From Bryoerythrophyllum caledonicum (taxonomy: Eukaryota; Streptophyta; Bryopsida; Pottiales; Pottiaceae): DNA of 64,000 nt. The notes beneath the pieces are model-generated. The model had not been told where the DNA came from, did no database searches, and saw nothing but the letters and a program-made list of their open reading frames with translations. The position numbers and the translations under genes are program-made. Positions 1-64,000 of this stretch are shown here, piece after piece (positions within the stretch are counted from its first letter, which is position 1; the number at the start of each line of letters is the position of its first letter). The DNA lies in assembly GCA_963971425.1 (NCBI GenBank), contig OZ020514.1, positions 46,653,527 through 46,717,526 of the forward strand. The letters are read 5' to 3'.

Positions 1-2837
1 AAGAAAACACCTAATGTTTGACCTTTAGTAAAAAATACTATAGAAATAAATTTAGGCACTACGGAAGATCCTAAGCCTATTAAAATATATGATGAATTAA
101 GTTCTAAAGAATATGAAGAATGGTTGGAATTCTTTAAGAAAGAGAAAGATGCCTTTGCTTGGACTTATAAAGATTTGAAAGGCATACCTCCTGATGTTTG
201 TCAACATCGAATTATCCTAGAAGCGGATGCTAAACCTATTAGGCAAAGGCAATATAGGATGAACCCAAAGTATTCTCTAATGGTTAAAGAGGAAATTGAT
301 AAATTACTGGAGTGTAATTTCATTTATCCCGTGCCATTTAGTGAGTGGGTGTCACCTATTGTCATAGTACCTAAAAAGAATGGTAAGATCCGAATTTGTC
401 AGGATTTTCGACAGTTGAATAAAGCCACTAAGAAAGATTTCTTTCCTTTACCATTTTCTGATGTAGTCCTCAATGGTGTAGCGGGTCATGAGTGTTATTC
501 CTTCCTTGATGGATTCTCGGGTTATAATCAAGTGCAAATTGCCCCAGAAGATAAACCATTGACTACTTTCACTACGGACTGGGGGACTTTTGCATATTAT
601 GTCATGCCATTTGGATTGTACAATGCTCCGGCAACATTCCAAAGAGTTATGACTCAAGCCTTCACAAAATATCTTAGAAAATTTATGGAGATATTTTTAG
701 ATGAGTTTTGTGTGTTTGGTTCTAAGAAAGATCATGCACAAAATTTAAAGAAATGTTTTGATCAATGTAGAAAGTATGGCATCTCCATAAATGCTGCTAA
801 GTCTGAGTTTGCCACTATATGTGGTAAATTATTAGGTCATGTTGTTTCAAAAGAGGGAATATCGGTTGACCCAAACAAAGTAGACATTATTATTGAAATG
901 GAAATTCCCAAACATCTCACGGGACTAAAAGGCTTTCTAGGTGCAACAGGTTATTATAGAAGATTTATTTATAAGTTTGCTTTTATAGCAGCACCTTTGA
1001 ATGTCTTAACAAAACAAACTTTACTACCGAGGGTATGGACAGATGATTGCACTAAAGCTTTTAACAAGTTAAAACGTCGTCTTAGTAAAGCACCTGTTCT
1101 AATTCCCCCAGATTGGACAAAACCCTTTGAAGTATATGTTGATGCTTCTAATATGGCAATTGGAAGTGTGTTAAGCCAAAAAGATTCCAAAGGTCATGAT
1201 AGACCAATTTACTTTGCAAGTAGACAGTTGAGTGCCCCAGAAAGGAACTATTCTGTAACTGAAAGAGAAGGTCTTGGCATGATTTTCTCTGTTAAAAAAT
1301 ATAGACATTATTTATTGGGATATAAATTCACTTTTCATATTGATCATGATGCCTTGAAGTATATGATCAATAAGCCTCTATTAAGTGGTCGAATTGCAAG
1401 ATGGGTTTTATTATTACAAGAGTTTGATTTTACCATTAATGTCAGACCGGGGAAAATACATCAAAATGCAGATTTTTTATCAAGACTTAGTGAGACTATA
1501 AATCCACAGTCCATAGATGATAACTTTCCAGATGCACACATCTTTTCTGTTAAAGAGGGTGTGGAGGTACTTGATGTAATTCCAAAAGAATATGTCGACA
1601 TCATCTACTATTTAACTAAGGCTACTTTTCCTATTGAATACACTAGCAAAGATAAAATTAAACTAGTCCATCAATCTTTGCCTTACACCATGATTAGTGG
1701 TGTTCACTATAAGAGAGGCAAAGATGATGTACTTCGACGATGTGTAAATCCTAGTGAAGTATCCATGATTTTAGTAGGATGTCATGATGATGTCTGTGGA
1801 GGGCATTTTGCGGATTGGGCTACCGCTCAAAAAGCATTGCGAGCAGGCTATTGGTGGCCCACACTTTTTGCCGATGCCACTAATTATGTTAAAAAATGTG
1901 ATCCTTGCCAGCGAGTTGGTAAACCGACAGCCACTAAGGCTATGCCACTCACACCAATTTTAGCACAAATTCCTTTTGAGAAATGGGGAATTGACTTTGT
2001 AGGTCCCATTAAACCACCTAGTCGTGAGGGTCAAAAACGCTATATCTTGGTTGCAACCAAATATGTGACTAAGTGGGTAGAGGCCCTTGCCACTAGAAAT
2101 GATGATGCAGACACTGTGGCAAAATTCATTTATGAACATATCATCACTAGGTTTGGATGTCCAAAAGAAATTATAAGTGATAGGGGGACTCATTTTATCA
2201 ATGATACTATTGAAAAAATGTTGCAAAAGTATTTTATTAAGCACCGTAAGTCGTCACCCTATCACCCTAGAGCTAATGGACAAACTGAGAAGTCTAATGG
2301 TATTCTCTGCAAGATTATCACTAAGACATTACAAGGCAATGTATCTAATTGGGATTATGAGTTGAATAATGCATTATGGGCATATAGATGTACAATAAAA
2401 ACTACAACTAAAGCAACCCCTTTCCAATTAGTATATGGATTGGAAGCTATGCTCCCGATAGAAGTAGCATTACCTTCTCTACGCGTGGCAATTTCTGAAA
2501 GATTGGATGATGAACAATCTCTAAGAGAAAGATTAGAAAATCTAGAACGTCTAGATGAAATTAGAGGTCAAGCCTACATGAATATGGAAGCTATACAAAA
2601 ACAAAGGAAAACTTATTATGATAGTAAATTACAACCAAAAGTCTAAAAGAAAATGATTTAGTCTTACTCTATGACAGTCGATTCCAAAAATTTCCAGGAA
2701 AATTTAAAATGAGATGGTTTGGACCATACAAAATACTTAAATCTTATCCTAATGGTTCTGTGGAATTACAAGATTTTGCAGGTAATGTGCATACAACACG
2801 CTATAATGGCTACAAGCTCAAAAAGTATGTAACTTGA
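1..2837 (+). pseudogene. pol: Ty3/gypsy pol: reverse transcriptase, RNase H, integrase (5' end outside window)
   Basis: Reverse transcribes and integrates the element. The frame is open from the window edge except a TGA at 19-21, where copy 2 has an arginine (CGA), so this is C-to-T decay. An uninterrupted run lies at 124-2646. Order: RT (FLDGFSGYNQ, then MPFG near 606-617), RNase H (VDAS near 1138), H2C2 zinc finger (H and H at 1780-1806, CDPC near 1900), and integrase core with D in GIDFVGP (about 1990), D in SDRGTHF (about 2177) and E in GQTEKSNG. The RT YxDD box reads FLDE (about 694-705) where copy 2 reads FLDD; the second catalytic Asp is lost, so this RT should be dead. At 2643 one T is missing compared with copy 2, which shifts the frame; the true end is the TGA at 2835-2837. 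Confidence 0.93.
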
Positions 2838-2853
2838 GGGCAAGTTATCTTTT

Positions 2854-2864
2854 AGAGAGGGGGG
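2854..2864 (+). promoter_or_regulatory. Polypurine tract of Ty3 copy 1
   Basis: AGAGAGGGGGG lies 17 bases after the pol stop. Copy 2 has a matching purine run at the same distance from its pol stop (58918-58929, minus strand). In LTR elements this tract primes plus-strand DNA and normally abuts the 3' LTR. That would place ORF3 inside the LTR, but the base after the tract begins CTACAC rather than the usual TG. Confidence 0.6.
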
Positions 2865-4430
2865 CTACACCCTTACTTAAAGGAAATTTTAAGAAAATCT
2901 TAAGAAAGAATTTTTAAGTAGTCCGGAACGACACTAAACTACCAAAGGGAAAGTTTAAAATTTTGTGTTTTTAGTCATAGTTAATTTATGATCATTCATA
3001 AAAAACATTCACAAAAAACTTTCTTGAGAGAAACCTTGTCATAAGGTATTATTGAAAAAATAAAATTCGAAAATAAAAATTCTTAAGAGCTAAATCATTT
3101 TGCATAAAGGAACAGTACTTAAGAAGTCATCTCAAGTTAAGTCACAGAATTAAGGTCATAAGAGTGATATCATGTCAGTTGTTTTAAAGAACGTAAGTGC
3201 TCTTAAAGACACAGCTGTTTTAAGGAACTTAAGCCGTCTTCAAGCACTCAAGAGACGTCAAATCTACAGTTGCCTTAAGGACTCAAAATAGTCTTAAAGA
3301 CACAAATGACTTAAGAACTTGAGTGTCTTATTTGCGAGGATGTCAGAAATCCAGTTGTCTTAAGAACTTGAGTGAACACCTTAAGACATTAAGTCTGGGG
3401 TTGTCCCTGAAGTTCATCTTAAAAAGTAAAATCGTGAGACAATAATAAACTTAAGTAAGGAGATGCCTTAAGACAGAAGTAAGCCGAAGCAAATTATGGA
3501 AAATGGAAAAACTTAAGAAAATAAAAATGATGATTAAATTGGTAGGAAATCTGTGAGAAGCGACCTTGTCATAAAGTGGAGAAATCTCATCATGTTGAAA
3601 GATCAAACTAAAGTGACATGGAAGGGACAAAAATGGACACTTCACTCGAGGGAACAATAATCAATCATGTCAAAAGATCATTGCAATGACTGGAAAAACG
3701 TGATGATAAGGACGAGTGGGGCCGGGACTTAAAACCAAGTGGCAAAACTTGATGAGCCGTTAAGAAAACAAGCTGCCAAACTTGGCTATGGCTCATCAGA
3801 GAGTATTCACAAGTGCATTGTTCAGTCGATGAAACAGAAGTTGAGAGGACAGTTGCATTGTTGAGAGTTGGAGTGTATCGTGAAGAATTGTTGCAAGTCG
3901 TGAGTTTGGTGGCTCTGTATTTGGGAAGCGAGGTGACACCAAGAGCGGAGAAGAAGTTGTCACACTTTTGCTGGTAAGTTCGTCGTCAAGTTATTCTGAA
4001 TGTGAGTTCACAGAACAGAGGATTGTTGAATTATGCCATTTCGTGGTGAATGAGGTTGCTTAAGACCGCAGAATTTAACTGATCTTCCTTGCCAAGGTGC
4101 GAAATTAACGGAATAGAATTTACTGAGAGTAGATAACTATCTACGAGAGTAAAATCAGAAGAGTTTGTTAAGGAAAATCAAGAAACGGCATAACCGTTGT
4201 AACCACTTTGCATGTAATCTTCAGACATAAGTCTGCACAGATGAAAGGAAATTCTATGAGTGTAGATGCATGTCTTAAGAGTGTTTTGTAGCGTGAAGAA
4301 GACTGTGCAAACGAAGTAGACATTGCAGGGAGAAGAACTCTATTTTCTTGCTAAAAACAGGTGCGAAATGCTGAATCCAAATTCACAGAGTGGCGTTGGT
4401 TGTAAGAGAACAGCAGATAGAGAGATCAAG
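2865..4430 (+). other. Spacer/leader between pol and ORF3
   Basis: There is no gene here. The stretch is dotted with about eleven CTTAAG palindromes (roughly 3118-3515, 4061, 4273), several inside a repeated CTTAAGAACTTGAG phrase (3310, 3359). A good donor (CTG|GTAAGTT, intron from 3974) and acceptor (TTGCAG, ending 4328) lie shortly upstream of the ORF3 start, so ORF3 may be translated from its own or a spliced mRNA with a leader intron. It could be part of a long LTR or an internal leader. Confidence 0.45.
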
Positions 4431-7400
4431 ATGAGCCAGAAACGGAAGACGAAGAAGGATTTCGAGATTGATCCTTCTCCGCTGAGGGAGTTGCCAAAGA
4501 AGGTGTATGAGGGCAACCGCAAGAATTTGGAGAAGGCAGGTCTCCTGCAATTCATTGAGCAGCAATGGCCGGAGGCGGATCTACCGCGAGTGCTGGCCTT
4601 CATGCTGAACTCCAAGCGAGGCGCACAAGACAAATTTTTGATCAACGGTGAAGTGGTTCGCTTTGACGTAGAGGTCGTCCAGCAGCATTGCCCAAGCTTG
4701 CCAAAGACGGGACCTACGCTGGTGGGATTACCTTTGCTAACCAAGACTGAGCTCAGTCGGGTGTTCGAGAGGCCAGACGACGCCAAGGTGGGACGGGGAT
4801 ATTCGATCAGGAAGGCCAAGGCTTCGTGGAAGGAATGGCTGAAATTTATCAACCTTCGACTCTTGATGGCTTTTGATGGAACGGAGGTATTATCACCCAA
4901 CGCATTGGCTGCAGCGTACAAGAGCTGGAATGGAGAGCGACTCAACTGGTCCAAGATCATGTATGCGCATCTCTGACTGGAGCTAGCAGGGAAGAATACC
5001 CGCCACAACATCTTCTTCCATGGGACCACGTACTTCTCAGCAATTTGTCCCCCACTGAGGAAGAGCTTGACTGGAGGAGCACATGAGGTGGAAGAAGAAT
5101 CAGGGAGGAGTGCCAAGAAGAAGAGATTGCGCAAGATGGTGGAGGAACCGGAGGAAGAAGAGGAACCGGAAGAGGCTTCTGAAGAAGAAGAAGACGTAGG
5201 AGATGAAGACATGACCAGTCCAGCCAGGGAGGACGCAGAAGAGGAGACGCCAGGGTCACCTGAAGCCCCTGCACCAGCGAAAGACAAGGGGAAGAAACCG
5301 TTAGCGGAAGTGCAGAAGAAGAAGGTGAAGCCCCCGATCTCCACTGGAGGTGTCTTGAGTATTACCTCAGGACAGGAACCGCGTCCACCAGCAGCGAAGC
5401 TGTCCAAGACACCATCCAAGCAGATTATTCCGTACGCTGCTCCCGAGGTTGCCACAATGGAGGACCCTGAAGATGAAGCTCTTACCAAGCAAACAGGGAA
5501 GAAATCGTAGGGAGTGGAGGGCACCAAACATGGTGAGGTACGAGAGTTGAACAAGGCGAATCTCGAGCTGATGGTGATCCAAAAGGATGATCTCGTAGCT
5601 CAATATCAAGCCACTAACAAGGATATCTTATTGGCCAAGGATCAGATGCAGAAGGACTTCCAACGCGAAAAGCTCAGGTTGGAGAAGTCACTGTTGGAAG
5701 CAGAGCGAGCTAGAGAGCTGCTGGACAGGGAGCAGGGTGAACTGCGAGGGAAGTTGGCCCAAACAACTGAAGAGGTTCAACGCTGGGAGACTTTGTGCAA
5801 CGAGCAGACGACGAAGGCACAACAATGCGAGGAGTTGCAGAAGAAACTGAGCCACATGGAGCAGGAGTACCATCGCCTTAAGGCGGAATCGGAGAAGGAG
5901 AATTCGGCTCTAGCTGGAGACAAGGAAGCACAGGTGCGAGATTGGCACACGTTGCAAGAAGAGCTCCGGCAAGCTTCCGGTAGCGCTGCCCATTGGAAGG
6001 ACCTCTGCATTGCGAAGGAGAGACAAGTGGAAGAACATCTACTTGAGATCGAGAGTCTTAAGACTCAACGCCAGCTGGTGAAGGAGCAGTCTCTGGCTAA
6101 GAAGAATCTGGCAAAGGAGTTGGCGACATTGCTAGCACAACATAAGAGAGAGGTGCAGGCGAGCAGGGAAGCGTCGACCGTGGCTACGCCCGACTCTTCA
6201 CAAGTAGCGGAGTTGGAAGGGAAGGTACGGGAGGTCACCGAGGCTAATGCACGGTTGACTTCACAGATGACTACAGATAGAGGAGTGAAGAGCAAACTCC
6301 AAGAGGCGATTTGGCGTCAGGACTTACATAGTCCGCCAACCTTTGCACTCTTCAGAGCATACGAGTTGCAGAGGAATGCTTGTTTCAGCATGATGTGCTT
6401 GAGCGTTGGAGACAAGCTGAGCCGGGCGGAATTCCAAAACCTGTAGACCGCAGCGGCGAACTTCGCCAACATGCAGAAGTTGATCTATGAAATGATCGTG
6501 AGGCAGGACCTTTAACTGGAGGACGCCAGATAGTTGCTGGTGCCGATCGGTGATATTGGAGCCAGAGTGCTACTATATTATTGGCATTTGGAGGGGCAAC
6601 TACAGATGCGGAGGCAGTATGATCAACCGGATGTAGCTCAACGAATGGTAGTCATTCCTGAGGTTGATCTTAAGACCTTTCCCCTTTCTACGGACTACTT
6701 GGGAGAATGGAAGAACCAGATCAAGAAGCTGACGAAGCTATTGCAAAATGAACAGAGCTTCGTGGGATGCATGACTCAAGTCCAAGAGCGCGAGGACTTG
6801 GCTCAGCGGGGTAAGATCACCATGGGACAGTATCTCTACGCCAAGGTCCGAGCTCACCACCAACTTAAGCGTGCAATCGAGGGAGCAAAGAAGAAAACAG
6901 TAGATGTGGCAGATGCGGTTCAGATGGCCACTTTCATGTCACCACCTCCAGATTATAGACACACGATCTGGGGAGGCTTGCCACTACCAGTGACTGGATC
7001 GTTGAACAAGCAACGATTTCTCGGAGAGTACAAGAATCTGTTCAACAGCAAGGAGGAGGTGCCATTTTCCTCATGGCAAGCCATAGATTGGCTGTTGGAG
7101 GACTTTGGCTTGTCACCGCAGGTCTGGAGACAGTGGGATCAACTATATCCCAAGGCATCCCAGACGTGGTCAACGGTGCCACCAGCAGCGATCACGATGA
7201 GCTACCACCAGTGTCCCTTGAAGGGATATCGGCGTTATAAGTGGGCACCCTGGAGTAAACTCGACATAGTGCCTTACAACTGGCCACAGATTCCAGGGAG
7301 TTTTTCTTCTCCCCAGGAACGTAGTGATTCCTAGTGGGCCTTTTTTGAGATTCACCGAAGACACACGGACCCTGTGTGTTTTCGAGCTGCAGTGTTTTGC

Positions 7401-7784
7401 AACATCCTATCTCATATGTGTATGCGATACAAGTGCGTGGTGAATGTCAACAGATTTGACGAGACCAAGCCCGAGTTTCACCTATGGACGAAGATGCAGC
7501 AGATGCCAAGTTGCCATATGAGGATTTTGGAGTGTATGGTAATTACCAACTTCCTCCACGGTGCGAGCTCGGTGTTTGCCTTGGAGAATTCCAGCAAGCG
7601 ACAAGGACAACTGCTTGCATGGCTCAGTTATCAGAAGGCACACGAGACGTGTCTCTTCAAGCATGATGAGGATGTTCGTCGTAATGTGGAGATGGCTCAG
7701 CTACAGCTGATTCTCCAGGAGTGTGAGTTCAAGGATGTGTACAAGCACAAGCGTCCTGGACTCGAAGCCAGACCAAGATCTTAA
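4431..7784 (+). pseudogene. ORF3 of Ty3 copy 1: long extra sense ORF downstream of pol
   Basis: Function unknown. A single frame of about 1118 codons runs without any indel but with six stops (4974, 5508, 6444, 6513, 6531, 7332). The start at 4431 (MSQKRKTK) aligns with the start of the copy-2 protein (MKLKKELS, then IEPSPL against IDPSPL). Order: an N-terminal globular domain of about 200 residues (LNSKRGAQD, the KASWKEWLKFINLRLL region), a Glu- and Pro-rich linker (about 5067-5500), a long coiled coil rich in E, K, Q and L (about 5514-6290), and a C-terminal domain best conserved between copies (LVPIGDIGARVL, RRYKWAPW, the DPVCFRAAVFCN region). No signal peptide or membrane segment is evident, so it is not a typical envelope. 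The N-terminal part vaguely recalls plant mobile-element domains; that is inference only. Confidence 0.8.
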
Positions 7785-8205
7785 AATAGATGTGATCTTA
7801 AGTAATATTAGGAGGAGCTCTGTGCAGACAATGTGAATACTAGAAAGAAATTTTGGAGTTAAGCGCGATTACAGCTTTAAGCTTGGTTTTTGGGTTCATC
7901 CGCCGATCACCAGCAGTCGACGGACGTCAGAAGCTAGTAGAGGCACTTCAGCGCAACTCATCAGCGCAAAAGTTGTGATACAAAATCGACTGTGTCTGTT
8001 GGGTGCCCGCCGACGAATGCTCAGTTCATTCTAGTGTAAGCCTATATTGTATTAGGTCTATTGCACAGAGGTGATAAGCAGAGTGTGTAGTGAGGTTTCT
8101 CAGATCATAGTGTCTCCAAACATCCTTCTATGTGGTGTACACTTGTCACTGTGGTCGTCGGCGGCCTGCCGATGAAGTCTTTGGCAGGTGGTCTGATTTT
8201 TCTTT
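7785..8205 (+). other. Junction of Ty3 copy 1 and unit A; 5' non-coding part of unit A
   Basis: There is no gene. Bases 7785-7856 are the tail behind ORF3. From about 7857 (AGTTAAGCGCGAT) the sequence matches unit B inverted (ending 29452), so this is the visible 5' limit of unit A. Two palindrome copies lie here (7998-8014 and 8157-8173). A pyrimidine stretch with TTGCGTAG (to about 8217) looks like an acceptor for the first recognisable exon. Compared with unit B, about 300 bases holding three further palindromes are missing. Confidence 0.55.
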
Positions 8206-9572
8206 ATGTTGCGTAGGACTGTAGTTCCAAATAAGCCAAAGTGGCTTGTCGGTAGTGCTGTGGGCCTCGAAGTGGACGTGGGCTCGCCGGATGACAGCAA
8301 GCCACAAGTCACATATGAAGTTCACCCACACTTAACGTTGTGGGGCATCACATGGAGAAAGGAGGTGATTGCCGAGTTCGGTATCAACGGGAATCACAAC
8401 GCAAAAACATTCGTGGGTGGAAGCCTGGTGTCTGTGCTTGAAATGAAAGAGGACCCGGAGGATGAGGAGAAAGTACGACTCCTAATTCACGTGAAGGTCA
8501 AAATGGCTGACGAAAACCCGGACATCATCGCAGTTCAAATTCTCTGGATGACCTGCACTCAAGAGCTATGCATCACTGCTCAGGAGAGCGGGATGCAGTT
8601 CCTCGGCGTGACTCCTGAAGACGATCCGGATTTGCTTACTTGTTTCGGAGAAGCAAAGGACTTCAGGGACGCGGAGAACTCCAGGGTCGGGATCATGATG
8701 GCCTCAAAGTCAAAGACGGTGAGGAAGCCCAGGAACTCCAGGAAAGCAGCTAGCGACGCTTGGACTGAAGTTGCTGGAACTCCCGACACCGGAGAGTCGA
8801 GTATGTAGGTGGTCAAGAAGAGGGCGTCAAAGAAGGAGCCGAAGGTGAAGTCCATCGCTGATGCGCTTTCATTTGCCAACCACCTCTCAGTCAAGACGAG
8901 TGGTCAGGAGCTGGACATCATGTACAAGGCGTTAGAGGGTGGTCTTAGCGCCTGTTATCCATTCGGACAGAACACGCTCCCAGCGAAGATTTCCTCCGAA
9001 AAAATTCATGTTGCTCCCGATTCGATGAAGTAAAGACCCATCATCGCGAAGCGCACTGAACAACTCGTGCTGTTCTATGGAGAATTGGGACCATGGCGGG
9101 CAAAGCCGCCTCTGTACTGTGTTCCTCTACGGGGTCTTCCCGGAACAAAAGAGAATGGGAGGGAGCTGCACAGGATCGAGCTTGTGCTGCCTCGGATTCC
9201 AGCATCCATAGACGTCGAGGGTGTGCTTGACGGAGTACACTACAAGTGGTGGAATTCTCCAACATGCCACTGGTACATCATTGGTGGCCAACACATGTAC
9301 ATGGCGTGCAAAACAGTGGCCGAGTTGGAGCCCGTGGATTTAGACAGGGCGAATTACTTCCTCGATCACAATATTATCCCATTGTGGTCGAGGGATCCGG
9401 AAACCTCGTGAAGATCTCCAACCTCTTGAACATCAAAATCAAGGACAAGAAAGCCGACGAGACCTTCGTGTCGCAACTCCGGAAGATGAGGGATAAGTGG
9501 ATCGAGCATGGTCGGCTCGACAGGAGGACCAACTACAAGAAATGGAAGATAATGTGTCACTTCACTAAGTAA
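8206..9572 (+). pseudogene. ParB/sulfiredoxin-like protein, unit A copy
   Basis: The translation runs through a basic, Lys-rich middle (SKKEPKVKS) to a conserved C-terminal part with WYIIGGQHMYMACK, which resembles the GxH(R) phosphate-binding box of ParB/Srx-type domains (pattern hhhhDGQHRhhA); proline and charged boxes precede it (VPLRGLPGTKENGRE). The biochemical role is unknown. In ParB and Srx families this fold binds nucleotide or phosphate. The frame has stops at 8806 (TAG) and 9031 (TAA), and a one-base deletion near 9400 moves the end to the frame that stops at 9572. Unit B has the homologue at 27443-28845 with different lesions. The start at 8206 is only the first ATG; an acceptor at about 8217 suggests the true exon begins there. 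The ParB assignment is by motif only. Confidence 0.5.
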
Positions 9573-9698
9573 TTTTGCTCTCCATTATTGACAATCTTAT
9601 GAACATGGTGGATTTAATCATTGATTATGTTTCGTCGGCGGGCAGCCGACAACATTGTGTTTGAGCTCATGTAAATGTCATCTTTATCATTTTACAAG
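9573..9698 (+). other. Probable intron with palindrome
   Basis: Separates the ParB-like exon from the next coding stretch. It contains the palindrome at 9634-9650 and ends with TTTTACAAG at about 9698. The inverted unit B copy keeps the same intron sequence and palindrome (27394-27410), but its donor reads AAACAA in place of AAGTAA. Confidence 0.5.
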
Positions 9699-10792
9699 AG
9701 TTGAGCAAGGAATACCTTGCAACACTGTTGGGGAAGGACTTCAAGACGGACACGTTGAAGTTGCTGCTTGTCTTTGCACCAGACAAATTTTACAACAAGT
9801 AGCAGGAAGTTTTCGACTCATGGGATCAAGGCACCCTGATTGGTGAAGATGGGAAGAAGCCCTAAAACATCCTCAAAATTCCTCAAGGGGACCTCACCCT
9901 CCACGACCTTCAACACATTCTCGCCCTCCGGGATTAGGAATCCATGAAGCTTGCTCATGAAATCCTCGCAAAGAAGGTATACTTGAAGGTAACTGGGGGG
10001 CGCGACAAGGATGTAGAAGGAGTGTCGCTCAAATCCTGGTGTCAGGATAAGAAGATGGAATACATCATCAAGAACGAGCTCATGCTGATGTATTGGAAGT
10101 ATCCTTTGAAGAAGGCTGGCGATAATACCTACTCACCTTGGTCGGTTGAAGAATACATGCAGCAGGTAGAAGAAAAGGGCATTAGCAACGATCCATTTAT
10201 GAACATCAGACGCGAGCGGGAGCTTAGTGATCTGGGGAAGGCCTATCTCAAAGGGAAGTACAGCGGGATTACACCAAGTACCACCCTAGCTCCAGCGGAG
10301 TTCTATGCGGCGTTACGGAAGTATGCCCTCAACTGCAACGATGTTGTAGATGAGTATAGTGTCCGTCACAAAGTTTGGGTTGCACAAGAGCTTGAGGAAG
10401 TCGTGAGCTTGATCGATGAACTCGGACTCTTCAATCTTGAGAAGGCGGAGCGCGAGATGTTCATCGTGTTCGGCTTCGATAAGGGCGGGGATCCGATCTA
10501 CTGCAACAAGGATGGGCTCAAGGCTGTTGTAGAGAGGGTGTTGCGGGGTGAGGGGGATGACAGGGAAATCTACGCCCCTTCATTCTTCATCACAGTTGAC
10601 AAGTTCAATTTTGTGATTGAGACTGAATGCAGTTCAAAGAAGTTGGATTGCGCAGTCTACACCATCCGCTACCTTCCAGACTCCAGCGGTAGATTCACTC
10701 CCTCCGCCATGGACGAGAGACCCGTCTTGCATGTCGACATCCTCTTCAACCAGCCTGGAGCTCTACCGGACCGCCTGTGCCAGTTTCAAAAG
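9699..10792 (+). pseudogene. Conserved unknown exon downstream of the ParB-like exon (unit A)
   Basis: Unrecognised. One frame is open from an acceptor at about 9698 to a donor AAAG|GTAAGT at 10793, with stops near 9808, 9862 and 9935 and an uninterrupted run from the ATG at 9944. The protein is mixed alpha/beta-like with conserved SVRHKVWVAQELEEVV, FNLEKAEREMFIVFGFDKGG and ERPVLHVDILFNQPGA segments. Unit B retains only the distal part (about 26908-27300 and 22930-23043), with roughly 600 bases deleted. It lies in the same orientation as the ParB-like exon and is probably another exon of the same gene. Confidence 0.5.
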
Positions 10793-10884
10793 GTAAGTGG
10801 ACTGACGAAGCCTCTCAGTCCACTCTACGACGACGCTGCCTCGCCCTTGGCTGAGAGTTGGGCTCGAGATGAATGCCATCCAAG

Positions 10885-11110
10885 CTTAGAATTGCTCTCA
10901 TCAATTTTGCAACCCACACTGGTGAAGGGCGACTCAAGTCTGACCGTCTTCAACACTTGGGGTAGAGGCAACGTGACTGCATTGGCCTTGGTAAGTCACC
11001 TCTCTTTCATCATATCATTCTGTCTTTCCATCACCTTCTTGTGTTCGTTGGCGGCCCGCGGATGAGACAATTTTCATTTTGATTATTGACCGACATTGTT
11101 TGTCCAATAG
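10885..11110 (+). other. Small exon plus intron with palindrome (unit A)
   Basis: A short exon (about 10885-10990) translates to a segment with INFATHTGEGRLKSDRLQHL, also seen in unit B (22664-22855, minus strand). The intron is 10991-11110 (TTG|GTAAGT to CCAATAG). Its palindrome starts 57 bases after the donor. Exon and intron are both alignable between A and B, including both splice sites. Confidence 0.55.
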
Positions 11111-11928
11111 CGACACAAGGCGACAGTGATCGAGTTTATTCGCGAGGAGGCGGAGGTTGCTGTCGCGATGGAGCGAGTGCAGGCAATGTCCTTCCTACTG
11201 GGCAGAGCTCACTCGCTTGTGCTTACGCTTCCAGCTGAGCCCGTTGTGGGACCCAACGAGGTGGAGCCGCCAATTGTGAAGGTCAATCAATATTTCCTTG
11301 TCCTACGTGTAAACGCTGTGTTGATCGCACACTATATAGGCAAGGACGGAAAGTGGCATACCAAATTCAGGCCGAAGTTGGCTGAGTTTATCAAATTCTA
11401 CGTGGATAACTTTACAATTGTGCTTTGGAGTAGGGAAAGTCAGCCTAAGCACGCTGCCTAATTGGTAGCCCTCTGAGGCCAATACCTGGTTCTTATAGTA
11501 GTCAAACACGTATATGATAATTTCTACTGTGATGTAGCTAAGAAACTGGTAGGAATTTGGAACGTATTCCTCATAAGACTGTCTATATTGTTTTTGAACC
11601 GAAAGGCAATGTTTGGATCTGGCGCGAATAGTCAAAACACCCTTCTGCTTGACAACTCTCCTTACATGAATGTCAGGAATAGTCCTCTGAATGTAATCCA
11701 TCCGATGACATTCACCCTAGAGTCAATGGAAACGGAGAAGAACGCCGTTCTTTCCGGGGTCGTTAACTACCTTTCTGCTTTGTTAGAGTCAAACTTGCAT
11801 GTACCCGAATATATTCGAAGGAATCTCGGCTCTAGATGTCCTTGACTTTTCCCGGTGACCCACAATGGGAGGATTTTGTTTTGGCGTACCCAAGTTGTAG
11901 ACGTCCCCCTCGTACTATTGCATAGTAA
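11111..11928 (+). pseudogene. FCP1/NIF-phosphatase-like domain 1 (unit A)
   Basis: Follows an acceptor at 11110. After a helical leader (EFIREEAEVAVAMERVQ) comes an FCP1-homology-like domain: YFLVLRVNAVLI, FRPKLAEFIKFYVDNFTIVLW, an HVYDNFYCDV stretch and LLLDNSPYMNVRNSP. FCP1/SCP/NIF enzymes dephosphorylate proteins such as the RNA polymerase II tail through a DxDxT box. Here that box reads VLRVNAVL, with the nucleophilic Asp gone, so catalysis is unlikely even before decay. A stop near 11459, a stop at 11843 and a one-base loss near 11850 break it; tandem TAG TAA (11923-11928) marks the ancestral end. Unit B has the homologue at 19560-20334. Confidence 0.65.
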
Positions 11929-12098
11929 TTCGGCGTCGGCGGGCAGCCAACGCCGAAATCGCCCAATTTTGCCAGGCTTTGACATTCACGTCTGTAACAC
12001 TATTTTTCCTCGAAATAAAATTTCTCACAATAATCACAGTCTCCCTTGCACATGGCTCATCACTTATTGTATGCATTTGAATCAACTTTTCCATTCAG

Positions 12099-13234
12099 GT
12101 GGATTGTCCTGTCGAGGAGATTGAGGAGCTTGTTCCGATTTCAAAAAACCCGGTTATCATTATACTCGTTGACAGCTCACCGGAGAGACCGAGTCGTCCC
12201 CGATTGATGGCTCGTAGTCAACGGCTTCCCTCCACAACATTCGTCCTTCCCACTACTTTTGTATGGAAGCTGACGATCGAGACTTTGCACCATCACCGCT
12301 GGAGGAGGTGGGGCCCGAAGGTGTCCACCGTGTTTCTGTCGAATCCGTTGCGGACCACGGTATCAACCGAGAAGGCGACATGCAAGCCTTCGCCTCTGAC
12401 AGAGCTTGGCGTGGGGCGGTCGGAGTAGTTGGCGGGCCGCTGACAGCTACCCCATACCCGGCTATTTGCGTAAGCTCCGAAGTTGTTCCAAGGAACATTG
12501 AAGTGGGTCCTTCAAGATTCTACCTCGTCCTAGAAGTTAGAGGGCTTCTAATGGATGAACGATTTGATTATCGGGGAAAAGATAAGAAGCCCCATTATTA
12601 TCAAAAACCTAGGCCGGGTCTTCTTGAGTTCCTGACAGTCTACTAGTCCAACTTCGGATTGGCATCCTGGTCCACCGAGAAATATCAACCCATGAACAGA
12701 CACATGGGTTACTTGCGCGAGGTGTACCTTGAACTACGTAAGGACTTCGGAGAGATGACCAACGGGTTTTGTGATATATCTGCCTGGACGAATCCCAAAA
12801 CAATGAAGTGCGACATGCTGCTGAAGCGACTTCCTTGTCTTTTTCGAGATAAACGCTATCTTATTGGGCCAGACACAAATGAACGGAACACGCTTCTAAT
12901 CGATCATTATTCCCTCCGTAATATCCTAAATGATCCTTTTAATGGAGTGCATCCTTCAATATTCACATACTCTCCCCCAGAACACACACTGCCTGGAGGA
13001 CAAACGTATCTTCAGAGTATGCTGATTTCCTGGCTTCAGGAACTATTGGAGTCCAGATTCAGCGTCCACGACTACTACAGATTGAACTCCGATTTGAGTC
13101 AGCGTCGTATTTTCTCGGGAACAGCGGTCCACAACAAATACCGGGAAGTCCTCTCTTCTTACCAAGAGGGCTTCGACAAGCCAGGTTGTCTAGATGAGGT
13201 AATGGCCAAGTTGACAAACACTCCCCCACCTTAG
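12099..13234 (+). pseudogene. FCP1/NIF-phosphatase-like domain 2 (unit A)
   Basis: Begins after a good acceptor (TTCCATTCAG, 12098). The domain core runs from 12263 in one frame: FYLVLEVRGLLM in place of the LVLDxDGTL box, RPGLLEFL, an ASWS strand and NTLLIDHYSLRNILNDPFN. A single TAG at 12644, where unit B has CAG (Gln), is a C-to-T change. The C-terminal extension (SWLQELLESRFSVHDYYRLN) corresponds to the ALLESNLHVPEYIRRN part of domain 1, so the domains are ancient duplicates. The nucleophile Asp is replaced by Glu. The unit B counterpart (18592-19391) is truncated inside this domain. Confidence 0.65.
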
Positions 13235-13537
13235 AGAGCCATATTTTCACGAAGGGCCTCCCGAAAAGGCACCCACTTTAATTCACTGGACTCTCGCCCA
13301 TAGTAATACATTGATAAATGTTATAAACAAATTCATGTAATTACTTTTATATATTCATCTCAAATTTTGCTAAACTACTTTTCTCTGTTTTATATTCCTT
13401 GCATATTTCATTTGAGTGGTTTGTTTCTTATCCATCTACTTATTGTACTTTCCTCCGACGACGGCCCGCCGACGTGTTTTACTTCTCACTTCCACCCGTA
13501 GTTTGCATCATGACAATGTTTCTTTAACATTTTCCAG

Positions 13538-14179
13538 GGAACATCCTTCCATTTCAGATGCTTGCACGCTCCTCCATCATCGATTCAAAAATGTATTGTA
13601 CTATGCGTCAATGGTCTTCTTTGCTATGTGGACCCTTGCAAGCCGATATCTTCTGATTTTCCTCATGGGAATGTTGTCTGGAGGCCGGGCCTAAAGAAAC
13701 TATTCGAAATGTTGCTTCTCCGCTTCAATATCGGGCTCTGGTCAACGATGCCTCTAAACAAGTTAAAGCCGCTCTTGTTGCACATTCTTCCGGAAGGAGT
13801 CTTTCAATGTTTGTCGTTTGTTTATAGCATTAGTGACTTAGCTAATAGTTCCAAGTTTCCTTGGAGCTACAAAACATCGTCGACGCTCTACAAGAAGAAG
13901 CAATCTAGACATGTTTGCAAGCCCCACCAAGTATTGTTTGTCGACGTTGACCTTAAGCCGCTCCGACATACCCTCGACTGGATGTGCTATATCCCTTGGC
14001 CGTTCCGTGGTCATTTGACCTCTCCAACCGAAGACGGAGTAATCCTGAATGTGGCAACCGACATCATTCCGCTCATCTTCCCCCCCCATAGATTTTCATC
14101 CGTCCCTGAATATATGACGCAGGTTGAACGCCCGGGGCAAGCGCATTCGGCGGTTATGCATGTGCGCAAGTATGGGTGA
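13538..14179 (+). pseudogene. FCP1/NIF-phosphatase-like domain 3 (unit A)
   Basis: Starts after TTTTCCAG (acceptor at 13537), behind an intron carrying the palindrome at 13457-13473. Core motifs: IVLCVNGLLCYV (DxNG-like box with Cys for Asp), VWRPGLKKLFEMLLLRFNIGLWS and VLFVDVDLKPLRH. The open frame from 13562 to the TGA at 14179 has no internal stop, the best preserved of the three. It is not present in unit B, which ends before it. Partner or substrate unknown. Confidence 0.6.
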
Positions 14180-15202
14180 GCCGTCGTCAGATGGTCAAAA
14201 GTTGAATGATAGGTCTTTCTCTATCGGTGGCCCGCCGACTGTCCTTCGTCGAGCATATTACCTTCGAATCCTCTGATGTCATACTGACAATCCCTAGCGC
14301 TTTCTATATCACATGTTTTTTTATTCACAGTGTTCTAGAACTTATCTCGCTAGATAGACTAAGAGGTTTTTATTAGTAGAATTAGTGATTTGTAAAAGAC
14401 GTTGTTTTCTCTACTAGGTCTATTTTGTTAGTCAGTAGGCAGCCGACATTGTACTTATCCTCCTAATAATTCATGTGTTCATGTTCTCTGGCTGCATCTT
14501 CGTTGTCTTGCCACTGCCGTTCAATGTTTTCGACTCCATACTCAGAACCCATGTTCGACAATTCCACCCACATATCTTTTATCTTCCGCAATTTTTTTTT
14601 GTTTATATTTCCTTGGATTTAATTATTACAGTAGAAAAGGTTTAAGCAAATTGATGCAATTTGTTGTTCTTGTCTTTGATGGGCTGTCAGCCGACAATCA
14701 TGTACTGTGATTTTTCAAATAATATTGACGTCATTGTATAAACTTTCTAAACCGGTATGTATGATCTGGAATTTGATAACCACACCCGCAACCATTGGGC
14801 GCCACAGGAATCTACGACTGTGGTAGATTTTTTGAACTACATCAACGCTCTGGTAACATTTTTTCCCGAAACCCTCTCTAGAATGGGTGAAGCCCATTTT
14901 CATGAGTCAGCTGTCCGCCGATGAAATGGTCTCGCCATTCTTATTTCTGGAATTTTTTTTTCCACATTTAGTAAAAAAAAATTGTTGAGTGGCTATCGGG
15001 TTTGTCCCTTTTCACTTGATGTCCGCTCCGATGATGCCCTTGGGATTGACTCTTCATTGATCGATATTGACATTGAAGCATCAGACGACATCAACCGTTC
15101 CGATAGGGTATACGAGGACAATAATAATCATGGTACCTGTAGTTATTTGGAGGGATCCAAATAGGAGACTGAAATGGCCGCTAGAAGTGACAATGATATC
15201 TC
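14180..15202 (+). other. Non-coding stretch with four palindromes
   Basis: No supported gene. Palindromes start at 14223, 14431, 14679 and 14906, the densest cluster in the window (spacing about 210-250 bases). A short open stretch (14982-15164) rich in Asp could be a 5' exon of the following gene but has no independent support. Confidence 0.45.
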
Positions 15203-17804
15203 ATCGACGGGCCGCCGACAACATAATTATCACTCTTTTGAGAATCCATCCGCTACCCTCGACGGTTTATGTGATGCGAATTCGTTCCCAGACCGACCAC
15301 AATGGCGGAACAAGTACTGCCACCTCCTAGATGACAACTTCGCTTCTATTGGACGTGCCATGATTCAAGTGTGCTTGCCACATGAGGCATGCAATTCAAA
15401 AAATTTATGAGACATTGATGTTGGGGTCCTCTTTGTCTCAGAGGACGAGGATCTTTATATAACAACAATGCGCTGGCCATTAACTCACACGTGCCTTGAA
15501 GGTGGTCCACTTCTTTCTGAGTGCCTTACATTCTGCTCAACGCATAGTCCAGCTGCATGTGAGTATGACGGGCTTGATGGTGTGCCTAAGGATCCTTATA
15601 GGGGCGTTCGTCCGAAGCCTTTGCCAAAGGACGATGTGTTGGTCTCCAAGTTCCGGCGCCTTCAAAGCCCGGATAAGTGCCGCCTCGTTAGCGCGAGAAG
15701 GTGTTGTAAGAAACGATGCTGCTAGTTATTTCGTTGGGAAGACTGCCGCAAGATTCGAAGGAAGTACTATGCGTCAAGCTTTGAACAACGACGCGAAATG
15801 GCCTATGCTGTTACGGACCAGCTTCATCAAATTCCTGGATTCCGAAAATTATACATCACCCTTATTGGTGTCGATGTTTGTGAAGTTGCTTGGTATACCA
15901 TTCACGGCGTCTCAAAGTCCGCATACTACAACTACAAATATGATTCAAAGATCGGTCACGTTCATGGCAGCCACGGTAACGCAAGCACTATGCGGCCTAG
16001 GCCTCCCACCGTTCAGGCTCGTGGTACCATATCCAACATTATCAACGACAGTGCGGACTAGATGCCAAATGAGTTCCGTGTCATCGGAAACAAGAGGGTT
16101 GCCGCATTGAAGGTTCTTCCCGCGGCCATGAATTGGAATCACATACGTGACATGGCCAACTTAGTAAGTATTGTCATTACTTTCCCCTATCTTTGTATTT
16201 AGCATGGTTTGTCATCTTTGTCCAGATGTATGTCATCGATTGTAGAATCTAAAGGAGATCCGTTCCCGAATACTCCTCCCGGTAGATCGCAAGTCCCGCT
16301 TCCTCGGAAGTTGTTTCTTCAGCTTGATAACTCCGCCAAGGATAACAAGAATCGGTTCCTCATGGCGTTTTGTTCGCTTCTTACAGCTAGAAAAATCTTC
16401 AAAGAGGTCATTGTGGGATTCTTGATTGTTGGCCACACACATGAGGACATTGACGCACACTTTAGTTACCTATCAAAACTCATCAAACAGAAGAATACTT
16501 ATTGTTTGGCTGACCTCATAAAAGCCTTCATGGACTCGTAGAAGACTGTCGTGTTCATTCTGGAACTTGTCCAAAAGGTTGCGGACTTTTAAGAGTTATA
16601 TTGCTGGATATCATCATGACGGGAGTAACAAGATTGTCGGACAGAGAGAGATGCACCTATTCAAGTTTTACGTGGAGGAGGAAGGAGATGACGCTCGATG
16701 GCCGGTCATGAGATACAAGAAGTGTGCGACTGATTCATCCTGGATTCCTCCAGGTGAGCCAGTCAAGGTGGAAACACTCCTATTCCTATCTCTCTTTGGC
16801 TTTCTCCACCCTCGTCGTCTTCCATCTCGGTCGGTGGCCCGCCGATGGACCTAAACGTTTTTGTTAAGAGTTCGTGTTCTCATTCAATTTGTGCCACTAA
16901 CTCTTATTGGAATCCTATAGGTAAGCCTGTCAAGATGTGGACCACGGATGAGCACGGAAATCCACGCCTACCTGTTGGAGATCCAAAGCCAGTCCCATTT
17001 AAGTCCCTCTGGAGAGACGTCCGAGTTAACCAGAACAAGAGAAACCTAGAGAAGGAGGTTGCTCAGCCCACTGCAGGCAGTGAGAAGCAATCCTTCATCA
17101 AGAACGGAATTGCCAAATATATTCAGTTCTGGAAGACCGGCATGTCCTGGGACAAGCGTTATGCAGCAGATATGGCCCCCTACATTTTGTATTGGGAGCA
17201 TATCCATCAACTTATTTCAAGTCCCCTACCCCCAAATTGGGAGTCTTTTCAAGAAGGATTTTGGCCAACTTCAAACTGGATTCGCGATCATGCTCGCGGA
17301 TCTACGTTGCCCGATGACGTCATTGGAATTCCGGACATTACCTCTGAGGATGACCGCGACGCATATCCTTTCTCTGGCCCTAAATTGAGCCGTCCAAAGC
17401 AATCGTTCAATCCATTTCGAGACGTTTTACTCGGTGATTTCGTTCTCTGCCGTCCTAGCAATGGTCATTACCTTCCCGTGTAGATGGGCCGAGTTCTTGA
17501 ATGCGTTAATCTGACACCCGGAGATTGCTACGGGAATTTCAAAGTCGAATGGTGGATGCCCATGTCAGGGAAGAACGAATCAAAGAAGATTGTCGCGAGG
17601 GAATGCTGGACCAGGAGATGGCAAAGGGAACCTTGTCTTTCAGAGGTACAAAACTGCAAAATTGTTCTTTACTCGCACCGCTATCTGTCGCACACTAAGA
17701 AAGGCCCTCCTAGTTCTCACCGTATTTCGCCTGAGGCAGCAAGCGCTGCAATTGCAACTTTGGAGGCTAGTAGCATCTCAATCAATTGTGGAGATGAGGA
17801 TTGA
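15203..17804 (+). pseudogene. DUF7869-like putative transposase (unit A)
   Basis: N-terminal exon about 15230-16162: paired cysteines (RCCKKRCC), a YYASSFEQRREMAY helix, then GVDVCEVAWYTIHGVSKSAYY, a GHVHGSHGN box and MPNEFRVIG, the order known from DUF7869 proteins. After a small intron (about 16163-16224) come LFLQLDNSAKDNKNRFL and FLIVGHTHEDIDAHF, taken as the second and third acidic motifs of an RNase H-like fold; a transposase role is inference. The middle segment with the usual C-x2-C and first acidic motif appears missing. The last exon (16921-17804) ends with a WWMP reader-like module. Lesions: TAG near 15723, 16059, 16539 and 17481, and an extra T near 16594. The last two also occur in unit C. 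Confidence 0.6.
16754..16920 (+). other. 167-nt intron bounded by a direct repeat across both splice sites
   Basis: The donor lies in CTCCAG|GTGAGCC and the acceptor in CCTATAG|GTAAGCC. The roughly 30-40 bases around the donor are repeated, with mismatches, around the acceptor, so the end of the upstream exon reappears at the intron end and the start of the downstream exon reappears at the intron start. The palindrome (16830-16846) sits mid-intron. The unit C intron (30261-30427) is also 167 nt and shows the same duplication. Confidence 0.6.
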
Positions 17805-18568
17805 TTCTTATTTCAGTGGGCTGCTAGCCGATGGATTGCTGCTTAATTTTTATCATAGGACTCATAGGACTCAATTGTTGTTAGATCGCACTGTAGGTAC
17901 TATTCTTGGTTATTAGATGGCGAGGTCTCTTTCTGGATAGAAGAGAGCGTTCTTGTCGGCTCCCCGCCGACTGCGGCTATACACTTGACACAACATATGC
18001 AAACATTTTGACTATTTCTCATATATGCAATCGTTTTTATTTGTCAAAGTGTTTCAAGCCGTTGGCTTCATTGTTTTGTATGAAGCTCATTTCTAATGTT
18101 TTCCAGCCTCCTTGTGCTTACAAACCACCCTCCCCTATCTAATGCATGTCTTCACTAGTCGCAGGATTTGAGCCTTTTATTCAAGATATTTTTACGCTCA
18201 TGATCGCGGACTTTGTGCATGATGCCATCCTCCATCACGGTTTGTTTCACTTTATCCTTGATCACTACGTCTCGGTTGCCCGCCGACACTTGCATTTAAA
18301 TTCCTTCTACTATATCTCTGCGATACAAAGCACTATTCCTGTTATTATGGAAGAGGAAGAGTCAAGGTCGTCAATGCACCCTCATGGTCGGCCACCCCCG
18401 AGAAGAGAAGTCACTCGACATTTTAACAATCCTTTGTAGATTCTATGTATCCTTCACCTATACAAATTGTATATTTCAGGACAATCTAGTAGGTGTTTAG
18501 GGTCGTCACAAGTATCTAATTTGGTCCACAATTGATCGTTTTGTCCACATCAAGTTAAATATCCGTTA
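17805..18568 (+). other. 3' non-coding tail of unit A
   Basis: No gene. Palindromes at 17816 (weak), 17955 and 18271. The same tail occurs at about 31326-32035 in unit C; both copies stop matching right after ATATCCGTTA, which I take as the 3' boundary. Short open stretches here are not conserved in frame between A and C. Confidence 0.55.
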
Positions 18569-18591
18569 GGGGGTAATGATCGATCAGAAGT

Positions 18592-19391
18592 GTGTTCCAT
18601 TCATTAGCGTTTGGCCCATTAAGATAGCGTCTATCTCAAAAAAGGCGAGCAAGTCGCTTTAGCAACATGTTGCAATTCATTATTTTGGGATTTACCCATG
18701 AAGAGATATCACAAAACCCGTTGGCCATCTCTCGGATGTCCATACGTAGGGCAGGGTACACCTCGCGCAAGTAACCCATGTGTCTACTCATGGGCTTGTG
18801 TTTCTCGCTGGACCAGAATGCCAATCCAAAGTTGAACTGGCAGAATGTCAAGAACTCAAGAAGACCCAGCCTAGGTTATTGATAATAATAGGGCTTCTTA
18901 TCTTTTCCCCGATAACCATATCGTTTAGCCATTAGAAGCCCTCTAACTTCTAGGACAAGGTAGTATCTTGAAGGACCCACCTGAATGTTCCTTGGAACAA
19001 CTTCGGAGCTCACGCTGGCAGCCGAGTATGGGATAGATGTAGCGGTCAGCGGTCCGCCAACTACTCCGACTGCCCCAAGCCAAGCTTCGTCAGAGGCGAA
19101 CGCTTGATTGTCCCCTTCTCGATTGATACCGTGGTCTGCGACGGATTCGGCAAGAACACGGTGCACACATTTGGGCCCCACCTCCTCCAGTGGTGATGGT
19201 GCAAAGTCTCAATCGTCATCTTCCATACCAAAGTGGTGGGTAGGATAAATTTCAGGGACGGAAGCTGTTGACTGCGAGTCGTTGATTCGGTGACAACTTG
19301 GTCTCTCGAGTGAACTGTCATCCAGTAATATAATGATTGGGATCTCAGCAATCGGAACCAACTCCTTCATCTCCCCGTCAAGATAGTCCAC
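18592..19391 (-). pseudogene. FCP1/NIF-like domain 2 (unit B), 3'-truncated
   Basis: Homologue of the unit A domain at 12099-13234. It shows RYYLVLEVRGLLMAKR, FGLAFWSSEKHKPMSRHMGYL and YPALRMDIREMANGFCDIS. The leader is shared with A (DYLDGEMKELVPIAEIPIIILLDDSS). Frameshifts separate the pieces (19181 and 18851). It is cut at 18569, just after the NTLLIDHY-equivalent stretch. The box where a phosphatase would have DxDxT reads VLEVRG, as in A. Confidence 0.6.
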
Positions 19392-19559
19392 TTGAAGGGA
19401 AAAGTGGATTCAAATGCATACAATAAGTGATGAGCCATATGCAAGGGAGATGGTGATTACTATGAGGGATTTTATTCCGTAGAAAAATGGTTTTACAGAC
19501 ATGAATGTCAAAGCCTGGCAAAATTGGGCGATTTTGGCGTCGGCTGCCCGCACACGCAG

Positions 19560-20334
19560 AACTACTATGCAATTGTACGAGGAGAACGCCTATAGCTCGG
19601 GTACGCCAGAACAAAGTCCTCCCACTATGGGTCATCCGGGGAGAGTCGAGGGCATCGAGAGCTAGGATTCCTACGATTAAATTTGGGTAGAGGCAAGCCT
19701 GACTCTAACAAAGCATAAAGGTACTTAACAACCCCGAGAAGAGCGGCGTTCTTGTCCGACTCCATTAATTCTAGGGTTAATGTCATTGGATGCATTGCAT
19801 TCAGAGGACTATTTCTGACATTCCTGTAAGGAGGGTTGTCAAGCAAATGGATGTTCTGACTATTCGTGCCAGATCCAGCATTGCCTTTCGGTTCAAAAAC
19901 AATGCAGATAGTCTCATGAGGTACACCTTCCGATTTCCTACCAGTTTCTTAGCTACATCGCAGTAGAAATTATCATATACGTGTTTGACTACTATAAGAA
20001 CCGGGCAGTGGCCTCCGAGGGCTACCAATTGAGCAGCGAGCTTAGGCTGACTTTCGCTACTCCAAAGCACAATTGTGAAGTTATCCACGTAGAAGTTGAT
20101 AAATTCTGCCAACTTTGGCCTGGATTTGGTATGCCACTTTCCATCCTTGCCTATTTTTTGTGCGAACAAGAAATTGTTTACACCTAGGACAAGGAAGTAG
20201 TGATTGACCTTCAAAGTTGGGACCTCAGGATGCTTTTGGATGGAATCTCCCACCGCTTGAGACCCAGCGACAATGTGGGGCACCTGGAGGCAAAAGTCGA
20301 TGACATAGATATAATAAGTATCAAACATAAGCAC
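19560..20334 (-). pseudogene. FCP1/NIF-like domain 1 (unit B)
   Basis: Homologue of 11270-11928. It shows HYFLVLGVNNFLFAQKIGKDGKWHTK in short matching blocks, SRPKLAEFINFYVDNFTIVLWSS and VVKHVYDNFYCDVAKKLVG. A frameshift near 19870 moves the LLDNPPYRNVRNSPLN part to another frame (19625-19846). The nucleophile position is Gly. The end has the same tandem-stop arrangement as A, just before a palindrome (19539-19555). Confidence 0.6.
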
Positions 20335-20471
20335 CGGACACTATGATTGTTATGACGACATAAATTTGGAATATGAACCATAGAAAGTTGTTGGAGACAA
20401 TCTTTATTTTTGTAGATTTATACAGGCATGAATTACAACATGGACTTTGCAAGCATTGGCTACCCGCCGAC

Positions 20472-21296
20472 GACAAGTTCTAAGTAGTACTAGGACGTGG
20501 ACGCCTATTGCTTGGGTACGACCATATGTATTGCTCCCATTCAGGGTCACCTGGTAGGAGACGACGGATCCCACGGACGACGGCCTTGGTAGTGGAAGTT
20601 TTGTCTTTTTCTAGCAAGCAAATGCCTGCCTTTCTTATACTTTCGAAAGGCACAATTGATTCATTCACCAAGGAAAGGCAATATGCCACCGCGGTATACA
20701 AGGGTTCAGATATGCCCGACACTTTCATGGCTTCAAGGAACTTTGAGACCTTGAAGAGAACAAAGGACTCGTTCGTAGAGGTCAATAGAATCCATGGTGA
20801 AGGAAAGAGGATGAATGGCATTATATGGACTGTTCTCGACGTTCGTAAAAAGATACACGTCAATCAATAGGGTGTTGCCGCTATTCACTTCAGTTCCTTT
20901 TAGCGCCGAGGGAGTCTAAAAAATTGTAGACAACCTCTTCAGGTAGAGTTTCTGAACCCCAACACCAAACCTCGACACGTCGCAGTACGACTGATCAAAA
21001 ATATAGTGAAGCCTTCTAATGCTGGAACATGCATCTCTAAAGGTTTTCTTTTCATGGGCATACCTATCTGGATTCTCCAAACTCCAGATCACAATACTGT
21101 AGTTCGTAACGCAATAGTTAAGAAACTCAACTATACGTGGCCGGATCTTGTTGCACAACGACCCTACCTTGTCAATATCCAGGGAAACAGACCATTTACT
21201 TGCCGATGACAAGGAAATAGTTATTGAGTGGTTGTCAGCCCACCTGAATGTCGTGCTCAAATGCCAGGCTTTCCTGATCTGCTCCTTCTTCATCAA
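20472..21296 (-). pseudogene. Extra FCP1/NIF-like domain (only in unit B)
   Basis: Pieces at 20916-21296 and 20480-20863. The first contains SLDIDKVGSLCNKIRPRIVEFLNYCVTNYSIVIWS in overlapping blocks, the second FLEAMKVSGISEP and PGDPEWEQYIWSYPSNRRP; between them, in another frame, NTLLIDVYLFTNVENSP is readable. It is the only copy retaining the two Asp of a DxD box (LDID). Frameshifts break it. The ending (YPS, RRP, then stop and palindrome at 20455) equals that of domain 1, showing module duplication. Confidence 0.55.
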
Positions 21297-21583
21297 TTGT
21301 TGGAGTTGAAACTACAGCAGGAGGAATACGTGGCTGAACTGCTGATTGATAGAAATATGGAAGCTATTAGATGTACGGTCGGCGGGCAACCGACAGAGAA
21401 GAGGAACATAAAAATACATTCTGACAATAGATTGCAAAATCAAAAGAACAACCATAGCAAAGGAGCTTTGTGTTCACGTGATAAAGTACATTTATTAGAA
21501 AGGTAGTGTGCTAAAGGGCAAGAAAAATCTCCTAGATCCACTATCTTGTGACTAACCTCCGGATGTATTGCATGTATCATGCC

Positions 21584-22603
21584 TCATAGGAGGAGCAGTA
21601 GGCGAAAGCCCTGTGTTGGGATGATCAGCAGAGTCACGGGACATCGAGAGTTCTTTTGGGGTGAAACTGGCGCTACCCCCCCTCTTTGACTTTCGCAATC
21701 CCTTTTACGGAGGTAGAGGCGATCGCTTCCGAGATGGCATCTCCTTGTTCTTCTTGGTATTGCTCCTTTGTGACGGCACCCCCGAGCCTCCGAGGAAACG
21801 CCACCTTCTTCCAACGGTGCCTTGTTGTTATGCGAATGGCTCTGTTGCTTCCTTTGCGGTGGCTCGGTGCGGGCAAAACTTTGGGGAGTCTAGCCTCCAC
21901 TGATTTTGGAAGCGGCAACGTGAGTACTCCGATTTGGAGGAATTATCCTCACATTTGGTTTCTTCTTCTTGCTCACCACTATTGGCATCGGTGCATGATG
22001 TAGAACATTGCCGGATTTCAAAGCAGTGGACGCGCTTGGCTGTGAAGAACTTGAAGGATTCTCACGCGGTTCAGGCCCACCAGATAGAGCTTGGTTTGGT
22101 GCAGGCGGCGTCGGCCGGCCGCCGTCTCCAGGGTCGATGGAGGTCACAGTTCGAGGAGGGATGAAGGCGCCTTGTGAGCGCACGACGGTTTCATTCGGAG
22201 GCTGTGGGAACAAGGGGACGGTCATCTCGCTTGGTGCAGGGGGACGGTCATCGCGCCGCGGCTCCACCTCTGGTCGCACACCTGTTGGTGCCTTTCCTCC
22301 GTTCTGAGGTCATATTAGGTGTGCTTCATCGAGACGAACACCTAAGTCGGCTACTGTGAGTAGCCTGTCGTTCTGCACGTTGCCGAGGAAAAAGCTATCG
22401 TCCATCGCATTGTCGCACATCTCGGTCCCATTCTCTGAGTCCTGGTCGATTTCAGTCAATGTGACCACCTCCTTGGGTTCCACAGCCGGCTCAGCTGGAA
22501 GTGTTAGCACAAGCGAGTGACCTCTTCCCGGTAGGAAGGATATAGCCTGCACTCGCTCTATCGCGACAACAACCTCTGCCTCCTCACAAACAAATTTGAT
22601 CAC
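21584..22603 (-). pseudogene. Proline-rich linker region of the unit B gene
   Basis: Begins with the helical EEAEVVVAIERVQAISFL segment shared with unit A (11126) and continues in one frame through a low-complexity Pro/Ser/Arg-rich stretch (RPPAPSEMTVPLFPQPP, SKKKKPNVR) to about 21890, with one stop near 22310. Beyond that the frame is lost (21584-21890). Unit A jumps directly from the helical segment to FCP1-like domain 1, so it seems to have lost this part. Likely a disordered linker; no function can be assigned. Confidence 0.45.
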
Positions 22604-22663
22604 TGTCGCTTTGTGTCGCTGTTGGACAAATAGTCTAAGTCAATGATCAGTATGAAAACTATC

Positions 22664-23043
22664 TTATCGGCAAGCCGCCGACGGACACGAGAAGGTGAAG
22701 GAAAGAAGGAATGAATGGATGAAGGAGAGGTGATTTACCAAGGCCAATGCAGCCTGTTGCCTCCACCTCAAGTGTTGAAGACGGTCAGACTTGAGCCGCC
22801 CTTCACCAGTGTGGGTTGCAAAATTGATGAGAGCAACCCTAAACTTGGACGGCATTCATCTCCTACCCAACTTTCAGCCGAGGCCGAGGCAGCATTGTCA
22901 TAGAATGGACAGAGAAGCTTCGTCAATCTAGTTACCTTTTGGAGTTGGCGCAAGCGGTCCCGTGGAGCTCCGGGCTGGTTAAAGAAGATGCCGACATGCA
23001 CGATGGGTCTCTCATCCATGGCGGAGGGAGTAAATTTACCGCT
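22664..23043 (-). pseudogene. Unit B exons flanking the 3.86-kb insertion (3' side)
   Basis: Minus-strand homologue of 10700-10990 in unit A: MDERPIVHVGIFFNQPGAP, then donor-like GTAACT, then NFATHTGEGRLKSDRLQHL and the donor TTG|GTAAATC. The intron with a palindrome at 22666-22682 follows. Reading stops at 23043, where the inserted element begins. Confidence 0.55.
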
Positions 23044-24341
23044 TGTTGCAGTTTGTAGAGTGAGTATTCCTCCGGATAGCACTTAATTGGAGCTAAATGT
23101 ATCCAAACTATCCGCTCTAAATTTGTTCCCACAGAGATCTATTGTTCCTTTCCCAAATGATAAGTATAACTAACTAATACCACCCTATTCTCTATTGGTT
23201 AGCGTTGTTATTCATCCCTTGATCTACTCATCCGGATCCTTTTGGGGTCCGGATGTCCCTTCTTTCAACTTCCGGATCCTTCCGGAATCCGGACAGTTTC
23301 AGACGGAGTTTTCATCCGGAGTTTTTAACCGAGTGGCCGGGTACCACTGATCATGTTTTGTGTAAGTGGCCGGAATCTCCACTGTCTTGTGACTTAAAGT
23401 GGCTAGACACCCACTGCCCCGAGACTTACAGTGGCTGGACACCCACTCTTCCTACTTCGCTAACCGGTAGTTGGTTTGTTGCTTCCGGATTTGCACACTC
23501 ACATCATCTGGAAGGCCTTCCGGATACGGTCACTCAAAGGTTTGTCCGGACTACAACAACATTCCGGTTGATGCTCAATGGTTCTATTGGATGAGTGTGG
23601 TAGATTTGCTCATTGACGCCCTTCTAGACATACACCTCAGGCTTTTTCCTCTATCCTAAAGGAAAATTCCGGCGGCAACCAGAATCCGGGTTCACACCGA
23701 TTCTCCGTGCCCTAAGAGCTACTAGGCTCACCCCTGTAGTACCTTCCCTCCCCCTCCAGGCTATATTCGGTCCCTGTGGATCGTCAAACTCTACCTAACC
23801 TCTCCTTCAGCTCTTGCGGGCGATCTCCCAAAGCAAGCCTCAACCGGTTGTACTAGGTGCAAACCTTGCAACACTTCACACATAAGAACTAAATTCACTA
23901 CACATCAACCACAATGGATCTTATTCCCTCTTAACAAAATGGTTTTCCATCACCATAGATTCAAGAAGAGAAAATATACTAATAGAAAATACTCTTCATG
24001 AAAGAGAAAATAAGACGAGGAGCCGACTAAGGCTCATCTATTAAGTACTAACCACTAACTTCTGAACCTAAAATCCTATCCTATCTGCTCGAAATCCGGA
24101 AAATCCTATCCTAAAAGTAAAAGGGATCTTATCGCTAGAAATCCGGAATTCAAAACTGAGATCCGGAATTTCTGGATCTGAGATCCGATTTTCTCGGATC
24201 TAACAAAAAACCTAGTTTAGGTTTCTTCTAGCCTATGGTGTGATAGCCGGGTGCAACCTTGAGCCCCATCATTAGTCGCTATCAAACTAAAAGGACTAGA
24301 AGACCTATCTATGGTATAACCTGATTCTTCTTCTTACTGCT

Positions 24342-26512
24342 TCAGCGCATAGGGGTTACCTCTGCTAGTGCTGCGCTGGCTTCCGAATGTGCCGGAATGG
24401 TAGCTGACGGCTCTGGGACGGAGGCAGGCACCTGCTCCTTCGGTCCGGAAGGCGTTTCCGGATCTTCTGCTGTTATTGTTCGGGCTCGTGGAGCAGTTGT
24501 CCGGACTTGAAGATTAGGAAGGTCCCGAAAGCTTCCGCTGGGGCTGACGTCCATGGGCATCGCTGCAAAGCCTCTTGGTAAAGGGGCCGTCTTTGGTTGA
24601 ACCGGAGAGGGAGACTCCGACGGATTCCAGAAAGGCAACGACAAAATCTACAAGGGATCTCCTGGCATCTCCTGCCACTTCTTTATACTCTCGGTGCTCG
24701 AGAAGGATACTCCATTCTAACTCATTGGAGAGTTGAAATCCGGAGTCCCTACGAGGTCGTTGAAGCCTCTGGTAGGGGTCTGAGGTGTCTCGGCCGTAGG
24801 TCTGAGTGAAGAGCATGCTGCCGATCCGGATGGAGATCCAATTGCCGGTTTGGATGGAGATCCGGATGGCCCTGTAGTGGTTCCGGATGGACTTGCTGTA
24901 TCCGGAGCCTTAGGTGCTCCTCCCGGAACTGGAACCTCTGGTGCCGGTGGGGCTGCGACAGTGAGATTCTTCACAAGTTCCTACATCTTGCTCCAGGTGC
25001 CCTCCATCATCCGGCTGTGGTCCAGGAGGAACCGAATGATCTGCCCCCTATTGAGCTTCTCATTCTGGATCAGAATTCTACGTACCTACCTCTTCCATGT
25101 CTGTCTAAACTCTCAGTGTAGAGAAGAGCCATGTTGACGGTGTCTACTAGAAAATCTAGAGCTGCGCAAATCTCTGTCAAGGTTTGAGTGGTTGCCCGGA
25201 CCTTCGCTTCCACCGTAGCTCTCGTTTGCTGGGCTGCATCTCCCGCGGCCTTCGCCTGCTGCACCTGCTTCCAGAGCAGGATGTTGATCTGGGTGAAGTT
25301 AGCGTTTTCCTGCTCCAGCTTCTTGATCGAGCTCTCCTTGGCCTTCATCCTGGTGAGTCGCGGAATGAGGTCATCAGAATTCTACGTACCTACCTCTTCC
25401 ATGATGGCCAGGATCATGGCGTGCCGTGCCCGGATTTCCCCTTCCTGGATCCTGGTGCGCTAGACGATATGCTTGCAGAGCTCCAAAACATCCACCGGAA
25501 TATTGCCAATGATATTTGGGGCCTAGCTCGGCCCCGGTTCTGACCCGGTCGTGAACCGTTCGTATTCATCTTCTTCGGGTGGTGGTGCCTCGGTCGGGCT
25601 CTGAGTCTCTACGGCTGCCAGAGACTGGCTGGGTCCGGCGGCTTCCGGAATCTTCTGAACTGAACGACTCCGTTTCCGGGATCTCCTGATGAGAAGAGGG
25701 GACGACGACTTCTCCGTCTCAGAGTCTTCCGAAACTTTCTACTCCTCCTCCGTCTGCATTCCTCCGTATGACTGGATGGTGAGCAGGTTGTCGTACTCGT
25801 CCTGCTCCTCCGGACTCAGCATCTTCTGCTTTGCATACATGTGGGCTACGTAGGTTGAGAGGATTGTTGGAATTTTCAGGGCTTTTGGCAGGTTCTTGAC
25901 CATGCGGTCTATCTGCTCATCTATTATGGCTCCCTAGTCTACGGACAGCTTCCCTCTCATCGATCCTAGTATCAGGCTAGCTAGCTTTTCCACTATCCGT
26001 TTAGGTTTCTTTGGGTGGAAGATAGGATTAAAGAACGCCATTACTAACCTCGCATCCGGATCGACGAGGTCGCTGAGTACGTACTCGTCTTTAAGGTTTG
26101 CCTTTGACAGGAACTCCCCCTTCAAGATGTTGACGTCGCGCGCCGCCACCTTGATCGTCTCGGGCCGGAGACCATAGGTGTCTCTCCAGATTGATGTGGT
26201 CCAGACCTCCGGATGCGCCCAAATGCGCCCCTTGTACTGGCTTGGTGGCTTTCCTAGGAGCTCCGCCACCATGGCCTCGCTCTGGAAAGCCTAGGGTACC
26301 CCAAGGAGACCTTTGCACCCCATTATCTTGAGGTAGCTCTCCAAAACCCTATAGTTCTTGTCCGGGGTTGGCCACTCCGGCGTCACCTTCTGCAGTAGCA
26401 GGGTTCCACCTGCTGGAGCCTTGTTGTTCTTCCCCGCCTTCCGGACCCACCTCTCCGTGAACTTGCGCCTTGCAATGGTGACTGGAAACTCTGCACGCAC
26501 TGACCTCACCAA
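24342..26512 (-). pseudogene. Gene of the 3.86-kb insertion: unknown coiled-coil protein
   Basis: Unrecognised. One minus-strand frame runs from about 26512 to 25400 with four TAG stops (26291, 25934, about 25742, about 25461) and no frameshift. N-terminal globular part (KFTERWVRKAGKNNK, KGRIWAHPEVWTTSIWRDTYG, VDPDARLVMAFFNP), then an acidic and Ser-rich linker with a basic RRSRKRSRS patch, then after probable introns a coiled coil (SSIKKLEQENANFTQINILL) at 25070-25348 and a Pro/Gly-rich tail. The layout (globular, acidic linker, coiled coil, tail) is like Ty3 ORF3, but I saw no clear sequence match. The start is uncertain. Confidence 0.5.
25069..25403. repeat. Perfect 31-bp direct repeat 304 bp apart at two exon/intron borders
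   Basis: The same 31 bases occur at 25069-25099 and 25373-25403. On the minus strand each reads ATGGAAGAG|GTAGGTACG, a plausible donor, so the same exon end and intron start occur twice, flanking the coiled-coil exon. This suggests a recent local duplication or conversion. Confidence 0.8.
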
Positions 26513-26907
26513 GTCCCTCGTGTCTACGCTAACTCTACACTACAGAATCACAAGAGAACAAAGCGCGGAAGAGAAGGAAACAATGAGCACAGAAAACCCT
26601 AAAAGATTCGCTCCCAAGGCTGGCAGTTGCGTTATATATCTGACGCGCTGTATGGATATCGTTACGCGTCATAATGGTGGTTCCGGATCCGGCTGACGCC
26701 GTACTCCGATTTCCGCAACTTCCAGGAAAACGCTGTAATTGCCTCTTTTAAAGATTCTGGCTCAGCATAAAAACCTTATTTCTTCTAGGAATCTATTTAC
26801 ACTACTATGGCTGAACTAATGACCTAATTTTTTTTAATTTTTCTTCGTTTCCTTCCGGATTTAGTGTTAAGATCCGGAAGCTAGTAGGAACGCCTTCCCA
26901 CACCGCT

Positions 26908-27300
26908 AGAGTCTGGAAGGTAGCGGATAGTGTGGACTGTGCAATCAAGCTTCTTCGAACAACATTATGTCTCAATAAAAAAATTAGACTCGTCGTCTGT
27001 GATGAAGACTGAAAGGGCAAAAAGTTCCATGTCATCTCCCTCACCCCGCAACACCTTCTCTGCAACAGCCTTGAGCCCGTTTTTGTTGCAGTACATCAGA
27101 ACCCCGCACTTATTGAAGCCAAACACGATGAACATCTCGAGCGCCGCCTTTTCAAGATTGAAGACTCCGGGTTCGTCGATCTGGCTCACGACGTCGTCAA
27201 GCTTCTGCGCAACCCAAACTTCATGACAGACTTTATACTCATCTACAACATTACTGCAGCTGAGGGCATACTTCCCACATTCTTGGCCTCCAAGACATTG
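26908..27300 (-). pseudogene. Unit B exon piece, 5' side of the insertion
   Basis: Homologue of about 10350-10690 in unit A: SQIDEPGVFNLEKAALEMFIVFGFNK and YCNKNGLKAVAEKVLRGEGDD. A TAA near 26963 and a frame change before the insertion break it. Upstream of about 27300 unit B jumps to the end of the ParB-like intron, missing about 600 bases present in unit A. Confidence 0.55.
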
Positions 27301-27442
27301 TTGTGAAGGTTCTCAACAATGTTGCAAGGCATTCCTTGTAGAACTTTTGCACAATGACATGGAATACATTTACATGAGCTCAACTACAATGTTGTTGGCT
27401 GGCCGTCGACGAAATATAATCAATAATTTAATTCCGCCATGC

Positions 27443-28845
27443 TCATGAGATTGTTAATAATGGAGAGCAAAATTGTTTAATGAAGTGACACATTACCTTC
27501 CATTTCTTGTAGTTGGTCCTCTTGTCGAGCCAACCATGCTCGATCCACTGATCCCTCATCTTCCGGAGCAGCGATTTGAAGGTCTCCTCCGCTTTCTTGT
27601 CCTTGATTTCAATGTTCAAGAGGTTGGAGATCTTCACGAGGTTTTCCGAATCCCTTGACCACAATGGGATAATATCGTGTTTGAGGAAGTAATTTGCCCT
27701 GTCCGAATCCAGGAGCTCCAACTCGCCCACTGCTTTGCATGCCAGGTACGTGTGTTGGCCACCAACGATGTACCAATGGCATGTTGGAGAATTCCACCAT
27801 TTATAGTGTGCTCCGTCAAGCACAACCTCGACGTCCATGGATGCATGAATCCTCGGCAACACAAGCTCGATCGCGTGCAGCTCCCTCCCATTCTCTTTTG
27901 TTCCCGGAGGACCCCGCAGAGGAACACAAGACAGAGGCGGCTTTGCCCGCCATGGTCCTAATCCTCTATAGAACAGCACAAGTTGTTCAGTGCGCTTCGC
28001 GATGATGGGTCTACACTTCATCAAATCAGGAGCAACATGAATTTTTGCAGAGGAAATCTTTGTTGGGAGCGTATTCTGCCCGAATGGATAACAGGCGCTA
28101 AGACCATCCTTTAATGCCTTGTACATGATGTCCAGCTCCTGACCACTCGTCTTGACCGACAGTTGGTTGGCAAATCAAAGTGCATCGGCCACGGACTTCA
28201 CCTTCGGCTCTTTCTTTGATGCCCACTACTTGGACACCTGCAAACTCGACTCTCCGGTGTCGAGAGTTCGAGCAATTTCAGTCCGAGCGTTGCTAGCTGC
28301 TTTCCTGGATTTCCTGGGCTTCCTCACCGTCTTCGACTTTAAAACCGTCATGATCCCGGCCCTGGAGTTCTTCGCGTCCCTGAAGTCTTTTGCTTCTCCA
28401 AAACAGGTAAGCAAATCCTTCCTATCTTTTGGAGTCATGTCAATGACTTGCATCCCGCTTTCCTGAGTAGCAATGCAAAGCTCTTGAGTGCAGGTCATCT
28501 AGGAAACTCGAACCGCGATGATGCCGGGTTTTCATCAGCCATTTTGACCTTCACCTGAATTAGGAGTCGCACTTTCTCCTCGTCCTCCGGGTCCTCGTTC
28601 ATGTCAAGCATGGACACCAGGCTCCCACCCACAAACGTTTCAGAGTTGTGGTTCCCGTTGATACCCAACTCGGCAACCACCTCCTTTCTCCATGTGATGA
28701 CCCACGACGTTAACTGTGGGTGAACCTCACATGTGACTCGTGGCTTACAATCAGCCGGCCATCCCACGTCCACTTTGAGGTCTACAACACTGCCGACGAG
28801 CCACTTCGGCTTATTTGGAATTACAGTCCCGCACAACATGAACAA
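27443..28845 (-). pseudogene. ParB/sulfiredoxin-like protein, unit B copy
   Basis: Homologue of 8206-9572. Pieces: 28495-28845 (VIPNKPKWLVGSVVDLKVDVG, FVGGSLVSMLDMNEDPEDEE), 28226-28498, and an intact 227-residue stretch at 27443-28126 with WYIVGGQHTYLACK and the distal RDSENLVKISNLLNIEIKDK. A one-base deletion near 28510 shifts the frame and stops separate the pieces. In contrast to unit A, the C-terminal third including the GGQH box is a single open frame, which supports the frame order inferred for A. Confidence 0.5.
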
Positions 28846-29452
28846 AGACGTTGATCAAACCACCTGCTATAGACTTCATCAGCGGGCCGCTGACGACCAC
28901 AGTGACAAGTGTATACCACATAAAAGGATGTTTGGAGACTTATTCACAGGAAAACCTCACTACACACTTTGCTGATCACCTCAGTGCGATAGACTGAATA
29001 CAACAAAGGCTTTTACTAGACTGAACTCAGCAATTGTCGGCGGGCCGCCGACGGACACAATCAAATGTGTATCACAAAATAACATTCTTGAAGACCCTAT
29101 AACGTATTCACTCTAAAACCTGACTACATCCCCTTGTGATAATTTCTGTACGAAAGTTCAAATACAACAATAAATTTAACTACACCGAACACAACATCCA
29201 TCGACGGGCCGCCAACAAAACACCATAAACTACAACCGCATCTCTAACACGGAACTCGAAATCCATCAATTGGCCGCCAACGGTGATTATGTACATACCT
29301 CTGCATTGTCGCCATTTTGTCGGCGGGTGGAAATTACTCCTTGGCTGATGGCTTGTGCTCAAGCGCCTCTGCTAGCCTCCGACAACCGCCCGCTAGTGAT
29401 GATCGACCGATGGACCCAAACTCTAAGCTTGAAGCCGTTATCGCGCTTAACT
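28846..29452 (-). other. 5' non-coding region of unit B
   Basis: No long gene. Four clear palindromes (28878, 29036, 29200, 29265) and a half copy at 29319. On the minus strand an ATG at about 29306 followed by a donor-like GAG|GTATGT could be a tiny first exon, with a palindrome just behind the donor. The distal end (TAAGCGCGAT, rc of 29441-29450) is the limit of homology with unit A; the flanking CGCTTA/TAAGCG bases form a short inverted repeat. Confidence 0.5.
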
Positions 29453-29997
29453 AAGCGAGAACACAAAATCAAGAAGAGCACAATTACAAAATGACCAGAA
29501 ATAGGAAGACAACAGGGTTTTGTACTCGGATTCGGTGGACCGTCGTAGCCGTTCGATCTTCATTGGAAGGATGACGGACGGCCAAGACTTCATGCTCGGG
29601 TGCTAAGCCTGATCCATGTACCAATTCCCAAGTGACATGCCATCTCGAAGTGTCGTCTTGGATAATAACATAAAAACTAGGGCTTTGGGGCCAAGATACC
29701 TCAAATTGAAGTGACATCATTAATGTTGCCTCGGTTATCATTTGGTCTAGGGTATAGGGTCCTACACCTACAATGTCGCTTCAACTGATTTGATTTCATC
29801 TTGACACCTCGATCCATTTTGGCTCTGCAAAATTTGGCGTGCTCTTGACAACCCTTAAGCGCGTGTCGTTGATTTCAAATTTGAAGTTCGCGCGCCATAA
29901 AGTTGGCATGATGGTGAGGATATGAATTCAACCCCTGGAACTCCCTCATCATTTCTAGACTCTCACGCCTCCTATTCAATGCTCTGCCTTCTCACCG
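29453..29997. other. Gene-free gap between units B and C
   Basis: I see no supported gene. A short minus ORF (29484-29741) has no recognisable motif. The word TTAAGCGCG, also present at the 5' limit of units A and B, occurs again near 29858, so this gap may belong to the same element family. Confidence 0.3.
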
Positions 29998-32035
29998 AAG
30001 AATACTTACAGTTTGGTTGACCTCATGAAAGCCTTCATGGACTCGCAGAAGACTGTCGCGTTCATTCTGGAACTTGTCCAAGAGGTTGCAGACTTTTAAG
30101 AGTTATATTGATGGATATCATCATGACGGCAGTAACAACATTGTGGGACTGGAAGAGATGCACCTATTCAAGTTTTACGTGTAGGAGGAAGGAGATGACG
30201 CTAGATGGCTGGTCATGAGATACAAGAAGTGTGCGACTGATTCATCTTGGCTTCCTCCAAGTAAGCCATTCACGGTGGAAATGCTCTTATTTCCATCTCC
30301 CTTTCACTTTCTCCACCTTTGTCGTCTACCTTCTCCGTTGGTGGCCTGCCGATGGACCTAAACGTTTTTGCTATAAGTTCATGTTCTCATTTAATTTATG
30401 CAACTGACTCTCCTTGGACTCCTTCAGGTAAGCCTGTCAAGATGTGGACCGCGGATGAGCACGGAAATCCACGCCTTCCTATTGGAGATCCAAAGCTAGT
30501 CCCATTTAACCCCCTCTGGAGAGACGTTCGAGTTGACCAGAACAAAAGAAACCTTGAGAAGGAGGTTGCTCGGCCCACTGCAGGCAGCGAGAAGCAATCC
30601 TTCATCAAGAACGGAATTGCCAAATATATTCAGTTTTGGAAGACCGGCATGTCCCGGGACAAGAGATATGCAGAGGATATGGCCCCCTGCATTTTGTACT
30701 TATTTCAAGTCCCCTACCCCCAAACCGGGAGTCTCTCCAGGAAAGGTTCAAGCCTTCTTCAAACAGGATTTGCGATCATGCTCGCTGCTCTGCATCGCCC
30801 GATGACGTCATTGGAATTCGAGACATTACCTCTGAGGATGACCGCGACGCATATTCTTTCTCTGGCCCTAAACTGAGCCGTCGAAAGCAGTCGTTCAATC
30901 CATTTCGAGACGTTTTAATTGGTGATTTCGTCCTCTGCCGTCCTAGTAACGGTCATTACCTTCCCGTGTAGATGGGCCGAGTTCTTGAATGCGTTAATCT
31001 GACATCCGGAGATTGCTACGGGAATTTCAAAGTCGAATGGTGGATGCCCATGTCAGGGAAGAACGAATCAAAGAAGATTGTTGCGAGGGAATGCTGGACC
31101 AGGAGATGGCAAAGGGAACCTTGTCTTTCAGAGGTACAAAACTGCAAAATTGTTCTTTACTCGCACCGCTATCCGTCGCACACTATGAAAGGCCCTCTCG
31201 GTTTTCACCGTATTCCGCCTGAGGCAGTGAGCGCTGCAATTGCAACTCTGGAGGCTAATGGCATCTCAGTCAATAAGAGTCAATTCTTATTTCAATGGGC
31301 TGCCAATCGATGGGTTGTTGCTTAATCCTAATCATAGGACTCAATTGTTGTCAGATCGCACTGTAGGTACTATTCTTGGTTATTAGATGGCGAGGTCTCT
31401 TTTTGGATAGAAGAGAATATTCTTGTCGGCTCCCTGCCGACTGCGGCTATACGCTAGACTCAACATATGTAAACATTTTGACTATTTCTCATATATGCAA
31501 TCGTTTTCGTTTGTCAAAGTGTTGTCAACCGCTGGCTTCATTGTTTTGTATCTAGCTCATTTCTAATCATATCCAGCCTCCTTGTGCTTACAAACCACCC
31601 TCCCCTATCTAATGCATGTCTCCACTAGTCGTAAGATTTGAGCCCTTTATCCAAAAGAATTTTATGCTTATGATCGTGGACTTTGAGGATGACGCCATCC
31701 TCCATCACAGTTTGTTTCACCTTATCCTCGAACACTACGTCTCGACTGCTCTCTGACACTTGCAATTGAATTCCTTCTACTATATCTCTACATTACAAAA
31801 CACTATTGTTATTACGGAAGACGAAGAGTCAAGGTCGTCAACGCACCCTCATGGTCGGCCGCCCCCCAAGAACAGAAGTCACGTAACATTTTAACAATCC
31901 TCCGTAGATTCTGAATATCCTTCACCTATACACATTGTATATTTTTGGACAATCTAGTAGGTGTTCATGGTCGTCACAAGTATCTAATTTGGCCCACAAT
32001 TGATTTTTTGTCCACATTTTGTTAAATATCCGTTA
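29998..32035 (+). mobile_element. Unit C: direct copy of the 3' end of unit A
   Basis: Matches unit A from about 16490 to 18568 in the same orientation, including the 167-nt intron, the extra T near 30093, the TAG at 30969-30971 and the palindromes (30337, 31425, weak 31741). It starts within the coding region at GAAGAATACTTA, so it is 5'-truncated, and ends at CCGTTA (32035), the same last base as unit A. Confidence 0.75.
30010..31325 (+). pseudogene. DUF7869-like putative transposase, C-terminal part (unit C)
   Basis: Homologue of 16500-17804. The reading contains LMKAFMDSQKTVAFILELV (where unit A has TAG, C has CAG), then after the frame change KSYIDGYHHDGSN, the intron (30261-30427), and the last exon with GKPVKMWTADEHGNPRLP, GDFVLCRPSNGHYLPV, TAG, MGRVLECV and FKVEWWMP. 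A deletion of about 20 bases near 30698 breaks the middle. The TAG sits where related proteins usually have Trp. The tail SVNKSQFLFQWAANRWVVA differs from unit A. Confidence 0.6.
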
Positions 32036-34175
32036 CCATTTTGTCTAGTGTAAATGTTTTCCTGGAATTGAAATACTTTTAGGATTCTTCATTGCAAAAA
32101 AAACATTTGTTTCATGTCAACTCTAGATTCCACCTCAAAAAATATCAGCTTGAGAGTGCCAAAACCAACTTGGGAATTATGCATAGTAATGATGAGATAA
32201 TTTACAACAAACAAACTTTGGTGGCCTTGATAAAGTCTTTTAGAGTTTGGATAAAGTCTCCCATGGAGTACTGTACCAGCTGAGACACGGCCGCAAAAGT
32301 ACGGATTTCATTATGAACATGTTCTCCATTTCTATTCCAAGTGATTTTCATTAACTAGAGCGACAGTATTGGCTTAGGTCAGTGCCATCAATAGGAATTG
32401 AGCCTCCCGGGTGTTCACCCTTGGAGAACCACATTGTTCCACTTTTGAAGTCCGTGGTAGGTACTAGTACCTGGTTTGCATCCGTTACTACCCAATAAAT
32501 AAAAACATAAGGACATTACCGTACATGTCTATCTAGTTGATACAAAATTAATTCAAAATGGAGGGTGTCCAAGTTTTTTTAGAATTTCAAGAGACTTGTC
32601 CAAAATAAATTTAAAACAATCCATTTTATAATTCTCTAAATTTAAAAAAATTATAGGTGCTTTTGTTGAAATAAATTATAAACTTAATTAATTAATATAA
32701 AGAAGACAATTATAGGGTTAAAAATCCAATGGACTTACAATACAAAGAAATGAATATAATTTATATATATTTTTTAAAAATGAAAGAGAATATAAACATT
32801 AAGACTAAACAACACTAAAGTTTGTTCAAACTGAATTACCAATCATGCAGCTCTTGAAGCAAATCCATTGGTTCACCTAAAAATATGTGCTGAAAGTTTT
32901 GCTCTTTTGAATTGCGGATTTTATCTCAAATTACACAAATAGGAAGAGTCGAAATATCAACAGTTTGACGGCTAGAAGTGCCAAAAGTGCAGAGTTTTCT
33001 GAGGAGTTGTTGAATCACCGCTTAAAAAATATATTTTACTTTGGTAGTGAACTACCAAATTAGACCTTTACATATGGTATTGACAGTTATTACTAGTAAG
33101 ATATGATCATGGCTCTAAATGGTGGCCTTTTATTGATGTGGCTAATTGAAGACTTGATGTCACCTTTTCTAGTACTGAAAAAGATTTATTTTACTCAAGC
33201 TCCCAGCCCTCATGCACCACATGGTTGTCTCAGGGTTTTTTTAGTCTGTACAATAGGCAGTGGCCACCACTATAGCTAGGAACCAAGGTAGGTTGGAGAA
33301 AGGGTTGAGGTTTAGGTCGTTCTCTCTTGCAAGCTTTGTAGCCACTTTGGAGCCCAATAGTGAAACTTTGTCATTTTCAAGGTTTGAGATAATGTAGGTC
33401 ACCATGATAACTATTGTACTCATGATAACGTGGTTGTGATATGAAGTTTTAATGTTGTGCATTTCATACTCTACACTAGTACTCACTACATTTTAAGAAG
33501 GAGGATATGTCAAGGTCCTGAAGGTGTGAAGCCGGTGACGTAATGCGGAAGCCGACGTAGAAGATCTTAGTACGGACATGTGGACATAATCCGGCCCTAT
33601 TTTTTTTGTCTTATAGGAAGTAAGTCTAGGGAGGCACTTGACATCAATTTCTTTCTTCAAGTATTTGAATAGGTAAGGTCCCGTATAAACGGTACGTCAT
33701 CAAGTCTGATTTCATGCTGTCAATTTGAAATGATGGCCATCCGGAATATCTTGTAAAGTTACGTCATGACTTTACACAAATGTTATAATAGTGTAAAAGG
33801 ATTTATTTACTTATTTCATGTTTATAACTCTGAGTGATATCACTTGTATGGAGTTTTCTAAATAAGTGTTCCTTGTGTAGTTGATCAAAATGTAATTGTA
33901 ACTAAGGGTTGACTTCATGACATTTGAAGAGACCCTTTAAAGTATTTTGCAAAAACGGCGCCTTTCATGTGGCAGGAGTTGGTGGGATCAACACAGAGGC
34001 CAGGCAAAGATCTTGTAAAGAACTAGGTAAATATGGTTCTGCTATGTCAATTGCGTATATAAAATTTTATCAGCAATAGTTGTGTTTTTTGTTCTTTCAC
34101 AATTTGATTATGAAAAATGAATTAAGGGTACGTTACAATATTTAATGTCGAATATGAACGACTCTGTACAGGAAT
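32036..34175. other. AT-rich intergenic stretch
   Basis: No gene is supported. CACTACA at 33484 would be a typical CACTA-element end for the ORFs that follow, but no inverted partner was found, so it is only noted. A short minus ORF (33241-33486) has no recognisable feature. Confidence 0.4.
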
Positions 34176-35345
34176 ATGGATCACAGAGAGGGAAATGATA
34201 ATCAAAGAATCATTGCAAGCAACGACCGAGGTGCATGGCAGTTTTGTGGATCTCTAAACAGAACTGCTGCTAAGATTTTTAAAGGTAGAAGTACTTTATA
34301 AGCCAAATCTGCTTATTTAGATAAGGGAATTCCAAATATTCCACCTTTCAATTATGCAGCATTGAGCCCCGAGTTTTCATCAATGCATGTAGGAAGACCT
34401 AGACCTATTAGTGCATCCAATGAAAATCTCTTGTCCTCTACTCCAAGTGATACAGTATAGGCATTATATAAAAGCGGCAGAAATATGGACAGTGCCGTAG
34501 TCAATGGAATTAGGGAGAGGGACATTTTCACAGAGACATTGAACGAGGTGAACGTGGGGGTGACAATCAACGAGCATGTCAACTTGAGGGGAATAGAGAA
34601 CATGGGTTGTGCTGCAACCAGTATTCCGCAAGCTTCGACATCATTTAAGGACTTGGCTGCAGTTGACCATCGACATGCATCTCCATACACTCTACTTGTA
34701 CGAGGAGGCAACAACGCAATATCGGAATCTATACGGCGTGGTCATGAATCATAGGTAGTAGTTCATAGGGACCTCGTAGTGATTGACAGTATGGATCAAA
34801 CAACAAGACGGGCTATGCAACAAAGAGCAAAAACTGAGTACGCGCATCACAAGAGAGTAATTGATGGCACACAATTTACAGTATTGGCTGACTCAGCCGG
34901 AAAATTTGTTACCGTGAAATTGAAGGTCACTTCTATGATTAAGAACCGAATCAAGTCGCAGCTGGACGTGGGACAAGTCTACTACGACGATAATGATAAA
35001 CAATTTGACTTCATTGAGAATGTTGTCCGTTCTCACTTTCTCTTTGAACCTCTATTGACATTTAATTGGGTCCCAGCCTATATGAGGAAGAAGTTGGAGA
35101 AAATTTGTAGTATTAATCGCAAGCACTGGAAAGAATTTGGAACAAAGCATAAAAATTGCCCAGCAAAGGTGTATTTGACATTGTTGTTCTGGTGGCAAAG
35201 CCCAGCAAGGTCAAATAAGGGACATAGGATGCGAGAGATGAACCAAGCACGTAAAGATCACCGTAAAGGACGAGTGCATGAAGGAGAGCTAGGAAGTATC
35301 CCAAATATGTTGCTTGAGGCTGATTCACATGTTAGTTCTAAGTGA
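34176..35345 (+). pseudogene. Ptta/En/Spm-like (Transposase_24-type) ORF
   Basis: One frame from the ATG at 34176 to the TAA-like end at 35345, with stops near 34302 (TAA), 34461 (TAG) and 34752 (TAG) and no frameshift. The C-terminal 188 residues (34779-35345) show the pattern of plant Ptta/En/Spm-associated proteins: FNWVPAYMRKKLEKICSINR, a short gap, then LLFWWQSPARSNKGHRMREM with the W-x-(6-10)-S-x2-N signature. In such elements it accompanies a CACTA transposase. The N-terminal part is Ser/Asn-rich and unrecognised. Assignment is by pattern, not by search. Confidence 0.5.
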
Positions 35346-35989
35346 AAGCATACACATAATAAACAAAACATTTAGAATACACCGTGGACGGTGTGACAAT
35401 CTTATTGGAGTAACCGTCACCATATACTTGTTGTGGAATAATAAACAAAGGAAACATATAGACTTCTTTGAAAAATATATGATGGAGATAGTATTTATGG
35501 TGGTTCTCAGAATAGTATGTATTTGGACAAAGAATGAAATTTATTTCAGTCGTTGCCAGAATATTATTACTAGTGTGGTTGCACTTGTAGTAAGTTCCGT
35601 AGGGAAATTTATGAAGGACAAATTTATTGTAGGAGCAGCTAATTATTAGTATGTGAAGGTATCGAATTGGAAACATGTCTCATTCAACTTGAATAGATAA
35701 TGGGGGGGGTAAAATATTGTTGGCAAATGTAACATGGGGGGAAGCTTAGTAATGAATCCCAAATGAATGTGGGAACATAAATAAGATAATTTGCACATGT
35801 GTTAGAGTTGTAATCTGTAAATTATCTATTTCACTCGGTAATATTTTAATGACAAAGATGGGGCTATCATGTGTTTTCTACTATTGCTTATGAGTTTGTG
35901 GATTATTTCATTGGATTTTTGACACATTGTTTATTAACGTGGAGGATGTATAGATTAATCCACCAATCAAATCCGATGCTGGAAGGATC

Positions 35990-36674
35990 ATGGGCAATAC
36001 CATGGTCACTCATAAAGATCCTAGCCTCATCCTCGTAGCAAAAGAATTAGACAAGTTGAAGCAGACTATGCAAGAGATGAGGACGAGGATGGATGCTTTA
36101 TCAATACTTATAGATGAGCTTCGGGGACTTCTCTTACAAAGGAACAATACATTGCCATTGTCAAATTTTGAGAATGTTGTTCTCACTTCTGTCAAAGTAG
36201 GATTGGAAGGACATGCATCTGTCAACAAGCATGCGCACTATGTTGTGGATGGCTCTGCACGAAAGATAAATGTAAGGGGAAAACAAATAATCCCGGATTT
36301 TTGACTATGTAGACAGTATAGTGGTTTCCGGACTTAAGTCGTTGAAGACCGTATCTTGTTTTATGCAGATGATGGAGAATGTTAACCACGAAAGTGGGCA
36401 AAGATGCAGGGGGATGGAGAATTTTCCATCGTCAACAAGCGTTGAGTACAAAATAGGTCCTATAGCATTAGAAGCAGATACTATGGAGACAACCAAAGAC
36501 AAAACTGATACGGACGATGTCAACAATGTCGAAATCATAGAGGCCCTAGAGTGTTGGGGCAGAAACATAGAAACGTCGCCGGCAGTGCTAAAACAAAAAG
36601 CATGCGAAAATATCAGTGGAGAAGATGAAAGTGAGTTAATCAATATCACTGAATGCCATGTGGATATCCCTTGA
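35990..36674 (+). pseudogene. Downstream exons of the En/Spm-like gene (uncertain)
   Basis: Two adjacent open stretches. 35990-36304 begins with a helical, coiled-coil-like LDKLKQTMQEMRTRMDALSILI, which is often found C-terminal to the Transposase_24-type region. 36321-36674 is acidic and unrecognised. The 640 bases between 35345 and 35990 are probably intron or decayed sequence. They are grouped with the preceding ORF by orientation and spacing only. Confidence 0.35.
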
Positions 36675-37721
36675 AGTACTTCATATGCATTTGCTCACGA
36701 ATTTTTCATTGAGATTCAAATTTTGCTATACTCATGTGTTACAGAACAAGAGAATGTAGATGTATGTGCTCGATTATTGACTTTGAATTCTACCATATGC
36801 TTTGTAGAGTAAAGATATTGATAATATTGGATGGAAACTTAGGTGGTGCAAGGACAGTGTTAGGGTCGGCATTGGTAAAGACTGCGAGGTTGTTGGCAAC
36901 AAAGGGCATGAAAGGTAACGACAGTGGTTCTACATTTCAAGTGGACAAAGAAAATTATGCGAGGTGCGAAGGCAATATTGTTCACATGGAAGAATTTTGT
37001 CCACGATAGGGGAAGAATAAGGTGCTTGGAATGAGGCAAGGACGACGACTTAAAAGCATATATGATGATTGTGTACCACCCTCAACACTGAAACCAAAAA
37101 AAATCAGGTATTCATTTGCTAATATATTGATATTGTTGGAATCATTGATGGATAAGGAATTGGACAAGCAAAGAGTGTGCAAAATTTGTAAGACTTTCTA
37201 GGAGCTATGAAGTGATAACTTTGATGAAAACCTATAGTTTGAAGCAAGAAGAAGAATGCGGAGTGTTATTATGGAATAGAGGAGGTGCTTGAAAAGTGAA
37301 GATTTGTGGTAACATCATATTGTAAGAACCAACTAGATCAAGTAAACATTGTGTATTATTGAATGCGTTCACTGAGAATTAGATATGCATGTGAAGAGCC
37401 AAAAATGCCTTCAGTACAAGGGACATCCAACATATATTACTTTGTAATTTAGACATAGTGTCTAAATTCATATAGTGTAAATGCTATAATTAAAGCTTAA
37501 TAACGGATATAAAGGACAACAAAACAATGTACATCTTTTGTTTTGTAAGGGGAATGAATCCAAGGAAATTATAATGATGCATTCATGTTACTTCTAAGGA
37601 ACTCGAGAGTATATGGAATAAGAGAATAGTTAATGTGTCTCGTATATAGATGTTATAGTATTTGGAAGTTATTGGTTGAAGAAATACTAATGAGTTTTAA
37701 GCATGGTAGGTTAAGTATCCA

Positions 37722-38003
37722 TTGGCTGTCAACAAAGAAGTTTGGGTCATGCATCCTGCATACCCCGACATTCCAATGGCATTCGGGAAAACAAGTTACA
37801 GTTTTAAGACCACCAAAAGTATAGTACTATCATCACCTTGGCGAAGTCTAACGTGGGAAGCTGGGATGCAAGTTGTAGAAATAAAGAAAGTCCATCAATG
37901 TGGTGTTAAGGTAATGCATCCTACCAATCAACCTAATAAAGGGGTGATTACTTTGGATAATGTGCAAGACGTCAATTTCTCGAAGGAGGCCTTAGTGATG
38001 TGA
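37722..38003 (+). CDS. Short unknown ORF
   Basis: A 93-residue frame (AVNKEVWVMHPAYPDIPMAFG; TWEAGMQVVEIKKV). It lies in the same orientation as the En/Spm-like ORFs and could be a remnant exon of the same element. No family recognised; low support. From 36675 to 37721 I see only short open stretches and no supported gene. Confidence 0.2.
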   Translation: MAVNKEVWVMHPAYPDIPMAFGKTSYSFKTTKSIVLSSPWRSLTWEAGMQVVEIKKVHQCGVKVMHPTNQPNKGVITLDNVQDVNFSKEALVM

Positions 38004-38572
38004 AGGACGAAGTATTTAATATTGATTATTTCACCCTTCAGAAAAAAAAAAGTGAAATGTTGAGGTATATATTCCACCAATACTTGAGCAATGGTATATC
38101 ATAGTTGTTTGTAGAAGCATAAATGAACAACTTCAAAGTCATAAGGACTATGCTTACATAGGGAAGGTCTAGATAAAAGATGTTAATCATATGAACTAGA
38201 GCATTTAGATATAACATAGTTATGTTATTAAGAAGTGACCTGAAACCATCGGTTTTGTTGTATTTTAGAAGTAATATTATATGTTTCACATATACTAGTG
38301 GGACTATTTGTCTTTTCATTTCCATACATTGGTCTGGACTCTCTATGAAGTGAATTTGTGTTTACATATAACCAAGATGTATGTTATTTTGGAATGTAAT
38401 GAATGAGATGGAAAACACAAAAGGGTATGTGGTAAAATTTAGCTATACAGAATATAATCCAGAATCAATGATTTAAAATCAAGTTTTGGAAAAATCATCT
38501 TTTGATATCATTATTTATATTATATGTGAAATTATATTCACCAAAAAAAAGAATTATGAAGGACGGAACACA

Positions 38573-38690
38573 TATTGGAAATCATACCCGAAATCATACT
38601 TGGAATCATACTCGGAGTAATACCTCGATTCATACCTCGTTTCTTACTCAAAATTATACCTAGCCTCGTATTAGATGTCATACCCGGAAT
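38573..38690 (+). repeat. 12-bp minisatellite, about 10 diverged units
   Basis: Units of the form GGAATCATACTC repeat with a strict 12-base period; reading any frame gives a four-residue periodic peptide. The array abuts the CAGGG end of the hAT-like element at 38691, which may have inserted in it. Confidence 0.85.
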
Positions 38691-38698
38691 CAGGGTTG

Positions 38699-38945
38699 TC
38701 AAGACGCTCGACGTCCCTGATGTCCGGACGTCCGGACGGAGGACGTCCTCGGGCCTATGAGGACGTCCGGTGACATAACGAGTTTCGTCAGTTTACCCGG
38801 GGGTAAATTGCCGTCCGCAGCCCCGGCCGACCGCCCATTCGTCCGCTTGGGCCGACCGCACGGCCGTCCGATTCGGGTCGTTGGCGTCCGTTGTCCGCCG
38901 TCGGCCGCGGCAGACGGCCCTCTCACGACAGCTCCCCCATCCGCT
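38699..38945. repeat. GC-rich subterminal repeat block, left
   Basis: Dense in GTCCGGACG, GGCCGTCCG, GGCCGACCGC and GTCCGTTGTCCG words in both orientations, within AT-rich surroundings. Such subterminal repeats are typical transposase-binding arrays in plant DNA transposons. Related to the blocks at 46138-46327 and 50385-50527. Confidence 0.75.
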
Positions 38946-39194
38946 ATTAGATTGACAATCTATCGTCTCCCAACGATCAGAATCACCGTGAGTATAAAGA
39001 AAACAGCACATGGAGCCTCACTTCACTTCTGAACTTTTGTTTCTCAAGAGCTTTGAGCAATATAATGTATCCATTGCTTGGTAATCATCGAGTTCAAAAG
39101 TCTTGAATATCAAAGTTTCTTTCGGAACTCCCGATATTTCTTCCACATACTACCTATCACGTTCGTTCATTTCTCGATACTATACCCATCAGAA

Positions 39195-42100
39195 TGGCCA
39201 CCAAACCTTGGTCTCCTTGGTATATGGAAATCACTATGGTGCAAGGCAGGAAGACCGACTCCCTCCAATGCAATCTTTGTCACCGCATTTTTGCATGAAG
39301 ACTAGAACGACAGCTAAGTCATCTCGGGTACGAAGAACTCTCTAGCAAGCGCAGTAGCGGTGTTGGCCTTTGCACCAAATTGACAACCCGCGTACAGACT
39401 TTATTTAAAAATTGTCGTGGCCACTACCCGAGATACAATGGAGAACTTTTCTCCGAACATTGCCCCACCCGACCATTGAAATTTGCGCCTGCCTCAGAAT
39501 ATAGCACGCCCAAGTCCACTAGTGGAGATCCTTGTGTAGGGTCCACTCAAGCCCCCCCCCCGTGATTTTCCCATCAACCATGGTTGAACCGACCCCTATC
39601 TTCCACGACTTCACCGAACAAGGGAGTGTAGGTGCCACCTTCCCCAGATTGGTGAGGCAATCCGTACTTGAAGAGGGCTTTCAAGAAGTGGAGCGGCGGG
39701 AGCTAGACAAAATGTGGGCGAAGTTTTTCTACGAAGCAAACGTGTCGTTTGCTATAGGACGGAATGTTGCGTTCAAGGAAGCCGTAATGAAGACTACCTC
39801 TTTCAAAAAACCATATGTCCCACCTTCTTACCATGACATTTGGACAAGGTTGTTAGGACAAGGAAAGGCTGATTTGGAAGCACATCTCAATAAAAGACTG
39901 TTCGAGAGTGTTCGGAAGTTCGGAGGAACTCTAGCCATAGATGGGTGGATATCTGTGACTAGTTGCCCTTTGTGCAATGCAATGCTTGTCTCTCCCGCTG
40001 GAGAGCTCTTCTTAAGAGCTGTAGATACTACGGGCAAAGAAAAGAACGTTGTGTACCTGGCATCTATCATGTTCAAGTACATTGAACAAGTTGGCCCCCA
40101 CAACATTGTTCAGGTGTATATTGACAATGCTCCAGTCATGCTCAATGCCTCAAAATTAGTCGTCAAGAAATATCCACACATACACATTCAAGGATGTGCC
40201 GCGCATGCTATGGACTTATTGTTGGAGGACTAGAGGAAGGCTACATGGATCGACAAGGCCAAGTTCTTGGTTAAGTTTGTCAAGAATCGGCAAATGCCCC
40301 TCGCCGTGTTTCGTAAACACAAGGCCAAATTCAGCCTATTGCTGCCCGGACAAACAAAATTTATATGTAATTTTATAATGATAGATCGTTTGTTGAAGGT
40401 CAAGGAATCATTGGAGCAAACCATTGTTGATCCTGAATGGCGGGCATACGCCTCAAAGAAGTCACTCTCAGCTAGAGATAAAGTAGTCATCTCTCGAGCC
40501 ATCAAAAGAGTGGTTCTAGATGAGCGTTTATGGGAGCGGTGCACAAACTTCCAGGAGATGGTAGCCCATGTAGTGTATGTGCTTCGGGAATTCGATGCCA
40601 AGGAACCTTGCATGTCTAAGGTTTTGCACATCCTTCGCGACCTCGAGAAGCATGTCCTAGGGTTGCGTAATGAACCATTTTGTCTCGATAGCGATTTAGC
40701 GGTCATTGCTGAGGACGAGTTCTACGCACGGAAACAGATGATGACAACGGATTTACATTCCGCCGGTGCACTTCTCAATCCTTATTTATTCCATGACAAA
40801 GAGTTGGCCGATGATCCGGATGTCATCAGGGCATGCAAACGAGTAATACAAAAGCTATGTACTCCTAAGACTTACCCGGACATGGTGAACGAGTTCCTCG
40901 CATTTTGAAACAAGGATGTACTATTCCATGACATGTTGGATCCTAAGGACCAAAAATGTTTTCCGTATGCTTGGTGGGATGTCGAAGGTGCTTGTGGAAA
41001 GCTCCTTGCACCAATTGCAAAGAGAATACTAGCGTAGACAGTGTCATCTTCTTCTTGCAAACGCAATTGGAGTAGCTACTCTTTCGTCCATGACAAGAAA
41101 TAGAATCGGTTATTACCGAGAAGGGCTGATGACTTGGTCTTTGTATATACAAACTCGAAGTTGCTCGCGAATGCAAAGTTGACAGATGAGAAGAGGTGGT
41201 ACGCGGAGAACTTGGATTTAGAGGATCCACAACCACGTGAGTTGGATGACCCGGACTACTCTGACGATTTAAGCACCGGTGCCCTTGCCAATTACAATGC
41301 AGAGCATCTAGATGATGACATCAACAACAACCTTTCTCGACGTATAAATCATATTCACGACGCCCCAATCACCGAGTATGATTTTGTCGATGACGACGTT
41401 CTTGCACAGAAAGAAGATGACTTGTTGCCCATAGCGCGGCACTTGAATGGAGACGGCATGGTCAATAGCAATAATATCCTTTGTCGTGCACCGACTCCGC
41501 TTCCGGAAGACACGAAGGACAAGGGAGGAGAAGATTTATCATCCTCACGTGCAACGGCACTACATGGGCAAAAAATACAAGGGCCCTCAGTGAAGAGTGT
41601 TGAGGAAGGCAAGCACCACGGTCTCGCCCTTGCGGAGAACCCCGAACAAACAACAAAAGAGCCATTCCTAGACAACACGGTTGTTCTCGGGGAGAAAACT
41701 ATGGAAGGCGGTACTTACGGCGGTACTAGGAGTCCCATTCACGTCACAGAGAAAAATGCATCCTCCTCTAAGGATCAACCGCCCTTGCATGGTCGCGCGT
41801 CGCGGTCTCTATTTGCAACCCCTCTTGCAACGGTCACTACAACCAATTTGAAATCCTCCCACGGTTTGGTGTCCCTTTCAAAACATGTGCAACCCCGAAC
41901 GTCGCAACGCCCATCCGATAGCATACCTAGTGATGGCGATGTACCTCTGTCTAAGCTCTTCATGCATCACCCCGAGGTTTAGGGAGGTTTAGGGTTACAA
42001 CCTAGGCGGCCTACAATCGACACAAAGAAACGTAAAGCTCCCATGCATCCATTTCTTCGCACGCGACCTAGTAATCCCACTGATGTCATTGAAACTTGCA

Positions 42101-42249
42101 AGAAATTCAAAACCATTGAAATATTGTCGATCAAACGGAGAATCAAACAAGAAGCTACCACAGATAATGAAGACGATCCTTCGGGATCTAGTGGAGCTAA
42201 AATCAAAGGAGACAGCGATTACAAACTTTCTACCGACGTGAATGAGTAA
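39195..42249 (+). pseudogene. hAT transposase (BED finger, DUF659, hAT dimerisation domain)
   Basis: Cut-and-paste transposase. N-terminal BED-type finger remnant from 39195 (CNLCHRIF, His further on), in a different frame from the rest. From 39532 to 42249 one frame: DUF659-like core (LAIDGWISVTSCPLCNAM, VYIDNAPVMLNASKLV, CAAHAMDLLLED), central helical part, and the dimerisation domain (AWWDVEGA, CKRNWSSYSFVHDKK, NRLLPRRADDLVFVYTNSKLL). Stops in frame: 40231 TAG, 40906 TGA, 41035 TAG (Gln expected), 41101 TAG, 41980 TAG; there is no indel in 2.7 kb. An unusually long acidic and Ser-rich tail of about 330 residues follows, ending with a basic TKKRKAP (possible nuclear signal). Family assignment is strong from the motif order. 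Confidence 0.88.
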
Positions 42250-42767
42250 GAAAATTTGGCCCATTTACGTAGTATGCGTTCACCGCACTTATTTTGTTTG
42301 TAAATAGTGTAGTTCAAGCTTAGGGTACTTTGTAGTCGTTCCGCATATGCATTGAAAGCTTCTATTGTCTCAATTGATTTTTGGATTTATTTAGAATATC
42401 AATAAAGTTTTTTCATATATGCACAAGTTATATATCCATTTCTTTTGCTATTCTATTGTCTTGTGTTTTGTGTATGGATTTAGTCATCCCATACGAAATG
42501 ACTTAAACATGACATTCTTGTTGTATGCAGAATGTACTTCGAGTTTGCAGACTTCTATTCTTTTCATTGCTTCGCATCCACCTGATGCACCACAACATTT
42601 CTAACATCCACATACAATTGAAGAATTAACAAGTTGAAAATATATCTTACAAATTGTAAACCTTTATTTCAAAAAGTATGCCCCACCATGACATGCTTCC
42701 AACTTCTTGCCACACCATTCTTTAATCAACAACTACGCTAAGCTTTACATTCATCTACTCCATTTTA

Positions 42768-45700
42768 TTACCTTGAAGAAGAAGGCTCGTCGGTATGATC
42801 CGTTCGAGTGCTACTACGAGTCCGTGGTCTCCGGCTTGGCCTCGCAATCCTCCCTCCCTCTTCGTACTCTCGATCCACGGCTACAATTTCCCTATGCATC
42901 TCCGACCACCAACTATCCTCGCTGTCATTGCCATCATCCCTCTTCCGCTTCCCGCCAGGATCCACCTTCTTCGCCGCAAAAATTTCCATAGCCTTCTTTA
43001 TTCGTTCCACCACATTGTTCACAAAAGCGTCATTCTCTGGGAATGACACCAATAATTTCCCTTCAAGTTTCTGCAACACATTCCGCCAATAGCCAATGAT
43101 GTCCCCAATCCTTCGATCAAATGCTTGCACTACATCCCAATAAGAACAGTCTACGTCTTTAAAAGAATCTTCTTCCGATGAACTCCGTAGCTTTGCGGCC
43201 TCTTCCAACTTTGTAAGAACTAGGGCTCTTCCCACCAAAGTACAATTGTACTTCTTATACTCATCTCCCAACTCAATGCCATCGTTTACCTCATGCCACA
43301 TACCATCTTCTCCCTTCTCAGCTCTCCTTGGAGGAAATTGGAAGAAACACTTGTGCTCAGTGCTCCAATGCCCCCCAAAGTTGCGGCAAAACAACTCTTG
43401 TTGCTCGCCATCTTTAAACTCTCGTGCCCGTATCTCCACCTCATAGTCTTCTGTCATCCAAGAGAATGGATCAATTTCTATCCCATACTCCTCGTATAGT
43501 TGGTGACAAGAAAGCTCATTATTCCACATGAGTCGTTTTCCCCACTCACGATAGTTCAAGGATTTCTTCGAAATTTTATCCAAGGGGAGATTCCATCAGT
43601 TGAACTCATGCCCCCGTGGCATAACATCTCGTATCCCCATCACTTCGTAGAATCTTGTGCTAATTGGAGAGCGATACATAGGACACGCCGATTGTATCAT
43701 AGAACTTGCGGAAATGCAAGTAATATGAAAGTTATGGTCACATTAGCCCAACGTATACACTCCCTCCGGACCGAATGATCTTGGCACAAGTTGCATGTGT
43801 CATTGAGGAATGCCAGGACAGGGTCGCAAGTATGGATTACTCTTCGCTCCGATCCTACAAATGTAATGGGAAGGTATTGTAGGGCACCCATCCTTCCTCC
43901 ACTTCTAAAGCCCAGTCAATACCATGGTTCTTTCCCTTCCGATGGTAGTTTGTGCGATCCATCATCTCCGGTACATCACCCCAAATAGTAACCTTTGTGG
44001 ACTCGTGTCCACGTTGTCCAACGAATTTCTTCAATCTCTCCAATGAGGTATCCACAAGTTCACATGATTCTTGTGATTCGGCAGCAAATTTTTTGAGATC
44101 ATGTTGTACTTTTGAGACCATGGTCTCCTTGTCCTGAAGGCAATGAATCCAATCCAACCAAGGCATTGTGTTCTCGTTCCATGGTGTGTCGTTCACGGAT
44201 CTCAATGTCCTCCGCAGTGTCTCTTGTTTCGCTCGTGCCTCGTCCCTCTCCTTATTTGCCACCTCCAACTTCTGTGACATCAATTCCATCTCCCCCATAC
44301 ATTCCACTATTGCCTTCCCTTTTCCATGCGCTTCTGCCCGTACTTGGCTACTTTCAACTGGTACTGCCAATTCAATAGAAGAAGGCTCAGCCGGTCTGCT
44401 AGATTTCACTGGTGTGGCATCCTCTACATCGTTCCCTCCAAACTTAGAAAGAGAAAGGTCGTCAAAAGTTTCGGCGTTGTCCTCAATGACCACCACATCC
44501 ACCTCACGAACCTGCGCATTCATCTTTTCCAACATTTTGTTAACGAGTCTCCTAGTGGCCTACACCTGCCGCTTGTTCCCTTCCAATTCCCATTTAAGGT
44601 GTTTAGTGAGGGCTTCATTTTTTTCAGCCTCATTCTCCAAATCTATCACTTTCTGAGTTAGCGAGATCATGTCTTGTAACATTGGTGTTATAGAGAAAGC
44701 CAATAGGTCGAAGCCAATAGCGCCTCGTAGCATATTCAGAGTGATACTTGAAAAAGTATGAGCCATTTTTAGAAGAGAAGGAGCCATTGCTACAAGAATT
44801 TCAGCCCCGTTCTTCAAATCATAAGCCACTCCCACTACTTCATGTATTTGGGCCCATTCCCTTGAATCACTTCGCACATCGACTGGATGACAAAATTCCT
44901 TTGCTTCAACGCACGCTTCAGTCCACTTAACACTCAAGTCGAGCAAGTCTTAGAACTTATCCTTATTTGGCATGATTTGAAGCATTTCTTCAATACTGGA
45001 AATCAAAGTACCCTTGTAAATCATCGGGTCATTGGAATTTGCTTCCAGTATTTCCCGCGTTGAAGTGTTTGGTCCGGCATCCATTGTCTCTGGTGCCATG
45101 CCTTCCAAAGTTTGACCGTTTGGAACTGCGGTTTCTTCTCCATCCGTATTCTCCCTCCCTTGTTCCGCATTACCATCGTCTTCACCTCCTACAATCACAG
45201 TATTCGGAATATCTGATTGTACGGGGTCTTCTACCGTCGTTATCTCCAAAGTCTCTTTGAGGATTGTGGTCGACAATATGTTGTCGACCACAATGTCCAA
45301 ATGTTTGTCAGACTCCATCACAACGGCAACCTCCTCCACCGATGGTTGTATTCTTGGCATGGTATCCATCGCACTGATCTGACGAGGCTTTTTCTTCAAC
45401 TCCTCCAAAATAGCCTTGGTCAAGGTCGATTTAGAATTGAATAAATTAGGAATATGCTTCTGATTTCGCCCAATCTTAAGCGAATAGTGTGTAGTAGTCG
45501 GAAACGTGCTCCAATCCACCTTTCGTTTCAACACGGCCTCGGTGTAAACCATTGATAGTAGGCTGTAATTGAAAAACCCTTTGCTTCTTGGGCGATTCCC
45601 AAACAAAGCCCGCCAAACCTCCTCCGCACCATAAATGAAGTGGTCATCTTTGCACATTCACGACTTGCAAGCAAAGTAAGTCGTATGACTTATGTGGCAA

Positions 45701-45931
45701 TCTCTTGGCCAAAGTTTATCGATGTGATACATCTTCACGTATTTCTTGCATGTCTTGGATATCCAGTAATCCTCCATTTCAGCCTCCCAACCTTCCTCCG
45801 CTTGAATGTCTTCATTGTCCAAAATCTCCCACCGTAGATCATGAGTAGCACCTTTCTGTTTGAACCGTTTTTTAAGACCCTCCCGTTCCAATTTCACTCA
45901 CATCCTCCCCCACGATCCTCTTCTCCGTCGC
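42768..45931 (-). pseudogene. Accessory gene of the hAT-like element: unknown nuclear-type protein
   Basis: Minus strand, convergent with the transposase. From about 45897 to 43855 a single frame with stops at 45658, 44950 and 44560: an EDYWISKTCKKYVKMYH region, a GNRPRSKGFFNYSLLSMVYTEA segment, an acidic linker, and long coiled-coil helices (MELMSQKLEVANKERDEARAKQ). Then after a probable intron a 271-residue frame (42768-43583) with a Cys/His-bearing middle (ELFCRNFGGHWSTEHKCFFQF), an Asp/Glu-rich part, a basic GGKRKRDDGN and an Arg/Ser-rich tail. No known family recognised. A tiny ATG ORF lies at 45870-45931. It may be a DNA-binding helper or a captured host gene. Confidence 0.5.
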
Positions 45932-46137
45932 CATGATAATGCTTGTTTTTAAAAAAACAAGCGCGGACACTCGGGTATTAATTCGTGAGTGAATGGTTTG
46001 GGAAATTAAGAAACGGTTTATCCGGTCACAATAAAAGGACCCCCGTCTCCTCACCTAGTAAGAGCAACAAGTACAAAAAACTGTAACTGCAGCACATCCG
46101 ACTCCGCATGAGAGGAGAAGAAGTGAGGAAAAAATAA

Positions 46138-46327
46138 GTGGCCGTCCGCATGTACATGCAGACGACCGCCTAACCTAATCGGGCGGCCGTCCAAACCGGC
46201 GGACGACCAATTGGACGGGCCCACCGGGTCGACGGTCGGCCAATGGACCGGCCGTACGAACCAGCCGTCGGCCAAGCTTAGCCGACCGCGCCGGTAGGCC
46301 GACCGCCGGGCTCGCGTCCGCCAACCT
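46138..46327. repeat. GC-rich subterminal repeat block, right
   Basis: GGCCGTCCGC, GCGGCCGTCC, CGGTCGGCC, GGCCGACCGCC and related words in both orientations, ending next to the proposed right terminus at 46332; a poly-T tract follows. Counterpart of the left block. Confidence 0.75.
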
Positions 46328-46332
46328 CCTTG

Positions 46333-49300
46333 GACTGTTTTTTTTTTTGTTTTTTTTCCTTGTTTTTTAATTTATTTTCCTTCTTTTTACCATGTTTTCT
46401 CCTTCTTTTTACCATTTTTTCTCTTTTATTTTTTCCTTCATTAAAAGTAATTTAATCTCGAAGTACCATGACAGTTTTCCACCAAAAACACTTCAAAAGT
46501 ATTGGATTATAGTGAAATGAACAAAGAAGGAAACAACAACTTCAATTTTTAGTTTTGACCGTAGGATTTCAATTAAGACTTACTAAGTAATGTACTCACA
46601 GAATTTCATAAACTTTGAGCACACGGTTTGAAAGTTTGTAATGTTTGAAGTCAAGCAAATGGTTCATTATCTTACCTTCACTCAATGGATCACCAATCTT
46701 TGACCCATTTGTTGTCAAATTTTTGCACTACACAAGGTCTAAATCCATTACCATCTTGTTAAACATGATGATAGTTCCTGATTAGCCAATTTTTAGAGGT
46801 AAAAGACGAGTGTAGCATATTCAAAACAAATGTGCAAGTACTAGAGGTTCAAAATTTGCCAATTCACACTTTAATTTTTTGTGAGATAAATATGTTTTCG
46901 ATTGATAATCTGAATGGTCAACAGGAAGGCTTACAGCAGCTGTTGTTGTGGAAAAAATAAAACGTGAAAATTATGAAGATCTCTACATTTTATCTCAAAA
47001 AGAAGAATTTTTATTTCGTACCTTGCTCAACAATAAGTGAGAATGTGTGAAAATGTTTGACTTGGGTTGGTATGCTATTTTTCTAGAAAAGACAAGACTT
47101 GTTTTTTTACATTATCAAGGGAAGGAATATTACTTGCGAGTATTGAAAATCTCACTTTCAATAGAGTGTCGTAGCAAAAGTGTTTCCACGTTCCCGAGGT
47201 GCCCGCTCTCCCCATTGGAAATTCAAAATCCTATAATTTTTTTGTCAAATGTCCAATTTAAGAAAAAGTTGTTTTTCCACTAAGGTATCGGTAATGCCTT
47301 TCTATAGTAAAAATTTCAAAGAAGAATGTTGGAAATTCACACCATAGAAACCTCACCAAACATTCAAAAAGCCCACTTTTGACACTTGATCCTTTAAGAG
47401 TTAAGATGGAGCTATATACCATAAGATAATAGAGCTACATACTCTAAGGAAACCAAAATATAAGAGAGAGAGACAGAAAATATAAGGGAGAGACAGCAAA
47501 TAACACAAATATATTTGAAATATATTAGCTAGGGAGAAGCTTTTTCAACTTCGTGGGAGAGTTGTCTTATATACATTATACTTTCCTCCTACCGTAGAAG
47601 GTAAAGTAAACTACAAGCTCACTTAACTTTGAGCGAATACAGAAACATAAGTTCATTTTACCTTATGCGGATATAGTATCTACTCATCATTTCTAAGTTA
47701 ATTTTACTTTAACAATAGGCACACAGGCTTTCATTTCTTTTTGCCAATTTAACCCCTGTTAGCCCAAGTGTCTCCATGGTACAGAAATGCATACTTTAAC
47801 AAGCAATTGGCTTTCAATCCGTACAATCAGAATTCACAAAATTTTGACCACATTATCTCATATCAGTTTAGAAGGAAATCCTATAGTTACAATTACAATA
47901 AGCTCTTCTTCGTAGTTATTAATCAACAAAGTAGAGATTAATCTAAAATTGCTTAGACCATTAGGGGTTAAAGGAGTCGGGAGGAATTTATAGAAACCAA
48001 AGAAATACAAAACTAATAAATAAATGAAGAGGACAAAAGGAAGAGAGTGACAATCTACAAAATTCCAGATCTGAACTAAAATGAAAAGAGAAGGGAGGGA
48101 GATAGAGGGGGACATTTATAAATGTAGATCTCATTTAATTTAGATGGAGTGAGTGGAGACGGGAGAGATGGACAATCGTTCAAGAAGATCCTAATTAAAT
48201 TAGAAGAAGAGGATCCAAGGCAAAATAATTCCACCTTATTATGGGAAGGAATGGAGAAGAATGCAAAAAATTATAAAGAAAAATAAAGAAGGTTCTTCAA
48301 AAAACAAAAAAAAGGGAGGCAAGAGAGGAGGAAGGAACATCCCTATTTTATTTTTAAAAGACAAAAGAAAGAGGGGGACAACCAAATAAAAATTAAACTC
48401 TCAAGTAAACTAGAAGGAGAAGAGAACCAGAGAGAGAGAGGGACAATTATAAATGTACACCTTATTAAATTTGAAACATCTTGTTTTCTCTTGTACAAGA
48501 TGTGTTATAAACCTTCTCATTGATTGTTTGGATAAATATTCTGAAGATGCCAGGTGCACAAAAAAGTGAAATGTGAATTGGCCATGTTTAAACCTCCACT
48601 CCTTGCACAAATTTGTTTGAATATGCTACCCCCATTTCTTACCTCTACAAATTGGTGTATATGGAATTAACATCAAGCTTCACAGAACAATATAAAATTA
48701 CGAACTTTTGGATTGGATCAGGGTTTATAAAAAGCAAAGTCAAAGTCTAGAGTACCAGTCAACAATGGAAGAAAATGAACATTTTTTTTACTTTACACAC
48801 TGTAATCTATCAATCCATGCGGTGAATTGCAACCATAAGAGCATGGTGTGTTCATAAAAAAGTCTACTTTAGGATCTTCCGGTTTAAATTCTAAAGATCA
48901 CTTGAAAAATGTGATTGCTATGCCTCTTTTTCGACGTGACGGTTTTGGACTAATTTTTTAGCTAAATTGGCCATGTTCCTTTAGAGTTTCAAACAAGGGT
49001 AAAATATTTAGACCTTGCATATTACATAAATATGATACGAAGTGTTGTCAAAGTCTCAGTGTCTCATGAATATGGATCAACGCAAGGAAGAGAGGAGTTG
49101 TGTTTGGATTGTAAACCGCATGATTTATCTATCCGTGCGGTCAGTAGGAACCAAATATATGAACACGCCATATTGTATTAGTTGCAATCTATCGCAGGAA
49201 TCGATAGATTATAGTGTCTAACGTGAAAAAAATGGTTGAGGTTTCTTCCCGGGTTCGTAGTCTTTGACTTCACTTTCTATGTAATGTTTGAAGTACAGAA

Positions 49301-50384
49301 GTTCCAAATCTTTTACCATTGTCTTAAAAGTTAGGCATCATATTGATACCCAATACACCAATTTCTAGAGGTAAAAGAGGGGTGTAGCATCTTCAAAAAA
49401 ATTCAACAAGTGGAGGTTCAAGAATGGCCAATTCACGTTACAATCACTTGTGAACTAAATATCTTTTAGAATGCTTATCCATATTCCAATTGGTCAATAA
49501 AAGGGTGTACATCACATCTTTTAGGAGAACAAAAGAAGAAGTGAAAAAAACATAAAAATTTGTAATTTTTATTGAGGAAAAGAAGAAGTTTTGTTACACA
49601 TTGCACAAAAAATGGTGAAATTATTTTACTTCGAATAAAATGCGAATTTACAATGAAGACCGTCAATTTTTTGGGAAATCTTTAAAGAAAAAAATATCCG
49701 CCATGAGTATGAAAAACCTCAATGAGTGAATGCCAATAGAAAATTCTATAAAAGGATTTTAGATGCTCGCGCTCCCCATTTTTTACTATGGGTGGTACGA
49801 AATTTGAAACCACAAATCCAAAAAACAATAAAATTAATACATTCAAATAGCTCTTCCCAGGGTCAAAGTAACATAAAATTTTCGAAAGTTGTTTCTTGAT
49901 ATTCAAAATCCAGAAACCTGCCCAAAATTAAAAACTCGCTGCGAAGGAGATTTAGTCATGTAGAGGCCAAAAATCCTCCCATACAAAGTTATGCCTATGC
50001 CGTGGGCAATGTACCCTTGGCCCTTGGTACATTGTGCCCATGAGCCATTCCAACTTCCTCCTGGTGAGTCAAACATAAAAAAAGGAAATGAGCATCTCTT
50101 ACATGTTATGTAAGATATTTAAAGTGGAACCATTATTAAGAGACTATATAAATCTGTGCTTCCAGGGGCACAATGGAGTATCCTTGTGAATGCGCATAAA
50201 ATCTTCTCGACATTCTTCCGACCATTAATGCAGGTGACTGGATCTCCAGATTTGGAATTGCACGTGTAATATCAACCGTCCCAGAAAAGGAAGTGGAGGA
50301 CAAGGGAAGGGAGTTGAGAGGGGAGAGAGTTAAGAGGGGAGGGAGCGTAGAGAAGTGGACGAGCAAAGAGGGGAGGCCGACCGA
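46333..50384. other. AT-rich, gene-free region with diverged repeats
   Basis: No gene is supported. Low-complexity T tracts lie at 46337-46450 and GAGA-rich tracts at 47460-47515 and 48060-48440. Two segments (about 46620-47060 and 49275-49640) share an ordered series of words such as CCAATTTCTAGAGGTAAAAG and GAGGTTCAA, indicating an old duplication. A phrase around TTATAAATGTA is repeated at about 48110 and 48445. Confidence 0.5.
46620..49640 (+). repeat. Diverged direct repeat pair (about 46620-47060 and 49275-49640)
   Basis: Shared in the same order: TAATGTTTGAAGT, ATTTCTAGAGGTAAAAGA, TGTAGCAT, GAGGTTCAA, CCAATTCAC and AAATAT. Indels separate the blocks. Probably two old copies of one unidentified repeat family. 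Confidence 0.5.
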
Positions 50385-50527
50385 TCGGGGTTGGCCGCAG
50401 ACGGGCTCTGCGGACGGATCCGATTAGACGGCCGCGACCGATCTGATGGCCGCGGCTGCGGACGGCCGCAACCATACGTGGCGGCATCGTGGCCGTCCGA
50501 TCGGGCGATACGCCCGAGGCCGTTGTA
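50385..50527. repeat. Third GC-rich block, related to hAT-like subterminal repeats
   Basis: An isolated GC-rich island in AT-rich DNA with GGCCGACCGATC, GGCCGTCCGATC and GCGGACGG words like those of the blocks at 38699 and 46138. Likely the end of a deleted relative of the two-gene element. A purine-rich stretch precedes it (50282-50385). Confidence 0.55.
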
Positions 50528-53500
50528 GGGTGAAAAATCAAGTTCAAATAAAATACCCACGACTACTCATAATTACAGGTTCGTTCTAGGGGAGGGTCGA
50601 GTTCGACTAATGTTACATATTTAGGGATAGATTGTAATGTAAAAGGTAGTTTCTATTGACAAAACCTAAGTTTATTCACTATTTAGGATTGTTAGTATCA
50701 CTCATGAAAGAATGTCAAGACAAAACCCAGGGATTCTATCGTGTCAGAGAGATTTTTTCTCTTGACAAATAGTGCCAATGCCCACCGTGCTCCTGGTTCA
50801 CTCACCAATGGAACTAGCCATTGCATCACTCATTGCGGTTCATTGATTATGTTCATTCAATAAATCAAATCTTACCTCATGCAATTTCCAGCTTTACTCC
50901 ATTATTTGCTCTTCCAAATGCCGGTACAATGTTCTCTAGCATGCAATTTAGTATGCCTAGCAACCTAATTGTCACAAGGATCTAAATTGTGCCTACATGC
51001 AATGATTTATGCAATGCCACTCATTATGCACAACATCATTGACTCATAAAACAAAAGATCAAGTCACACTCTTGTCTTTTATTTTATTTCAATTTTCCAT
51101 AATTTAATTGTAAAAACTTATGCTTGTCAATCACAAGTTCTATCAATTAAATTAATTATTTAATTCACAAGATAGTACGTCACTCATGAATTTAATTAAA
51201 TGGTAAATTATTCTCACACAATAATCTACTATCGAGGTGTTTCCTTGATGTTTCCAATGAAGAACTATTTTTTTTTATATTTTATATAATTTATGACAAT
51301 GACTTATACATGCCTTCACTCATCCCAAGTGTAAGACTATGCAACACAAGTCATAAAACAACAAAGAGAAAACAAATGCAAGACACTAAGACTACAAATG
51401 CACAAGGACACTCTTACAACTCCATTGAAGACGAATCCTCGAAACACCAACTAGCTTCGCTCTAAGCTAGGACGCACACCGCCTTGTATTAATGTGGTAA
51501 GTTGGTTACAATTTTCAATCTATTTATAGTTCTTTTTCTAAAGAGGTATGACTCTTCGGAAGGGACTCTTCCCTTTTGACTACCAATCATATATCTTGAA
51601 ACCTTTCAATGTAACCCTTCTTTTGGGTCGCGTCCAGTCGTCACACTCTTCTCAAAAGGTGTACTACTATCCTCATTTACACTACTTGGGTGTTATTAGC
51701 CTAGTTTATGTCTTCTAAGGTATTTAGTATAACTTTCTCCACTAACTATCCATTTTAAAATTGTTTTCAACCTCCTTTTTCACTTAATTTTCCAAAAAAG
51801 ACTAAATACTTAAAAATAGCTCTACATAGCCCCCTTCTTTAGCTTGAAGACGCCCTCGTTGAAATCCAATCACCTTGGTCCTTGAATATAAACATCGTTT
51901 GCACCTTGTCTTCTCTTTAATCATTGTCATAATGATTTTAGTCTTCATATAATCTTTTCCAATGTTTTTAGAGGATTGCTAACTTCATTTTTTATTTATA
52001 TATATATATATATTTTTTTTACTATTACTAATGTTTTTCAAACTTCAAACTTCATAAGTCTTGTCTTCATTCTTGAATTGCGTCTTGTATCAATTCTTTC
52101 TAATTTTTTTTTTCAAAATTTAATTAATTATTTCTTCAAGTCTTCAATTCAATTGCTCCATTTCACTTCTCATATTTTTATTTTAAATTACTCATCATTT
52201 TCTTCTTCATCATTTCATTTTTTTATTTTTTTTCATGTTTTTCTTTTTTCTTTTTTCTTGGAAAATTAGCACTCATTAGTACTCACATCACTAAATTAGT
52301 ATGTTAGTAGTTTGTGGCTTCAATACTAATTACTAATTCTATATTGCTAATTTCCTTACTTTCTTTTCTCTCTTCTATTTCACCTTCAATTTAGTTGAAG
52401 TATCCTACTACATACAATTAAATAGTGTGTATATCACCTCACTACTAATCAATGTGCTAACTATCTTTTTCTATTCTAGCCTATTCTCTCTTAACATAAG
52501 ATTCTCTCATTATGTTATTATGTTCTCTCTTATTTTTTCCTTTCATGATAATCGCTCATTAGATTTATCATGTTCTCTCTAATTTTTTCCTTTCATGTTT
52601 CTCCTAATGACTAATTAACTATGTTAATTTTGGTTTCCATTACTATTAATCAATTATTAACTCGTTTTCTTTTAAAGCAATTATTTGGCTGAATCCATCA
52701 TCCAATAGCTGGTTTTGCTCACCCTTGAATTATCCACCCGATTATTTGCGTAGCCATGATATATGTTTCTTCAAAATCAACTACTTGACTCAGTGACTCA
52801 TGTGAAAATCAGTTGGTAGTAACTTTACTCCCACTTACTGAAGTCATAATCTTACTCTATAAACTAAGAATAAACCCAAATACGAGGTCAATTAAGTTCC
52901 TATTAGTAGTTGGCTAAAATTGTTAGAGGCTGGTTATTCCGTCCACCTCATCTCATTATATCTCAGGTTTACAAAATCAACTTAACTTCACACTTTGCAT
53001 CTGATCCTTGAGTCATGCATGTTGAGATTTAATGTCATTTGTGACCACGTCAGTTGATGGTGACTTCATTCATGTCGTCAGTACTTGTCCATTCACTTTA
53101 ATAAATTCAAAGTCGTACTTCACATGCAAGACTTGAACTTGTACTCTTTTTATACAGTCATTGTGTGCAACTTTTTCAACACAACACATTCTGTAGATAA
53201 AGATTCGGACATCAACCATTGACGTACATCAGAATTTCATCCACTACTCAGTTGCCAAATTTTCATCCACTCATTTCTTCATCCGTAACGTTGACAGCAC
53301 GTAGACAGCCTGTGTGCATACTCATGTACATATTGCTACACCTGTGGTTCTGTAATATCGTTGATTCATTTCTCTTTGAGTAATTCTTCTTCAAGTTTCT
53401 CACGTTGCACAAAACATCTTTACATCGTCCAACTTCAATTTGTTTTATAATTGAGTGTTCATGTGTTCAGGTGTCGTCGCTAATCTCAAAACATACGTCG

Positions 53501-54104
53501 CAGCAACCAAATGAGTCCATAATTTTTAAGTTCGCTGGTGTACTTATTCATTAGAGATGTTGTATGGAATTTGTTCCACAACACATGATCCCAACAAGCA
53601 AATCTAGGTAATTTCCATCAGATTACATGAAATATGTACGTAGTGTTTGAGATTTATAATATTGCTGTAGTTATCTGCTTTTATCTCATGCACAACCGCC
53701 ACTGTTCATTCATAAACTTATCAATGCATGTTCAACATCACATTGAGGATTCTACCATTTTATAAATAGTTATTATTTAGATGAAACATCTCTTCCTCCA
53801 ATCTCATGCAACATGGGTTCACAATCATATATCGTCACAATGACATTGATAACATCATGAAAATTTAAAGTTGCTGAGTCATGGTTTATAATAATTCCGC
53901 TAAAAATAAACGCTTCCCTTAATTTAGACGTTGTCAGATATAACGTTCCAAAGTCTTCATAATACCAGAGCTTAAGAAGTTCAAAACTAACTCTGGGCCA
54001 TTACATCAAATGTGAGACATGTAGTACTCTTAATCGTGATACTTGTTATACTAGGTACGCCAACGTCACATGTAGTTAACCGTCGCATAGCTTCTTGATA
54101 TACT
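50528..54104. other. AT- and pyrimidine-rich gene-free region
   Basis: No gene is supported; apparent ORFs (for example 51976-52269) are low-complexity Phe/Ile/Ser translations. Contains a (TA)n run (51996-52012), a tandem of about 43-bp units (52526-52597, phrase ATTTTTTCCTTTCATG twice) and a purine tract on the minus strand at 51829-51845. The part nearest 54104 is the 3' flank of Ty3 copy 2 ORF3. Confidence 0.45.
51829..51862 (-). promoter_or_regulatory. Polypurine-tract-like remnant of another Ty3-type element
   Basis: On the minus strand GAGGGCGTCTTCAAGC is followed by TAAAGAAGGGGGCTA, matching in arrangement (GAGGGC..., then AAAGAAGGGGG, then C) the pol-end/PPT junctions at 2837-2865 and 58918-58945. 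No coding sequence is recognisable upstream of it, so it may be a decayed third element. Confidence 0.35.
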
Positions 54105-57100
54105 TCAGTTACGTGACTTTGATTCTGCACGTGGGCGCTTGTGCTTCAAGTTGTCCTGGACCTCAAGCTCCCTTGTTACTTCCTGCACGTTGAGTTCCGC
54201 AATGTTGCGCTTCACATCATTGTCTTCCAACAAAAGGGTCTTGTTTAGCTGTTGGAGGCGTAACCAGCTACCAATATACTCCTGTCTATTGTGAACAGTG
54301 TCCACAGAGAACACCGAACTTGGTGCATACAGAAAGTTAGTGATAGCCATACATTCCACCATCCTCATACACCTAGTCGGTTGATTTTGTAATCTGATCC
54401 ACATGAGAATTTCAGGCTTGCTTCCGTCATAGCGATTTACATCCACCACTAACTTGTATTGGGCACCAAGGCTTTTTTTTTTGGCGAAATTTTGCCAGAT
54501 TGTCAGAAATCTGACCTCTCTGGCTTCGTCCCTCCAAAAACTGGCCTCTGCAGTGCAGCCAGCAGGAGGGACACGGGTCCAAAAAAAAAGCCCTGTTGGG
54601 CACACAAGTAAGCTAGGTAGTTGCAAAACACAGCAGCACGATAACATACCGGGTCGGTGTGCTTGCTGTGTACCTCAAAAAATGCCTTGTATGATGTCGC
54701 ACACTCATAATAAGTATCGAAAGATCCTGGAATGATGGGCCAGTTGTAGGGAATGCTATCCATCTTAGCCCACGGCGCCCACTTGTAACGCCGCATTCCA
54801 TTAAGTGGACACATGTGTGGATTAGTTAAAACTGCAATCGGCGTTGTCCACGTCCATGTATCCGCTATTCTATGATAGATCTGATCCCAATCGGACCACG
54901 TCTTAGGTGAAAGGCTGTAATCTTCAAGGAGCCATTCCACCGCACTCCATGATGGAAACGGTTTTTCCTCTTCTCCTCCAAACATAGCATCATAGTTCCC
55001 TATATACCTTCTCTTGAGGTATGATCCTTTCACAGGTGTAGCAACCATGGTTAGATTCACCACTTTGAAATCATGAGGTGGAGAATGTAGGATTGCCTGA
55101 AAGGCACAATCTTCAATGCTGAGCCCTTGAGTTGTGGTGTCTCGAAGTGTCTGCCTGATGCGTTGCTTGGTTCTCCCGAAACAGAAGATGTATTGTTCGG
55201 CACCTAGTTCACCTCGCTGTGCAACTTCCTCTCTAGCTTGGACGTATGTCAGGGTCTTTGGAAGAGTCCGTTCCTCAAAAAACTCGTCAAAGAGTCCTTC
55301 TAAGATCTTCTTCCACTCCTGCCAATATCTTGATCGCAGCGTAGGAATGACGCCTTCTGCTAACAATCTCACTTCACGGTGAGATTCATGTGGTACATCA
55401 ATGAAGCGTTTTTGCTCTAACTGTTCTTCCAATCCCAAGTAATATTGTAGTACTCTTGCTCCAATGTCTCCGATAGGCACCATAAGTTTTTGTGGTGTAG
55501 TCAAAACCAAATCGGCTCGTGCAATCATCTCACAGATGAGATTTTGCATATTGCTATAAGTTTCAGCACTACTCCAGAGGCGATCAAACTCTCCGTCAGA
55601 GAGTTGAGCTCCCTTAGTTACGTTGAACATCTTGTAGAAGACGTCGCGCTGCAATTCATAGCTCCTGAATAGTGAGAAAGATGGTGGAGAATTTAACTCG
55701 TACCACCATAATGCTTGCTGTAAAGTGGTATGTATTCCTTGTTCCACGTTCAGCTGCGCCTGCAACTTGACGTTGGCCTCGGTAAGAGTCCGCACACTCT
55801 TTTCCAGGTCTTGTTCGCCATGTTGAGTAGCAAAATTTCCGATTGGATTAGGAAACCTAGCCTTGCTCATCCATTGAGCTTGTTGTTGTTTGAGATCACC
55901 AAGCTCCATCACCAGCCGGGAAGAGGTCTCCCTCTCTGTCTCGTATAGAGTAACCTGCAGCTTCAGCTGCTCCGTTGCATCATGGAGTAGGCTCCCTAAT
56001 TTTGTAATCTCTTCTCTCGCATGCTCTAGCTTGGTGATAGTTTTAGTATATCTCTTCTTCGAGCGCTCTACCTCCTGTATCGCATTCTTCATCAGTGTTT
56101 TTTCTTTAAACAAGTCAGCTTGCATTGTTGTCACACCTGGCACCACTGGTTTTTCTTCAATCGGCTCTGTAGAGACTCCTATAATTTGTTGAGCCACGCG
56201 CAATTCTCCTTCTCCTGCTCTTGTTCTAGTTGCTTGGATCTCTTTGAAAGTCCAAGTCTTTGGTGATCCTTCAGCTCGTTGCCACATTCTGCGAGGTATG
56301 GACAGCTCCGCTCCACCTTCCATCTTTGCTTCTGATGAAGTAGGGTCGGGAGGATTAAGGATAAACCGCAACTCGGGTAGAGTACCTGGGGACTGGGGTG
56401 CCTCAAACATTTCGTCCTCATCTTGTGAATTGTCAATAAGTCTCCTGATTCTTCTTCTTGATGACTCGCCTGTTCTGGGGATAGTCTTTGATGTAGCCTT
56501 TGCAGGTAAGGGAGGGCAGAACTCAGAGATGTATGTCGTACAACAGAAGAATAACTTATTCCTCGTTCTACTTGTTATCAGCTCCAGACGGATCTGCTTA
56601 TAAACTATTCGCTGCCAATTCAGCTTTACTCCTTGCCAGCTGCGCACTGCTGCTGCCAAACCTTTTGGAGGTATCACGTCAGCTTTGATCATCAATAAAC
56701 GTTGATTAACAAAGCGTAGCCAGCTTGTCCATTCGGTGTAGGCTTTGCCAATGGAGTATCCCTTCTTTACGAGCGCGTCTTCAGGATCCAAAAATATCTC
56801 CATCAGCTCTTCTTTGGTAAGTGATGGCAGAGTCATTAAGGTATCTCCCACCTTTGGCAGACCTGGAAAATGTGTTGCTATTGTGTTAATGTTAAAATTA
56901 ACAACCTTCTCTCCTATCAGGAACTCATCATCTGCGCCGCGGCTGGAGTTGATCAAGAATGCCAGAGCTCTGTCAGGATTGGCAAGCGACCATTTTTTGC
57001 CAATGAACCACCAAAGACCAGCTCGCTCCAAGTTGGTTTGATTTGCTTCAGCTACTCCTTCTTTGAGTAGGAAGAGTGGTGAAGGTTCAATGGATAACTC

Positions 57101-57115
57101 CTTCTTCAACTTCAT
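54105..57115 (-). pseudogene. ORF3 of Ty3 copy 2, interrupted by a MITE
   Basis: From the ATG at 57115 an 870-residue frame is fully open down to the MITE; after it (54458-54105) the frame resumes and ends with KHKRPRAESKSRN, matching KHKRPGLEARPRS of copy 1. Removing insertion and duplication gives about 957 codons. Order as in copy 1: N-terminal domain (LAFLINSSRGADDEFL), basic/acidic linker (SSRRRIRRLI), coiled coil (56100-55730) and conserved C-terminal domain (LMVPIGDIGARVLQYY, RRYKWAPWAKMD, DPVCYRAAVFCNYL). That it was intact up to the MITE contrasts with the broken pol of the same copy. No membrane or signal sequence is seen; function unknown. Confidence 0.82.
54467..54595 (-). mobile_element. 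129-bp hAT-type MITE
   Basis: Terminal inverted repeats CAAGGC(T)10GG and, inverted at the other end, CAGGGC(T)9GG. An 8-bp target duplication TTGGGCAC lies at 54459-54466 and 54596-54603. CARGG ends plus 8-bp duplication are the hAT signature. Removing the element and one duplication restores the alignment of ORF3 with copy 1 (LCAQ joined to YKLVV). It has no coding capacity and adds 137 bases, a frameshift. Confidence 0.92.
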
Positions 57116-58917
57116 GACTTCCGTTCTGTCAACTTTTTTATTTTATTTTTTTTTTAAATTTTAGTAGTCATGTTAGTTAGTTAGTTCAAATTTTTCTAAG
57201 CTTCTTCTTGCTCCACATATCCACTTCTTCTTGCTTCTATTCCTCACCTTCACTCGGTAGTCTTTCTTTTCTAGTTTCAAGTTGTTTATACAATATGCAA
57301 TCACTCTCATGCTGAGTTTTTAGTATTTTGTGAGTATGCAATGTTGTGGTTACTAAGCTAATGCATACACTCAACAATTGTTGCTTTGTTCTGCAATTAC
57401 TCATGCAACATTGATTCATGACACAGGCATGATAACTTTATTTATTATTCTATTTTAAACCTTATTGAAGGAGTTTAAACATTTTTTCTCTCTGTAAATA
57501 CAACAGACATACATCTTTGTCTACCTGAAGGCAATATCCATTAATTTTTATTTTATGTTATTTTTATTTATTTTTTATTTTTAAAAAAATTTTGACTCTT
57601 CAACTCTTAATTATCTGAAAATGTTTTGGCTTAACTCGTTAACTTAACACTTCAAATATTCCAAGAATAGACCAACAGTCTTACTCAAGAGTTGCAATTA
57701 AGTTCCATAATAAGACAAATTTGAAGATGTGTAATTTAAGGTAGAATCTATTTTGGTACTTCACATTCACGTTGATTCATGTTCAGTGACCTTACTGAAT
57801 TAGAAGTTTCTACTGAGATATCACAAGTTTCTTCAACCAAGTCAGTAATATCTTACCGTTGTATGTATGAGGTCTTCCTTTCTTCTGTGCTCACAGTCTT
57901 GACTTAGTCTGATATGGCTGCTAACACTTACACACTCCACATGTTAGCTAAGAAGGTTCAGAAAATTTCAAAGCAAAGTTCAAGCAGGAAAATTACATTT
58001 TCTTTCTCGTTTCCCAGAACCACTGCTTACTAGTCGTTACTTAAGAACACCCCAAGCTTGCATTGTCATTACACTGATCCTTCTTACTAATCCAATAAAT
58101 TGGACACACGTTTACTACATCTCTCACATCGTGCTCTTAATCGACTTGTGCAAAAATCATACACACTAGTGAGATTGCTTGAATTAAGTTTTACTATTTC
58201 CCAAAGAAAGTTCCTCTAAGTTTGAATTGCAACTCTCTACATAGTTACAATATACTTCTTCTAAATAATCTGTCTGTTCAGTTTCCAGAGACTCCACAAA
58301 CAGATACAATTCACAACTTCCAATTTGTTAATTCTCTTTCCAACCTTACAACAACTACAAAATCAACTGACATTTGTCCTCCACTCCTCTAATCTGTTAT
58401 ATCACACAGATTTTCATCATTTCCTATTGGACAGTTTGAACAACCTTTGTTACACTGCATGACGATGATGACGTTTACTAAACTCTCACTCTACAGGTGC
58501 TACCTATCCTTTGATTTACCATTTACATCTCACCTTGTACTAAGAAGTCACATCAACACTTTTCATTAATAAATTATTAATTTTATTTCTGTAACCAATT
58601 TGTGGTAGTGTACCTGGATTTGTTTCAACTCATGTCACTTTTTTAGTTCATGCTAAAATTTTATGATTTTCCTAAATTTGATCTATTACTTATTTCAATC
58701 ATAATTAGCTAGATTGTTTTACAGTCTCACTTTGCTCTCGTGGTTATCATTCTTAATTTTATTTTATTTTTAATTTTCATATGTTACTATTTTTTTATTT
58801 TTTATTTTTTTTTATAAATTTTTTATAAATTTTTTATTTTTTTTCAAATGTCAGTTGATAATAATTTGAGAATAATTTGACGATAGTAAAATAGGGTGCT
58901 AAAATATGGATTTTTTG
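57116..58917 (-). other. Spacer between pol and ORF3 in Ty3 copy 2
   Basis: AT-rich, no gene. It corresponds in position to 2865-4430 of copy 1, but little sequence similarity is visible by eye. It contains low-complexity A/T runs near 57130-57160 and 58740-58850. Confidence 0.5.
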
Positions 58918-58929
58918 CCCCCTTCTTTA
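58918..58929 (-). promoter_or_regulatory. Polypurine tract of Ty3 copy 2
   Basis: Minus-strand TTAAAGAAGGGGG starts 15 bases after the pol stop (58945-58947), matching the arrangement in copy 1. It is followed by CAAAAAATCC instead of a canonical TG LTR start. Confidence 0.6.
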
Positions 58930-58944
58930 AGTCCAAACTTGCCC

Positions 58945-61900
58945 TCAAGTTACATATTTTTTTAAACGATAAGCGTTATAACGGGTAGCATGGATAGCAC
59001 CCGCAAAGTGTGTAATTCAACAGAGCCATTAGGATAAGATTTTAGAATGCGGTAAGGTCCAAACCATCGCATTTTAAATTTACCCGGAAATTTTTGAAAG
59101 CGACTATCATAGAGTAGAACCAAATCATTTTCTTTCAAAACTTTAGGTTGAAGTTTACTGTCATAATAAGTTTTTCTTTGCCGTTGAATTGCTTCCATAT
59201 TGAGAAAGGCCTGACCCCGAACTTCGTCTAATCGTTCTAAGGTAGTATATCTTTCCTTCAAAGACTCAACATCTCCTAATCTCTCGGAAATAACAATTCG
59301 CAAAGAAGGTAACTCCACTTCAATGGGCAACATTGCTTCTAAGCCGTAAACTAATTGAAATGGGGTGGCTTTGGTTGTAGTTTTCACAGTACACCGGTAA
59401 GCCCATAATGCATTATTTAGTTCATAGTCCCAATTTGATGCATTGCCCTCTAAAGTTTTAGTGATAATTTTACAAAGAATCCCATTTGTTTTTTCCGTTT
59501 GACCATTGGCTCTAGGATGGTAGGGAGTAGATTTTCAATGTTTTATAAAATAATTTCACAACATTTTTTCAATAGTATCATTTATGAAATGAGTGCCTCG
59601 ATCACTTACTAACTCTTTGGGACAACCGAATCTAGTAATGATGTTCTCATAAATAAACTTAGCAACGGTGTCGGCATCGTCAGTTTTAGTTGCTATAGCT
59701 TCCGCCCATTTAGTTACATATTCCGTAGCGACTAAGATATATCTTTTTTGACCATGACGACTAGGTGGTTTTATAGGACCATCAAAGTCAATCCCCCATT
59801 TCTCAAAAGGAATTTGAGCTAAAATGGGAGTCAAAGGCATAGCTTTTGTGGCGGTTGGTTTTCCCACTCTTTGACATGGGTCACATTTTCTAACATAGCT
59901 AGTAGCATCGGCAAAGAGAGTAGGCCACCAATATCCCGTCCTCAAAACTTTTTGAGTAGTAGCCCAACCCGCGAAATGTCCACCGCATGCATCATGATGA
60001 CATCCTTTCAAAACTAAAGGAACTTCACTCGGATTGACACAACGCCGCAACACATCATCACGACCTCGTTTATAGAGAACACTACCTATCATAGTATAGG
60101 GTAGAGCTCTATGAGTTAAATTAATTTTTTCTTTATTAGTATAATCAAGAGGAAAAGTGCCCTTAGTTGACAAGTAATAAATGATGTCGGCATATTCCTT
60201 TGGTATAACATCTACAACTTCTATTTCATCGTGCGCATTAAAAATATGGGCATCAGGGAAACTATCATCAATAGATTCTGGATTCACCGTTCCATTAAGA
60301 CGAGAGAGAAAATAACATTTTGATGAATTCTCCCCGGTCGCACATTAACGATAAAATCAAATTCTTGCAACAATAACACCCAACGTGCAATTCGACCACT
60401 TAACTGGGGTTTATTTATCATATATTTGAGGGCATCATGATCGATATGAAAGGTAAATTTATATCCCAATAAATAATGTCTAAATTTTTGTACGGAAAAA
60501 ATCATGCCTAACCCCTCCCGTTCAGTAACTGAATAATTGCGTTCCGGTGCACTTAGTTGTCTACTTGCAAAATAAATGGGTCGGTCATGACCCTTATTAT
60601 TTTTTTGACTTAGTACACTTCCGATTGCAACATTTGAGGCATCCACATATACTTCAAATGGTTTATTCCAATCTGGAGGTATCAAAACAGGGGCTCAGCT
60701 GAGACGACGTTTCAATTTATTAAATGCTTTACTACAATCTTCTGTCCAGATTCCCGGTACGTCAATTTGCTTTGTTAATGCATTTAAAGGGGCCGCAATG
60801 AATGCAAATTTATAGACAAACCTTCTATAGTATCCTATAGCACCAAGAAATCCCTTCAAGGCAGTTAAATGTTCAGGAATCCCCATTTTTAGAATGACTT
60901 CGACTTTATCCGGATCCACGGATATACCCTCTTTAGACACGACATGACCTAGGAGTTTTCCACAAACCGTAGCAAATTCGGATTTTGCCGCGTTTATGGA
61001 AATTCCATATTTTCTACATTGAGCAAAACATTGTTTCAAAGAGTTAGGATGATCCTCTTTAGAACCAAAGACACAAAAGTCATCTAAAAATATTTCCATA
61101 AATTTTCTTAAATATTTAGTAAATGCTCTTGTCATCACCCTTTGGAATGTAGCAGGGGCATTGCACAAACCAAAGGGCATCACATTATATGCAAAAGTGC
61201 CCCAATCAGTTGTAAATGTAGTCAGAGGTCTATCCTCTGGAGCTATTTGTACTTGATTGTAACCGGAAAACCCATCTAAAAAAGAATAACATTCATGTCC
61301 CGCTACACCATCTAGAACTGCGTCTGAAAAGGGTAGAGGGAAAAAATCTTTTTTAGTGGCTTTGTTTAATTGCCGAAAATCCTGGCATATACGTATTTTT
61401 CCATTTTTCTTTGGAACAATGACTATAGGTGAAACCCATTGGCTATATGGGACAGGATATATGAAATTACATTCAAGGAGTTTGTCAATTTCTTCCTTTA
61501 CCATCAATGAGTATTTAGGATTCATTCTATATTGGCGTTGTCTTACCGGTTTAGCATCGGGTTCTAAAACTATATGGTGTTGACATACTTCGGGAGGTAT
61601 ACCTCTCAAATCCTTGTAAGTCCAAGCAAAAGCATCTTTTTCCTTCATAAAGAATTTATGCCACTCATCATATTCTTGAGCAGGGAGACCATCATAAATT
61701 CTTATAGGTCTAGGATTATTAGTGGTTCCTAAGTTCATATCCATAGTAGTTTTTATGATAGGTCGAACTATAGGTACCTTTTTATTTCCTAGTAATTCAT
61801 CTGAATCAGTAAGGTATGGAGGTTCCAATTCAGATTCCTCTTCGATGGTTATATTAAAGAGTGGTGCATTTTGCCACGCCTTAATAACAGAATCTGAGTC

Positions 61901-64000
61901 TTCCGCTTGACTAGGTGACACAAAATACTCTCCCGGTCCGAAACTTTTAAAAGTAGGCATATTACAATGAACAACATTAGTTTCTTCAGATTCGGATTCA
62001 GAGGCTACTTCCGTGGTATAATCCGAATCTTCATCTTGGGTTTCACCATGATATTCAACCGGAAACATGGGAAGAACAATTTTACTTTTTCCTTTCCCAA
62101 TAGTTAGAGTTCCTTTACCCCAATCATCCTTGGCTTTGGCTAATGATAGCCACGGTCTACCAAGTAGGATGGGGTAAGTAGAAATGGACTCACTTACTTT
62201 AAATACAATATAATCAATTTTATATTCTAATCCGCCAATTTGAGTACTTAATTGTGATAGTTTTCCCAAAGGTTTAACTCTACTTTGGTCAGCCATTCTT
62301 AGAATGATAGGTGTATGAATTATGGTTTTGATACTTAATTCTTCCATAGTGTCAACATTCATCAAGTTGACACTACTACCACTATCAATTTGGACTCCAT
62401 TTATTAGAGTTCCATCTATTATGACTTCTACAATAGGAGCACCCAGATCCAAGGAAATATCATGGACATTTACAACTTCCGGTTTTACATCCTTGGGTTC
62501 CTTGTTTGAAACTTTTTGTTTTCCTTTCTTTGCACTAGTCTCCTCAATAGTTTTAGCTCTCTTACGGACCAAGGAAGATGTCAACTCATTTTTACAGTAT
62601 GGAGATAATGCAATTAATTGTCTCAAAGATATTTGGGGTTGTATCCGGTCTAGATCATTTAAGATATCGTATGGATGCATCCCCATAGCTAATTTCATTA
62701 TTCTATTATGTTTTCTCTTTTTAATAAGTAACGGTTCCTTAGCCAATTTTTTAGAGGGTTTATAAAACGTAGGTTGTTCCATAGGGTTCATGGAAGAACT
62801 TGGCTTTTCTTGTTCAGGAGGATGAGGTAAGATTTTTCCAGACAAAGGAGATGGCAAAGGTGTAGGATTTTCGTGAGGTTCACTACTTAATACTTCTACA
62901 AGATGTGGTAATGGCATAGGATCTTCGATAATTTTAGTAGGTATATTTTTATAGATCACAGGATTTTCCTTTGCTTTACTATAATCACTTTCTGAGCTAC
63001 TTATCTTCTCTTCTTCAGCAAGTGCTCTTCTAGTTTGTGACCTAGTAATGAAAACATCATGCGGTTCCGATATAGCCATTAAATTCACATTTCGTGAATT
63101 TGTATTTTCCAAAGGTTCTTCTATCTGAACTTGTTTTCTAACATAAGGAAATTCTATAATAATAGCTGTACAAACCGTTGAAATATGCCCGGTTTGACCA
63201 CATCTTCCACAAAGTGGTGTATACCCAATTTCTTTTTTAGGATTAGGACAGTCTCTCGAATAATGCCCTAATTCTCCACATCTATAACATGTGACAATTT
63301 TTCCTTTCTCAGGAGTCCCATATCTATGTGTTTCAGGGTTAGTAGGAGGTCCATTCCATACAGGATATTGATTATACTCATCATTCCACCGGGGACGTCC
63401 ATCACCCGCCACATAGGGTGGTCCTTTATTAGGTCTAGTAAATGGTCTTTTAGATGTAAGACGGTAAGGAGTTTTTTGAGACTGATTTTTAGAAGGTTGC
63501 TCTTGCACGAGAGCTACCACTCCTTTGACTTCTTTTATATTTCTACAAGTAGTAATATCATGTCCCTTTGCCCCACAATAGGTACAACGGAGTTTAGATA
63601 TGCTACCGATAGGAGATGTACATTCGGTAGCCAAATGTCCATGCCCTTTGCAATTACTACACCAAATATTTGTTCTTTGGTTACTAGCCTTAGGTCTTTT
63701 ATTTTTCCCTTCAGTAATTTGAACGGACAATTCTTTTAATTGTTTTTGTAAGGCTTGTATTTGTGACTCCTCATTATTGGGAGGCATTAATGCAAGTTGC
63801 CGATCTTTCGGCTCACTTGGACCTTCTATTGCTAAAGGCACTATATTAGATCTTGACCTAGGATAATAATCTCTTCCCCGACTATCCATCCGGGTATAAT
63901 TGGGGATAGGTAAGAGATTTGGGTCATGATATACATCTCCCATACTGTGCCCTATCCGGTTAGATCTTTGCATCGCTGCTTCCCAATTTCTGGCTGCTTC
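58945..64000 (-). pseudogene. gag-pol: Ty3/gypsy gag C-terminus and pol, copy 2 (5' end outside window)
   Basis: The frame is open across the right edge. Counting from the ATG at 63973: four CCHC knuckles at residues 105-118, 130-143, 229-242 and 255-268; protease DSGSS at about 530; RT (FLDGFSGYNQ, MPFG, catalytic FLDD); then RNase H (VDASN), the H2C2 finger and integrase D, D, E. Lesions: in-frame TGA at about 60695; a one-base loss near 60315 (HQN then frameshift); TGA codons near 59556 and 59538 just after TIEKML; and a frameshift near 59015. The true C-terminus is KKYVT at 58945. Four knuckles is more than the one or two usual in the group. Probably transcribed as one gag-pol frame. Confidence 0.92.

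Follow-up and report, generated by a model that had tools for sequence, protein, structure and literature searches.

What is the function of a 17-nucleotide palindrome that recurs along a large transposon in the moss Bryoerythrophyllum caledonicum? The palindrome, GTCGGC-N5-GCCGAC (palindrome I or word I), was studied in a stretch of 64,000 nucleotides, called here the window, which was scanned over its whole 64 kb. With up to 4 mismatches it is present at 27 loci, every one inside positions 7998-31870 and none outside. The corresponding numbers inside and outside are 22 and 0 at up to 3 mismatches, and 31 and 3 at up to 5. The roughly 27 copies reported by a first-pass annotation are thus confirmed: dinucleotide shuffles predict 0.03 matches at up to 3 mismatches and 35 strand-matches were found, spanning 7998-31441. 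A weight matrix trained on 29 chosen loci gives each of them at least 14.7 bits, and the top scores outside the interval (14.6 and 13.1) both fall within the end repeats of a hAT-like element, which by eye has GC-rich repeats close to its ends. The outermost locus (31854-31870) is decayed, with 4 mismatches and 13.4 bits, and therefore overlaps background scores.

The host of palindrome I is a 15.5-kb DNA transposon carrying 24-bp inverted repeats and a gene with a DUF7869 domain. The inverted repeats, AACGGATATTTAACTAAATGTGGA, form its ends and are perfect in the near-complete copy L029+L030; 4-bp target duplications (AGTA, AATA and AATT) were found in three copies. The interval 7998-31757, previously read as one multi-gene element, is in fact composed of two paralogous copies, both broken and rearranged, which are paired by internal repeats I1-I14 and D1-D5. 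The two halves of copy 1 (about 7861-18567) are rearranged with respect to near-complete copies. Its A-B half (7861-14976, plus strand; left edge at about 7861 set by eye against about 29450) aligns with L029+L030 at 89-90%, window segments 7973-11264 and 11264-14976 corresponding to 7449-10720 and 12942-16660. Its C half, which carries the DUF7869 gene (14987-18567, plus strand; blocks 14987-16221 and 16220-18567), is inverted relative to near-complete elements and ends at the inverted repeat. Copy 2 (18568-32034, no overall strand) keeps the native orientation of near-complete copies, with A-B on the minus strand and a C remnant on the plus strand, and shows deletions and a nested insertion. 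The latter (23043-26901, no strand assigned) fills the gap between repeats I7 and I3; it is unrelated, has its own TCCGGA motif and lies outside the element proper.

Gene A, which codes for a conserved GGQH protein with relatives in the sister subfamilies II and III, is broken by stops and a frameshift in copy 1 (8212-10990, plus strand), and copy 2 holds a piece with an open frame of 243 aa (27446-28174, minus strand). No relatives of A were found in the protein database, in searches limited by protein length. The B domains (11111-14176, plus strand, in copy 1; 19804-21311, minus strand, in copy 2) appear to be NIF/FCP1-like. Pfam PF03031 (NIF) reaches 49.8 bits in subfamily II (E 4e-13, cut-off 21.8), and three window pieces score 20.2-21.1 bits, below that cut-off (E 5.2e-4 in copy 1, 2.6e-4 and 4.5e-4 in copy 2). 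Gene C, probably the transposase, matches PF25273 (DUF7869) with 117.6 bits (cut-off 26, E 6.6e-34). Its coding blocks were located by tblastn of DUF7869 relatives at 14982-17801 (plus strand) in copy 1 and, also using the alignment to near-complete copies, at 29998-31274 (plus strand) in copy 2, where the 5' part is deleted. DUF7869 was the only Pfam match of gene C, with no match to the VANA transposase of MULE (Mutator-like) elements. No loci related to C were found in viral and prokaryote collections, and DUF7869 is named in no paper found in the open-licence PubMed Central literature. Pfam scans of pieces of A, B and C gave no recognised DNA-binding domain and no match to DUF1985/DUF287 or TET/JBP.

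The palindromic sites, given here without strand, are spread over both copies. In copy 1 they lie upstream of A (7998-8014 and 8157-8173, paired with 29036-29052 and 28878-28894 in copy 2), in the probable A2|A3 intron (9634-9650, paired with 27394-27410), in the A3|AB intron (11047-11063, paired with 22666-22682), directly behind a B unit (11935-11951, paired with 19539-19555) and in the open frame VVGGPLT (12428-12444, paired with 19045-19061), a site whose counterparts in L029+L030 and the diverged L023 also fall in an open frame. Others occupy the B3|B4 spacer or intron (13457-13473), the region 3' of B4 (14223-14239, 14431-14447, 14679-14695 with 5 mismatches, and 14906-14922), C exon 1 (15203-15219, within a block to which moss proteins align), the C3|C4 intron (16830-16846, paired with 30337-30353) and the region 3' of C (17816-17832, with 5 mismatches and a decayed partner at 31285; 17955-17971, paired with 31425-31441; and 18271-18287, with a decayed partner at 31737). 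Further sites of copy 2 are found behind a B unit (20455-20471, 4 mismatches), at AB|B2 (21378-21394), in the proline-rich open frame 21893-22309 (22110-22126) and upstream of A (29200-29216 and the decayed 29265-29281, 14.7 bits); the site at 29036, also upstream of A, matches the 17-mer perfectly. Ten locus pairs are homologous, so that the loci of a pair are not independent; in two of these pairs one partner has decayed. Some loci contradict the statement that no copy lies in exons: 15203 is in a protein-aligned block, and 12428/19045 and 22110 are in open frames. That each intron has one copy is true of introns with clear splice signals (C intron 1 and A3|AB; C3|C4 fits), but many other copies are non-intronic.

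The enrichment extends to the whole genome: at up to 2 mismatches, word I has 1649 forward matches and the reversed pattern 11. Three near-complete copies contain 24-25 sites each, located in introns, DNA between divergent genes, 3' regions and a few coding linkers. Automatic cuts around exact word-I matches aligned to the subfamily-Ia element at 8 of 8 places, 3 of which fall in an already studied copy.

Sister subfamilies use words of their own. Word II, CCGGAGATCTCCGG, is matched exactly at 2718 places in the genome (control, 3), and word III, TCGTAGGATCCTACGA, has 1098 sites at up to 1 mismatch (control, 30); both are even-length, loop-less dyads. Among 24 stretches, word II (up to 2 mismatches) was found only in the two subfamily-II stretches, with 13 and 10 sites, word III (up to 3 mismatches) only in the two subfamily-III stretches, with 12 and 11 sites, and word I (up to 4 mismatches) in none of these four; all 20 of the 20 subfamily-I stretches have word I, but by selection, since they were fetched around exact word-I matches. 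The separation was repeated in two more stretches (L041 and L042) and in eight subfamily-I stretches. Subfamilies II and III are represented by two copies each, the A-B side being covered in one copy of each. The three subfamilies have a common layout, with A and B on one strand and C on the opposite one. Words I and II are mostly dispersed and short arrays occur only in III; the first 50 word-II sites listed form, by eye, 4 clusters of 4-15 kb each. Subfamily Ib retains word I, and its blocks are mostly 25-61% identical in amino acids to those of Ia. In Ia, Ib, II and III alike, C intron 1 contains a single word of the type proper to the lineage, located at +75, +75, +77 and +122 from the donor, respectively, and the remainders of this intron show some relatedness between lineages (shuffle z 1.4 to 4.9). 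In the stretches fetched, word I is absent from the sister families and a different word is present there, which suggests a family-by-family marking of DNA for a predicted recognising protein.

On balance, we favour the view that the palindromes are subfamily-specific DNA addresses co-evolving with a predicted element-encoded binding protein, which would act in VANC-like anti-silencing or in the regulation of the element's own genes. A binding site for such a protein was among the options of the first-pass annotation, and it is the one favoured by confinement to a subfamily in the stretches examined, replacement in sister subfamilies and DNA-level sites in both orientations, the protein itself being predicted. 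Each palindrome would be a double-stranded address suiting a dimeric DNA-binding protein, since the centres of the two GTCGGC/GCCGAC half-sites of word I are separated by 11 bp, roughly one turn of the helix. The addresses would sit where they are tolerated, that is, in introns, DNA between divergent genes, 3' regions and coding linkers. The reader would most likely be encoded by the transposon, with A as first candidate and the N-terminal part of C as the second, and its co-evolution with the word would explain why sister subfamilies bear different palindromes at equivalent places. By coating the entire element, it would maintain transcription or reactivate it in the face of host silencing, the role that VANC has on VANDAL elements, or else control the genes of the element itself.

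As described in PMC5735166 and PMC10398659, the VANDAL/VANC system of Arabidopsis is likewise a multi-gene DNA transposon with a short motif that differs among subfamilies, occupies introns as well as the noncoding DNA between genes and at the ends, and is dense in the element and rare elsewhere; there the VANC protein binds the motif and removes methylation. In the moss stretches fetched, subfamily-specific motifs are also enriched in noncoding DNA. However, the moss element has a DUF7869 transposase and, in the scanned pieces, no match to DUF1985/DUF287, which mark the VANC protein, its palindromes measure 14-17 nt while the VANDAL motifs described are oriented and of 8-9 nt, and some of its copies lie in coding linkers. 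According to PMC5735166, VANC motifs form same-orientation tandem arrays, whereas the moss words are mostly one per intron, I and II being dispersed, I in mixed orientation, and III in short arrays. Fungal DNA transposons with TET/JBP genes (PMC12730594) also have a gene with a presumed role against silencing, but there the means is an enzyme and in the moss element a sequence address. In the literature searched, one transposon group, VANDAL, combines element-wide motifs with an anti-silencing protein of its own that reads them. The moss element would be a second case, in which the transposase is unrelated, the palindromes are longer and near-perfect, and one genome holds three subfamily words; it would turn the self-aiming of anti-silencing by transposons into a comparative question. 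The palindrome sites are exact, occur in large numbers and lend themselves to testing, and the protein-DNA pairs would supply natural readers with sequence specificity.

A bolder form of the preferred reading, put forward only tentatively, is that self-addressing by private palindromes is independent of VANC in a lineage of large non-MULE moss transposons, in which each subfamily labels its entire length and a self-encoded reader (perhaps the GGQH protein A, maybe ParB-like) protects or activates no elements but those of its own subfamily. Further elements of the genome, among them the two element types of the window with TCCGGA and CTTAAG, may have converged on it. Were this convergence true, private palindromic addresses would be a general transposon trait in this genome. 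ParB/parS partition sites are palindromic and of similar length, and the GGQH segment of A looks, by eye, like ParB/Srx or DGQHR folds. However, Pfam ParB_N has 0 matches in the moss genome at E≤1 (11 of 14 control genomes were positive) and the gene A profile A5 has no match in the PDB. The likeness of A to ParB is therefore a resemblance only, and its membership in ParB was dropped.

It is unlikely that the palindromes are sites at which the element's own transposase or an accessory protein acts in transposition, like the subterminal repeats of CACTA or hAT elements. The word is family-specific, copies lie near both ends of the L029+L030 element (at 1306-1839 and 15907-16590 of an element spanning 1138-16668), and the hAT-like element of the window has its GC-rich repeats, as judged by eye, near the ends. 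The CACTA elements (Spm/En, Tgmt*) described in PMC2613891 also have a repeated family-specific motif, plausibly self-read, as TNPA-like proteins bind their subterminal repeats. However, these repeats are near the ends, whereas the moss sites are distributed over all 15.5 kb: by our classes 17 of 25 fall in the interior, at distances of as much as about 7.6 kb from the nearer end, and subterminal repeats do not require intronic copies. The moss element also lacks CACTA termini, having 24-bp inverted repeats and 4-bp instead of 3-bp duplications.

That host transcription factors bind the palindromes and thereby drive the element is an improbable alternative. The half-site GCCGAC equals the DRE/CRT core of AP2/ERF proteins, and 6 of the 25 sites lie between recognised coding blocks of divergent genes. 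However, palindrome I is missing from the sister subfamilies in the stretches examined and other words take its place, so that a different factor would be needed for each, and monomeric AP2 proteins are not known to need paired half-sites at a fixed 5-nt spacing.

It is quite improbable that the words are by-products of mutation bias, gene conversion or intron birth with no present function. In favour of this explanation, the word decays within copies about as its flanks do, being no better conserved overall either between the window copies (141/170 vs 2514/2927) or over 12 copies (3629/3822 vs 16672/17588). On the side of the preferred reading, 15 of 300 arm bases of 25 loci deviate from GTCGGC/GCCGAC at the majority level, and CpG loss is lower inside the word than at noncoding CpGs (110/1745 vs 608/6797, p 3e-4). 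The latter is a modest retention, less clear with close flanks as reference (p 0.018), in counts from copies that share history and loci selected by score. Non-CpG positions show the same tendency (83/2077 vs 798/16211 lost, p 0.064), and the lower CpG loss therefore need not reflect methylation. Against a by-product, the word is kept from Ia to Ib despite the divergence of their proteins, another uniform word replaces it at the equivalent place, and it shows up at the peptide level in moss proteins: the 12 closest proteins with DUF7869 contain 8 peptides that are exact back-translations of word I (0.0 in 60 shuffles); in 36 more distant relatives there are 0 at up to 1 mismatch. An intron-birth relic, another first-pass option, likewise lacks support, given the non-intronic copies and the homologous intron that bears different palindromes in different lineages.

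An intronic RNA hairpin aiding splicing is very improbable, for although clear-signal introns have one copy each and the sense strand has more G-U than A-C pairs (35 vs 12), the arms, once thought to vary together, do not covary (160/232 arm pairs are Watson-Crick, permutation mean 165.5, p 0.96), the sites do not share one orientation (14 sense, 9 anti, 6 tied), the sense-strand C-T excess is like that of noncoding flanks (33:13 vs 67:47, p 0.15), many copies are non-intronic and words II and III are loop-less. Arm covariation, orientation and location being all contrary, the RNA structure reading was dropped, and the same three points make an intron relic unlikely; Rfam gave no match in the window at gathering threshold.

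Outside the moss, the exact word GTCGGCTGCCCGCCGAC is found in 8 viral contigs, once per contig, which is taken as background. Within the window, word I is indeed missing from the other elements, as originally described, but two of the other element types are each enriched in a different short palindrome, TCCGGA in one and CTTAAG in the other.

In the window, word I, the 17-nt palindrome GTCGGC-N5-GCCGAC, gives 35 strand-matches at up to three mismatches, every one within 7998-31441, whereas shuffling leads to an expectation of 0.03. With strands collapsed there are 22 loci at up to three mismatches and 27 at up to four, the latter agreeing with the approximately 27 copies counted in the first-pass annotation; at up to five, 31 loci are present in the interval in which the palindromes cluster (7998-31870) and 3 beyond it. 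In a weight matrix derived from 29 loci, every training locus reaches at least 14.7 bits and the top outside scores are 14.6 and 13.1, a gap that is partly due to construction because the training set takes in 14679 and 17816 (five mismatches each) and 29265 (added by eye). A decayed locus of the interval, at 31854, scores 13.4 bits. Model-free k-mer counts rank CCGCCGAC first in the interval, with 15 copies versus 0.37 expected.

The interval is constituted by two paralogous copies of a single DNA transposon, broken and rearranged. In the 437 Mb genome searched (894 contigs), a near-complete element of 15,531 bp was found (positions 1138-16668 of the genome stretches L029+L030), bounded by 24-bp inverted repeats, AACGGATATTTAACTAAATGTGGA, which are perfect in this copy. 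Three copies show 4-bp target duplications (AGTA, AATA, AATT). Gene C lies on one strand and genes A and then B on the opposite one; the recognised coding blocks of C and A-B are about 2.3 kb apart, and this gap may hold 5′ exons of C. Gene C, the probable transposase, matches Pfam DUF7869, and its nearest named relatives are proteins of Ceratodon purpureus and Physcomitrium patens, which rank above those of the liverwort Riccia and point to a moss as the probable source of the genome. Gene B is NIF/FCP1-like, its Pfam score being above the cut-off in the sister subfamily II, and no recognised domain was found in gene A. Several NIF/FCP1-like domains are present in B (window 11270-14176; L041, another fetched stretch, 2777-3496). 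Judged by eye against the catalytic-aspartate motif of these domains, the first aspartate looks replaced in the window copies, and L041 retains DLNG. At window 16059 and 16539, TAG stops stand in place of the CAG of relatives or of the other copy, a change of the kind that CHG methylation followed by deamination is expected to leave in plant DNA.

Words of at least 14 bits number 25, 24 and 25 in the three near-complete copies (L017+L018, L027+L028 and L029+L030, respectively). We sorted the 25 words of L029+L030 into position classes of our own: behind C (four), in C introns (two), in C exon 1 (one), between the C and A coding blocks (six), in A-B introns or unit boundaries (six), in A-B coding linkers (two) and behind B4 (four). 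C intron 1 and A3/AB are clear GT-AG introns with a single copy each; C3/C4 also fits a one-copy intron, A2/A3 is less clear, and the B-unit boundaries carrying word I are possibly introns, possibly 3′ ends. At the majority level, only 15 of 300 arm bases at these 25 loci depart from GTCGGC/GCCGAC, the 6-base arms are fully complementary at 14 loci, and the central five bases are variable. All eight places cut around word I without our choosing fall within elements of the window's type (Ia), three of them in one copy studied before. Among the matches listed, exact word I has 82 places on contig C1 (65.2 Mb) and 11 on contig C2 (40.3 Mb), a higher density on C1.

With a DUF7869 protein as query, a genome search listed 106 exon matches; scoring covered the best candidates only. 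Two groups, subfamilies II and III, match at about 50-52%; two copies were fetched from each group, one of the two including the A-B side. Group II carries CCGGAGATCTCCGG (word II); in group III the sites resemble TCGTAGGATCCTACGA (word III). Word I, at up to four mismatches, is absent from all six group-II and group-III stretches. Words II and III are absent from the subfamily-I stretches and from one another's (34 stretches in total); since the 28 subfamily-I stretches were picked around exact word-I matches, only the absence of II and III is informative in them. Genome-wide, there are 2718 exact word-II sites (reversed control, 3), 1098 word-III sites at up to one mismatch (control, 30) and 1649 forward word-I matches at up to two (control, 11). 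A third group-II copy (C1:4304453-4306318) contains seven exact word-II sites in about 2 kb. Word III also forms a short array with 28-bp spacing (L042 6447-6615) and another of about 120-bp period (L038 4165-4537), and telomere-like (AACCCTA)n tracts lie between A and C in both sister-subfamily elements (L037 2971-3120, L038 2826-2963).

The A-B/C layout is common to the three subfamilies. C intron 1 contains exactly one own-type word in Ia, in the diverged type Ib, in II and in III. In this order, its distance from the donor is 75, 75, 77 and 122 bases, and the introns are 175, 139, 205 and 257 bases long. Once the word is excised, the introns compared in pairs resemble one another little or weakly, exceeding shuffles by 1.4 to 4.9 SD. 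Ib retains word I, most of its coding blocks being 25-61% identical to those of Ia and one 28-residue block 79%.

These observations fit a reading of the palindromes as candidate binding sites of a dimeric protein, with every subfamily having sites of its own that are swapped along with that protein: each subfamily's protein would recognise its own word, and both would be exchanged together. No known DNA-binding domain was detected in the element protein pieces scanned. By analogy, the closest working model is VANC, the anti-silencing protein of Arabidopsis VANDAL transposons. VANC21 is reported to bind YAGTATTAY in VANDAL21, in introns as well as in intergenic and terminal noncoding DNA, and VANC6 to use other motifs, with loss of methylation (PMC5735166, PMC10398659). 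In their anatomy, the words described here resemble VANC targets; the element differs in transposase, gene set, palindromic form and spacing, and it is not a member of VANDAL. Searches of open-licence PubMed Central papers listed no account of DUF7869 elements or such palindromes.

Within copies, word I is overall no better conserved than its flanks. CpG loss is somewhat lower in the word (110/1745) than in other noncoding DNA (608/6797, p 3e-4), close flanks (118/1377, p 0.018) and coding DNA (691/8597, p 0.014), in counts from copies that share ancestry and at loci picked by score in the reference. Non-CpG loss leans the same way (83/2077 vs 798/16211, p 0.064), so that support for lower methylation of the word is weak at best. 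The hairpin option of the first-pass annotation, in which word I would be an RNA helix, is very improbable: although sense-strand G-U pairs exceed A-C pairs (35 to 12), as would suit such a helix, the C-T:G-A ratio of 33:13 in the word is not different from the 67:47 of noncoding flanks (p 0.15), nor is that between paired copies, 14:8 (p 0.81 against the same 67:47), and the arms, which had been thought to vary together, show no covariation.

Traces of word I were also found in proteins. Eight peptides that are exact word-I back-translations (shuffle mean 0.0) occur among the 12 most closely related DUF7869 proteins, some of them named and from mosses, others unnamed and from metagenomes. Within one mismatch there are 12, in five of the 12 proteins (shuffle mean 0.35), which are not 12 independent events because the peptides were spotted before the test was run and homologous pairs are included. 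None was found at up to one mismatch in 36 more distant relatives. Some of the peptides of the closest proteins are located in what resembles read-through intron, for example after MANA in P0001 and P0009 and before VNDKCNQ in P0002.

Other elements of the window have repeats of their own. An unrelated insertion at 23041-26900 contains TCCGGA 29 times (7.5/kb vs 0.28 elsewhere; P 4e-12, one of 960 tests), and a coding stretch similar, by eye, to that of this insertion recurs at L023 9152-10000. In a Ty3/gypsy-type element (1-4300), CTTAAG occurs 13 times, 11 of them within 2899-3512 (P 4e-6, one of 960 tests). A hAT-like element (DUF659 at 39.5 kb) shows, by eye, GC-rich repeats near both ends (38700-38930 and 46140-46330), an ordinary contrast to the dispersed word-I palindromes.
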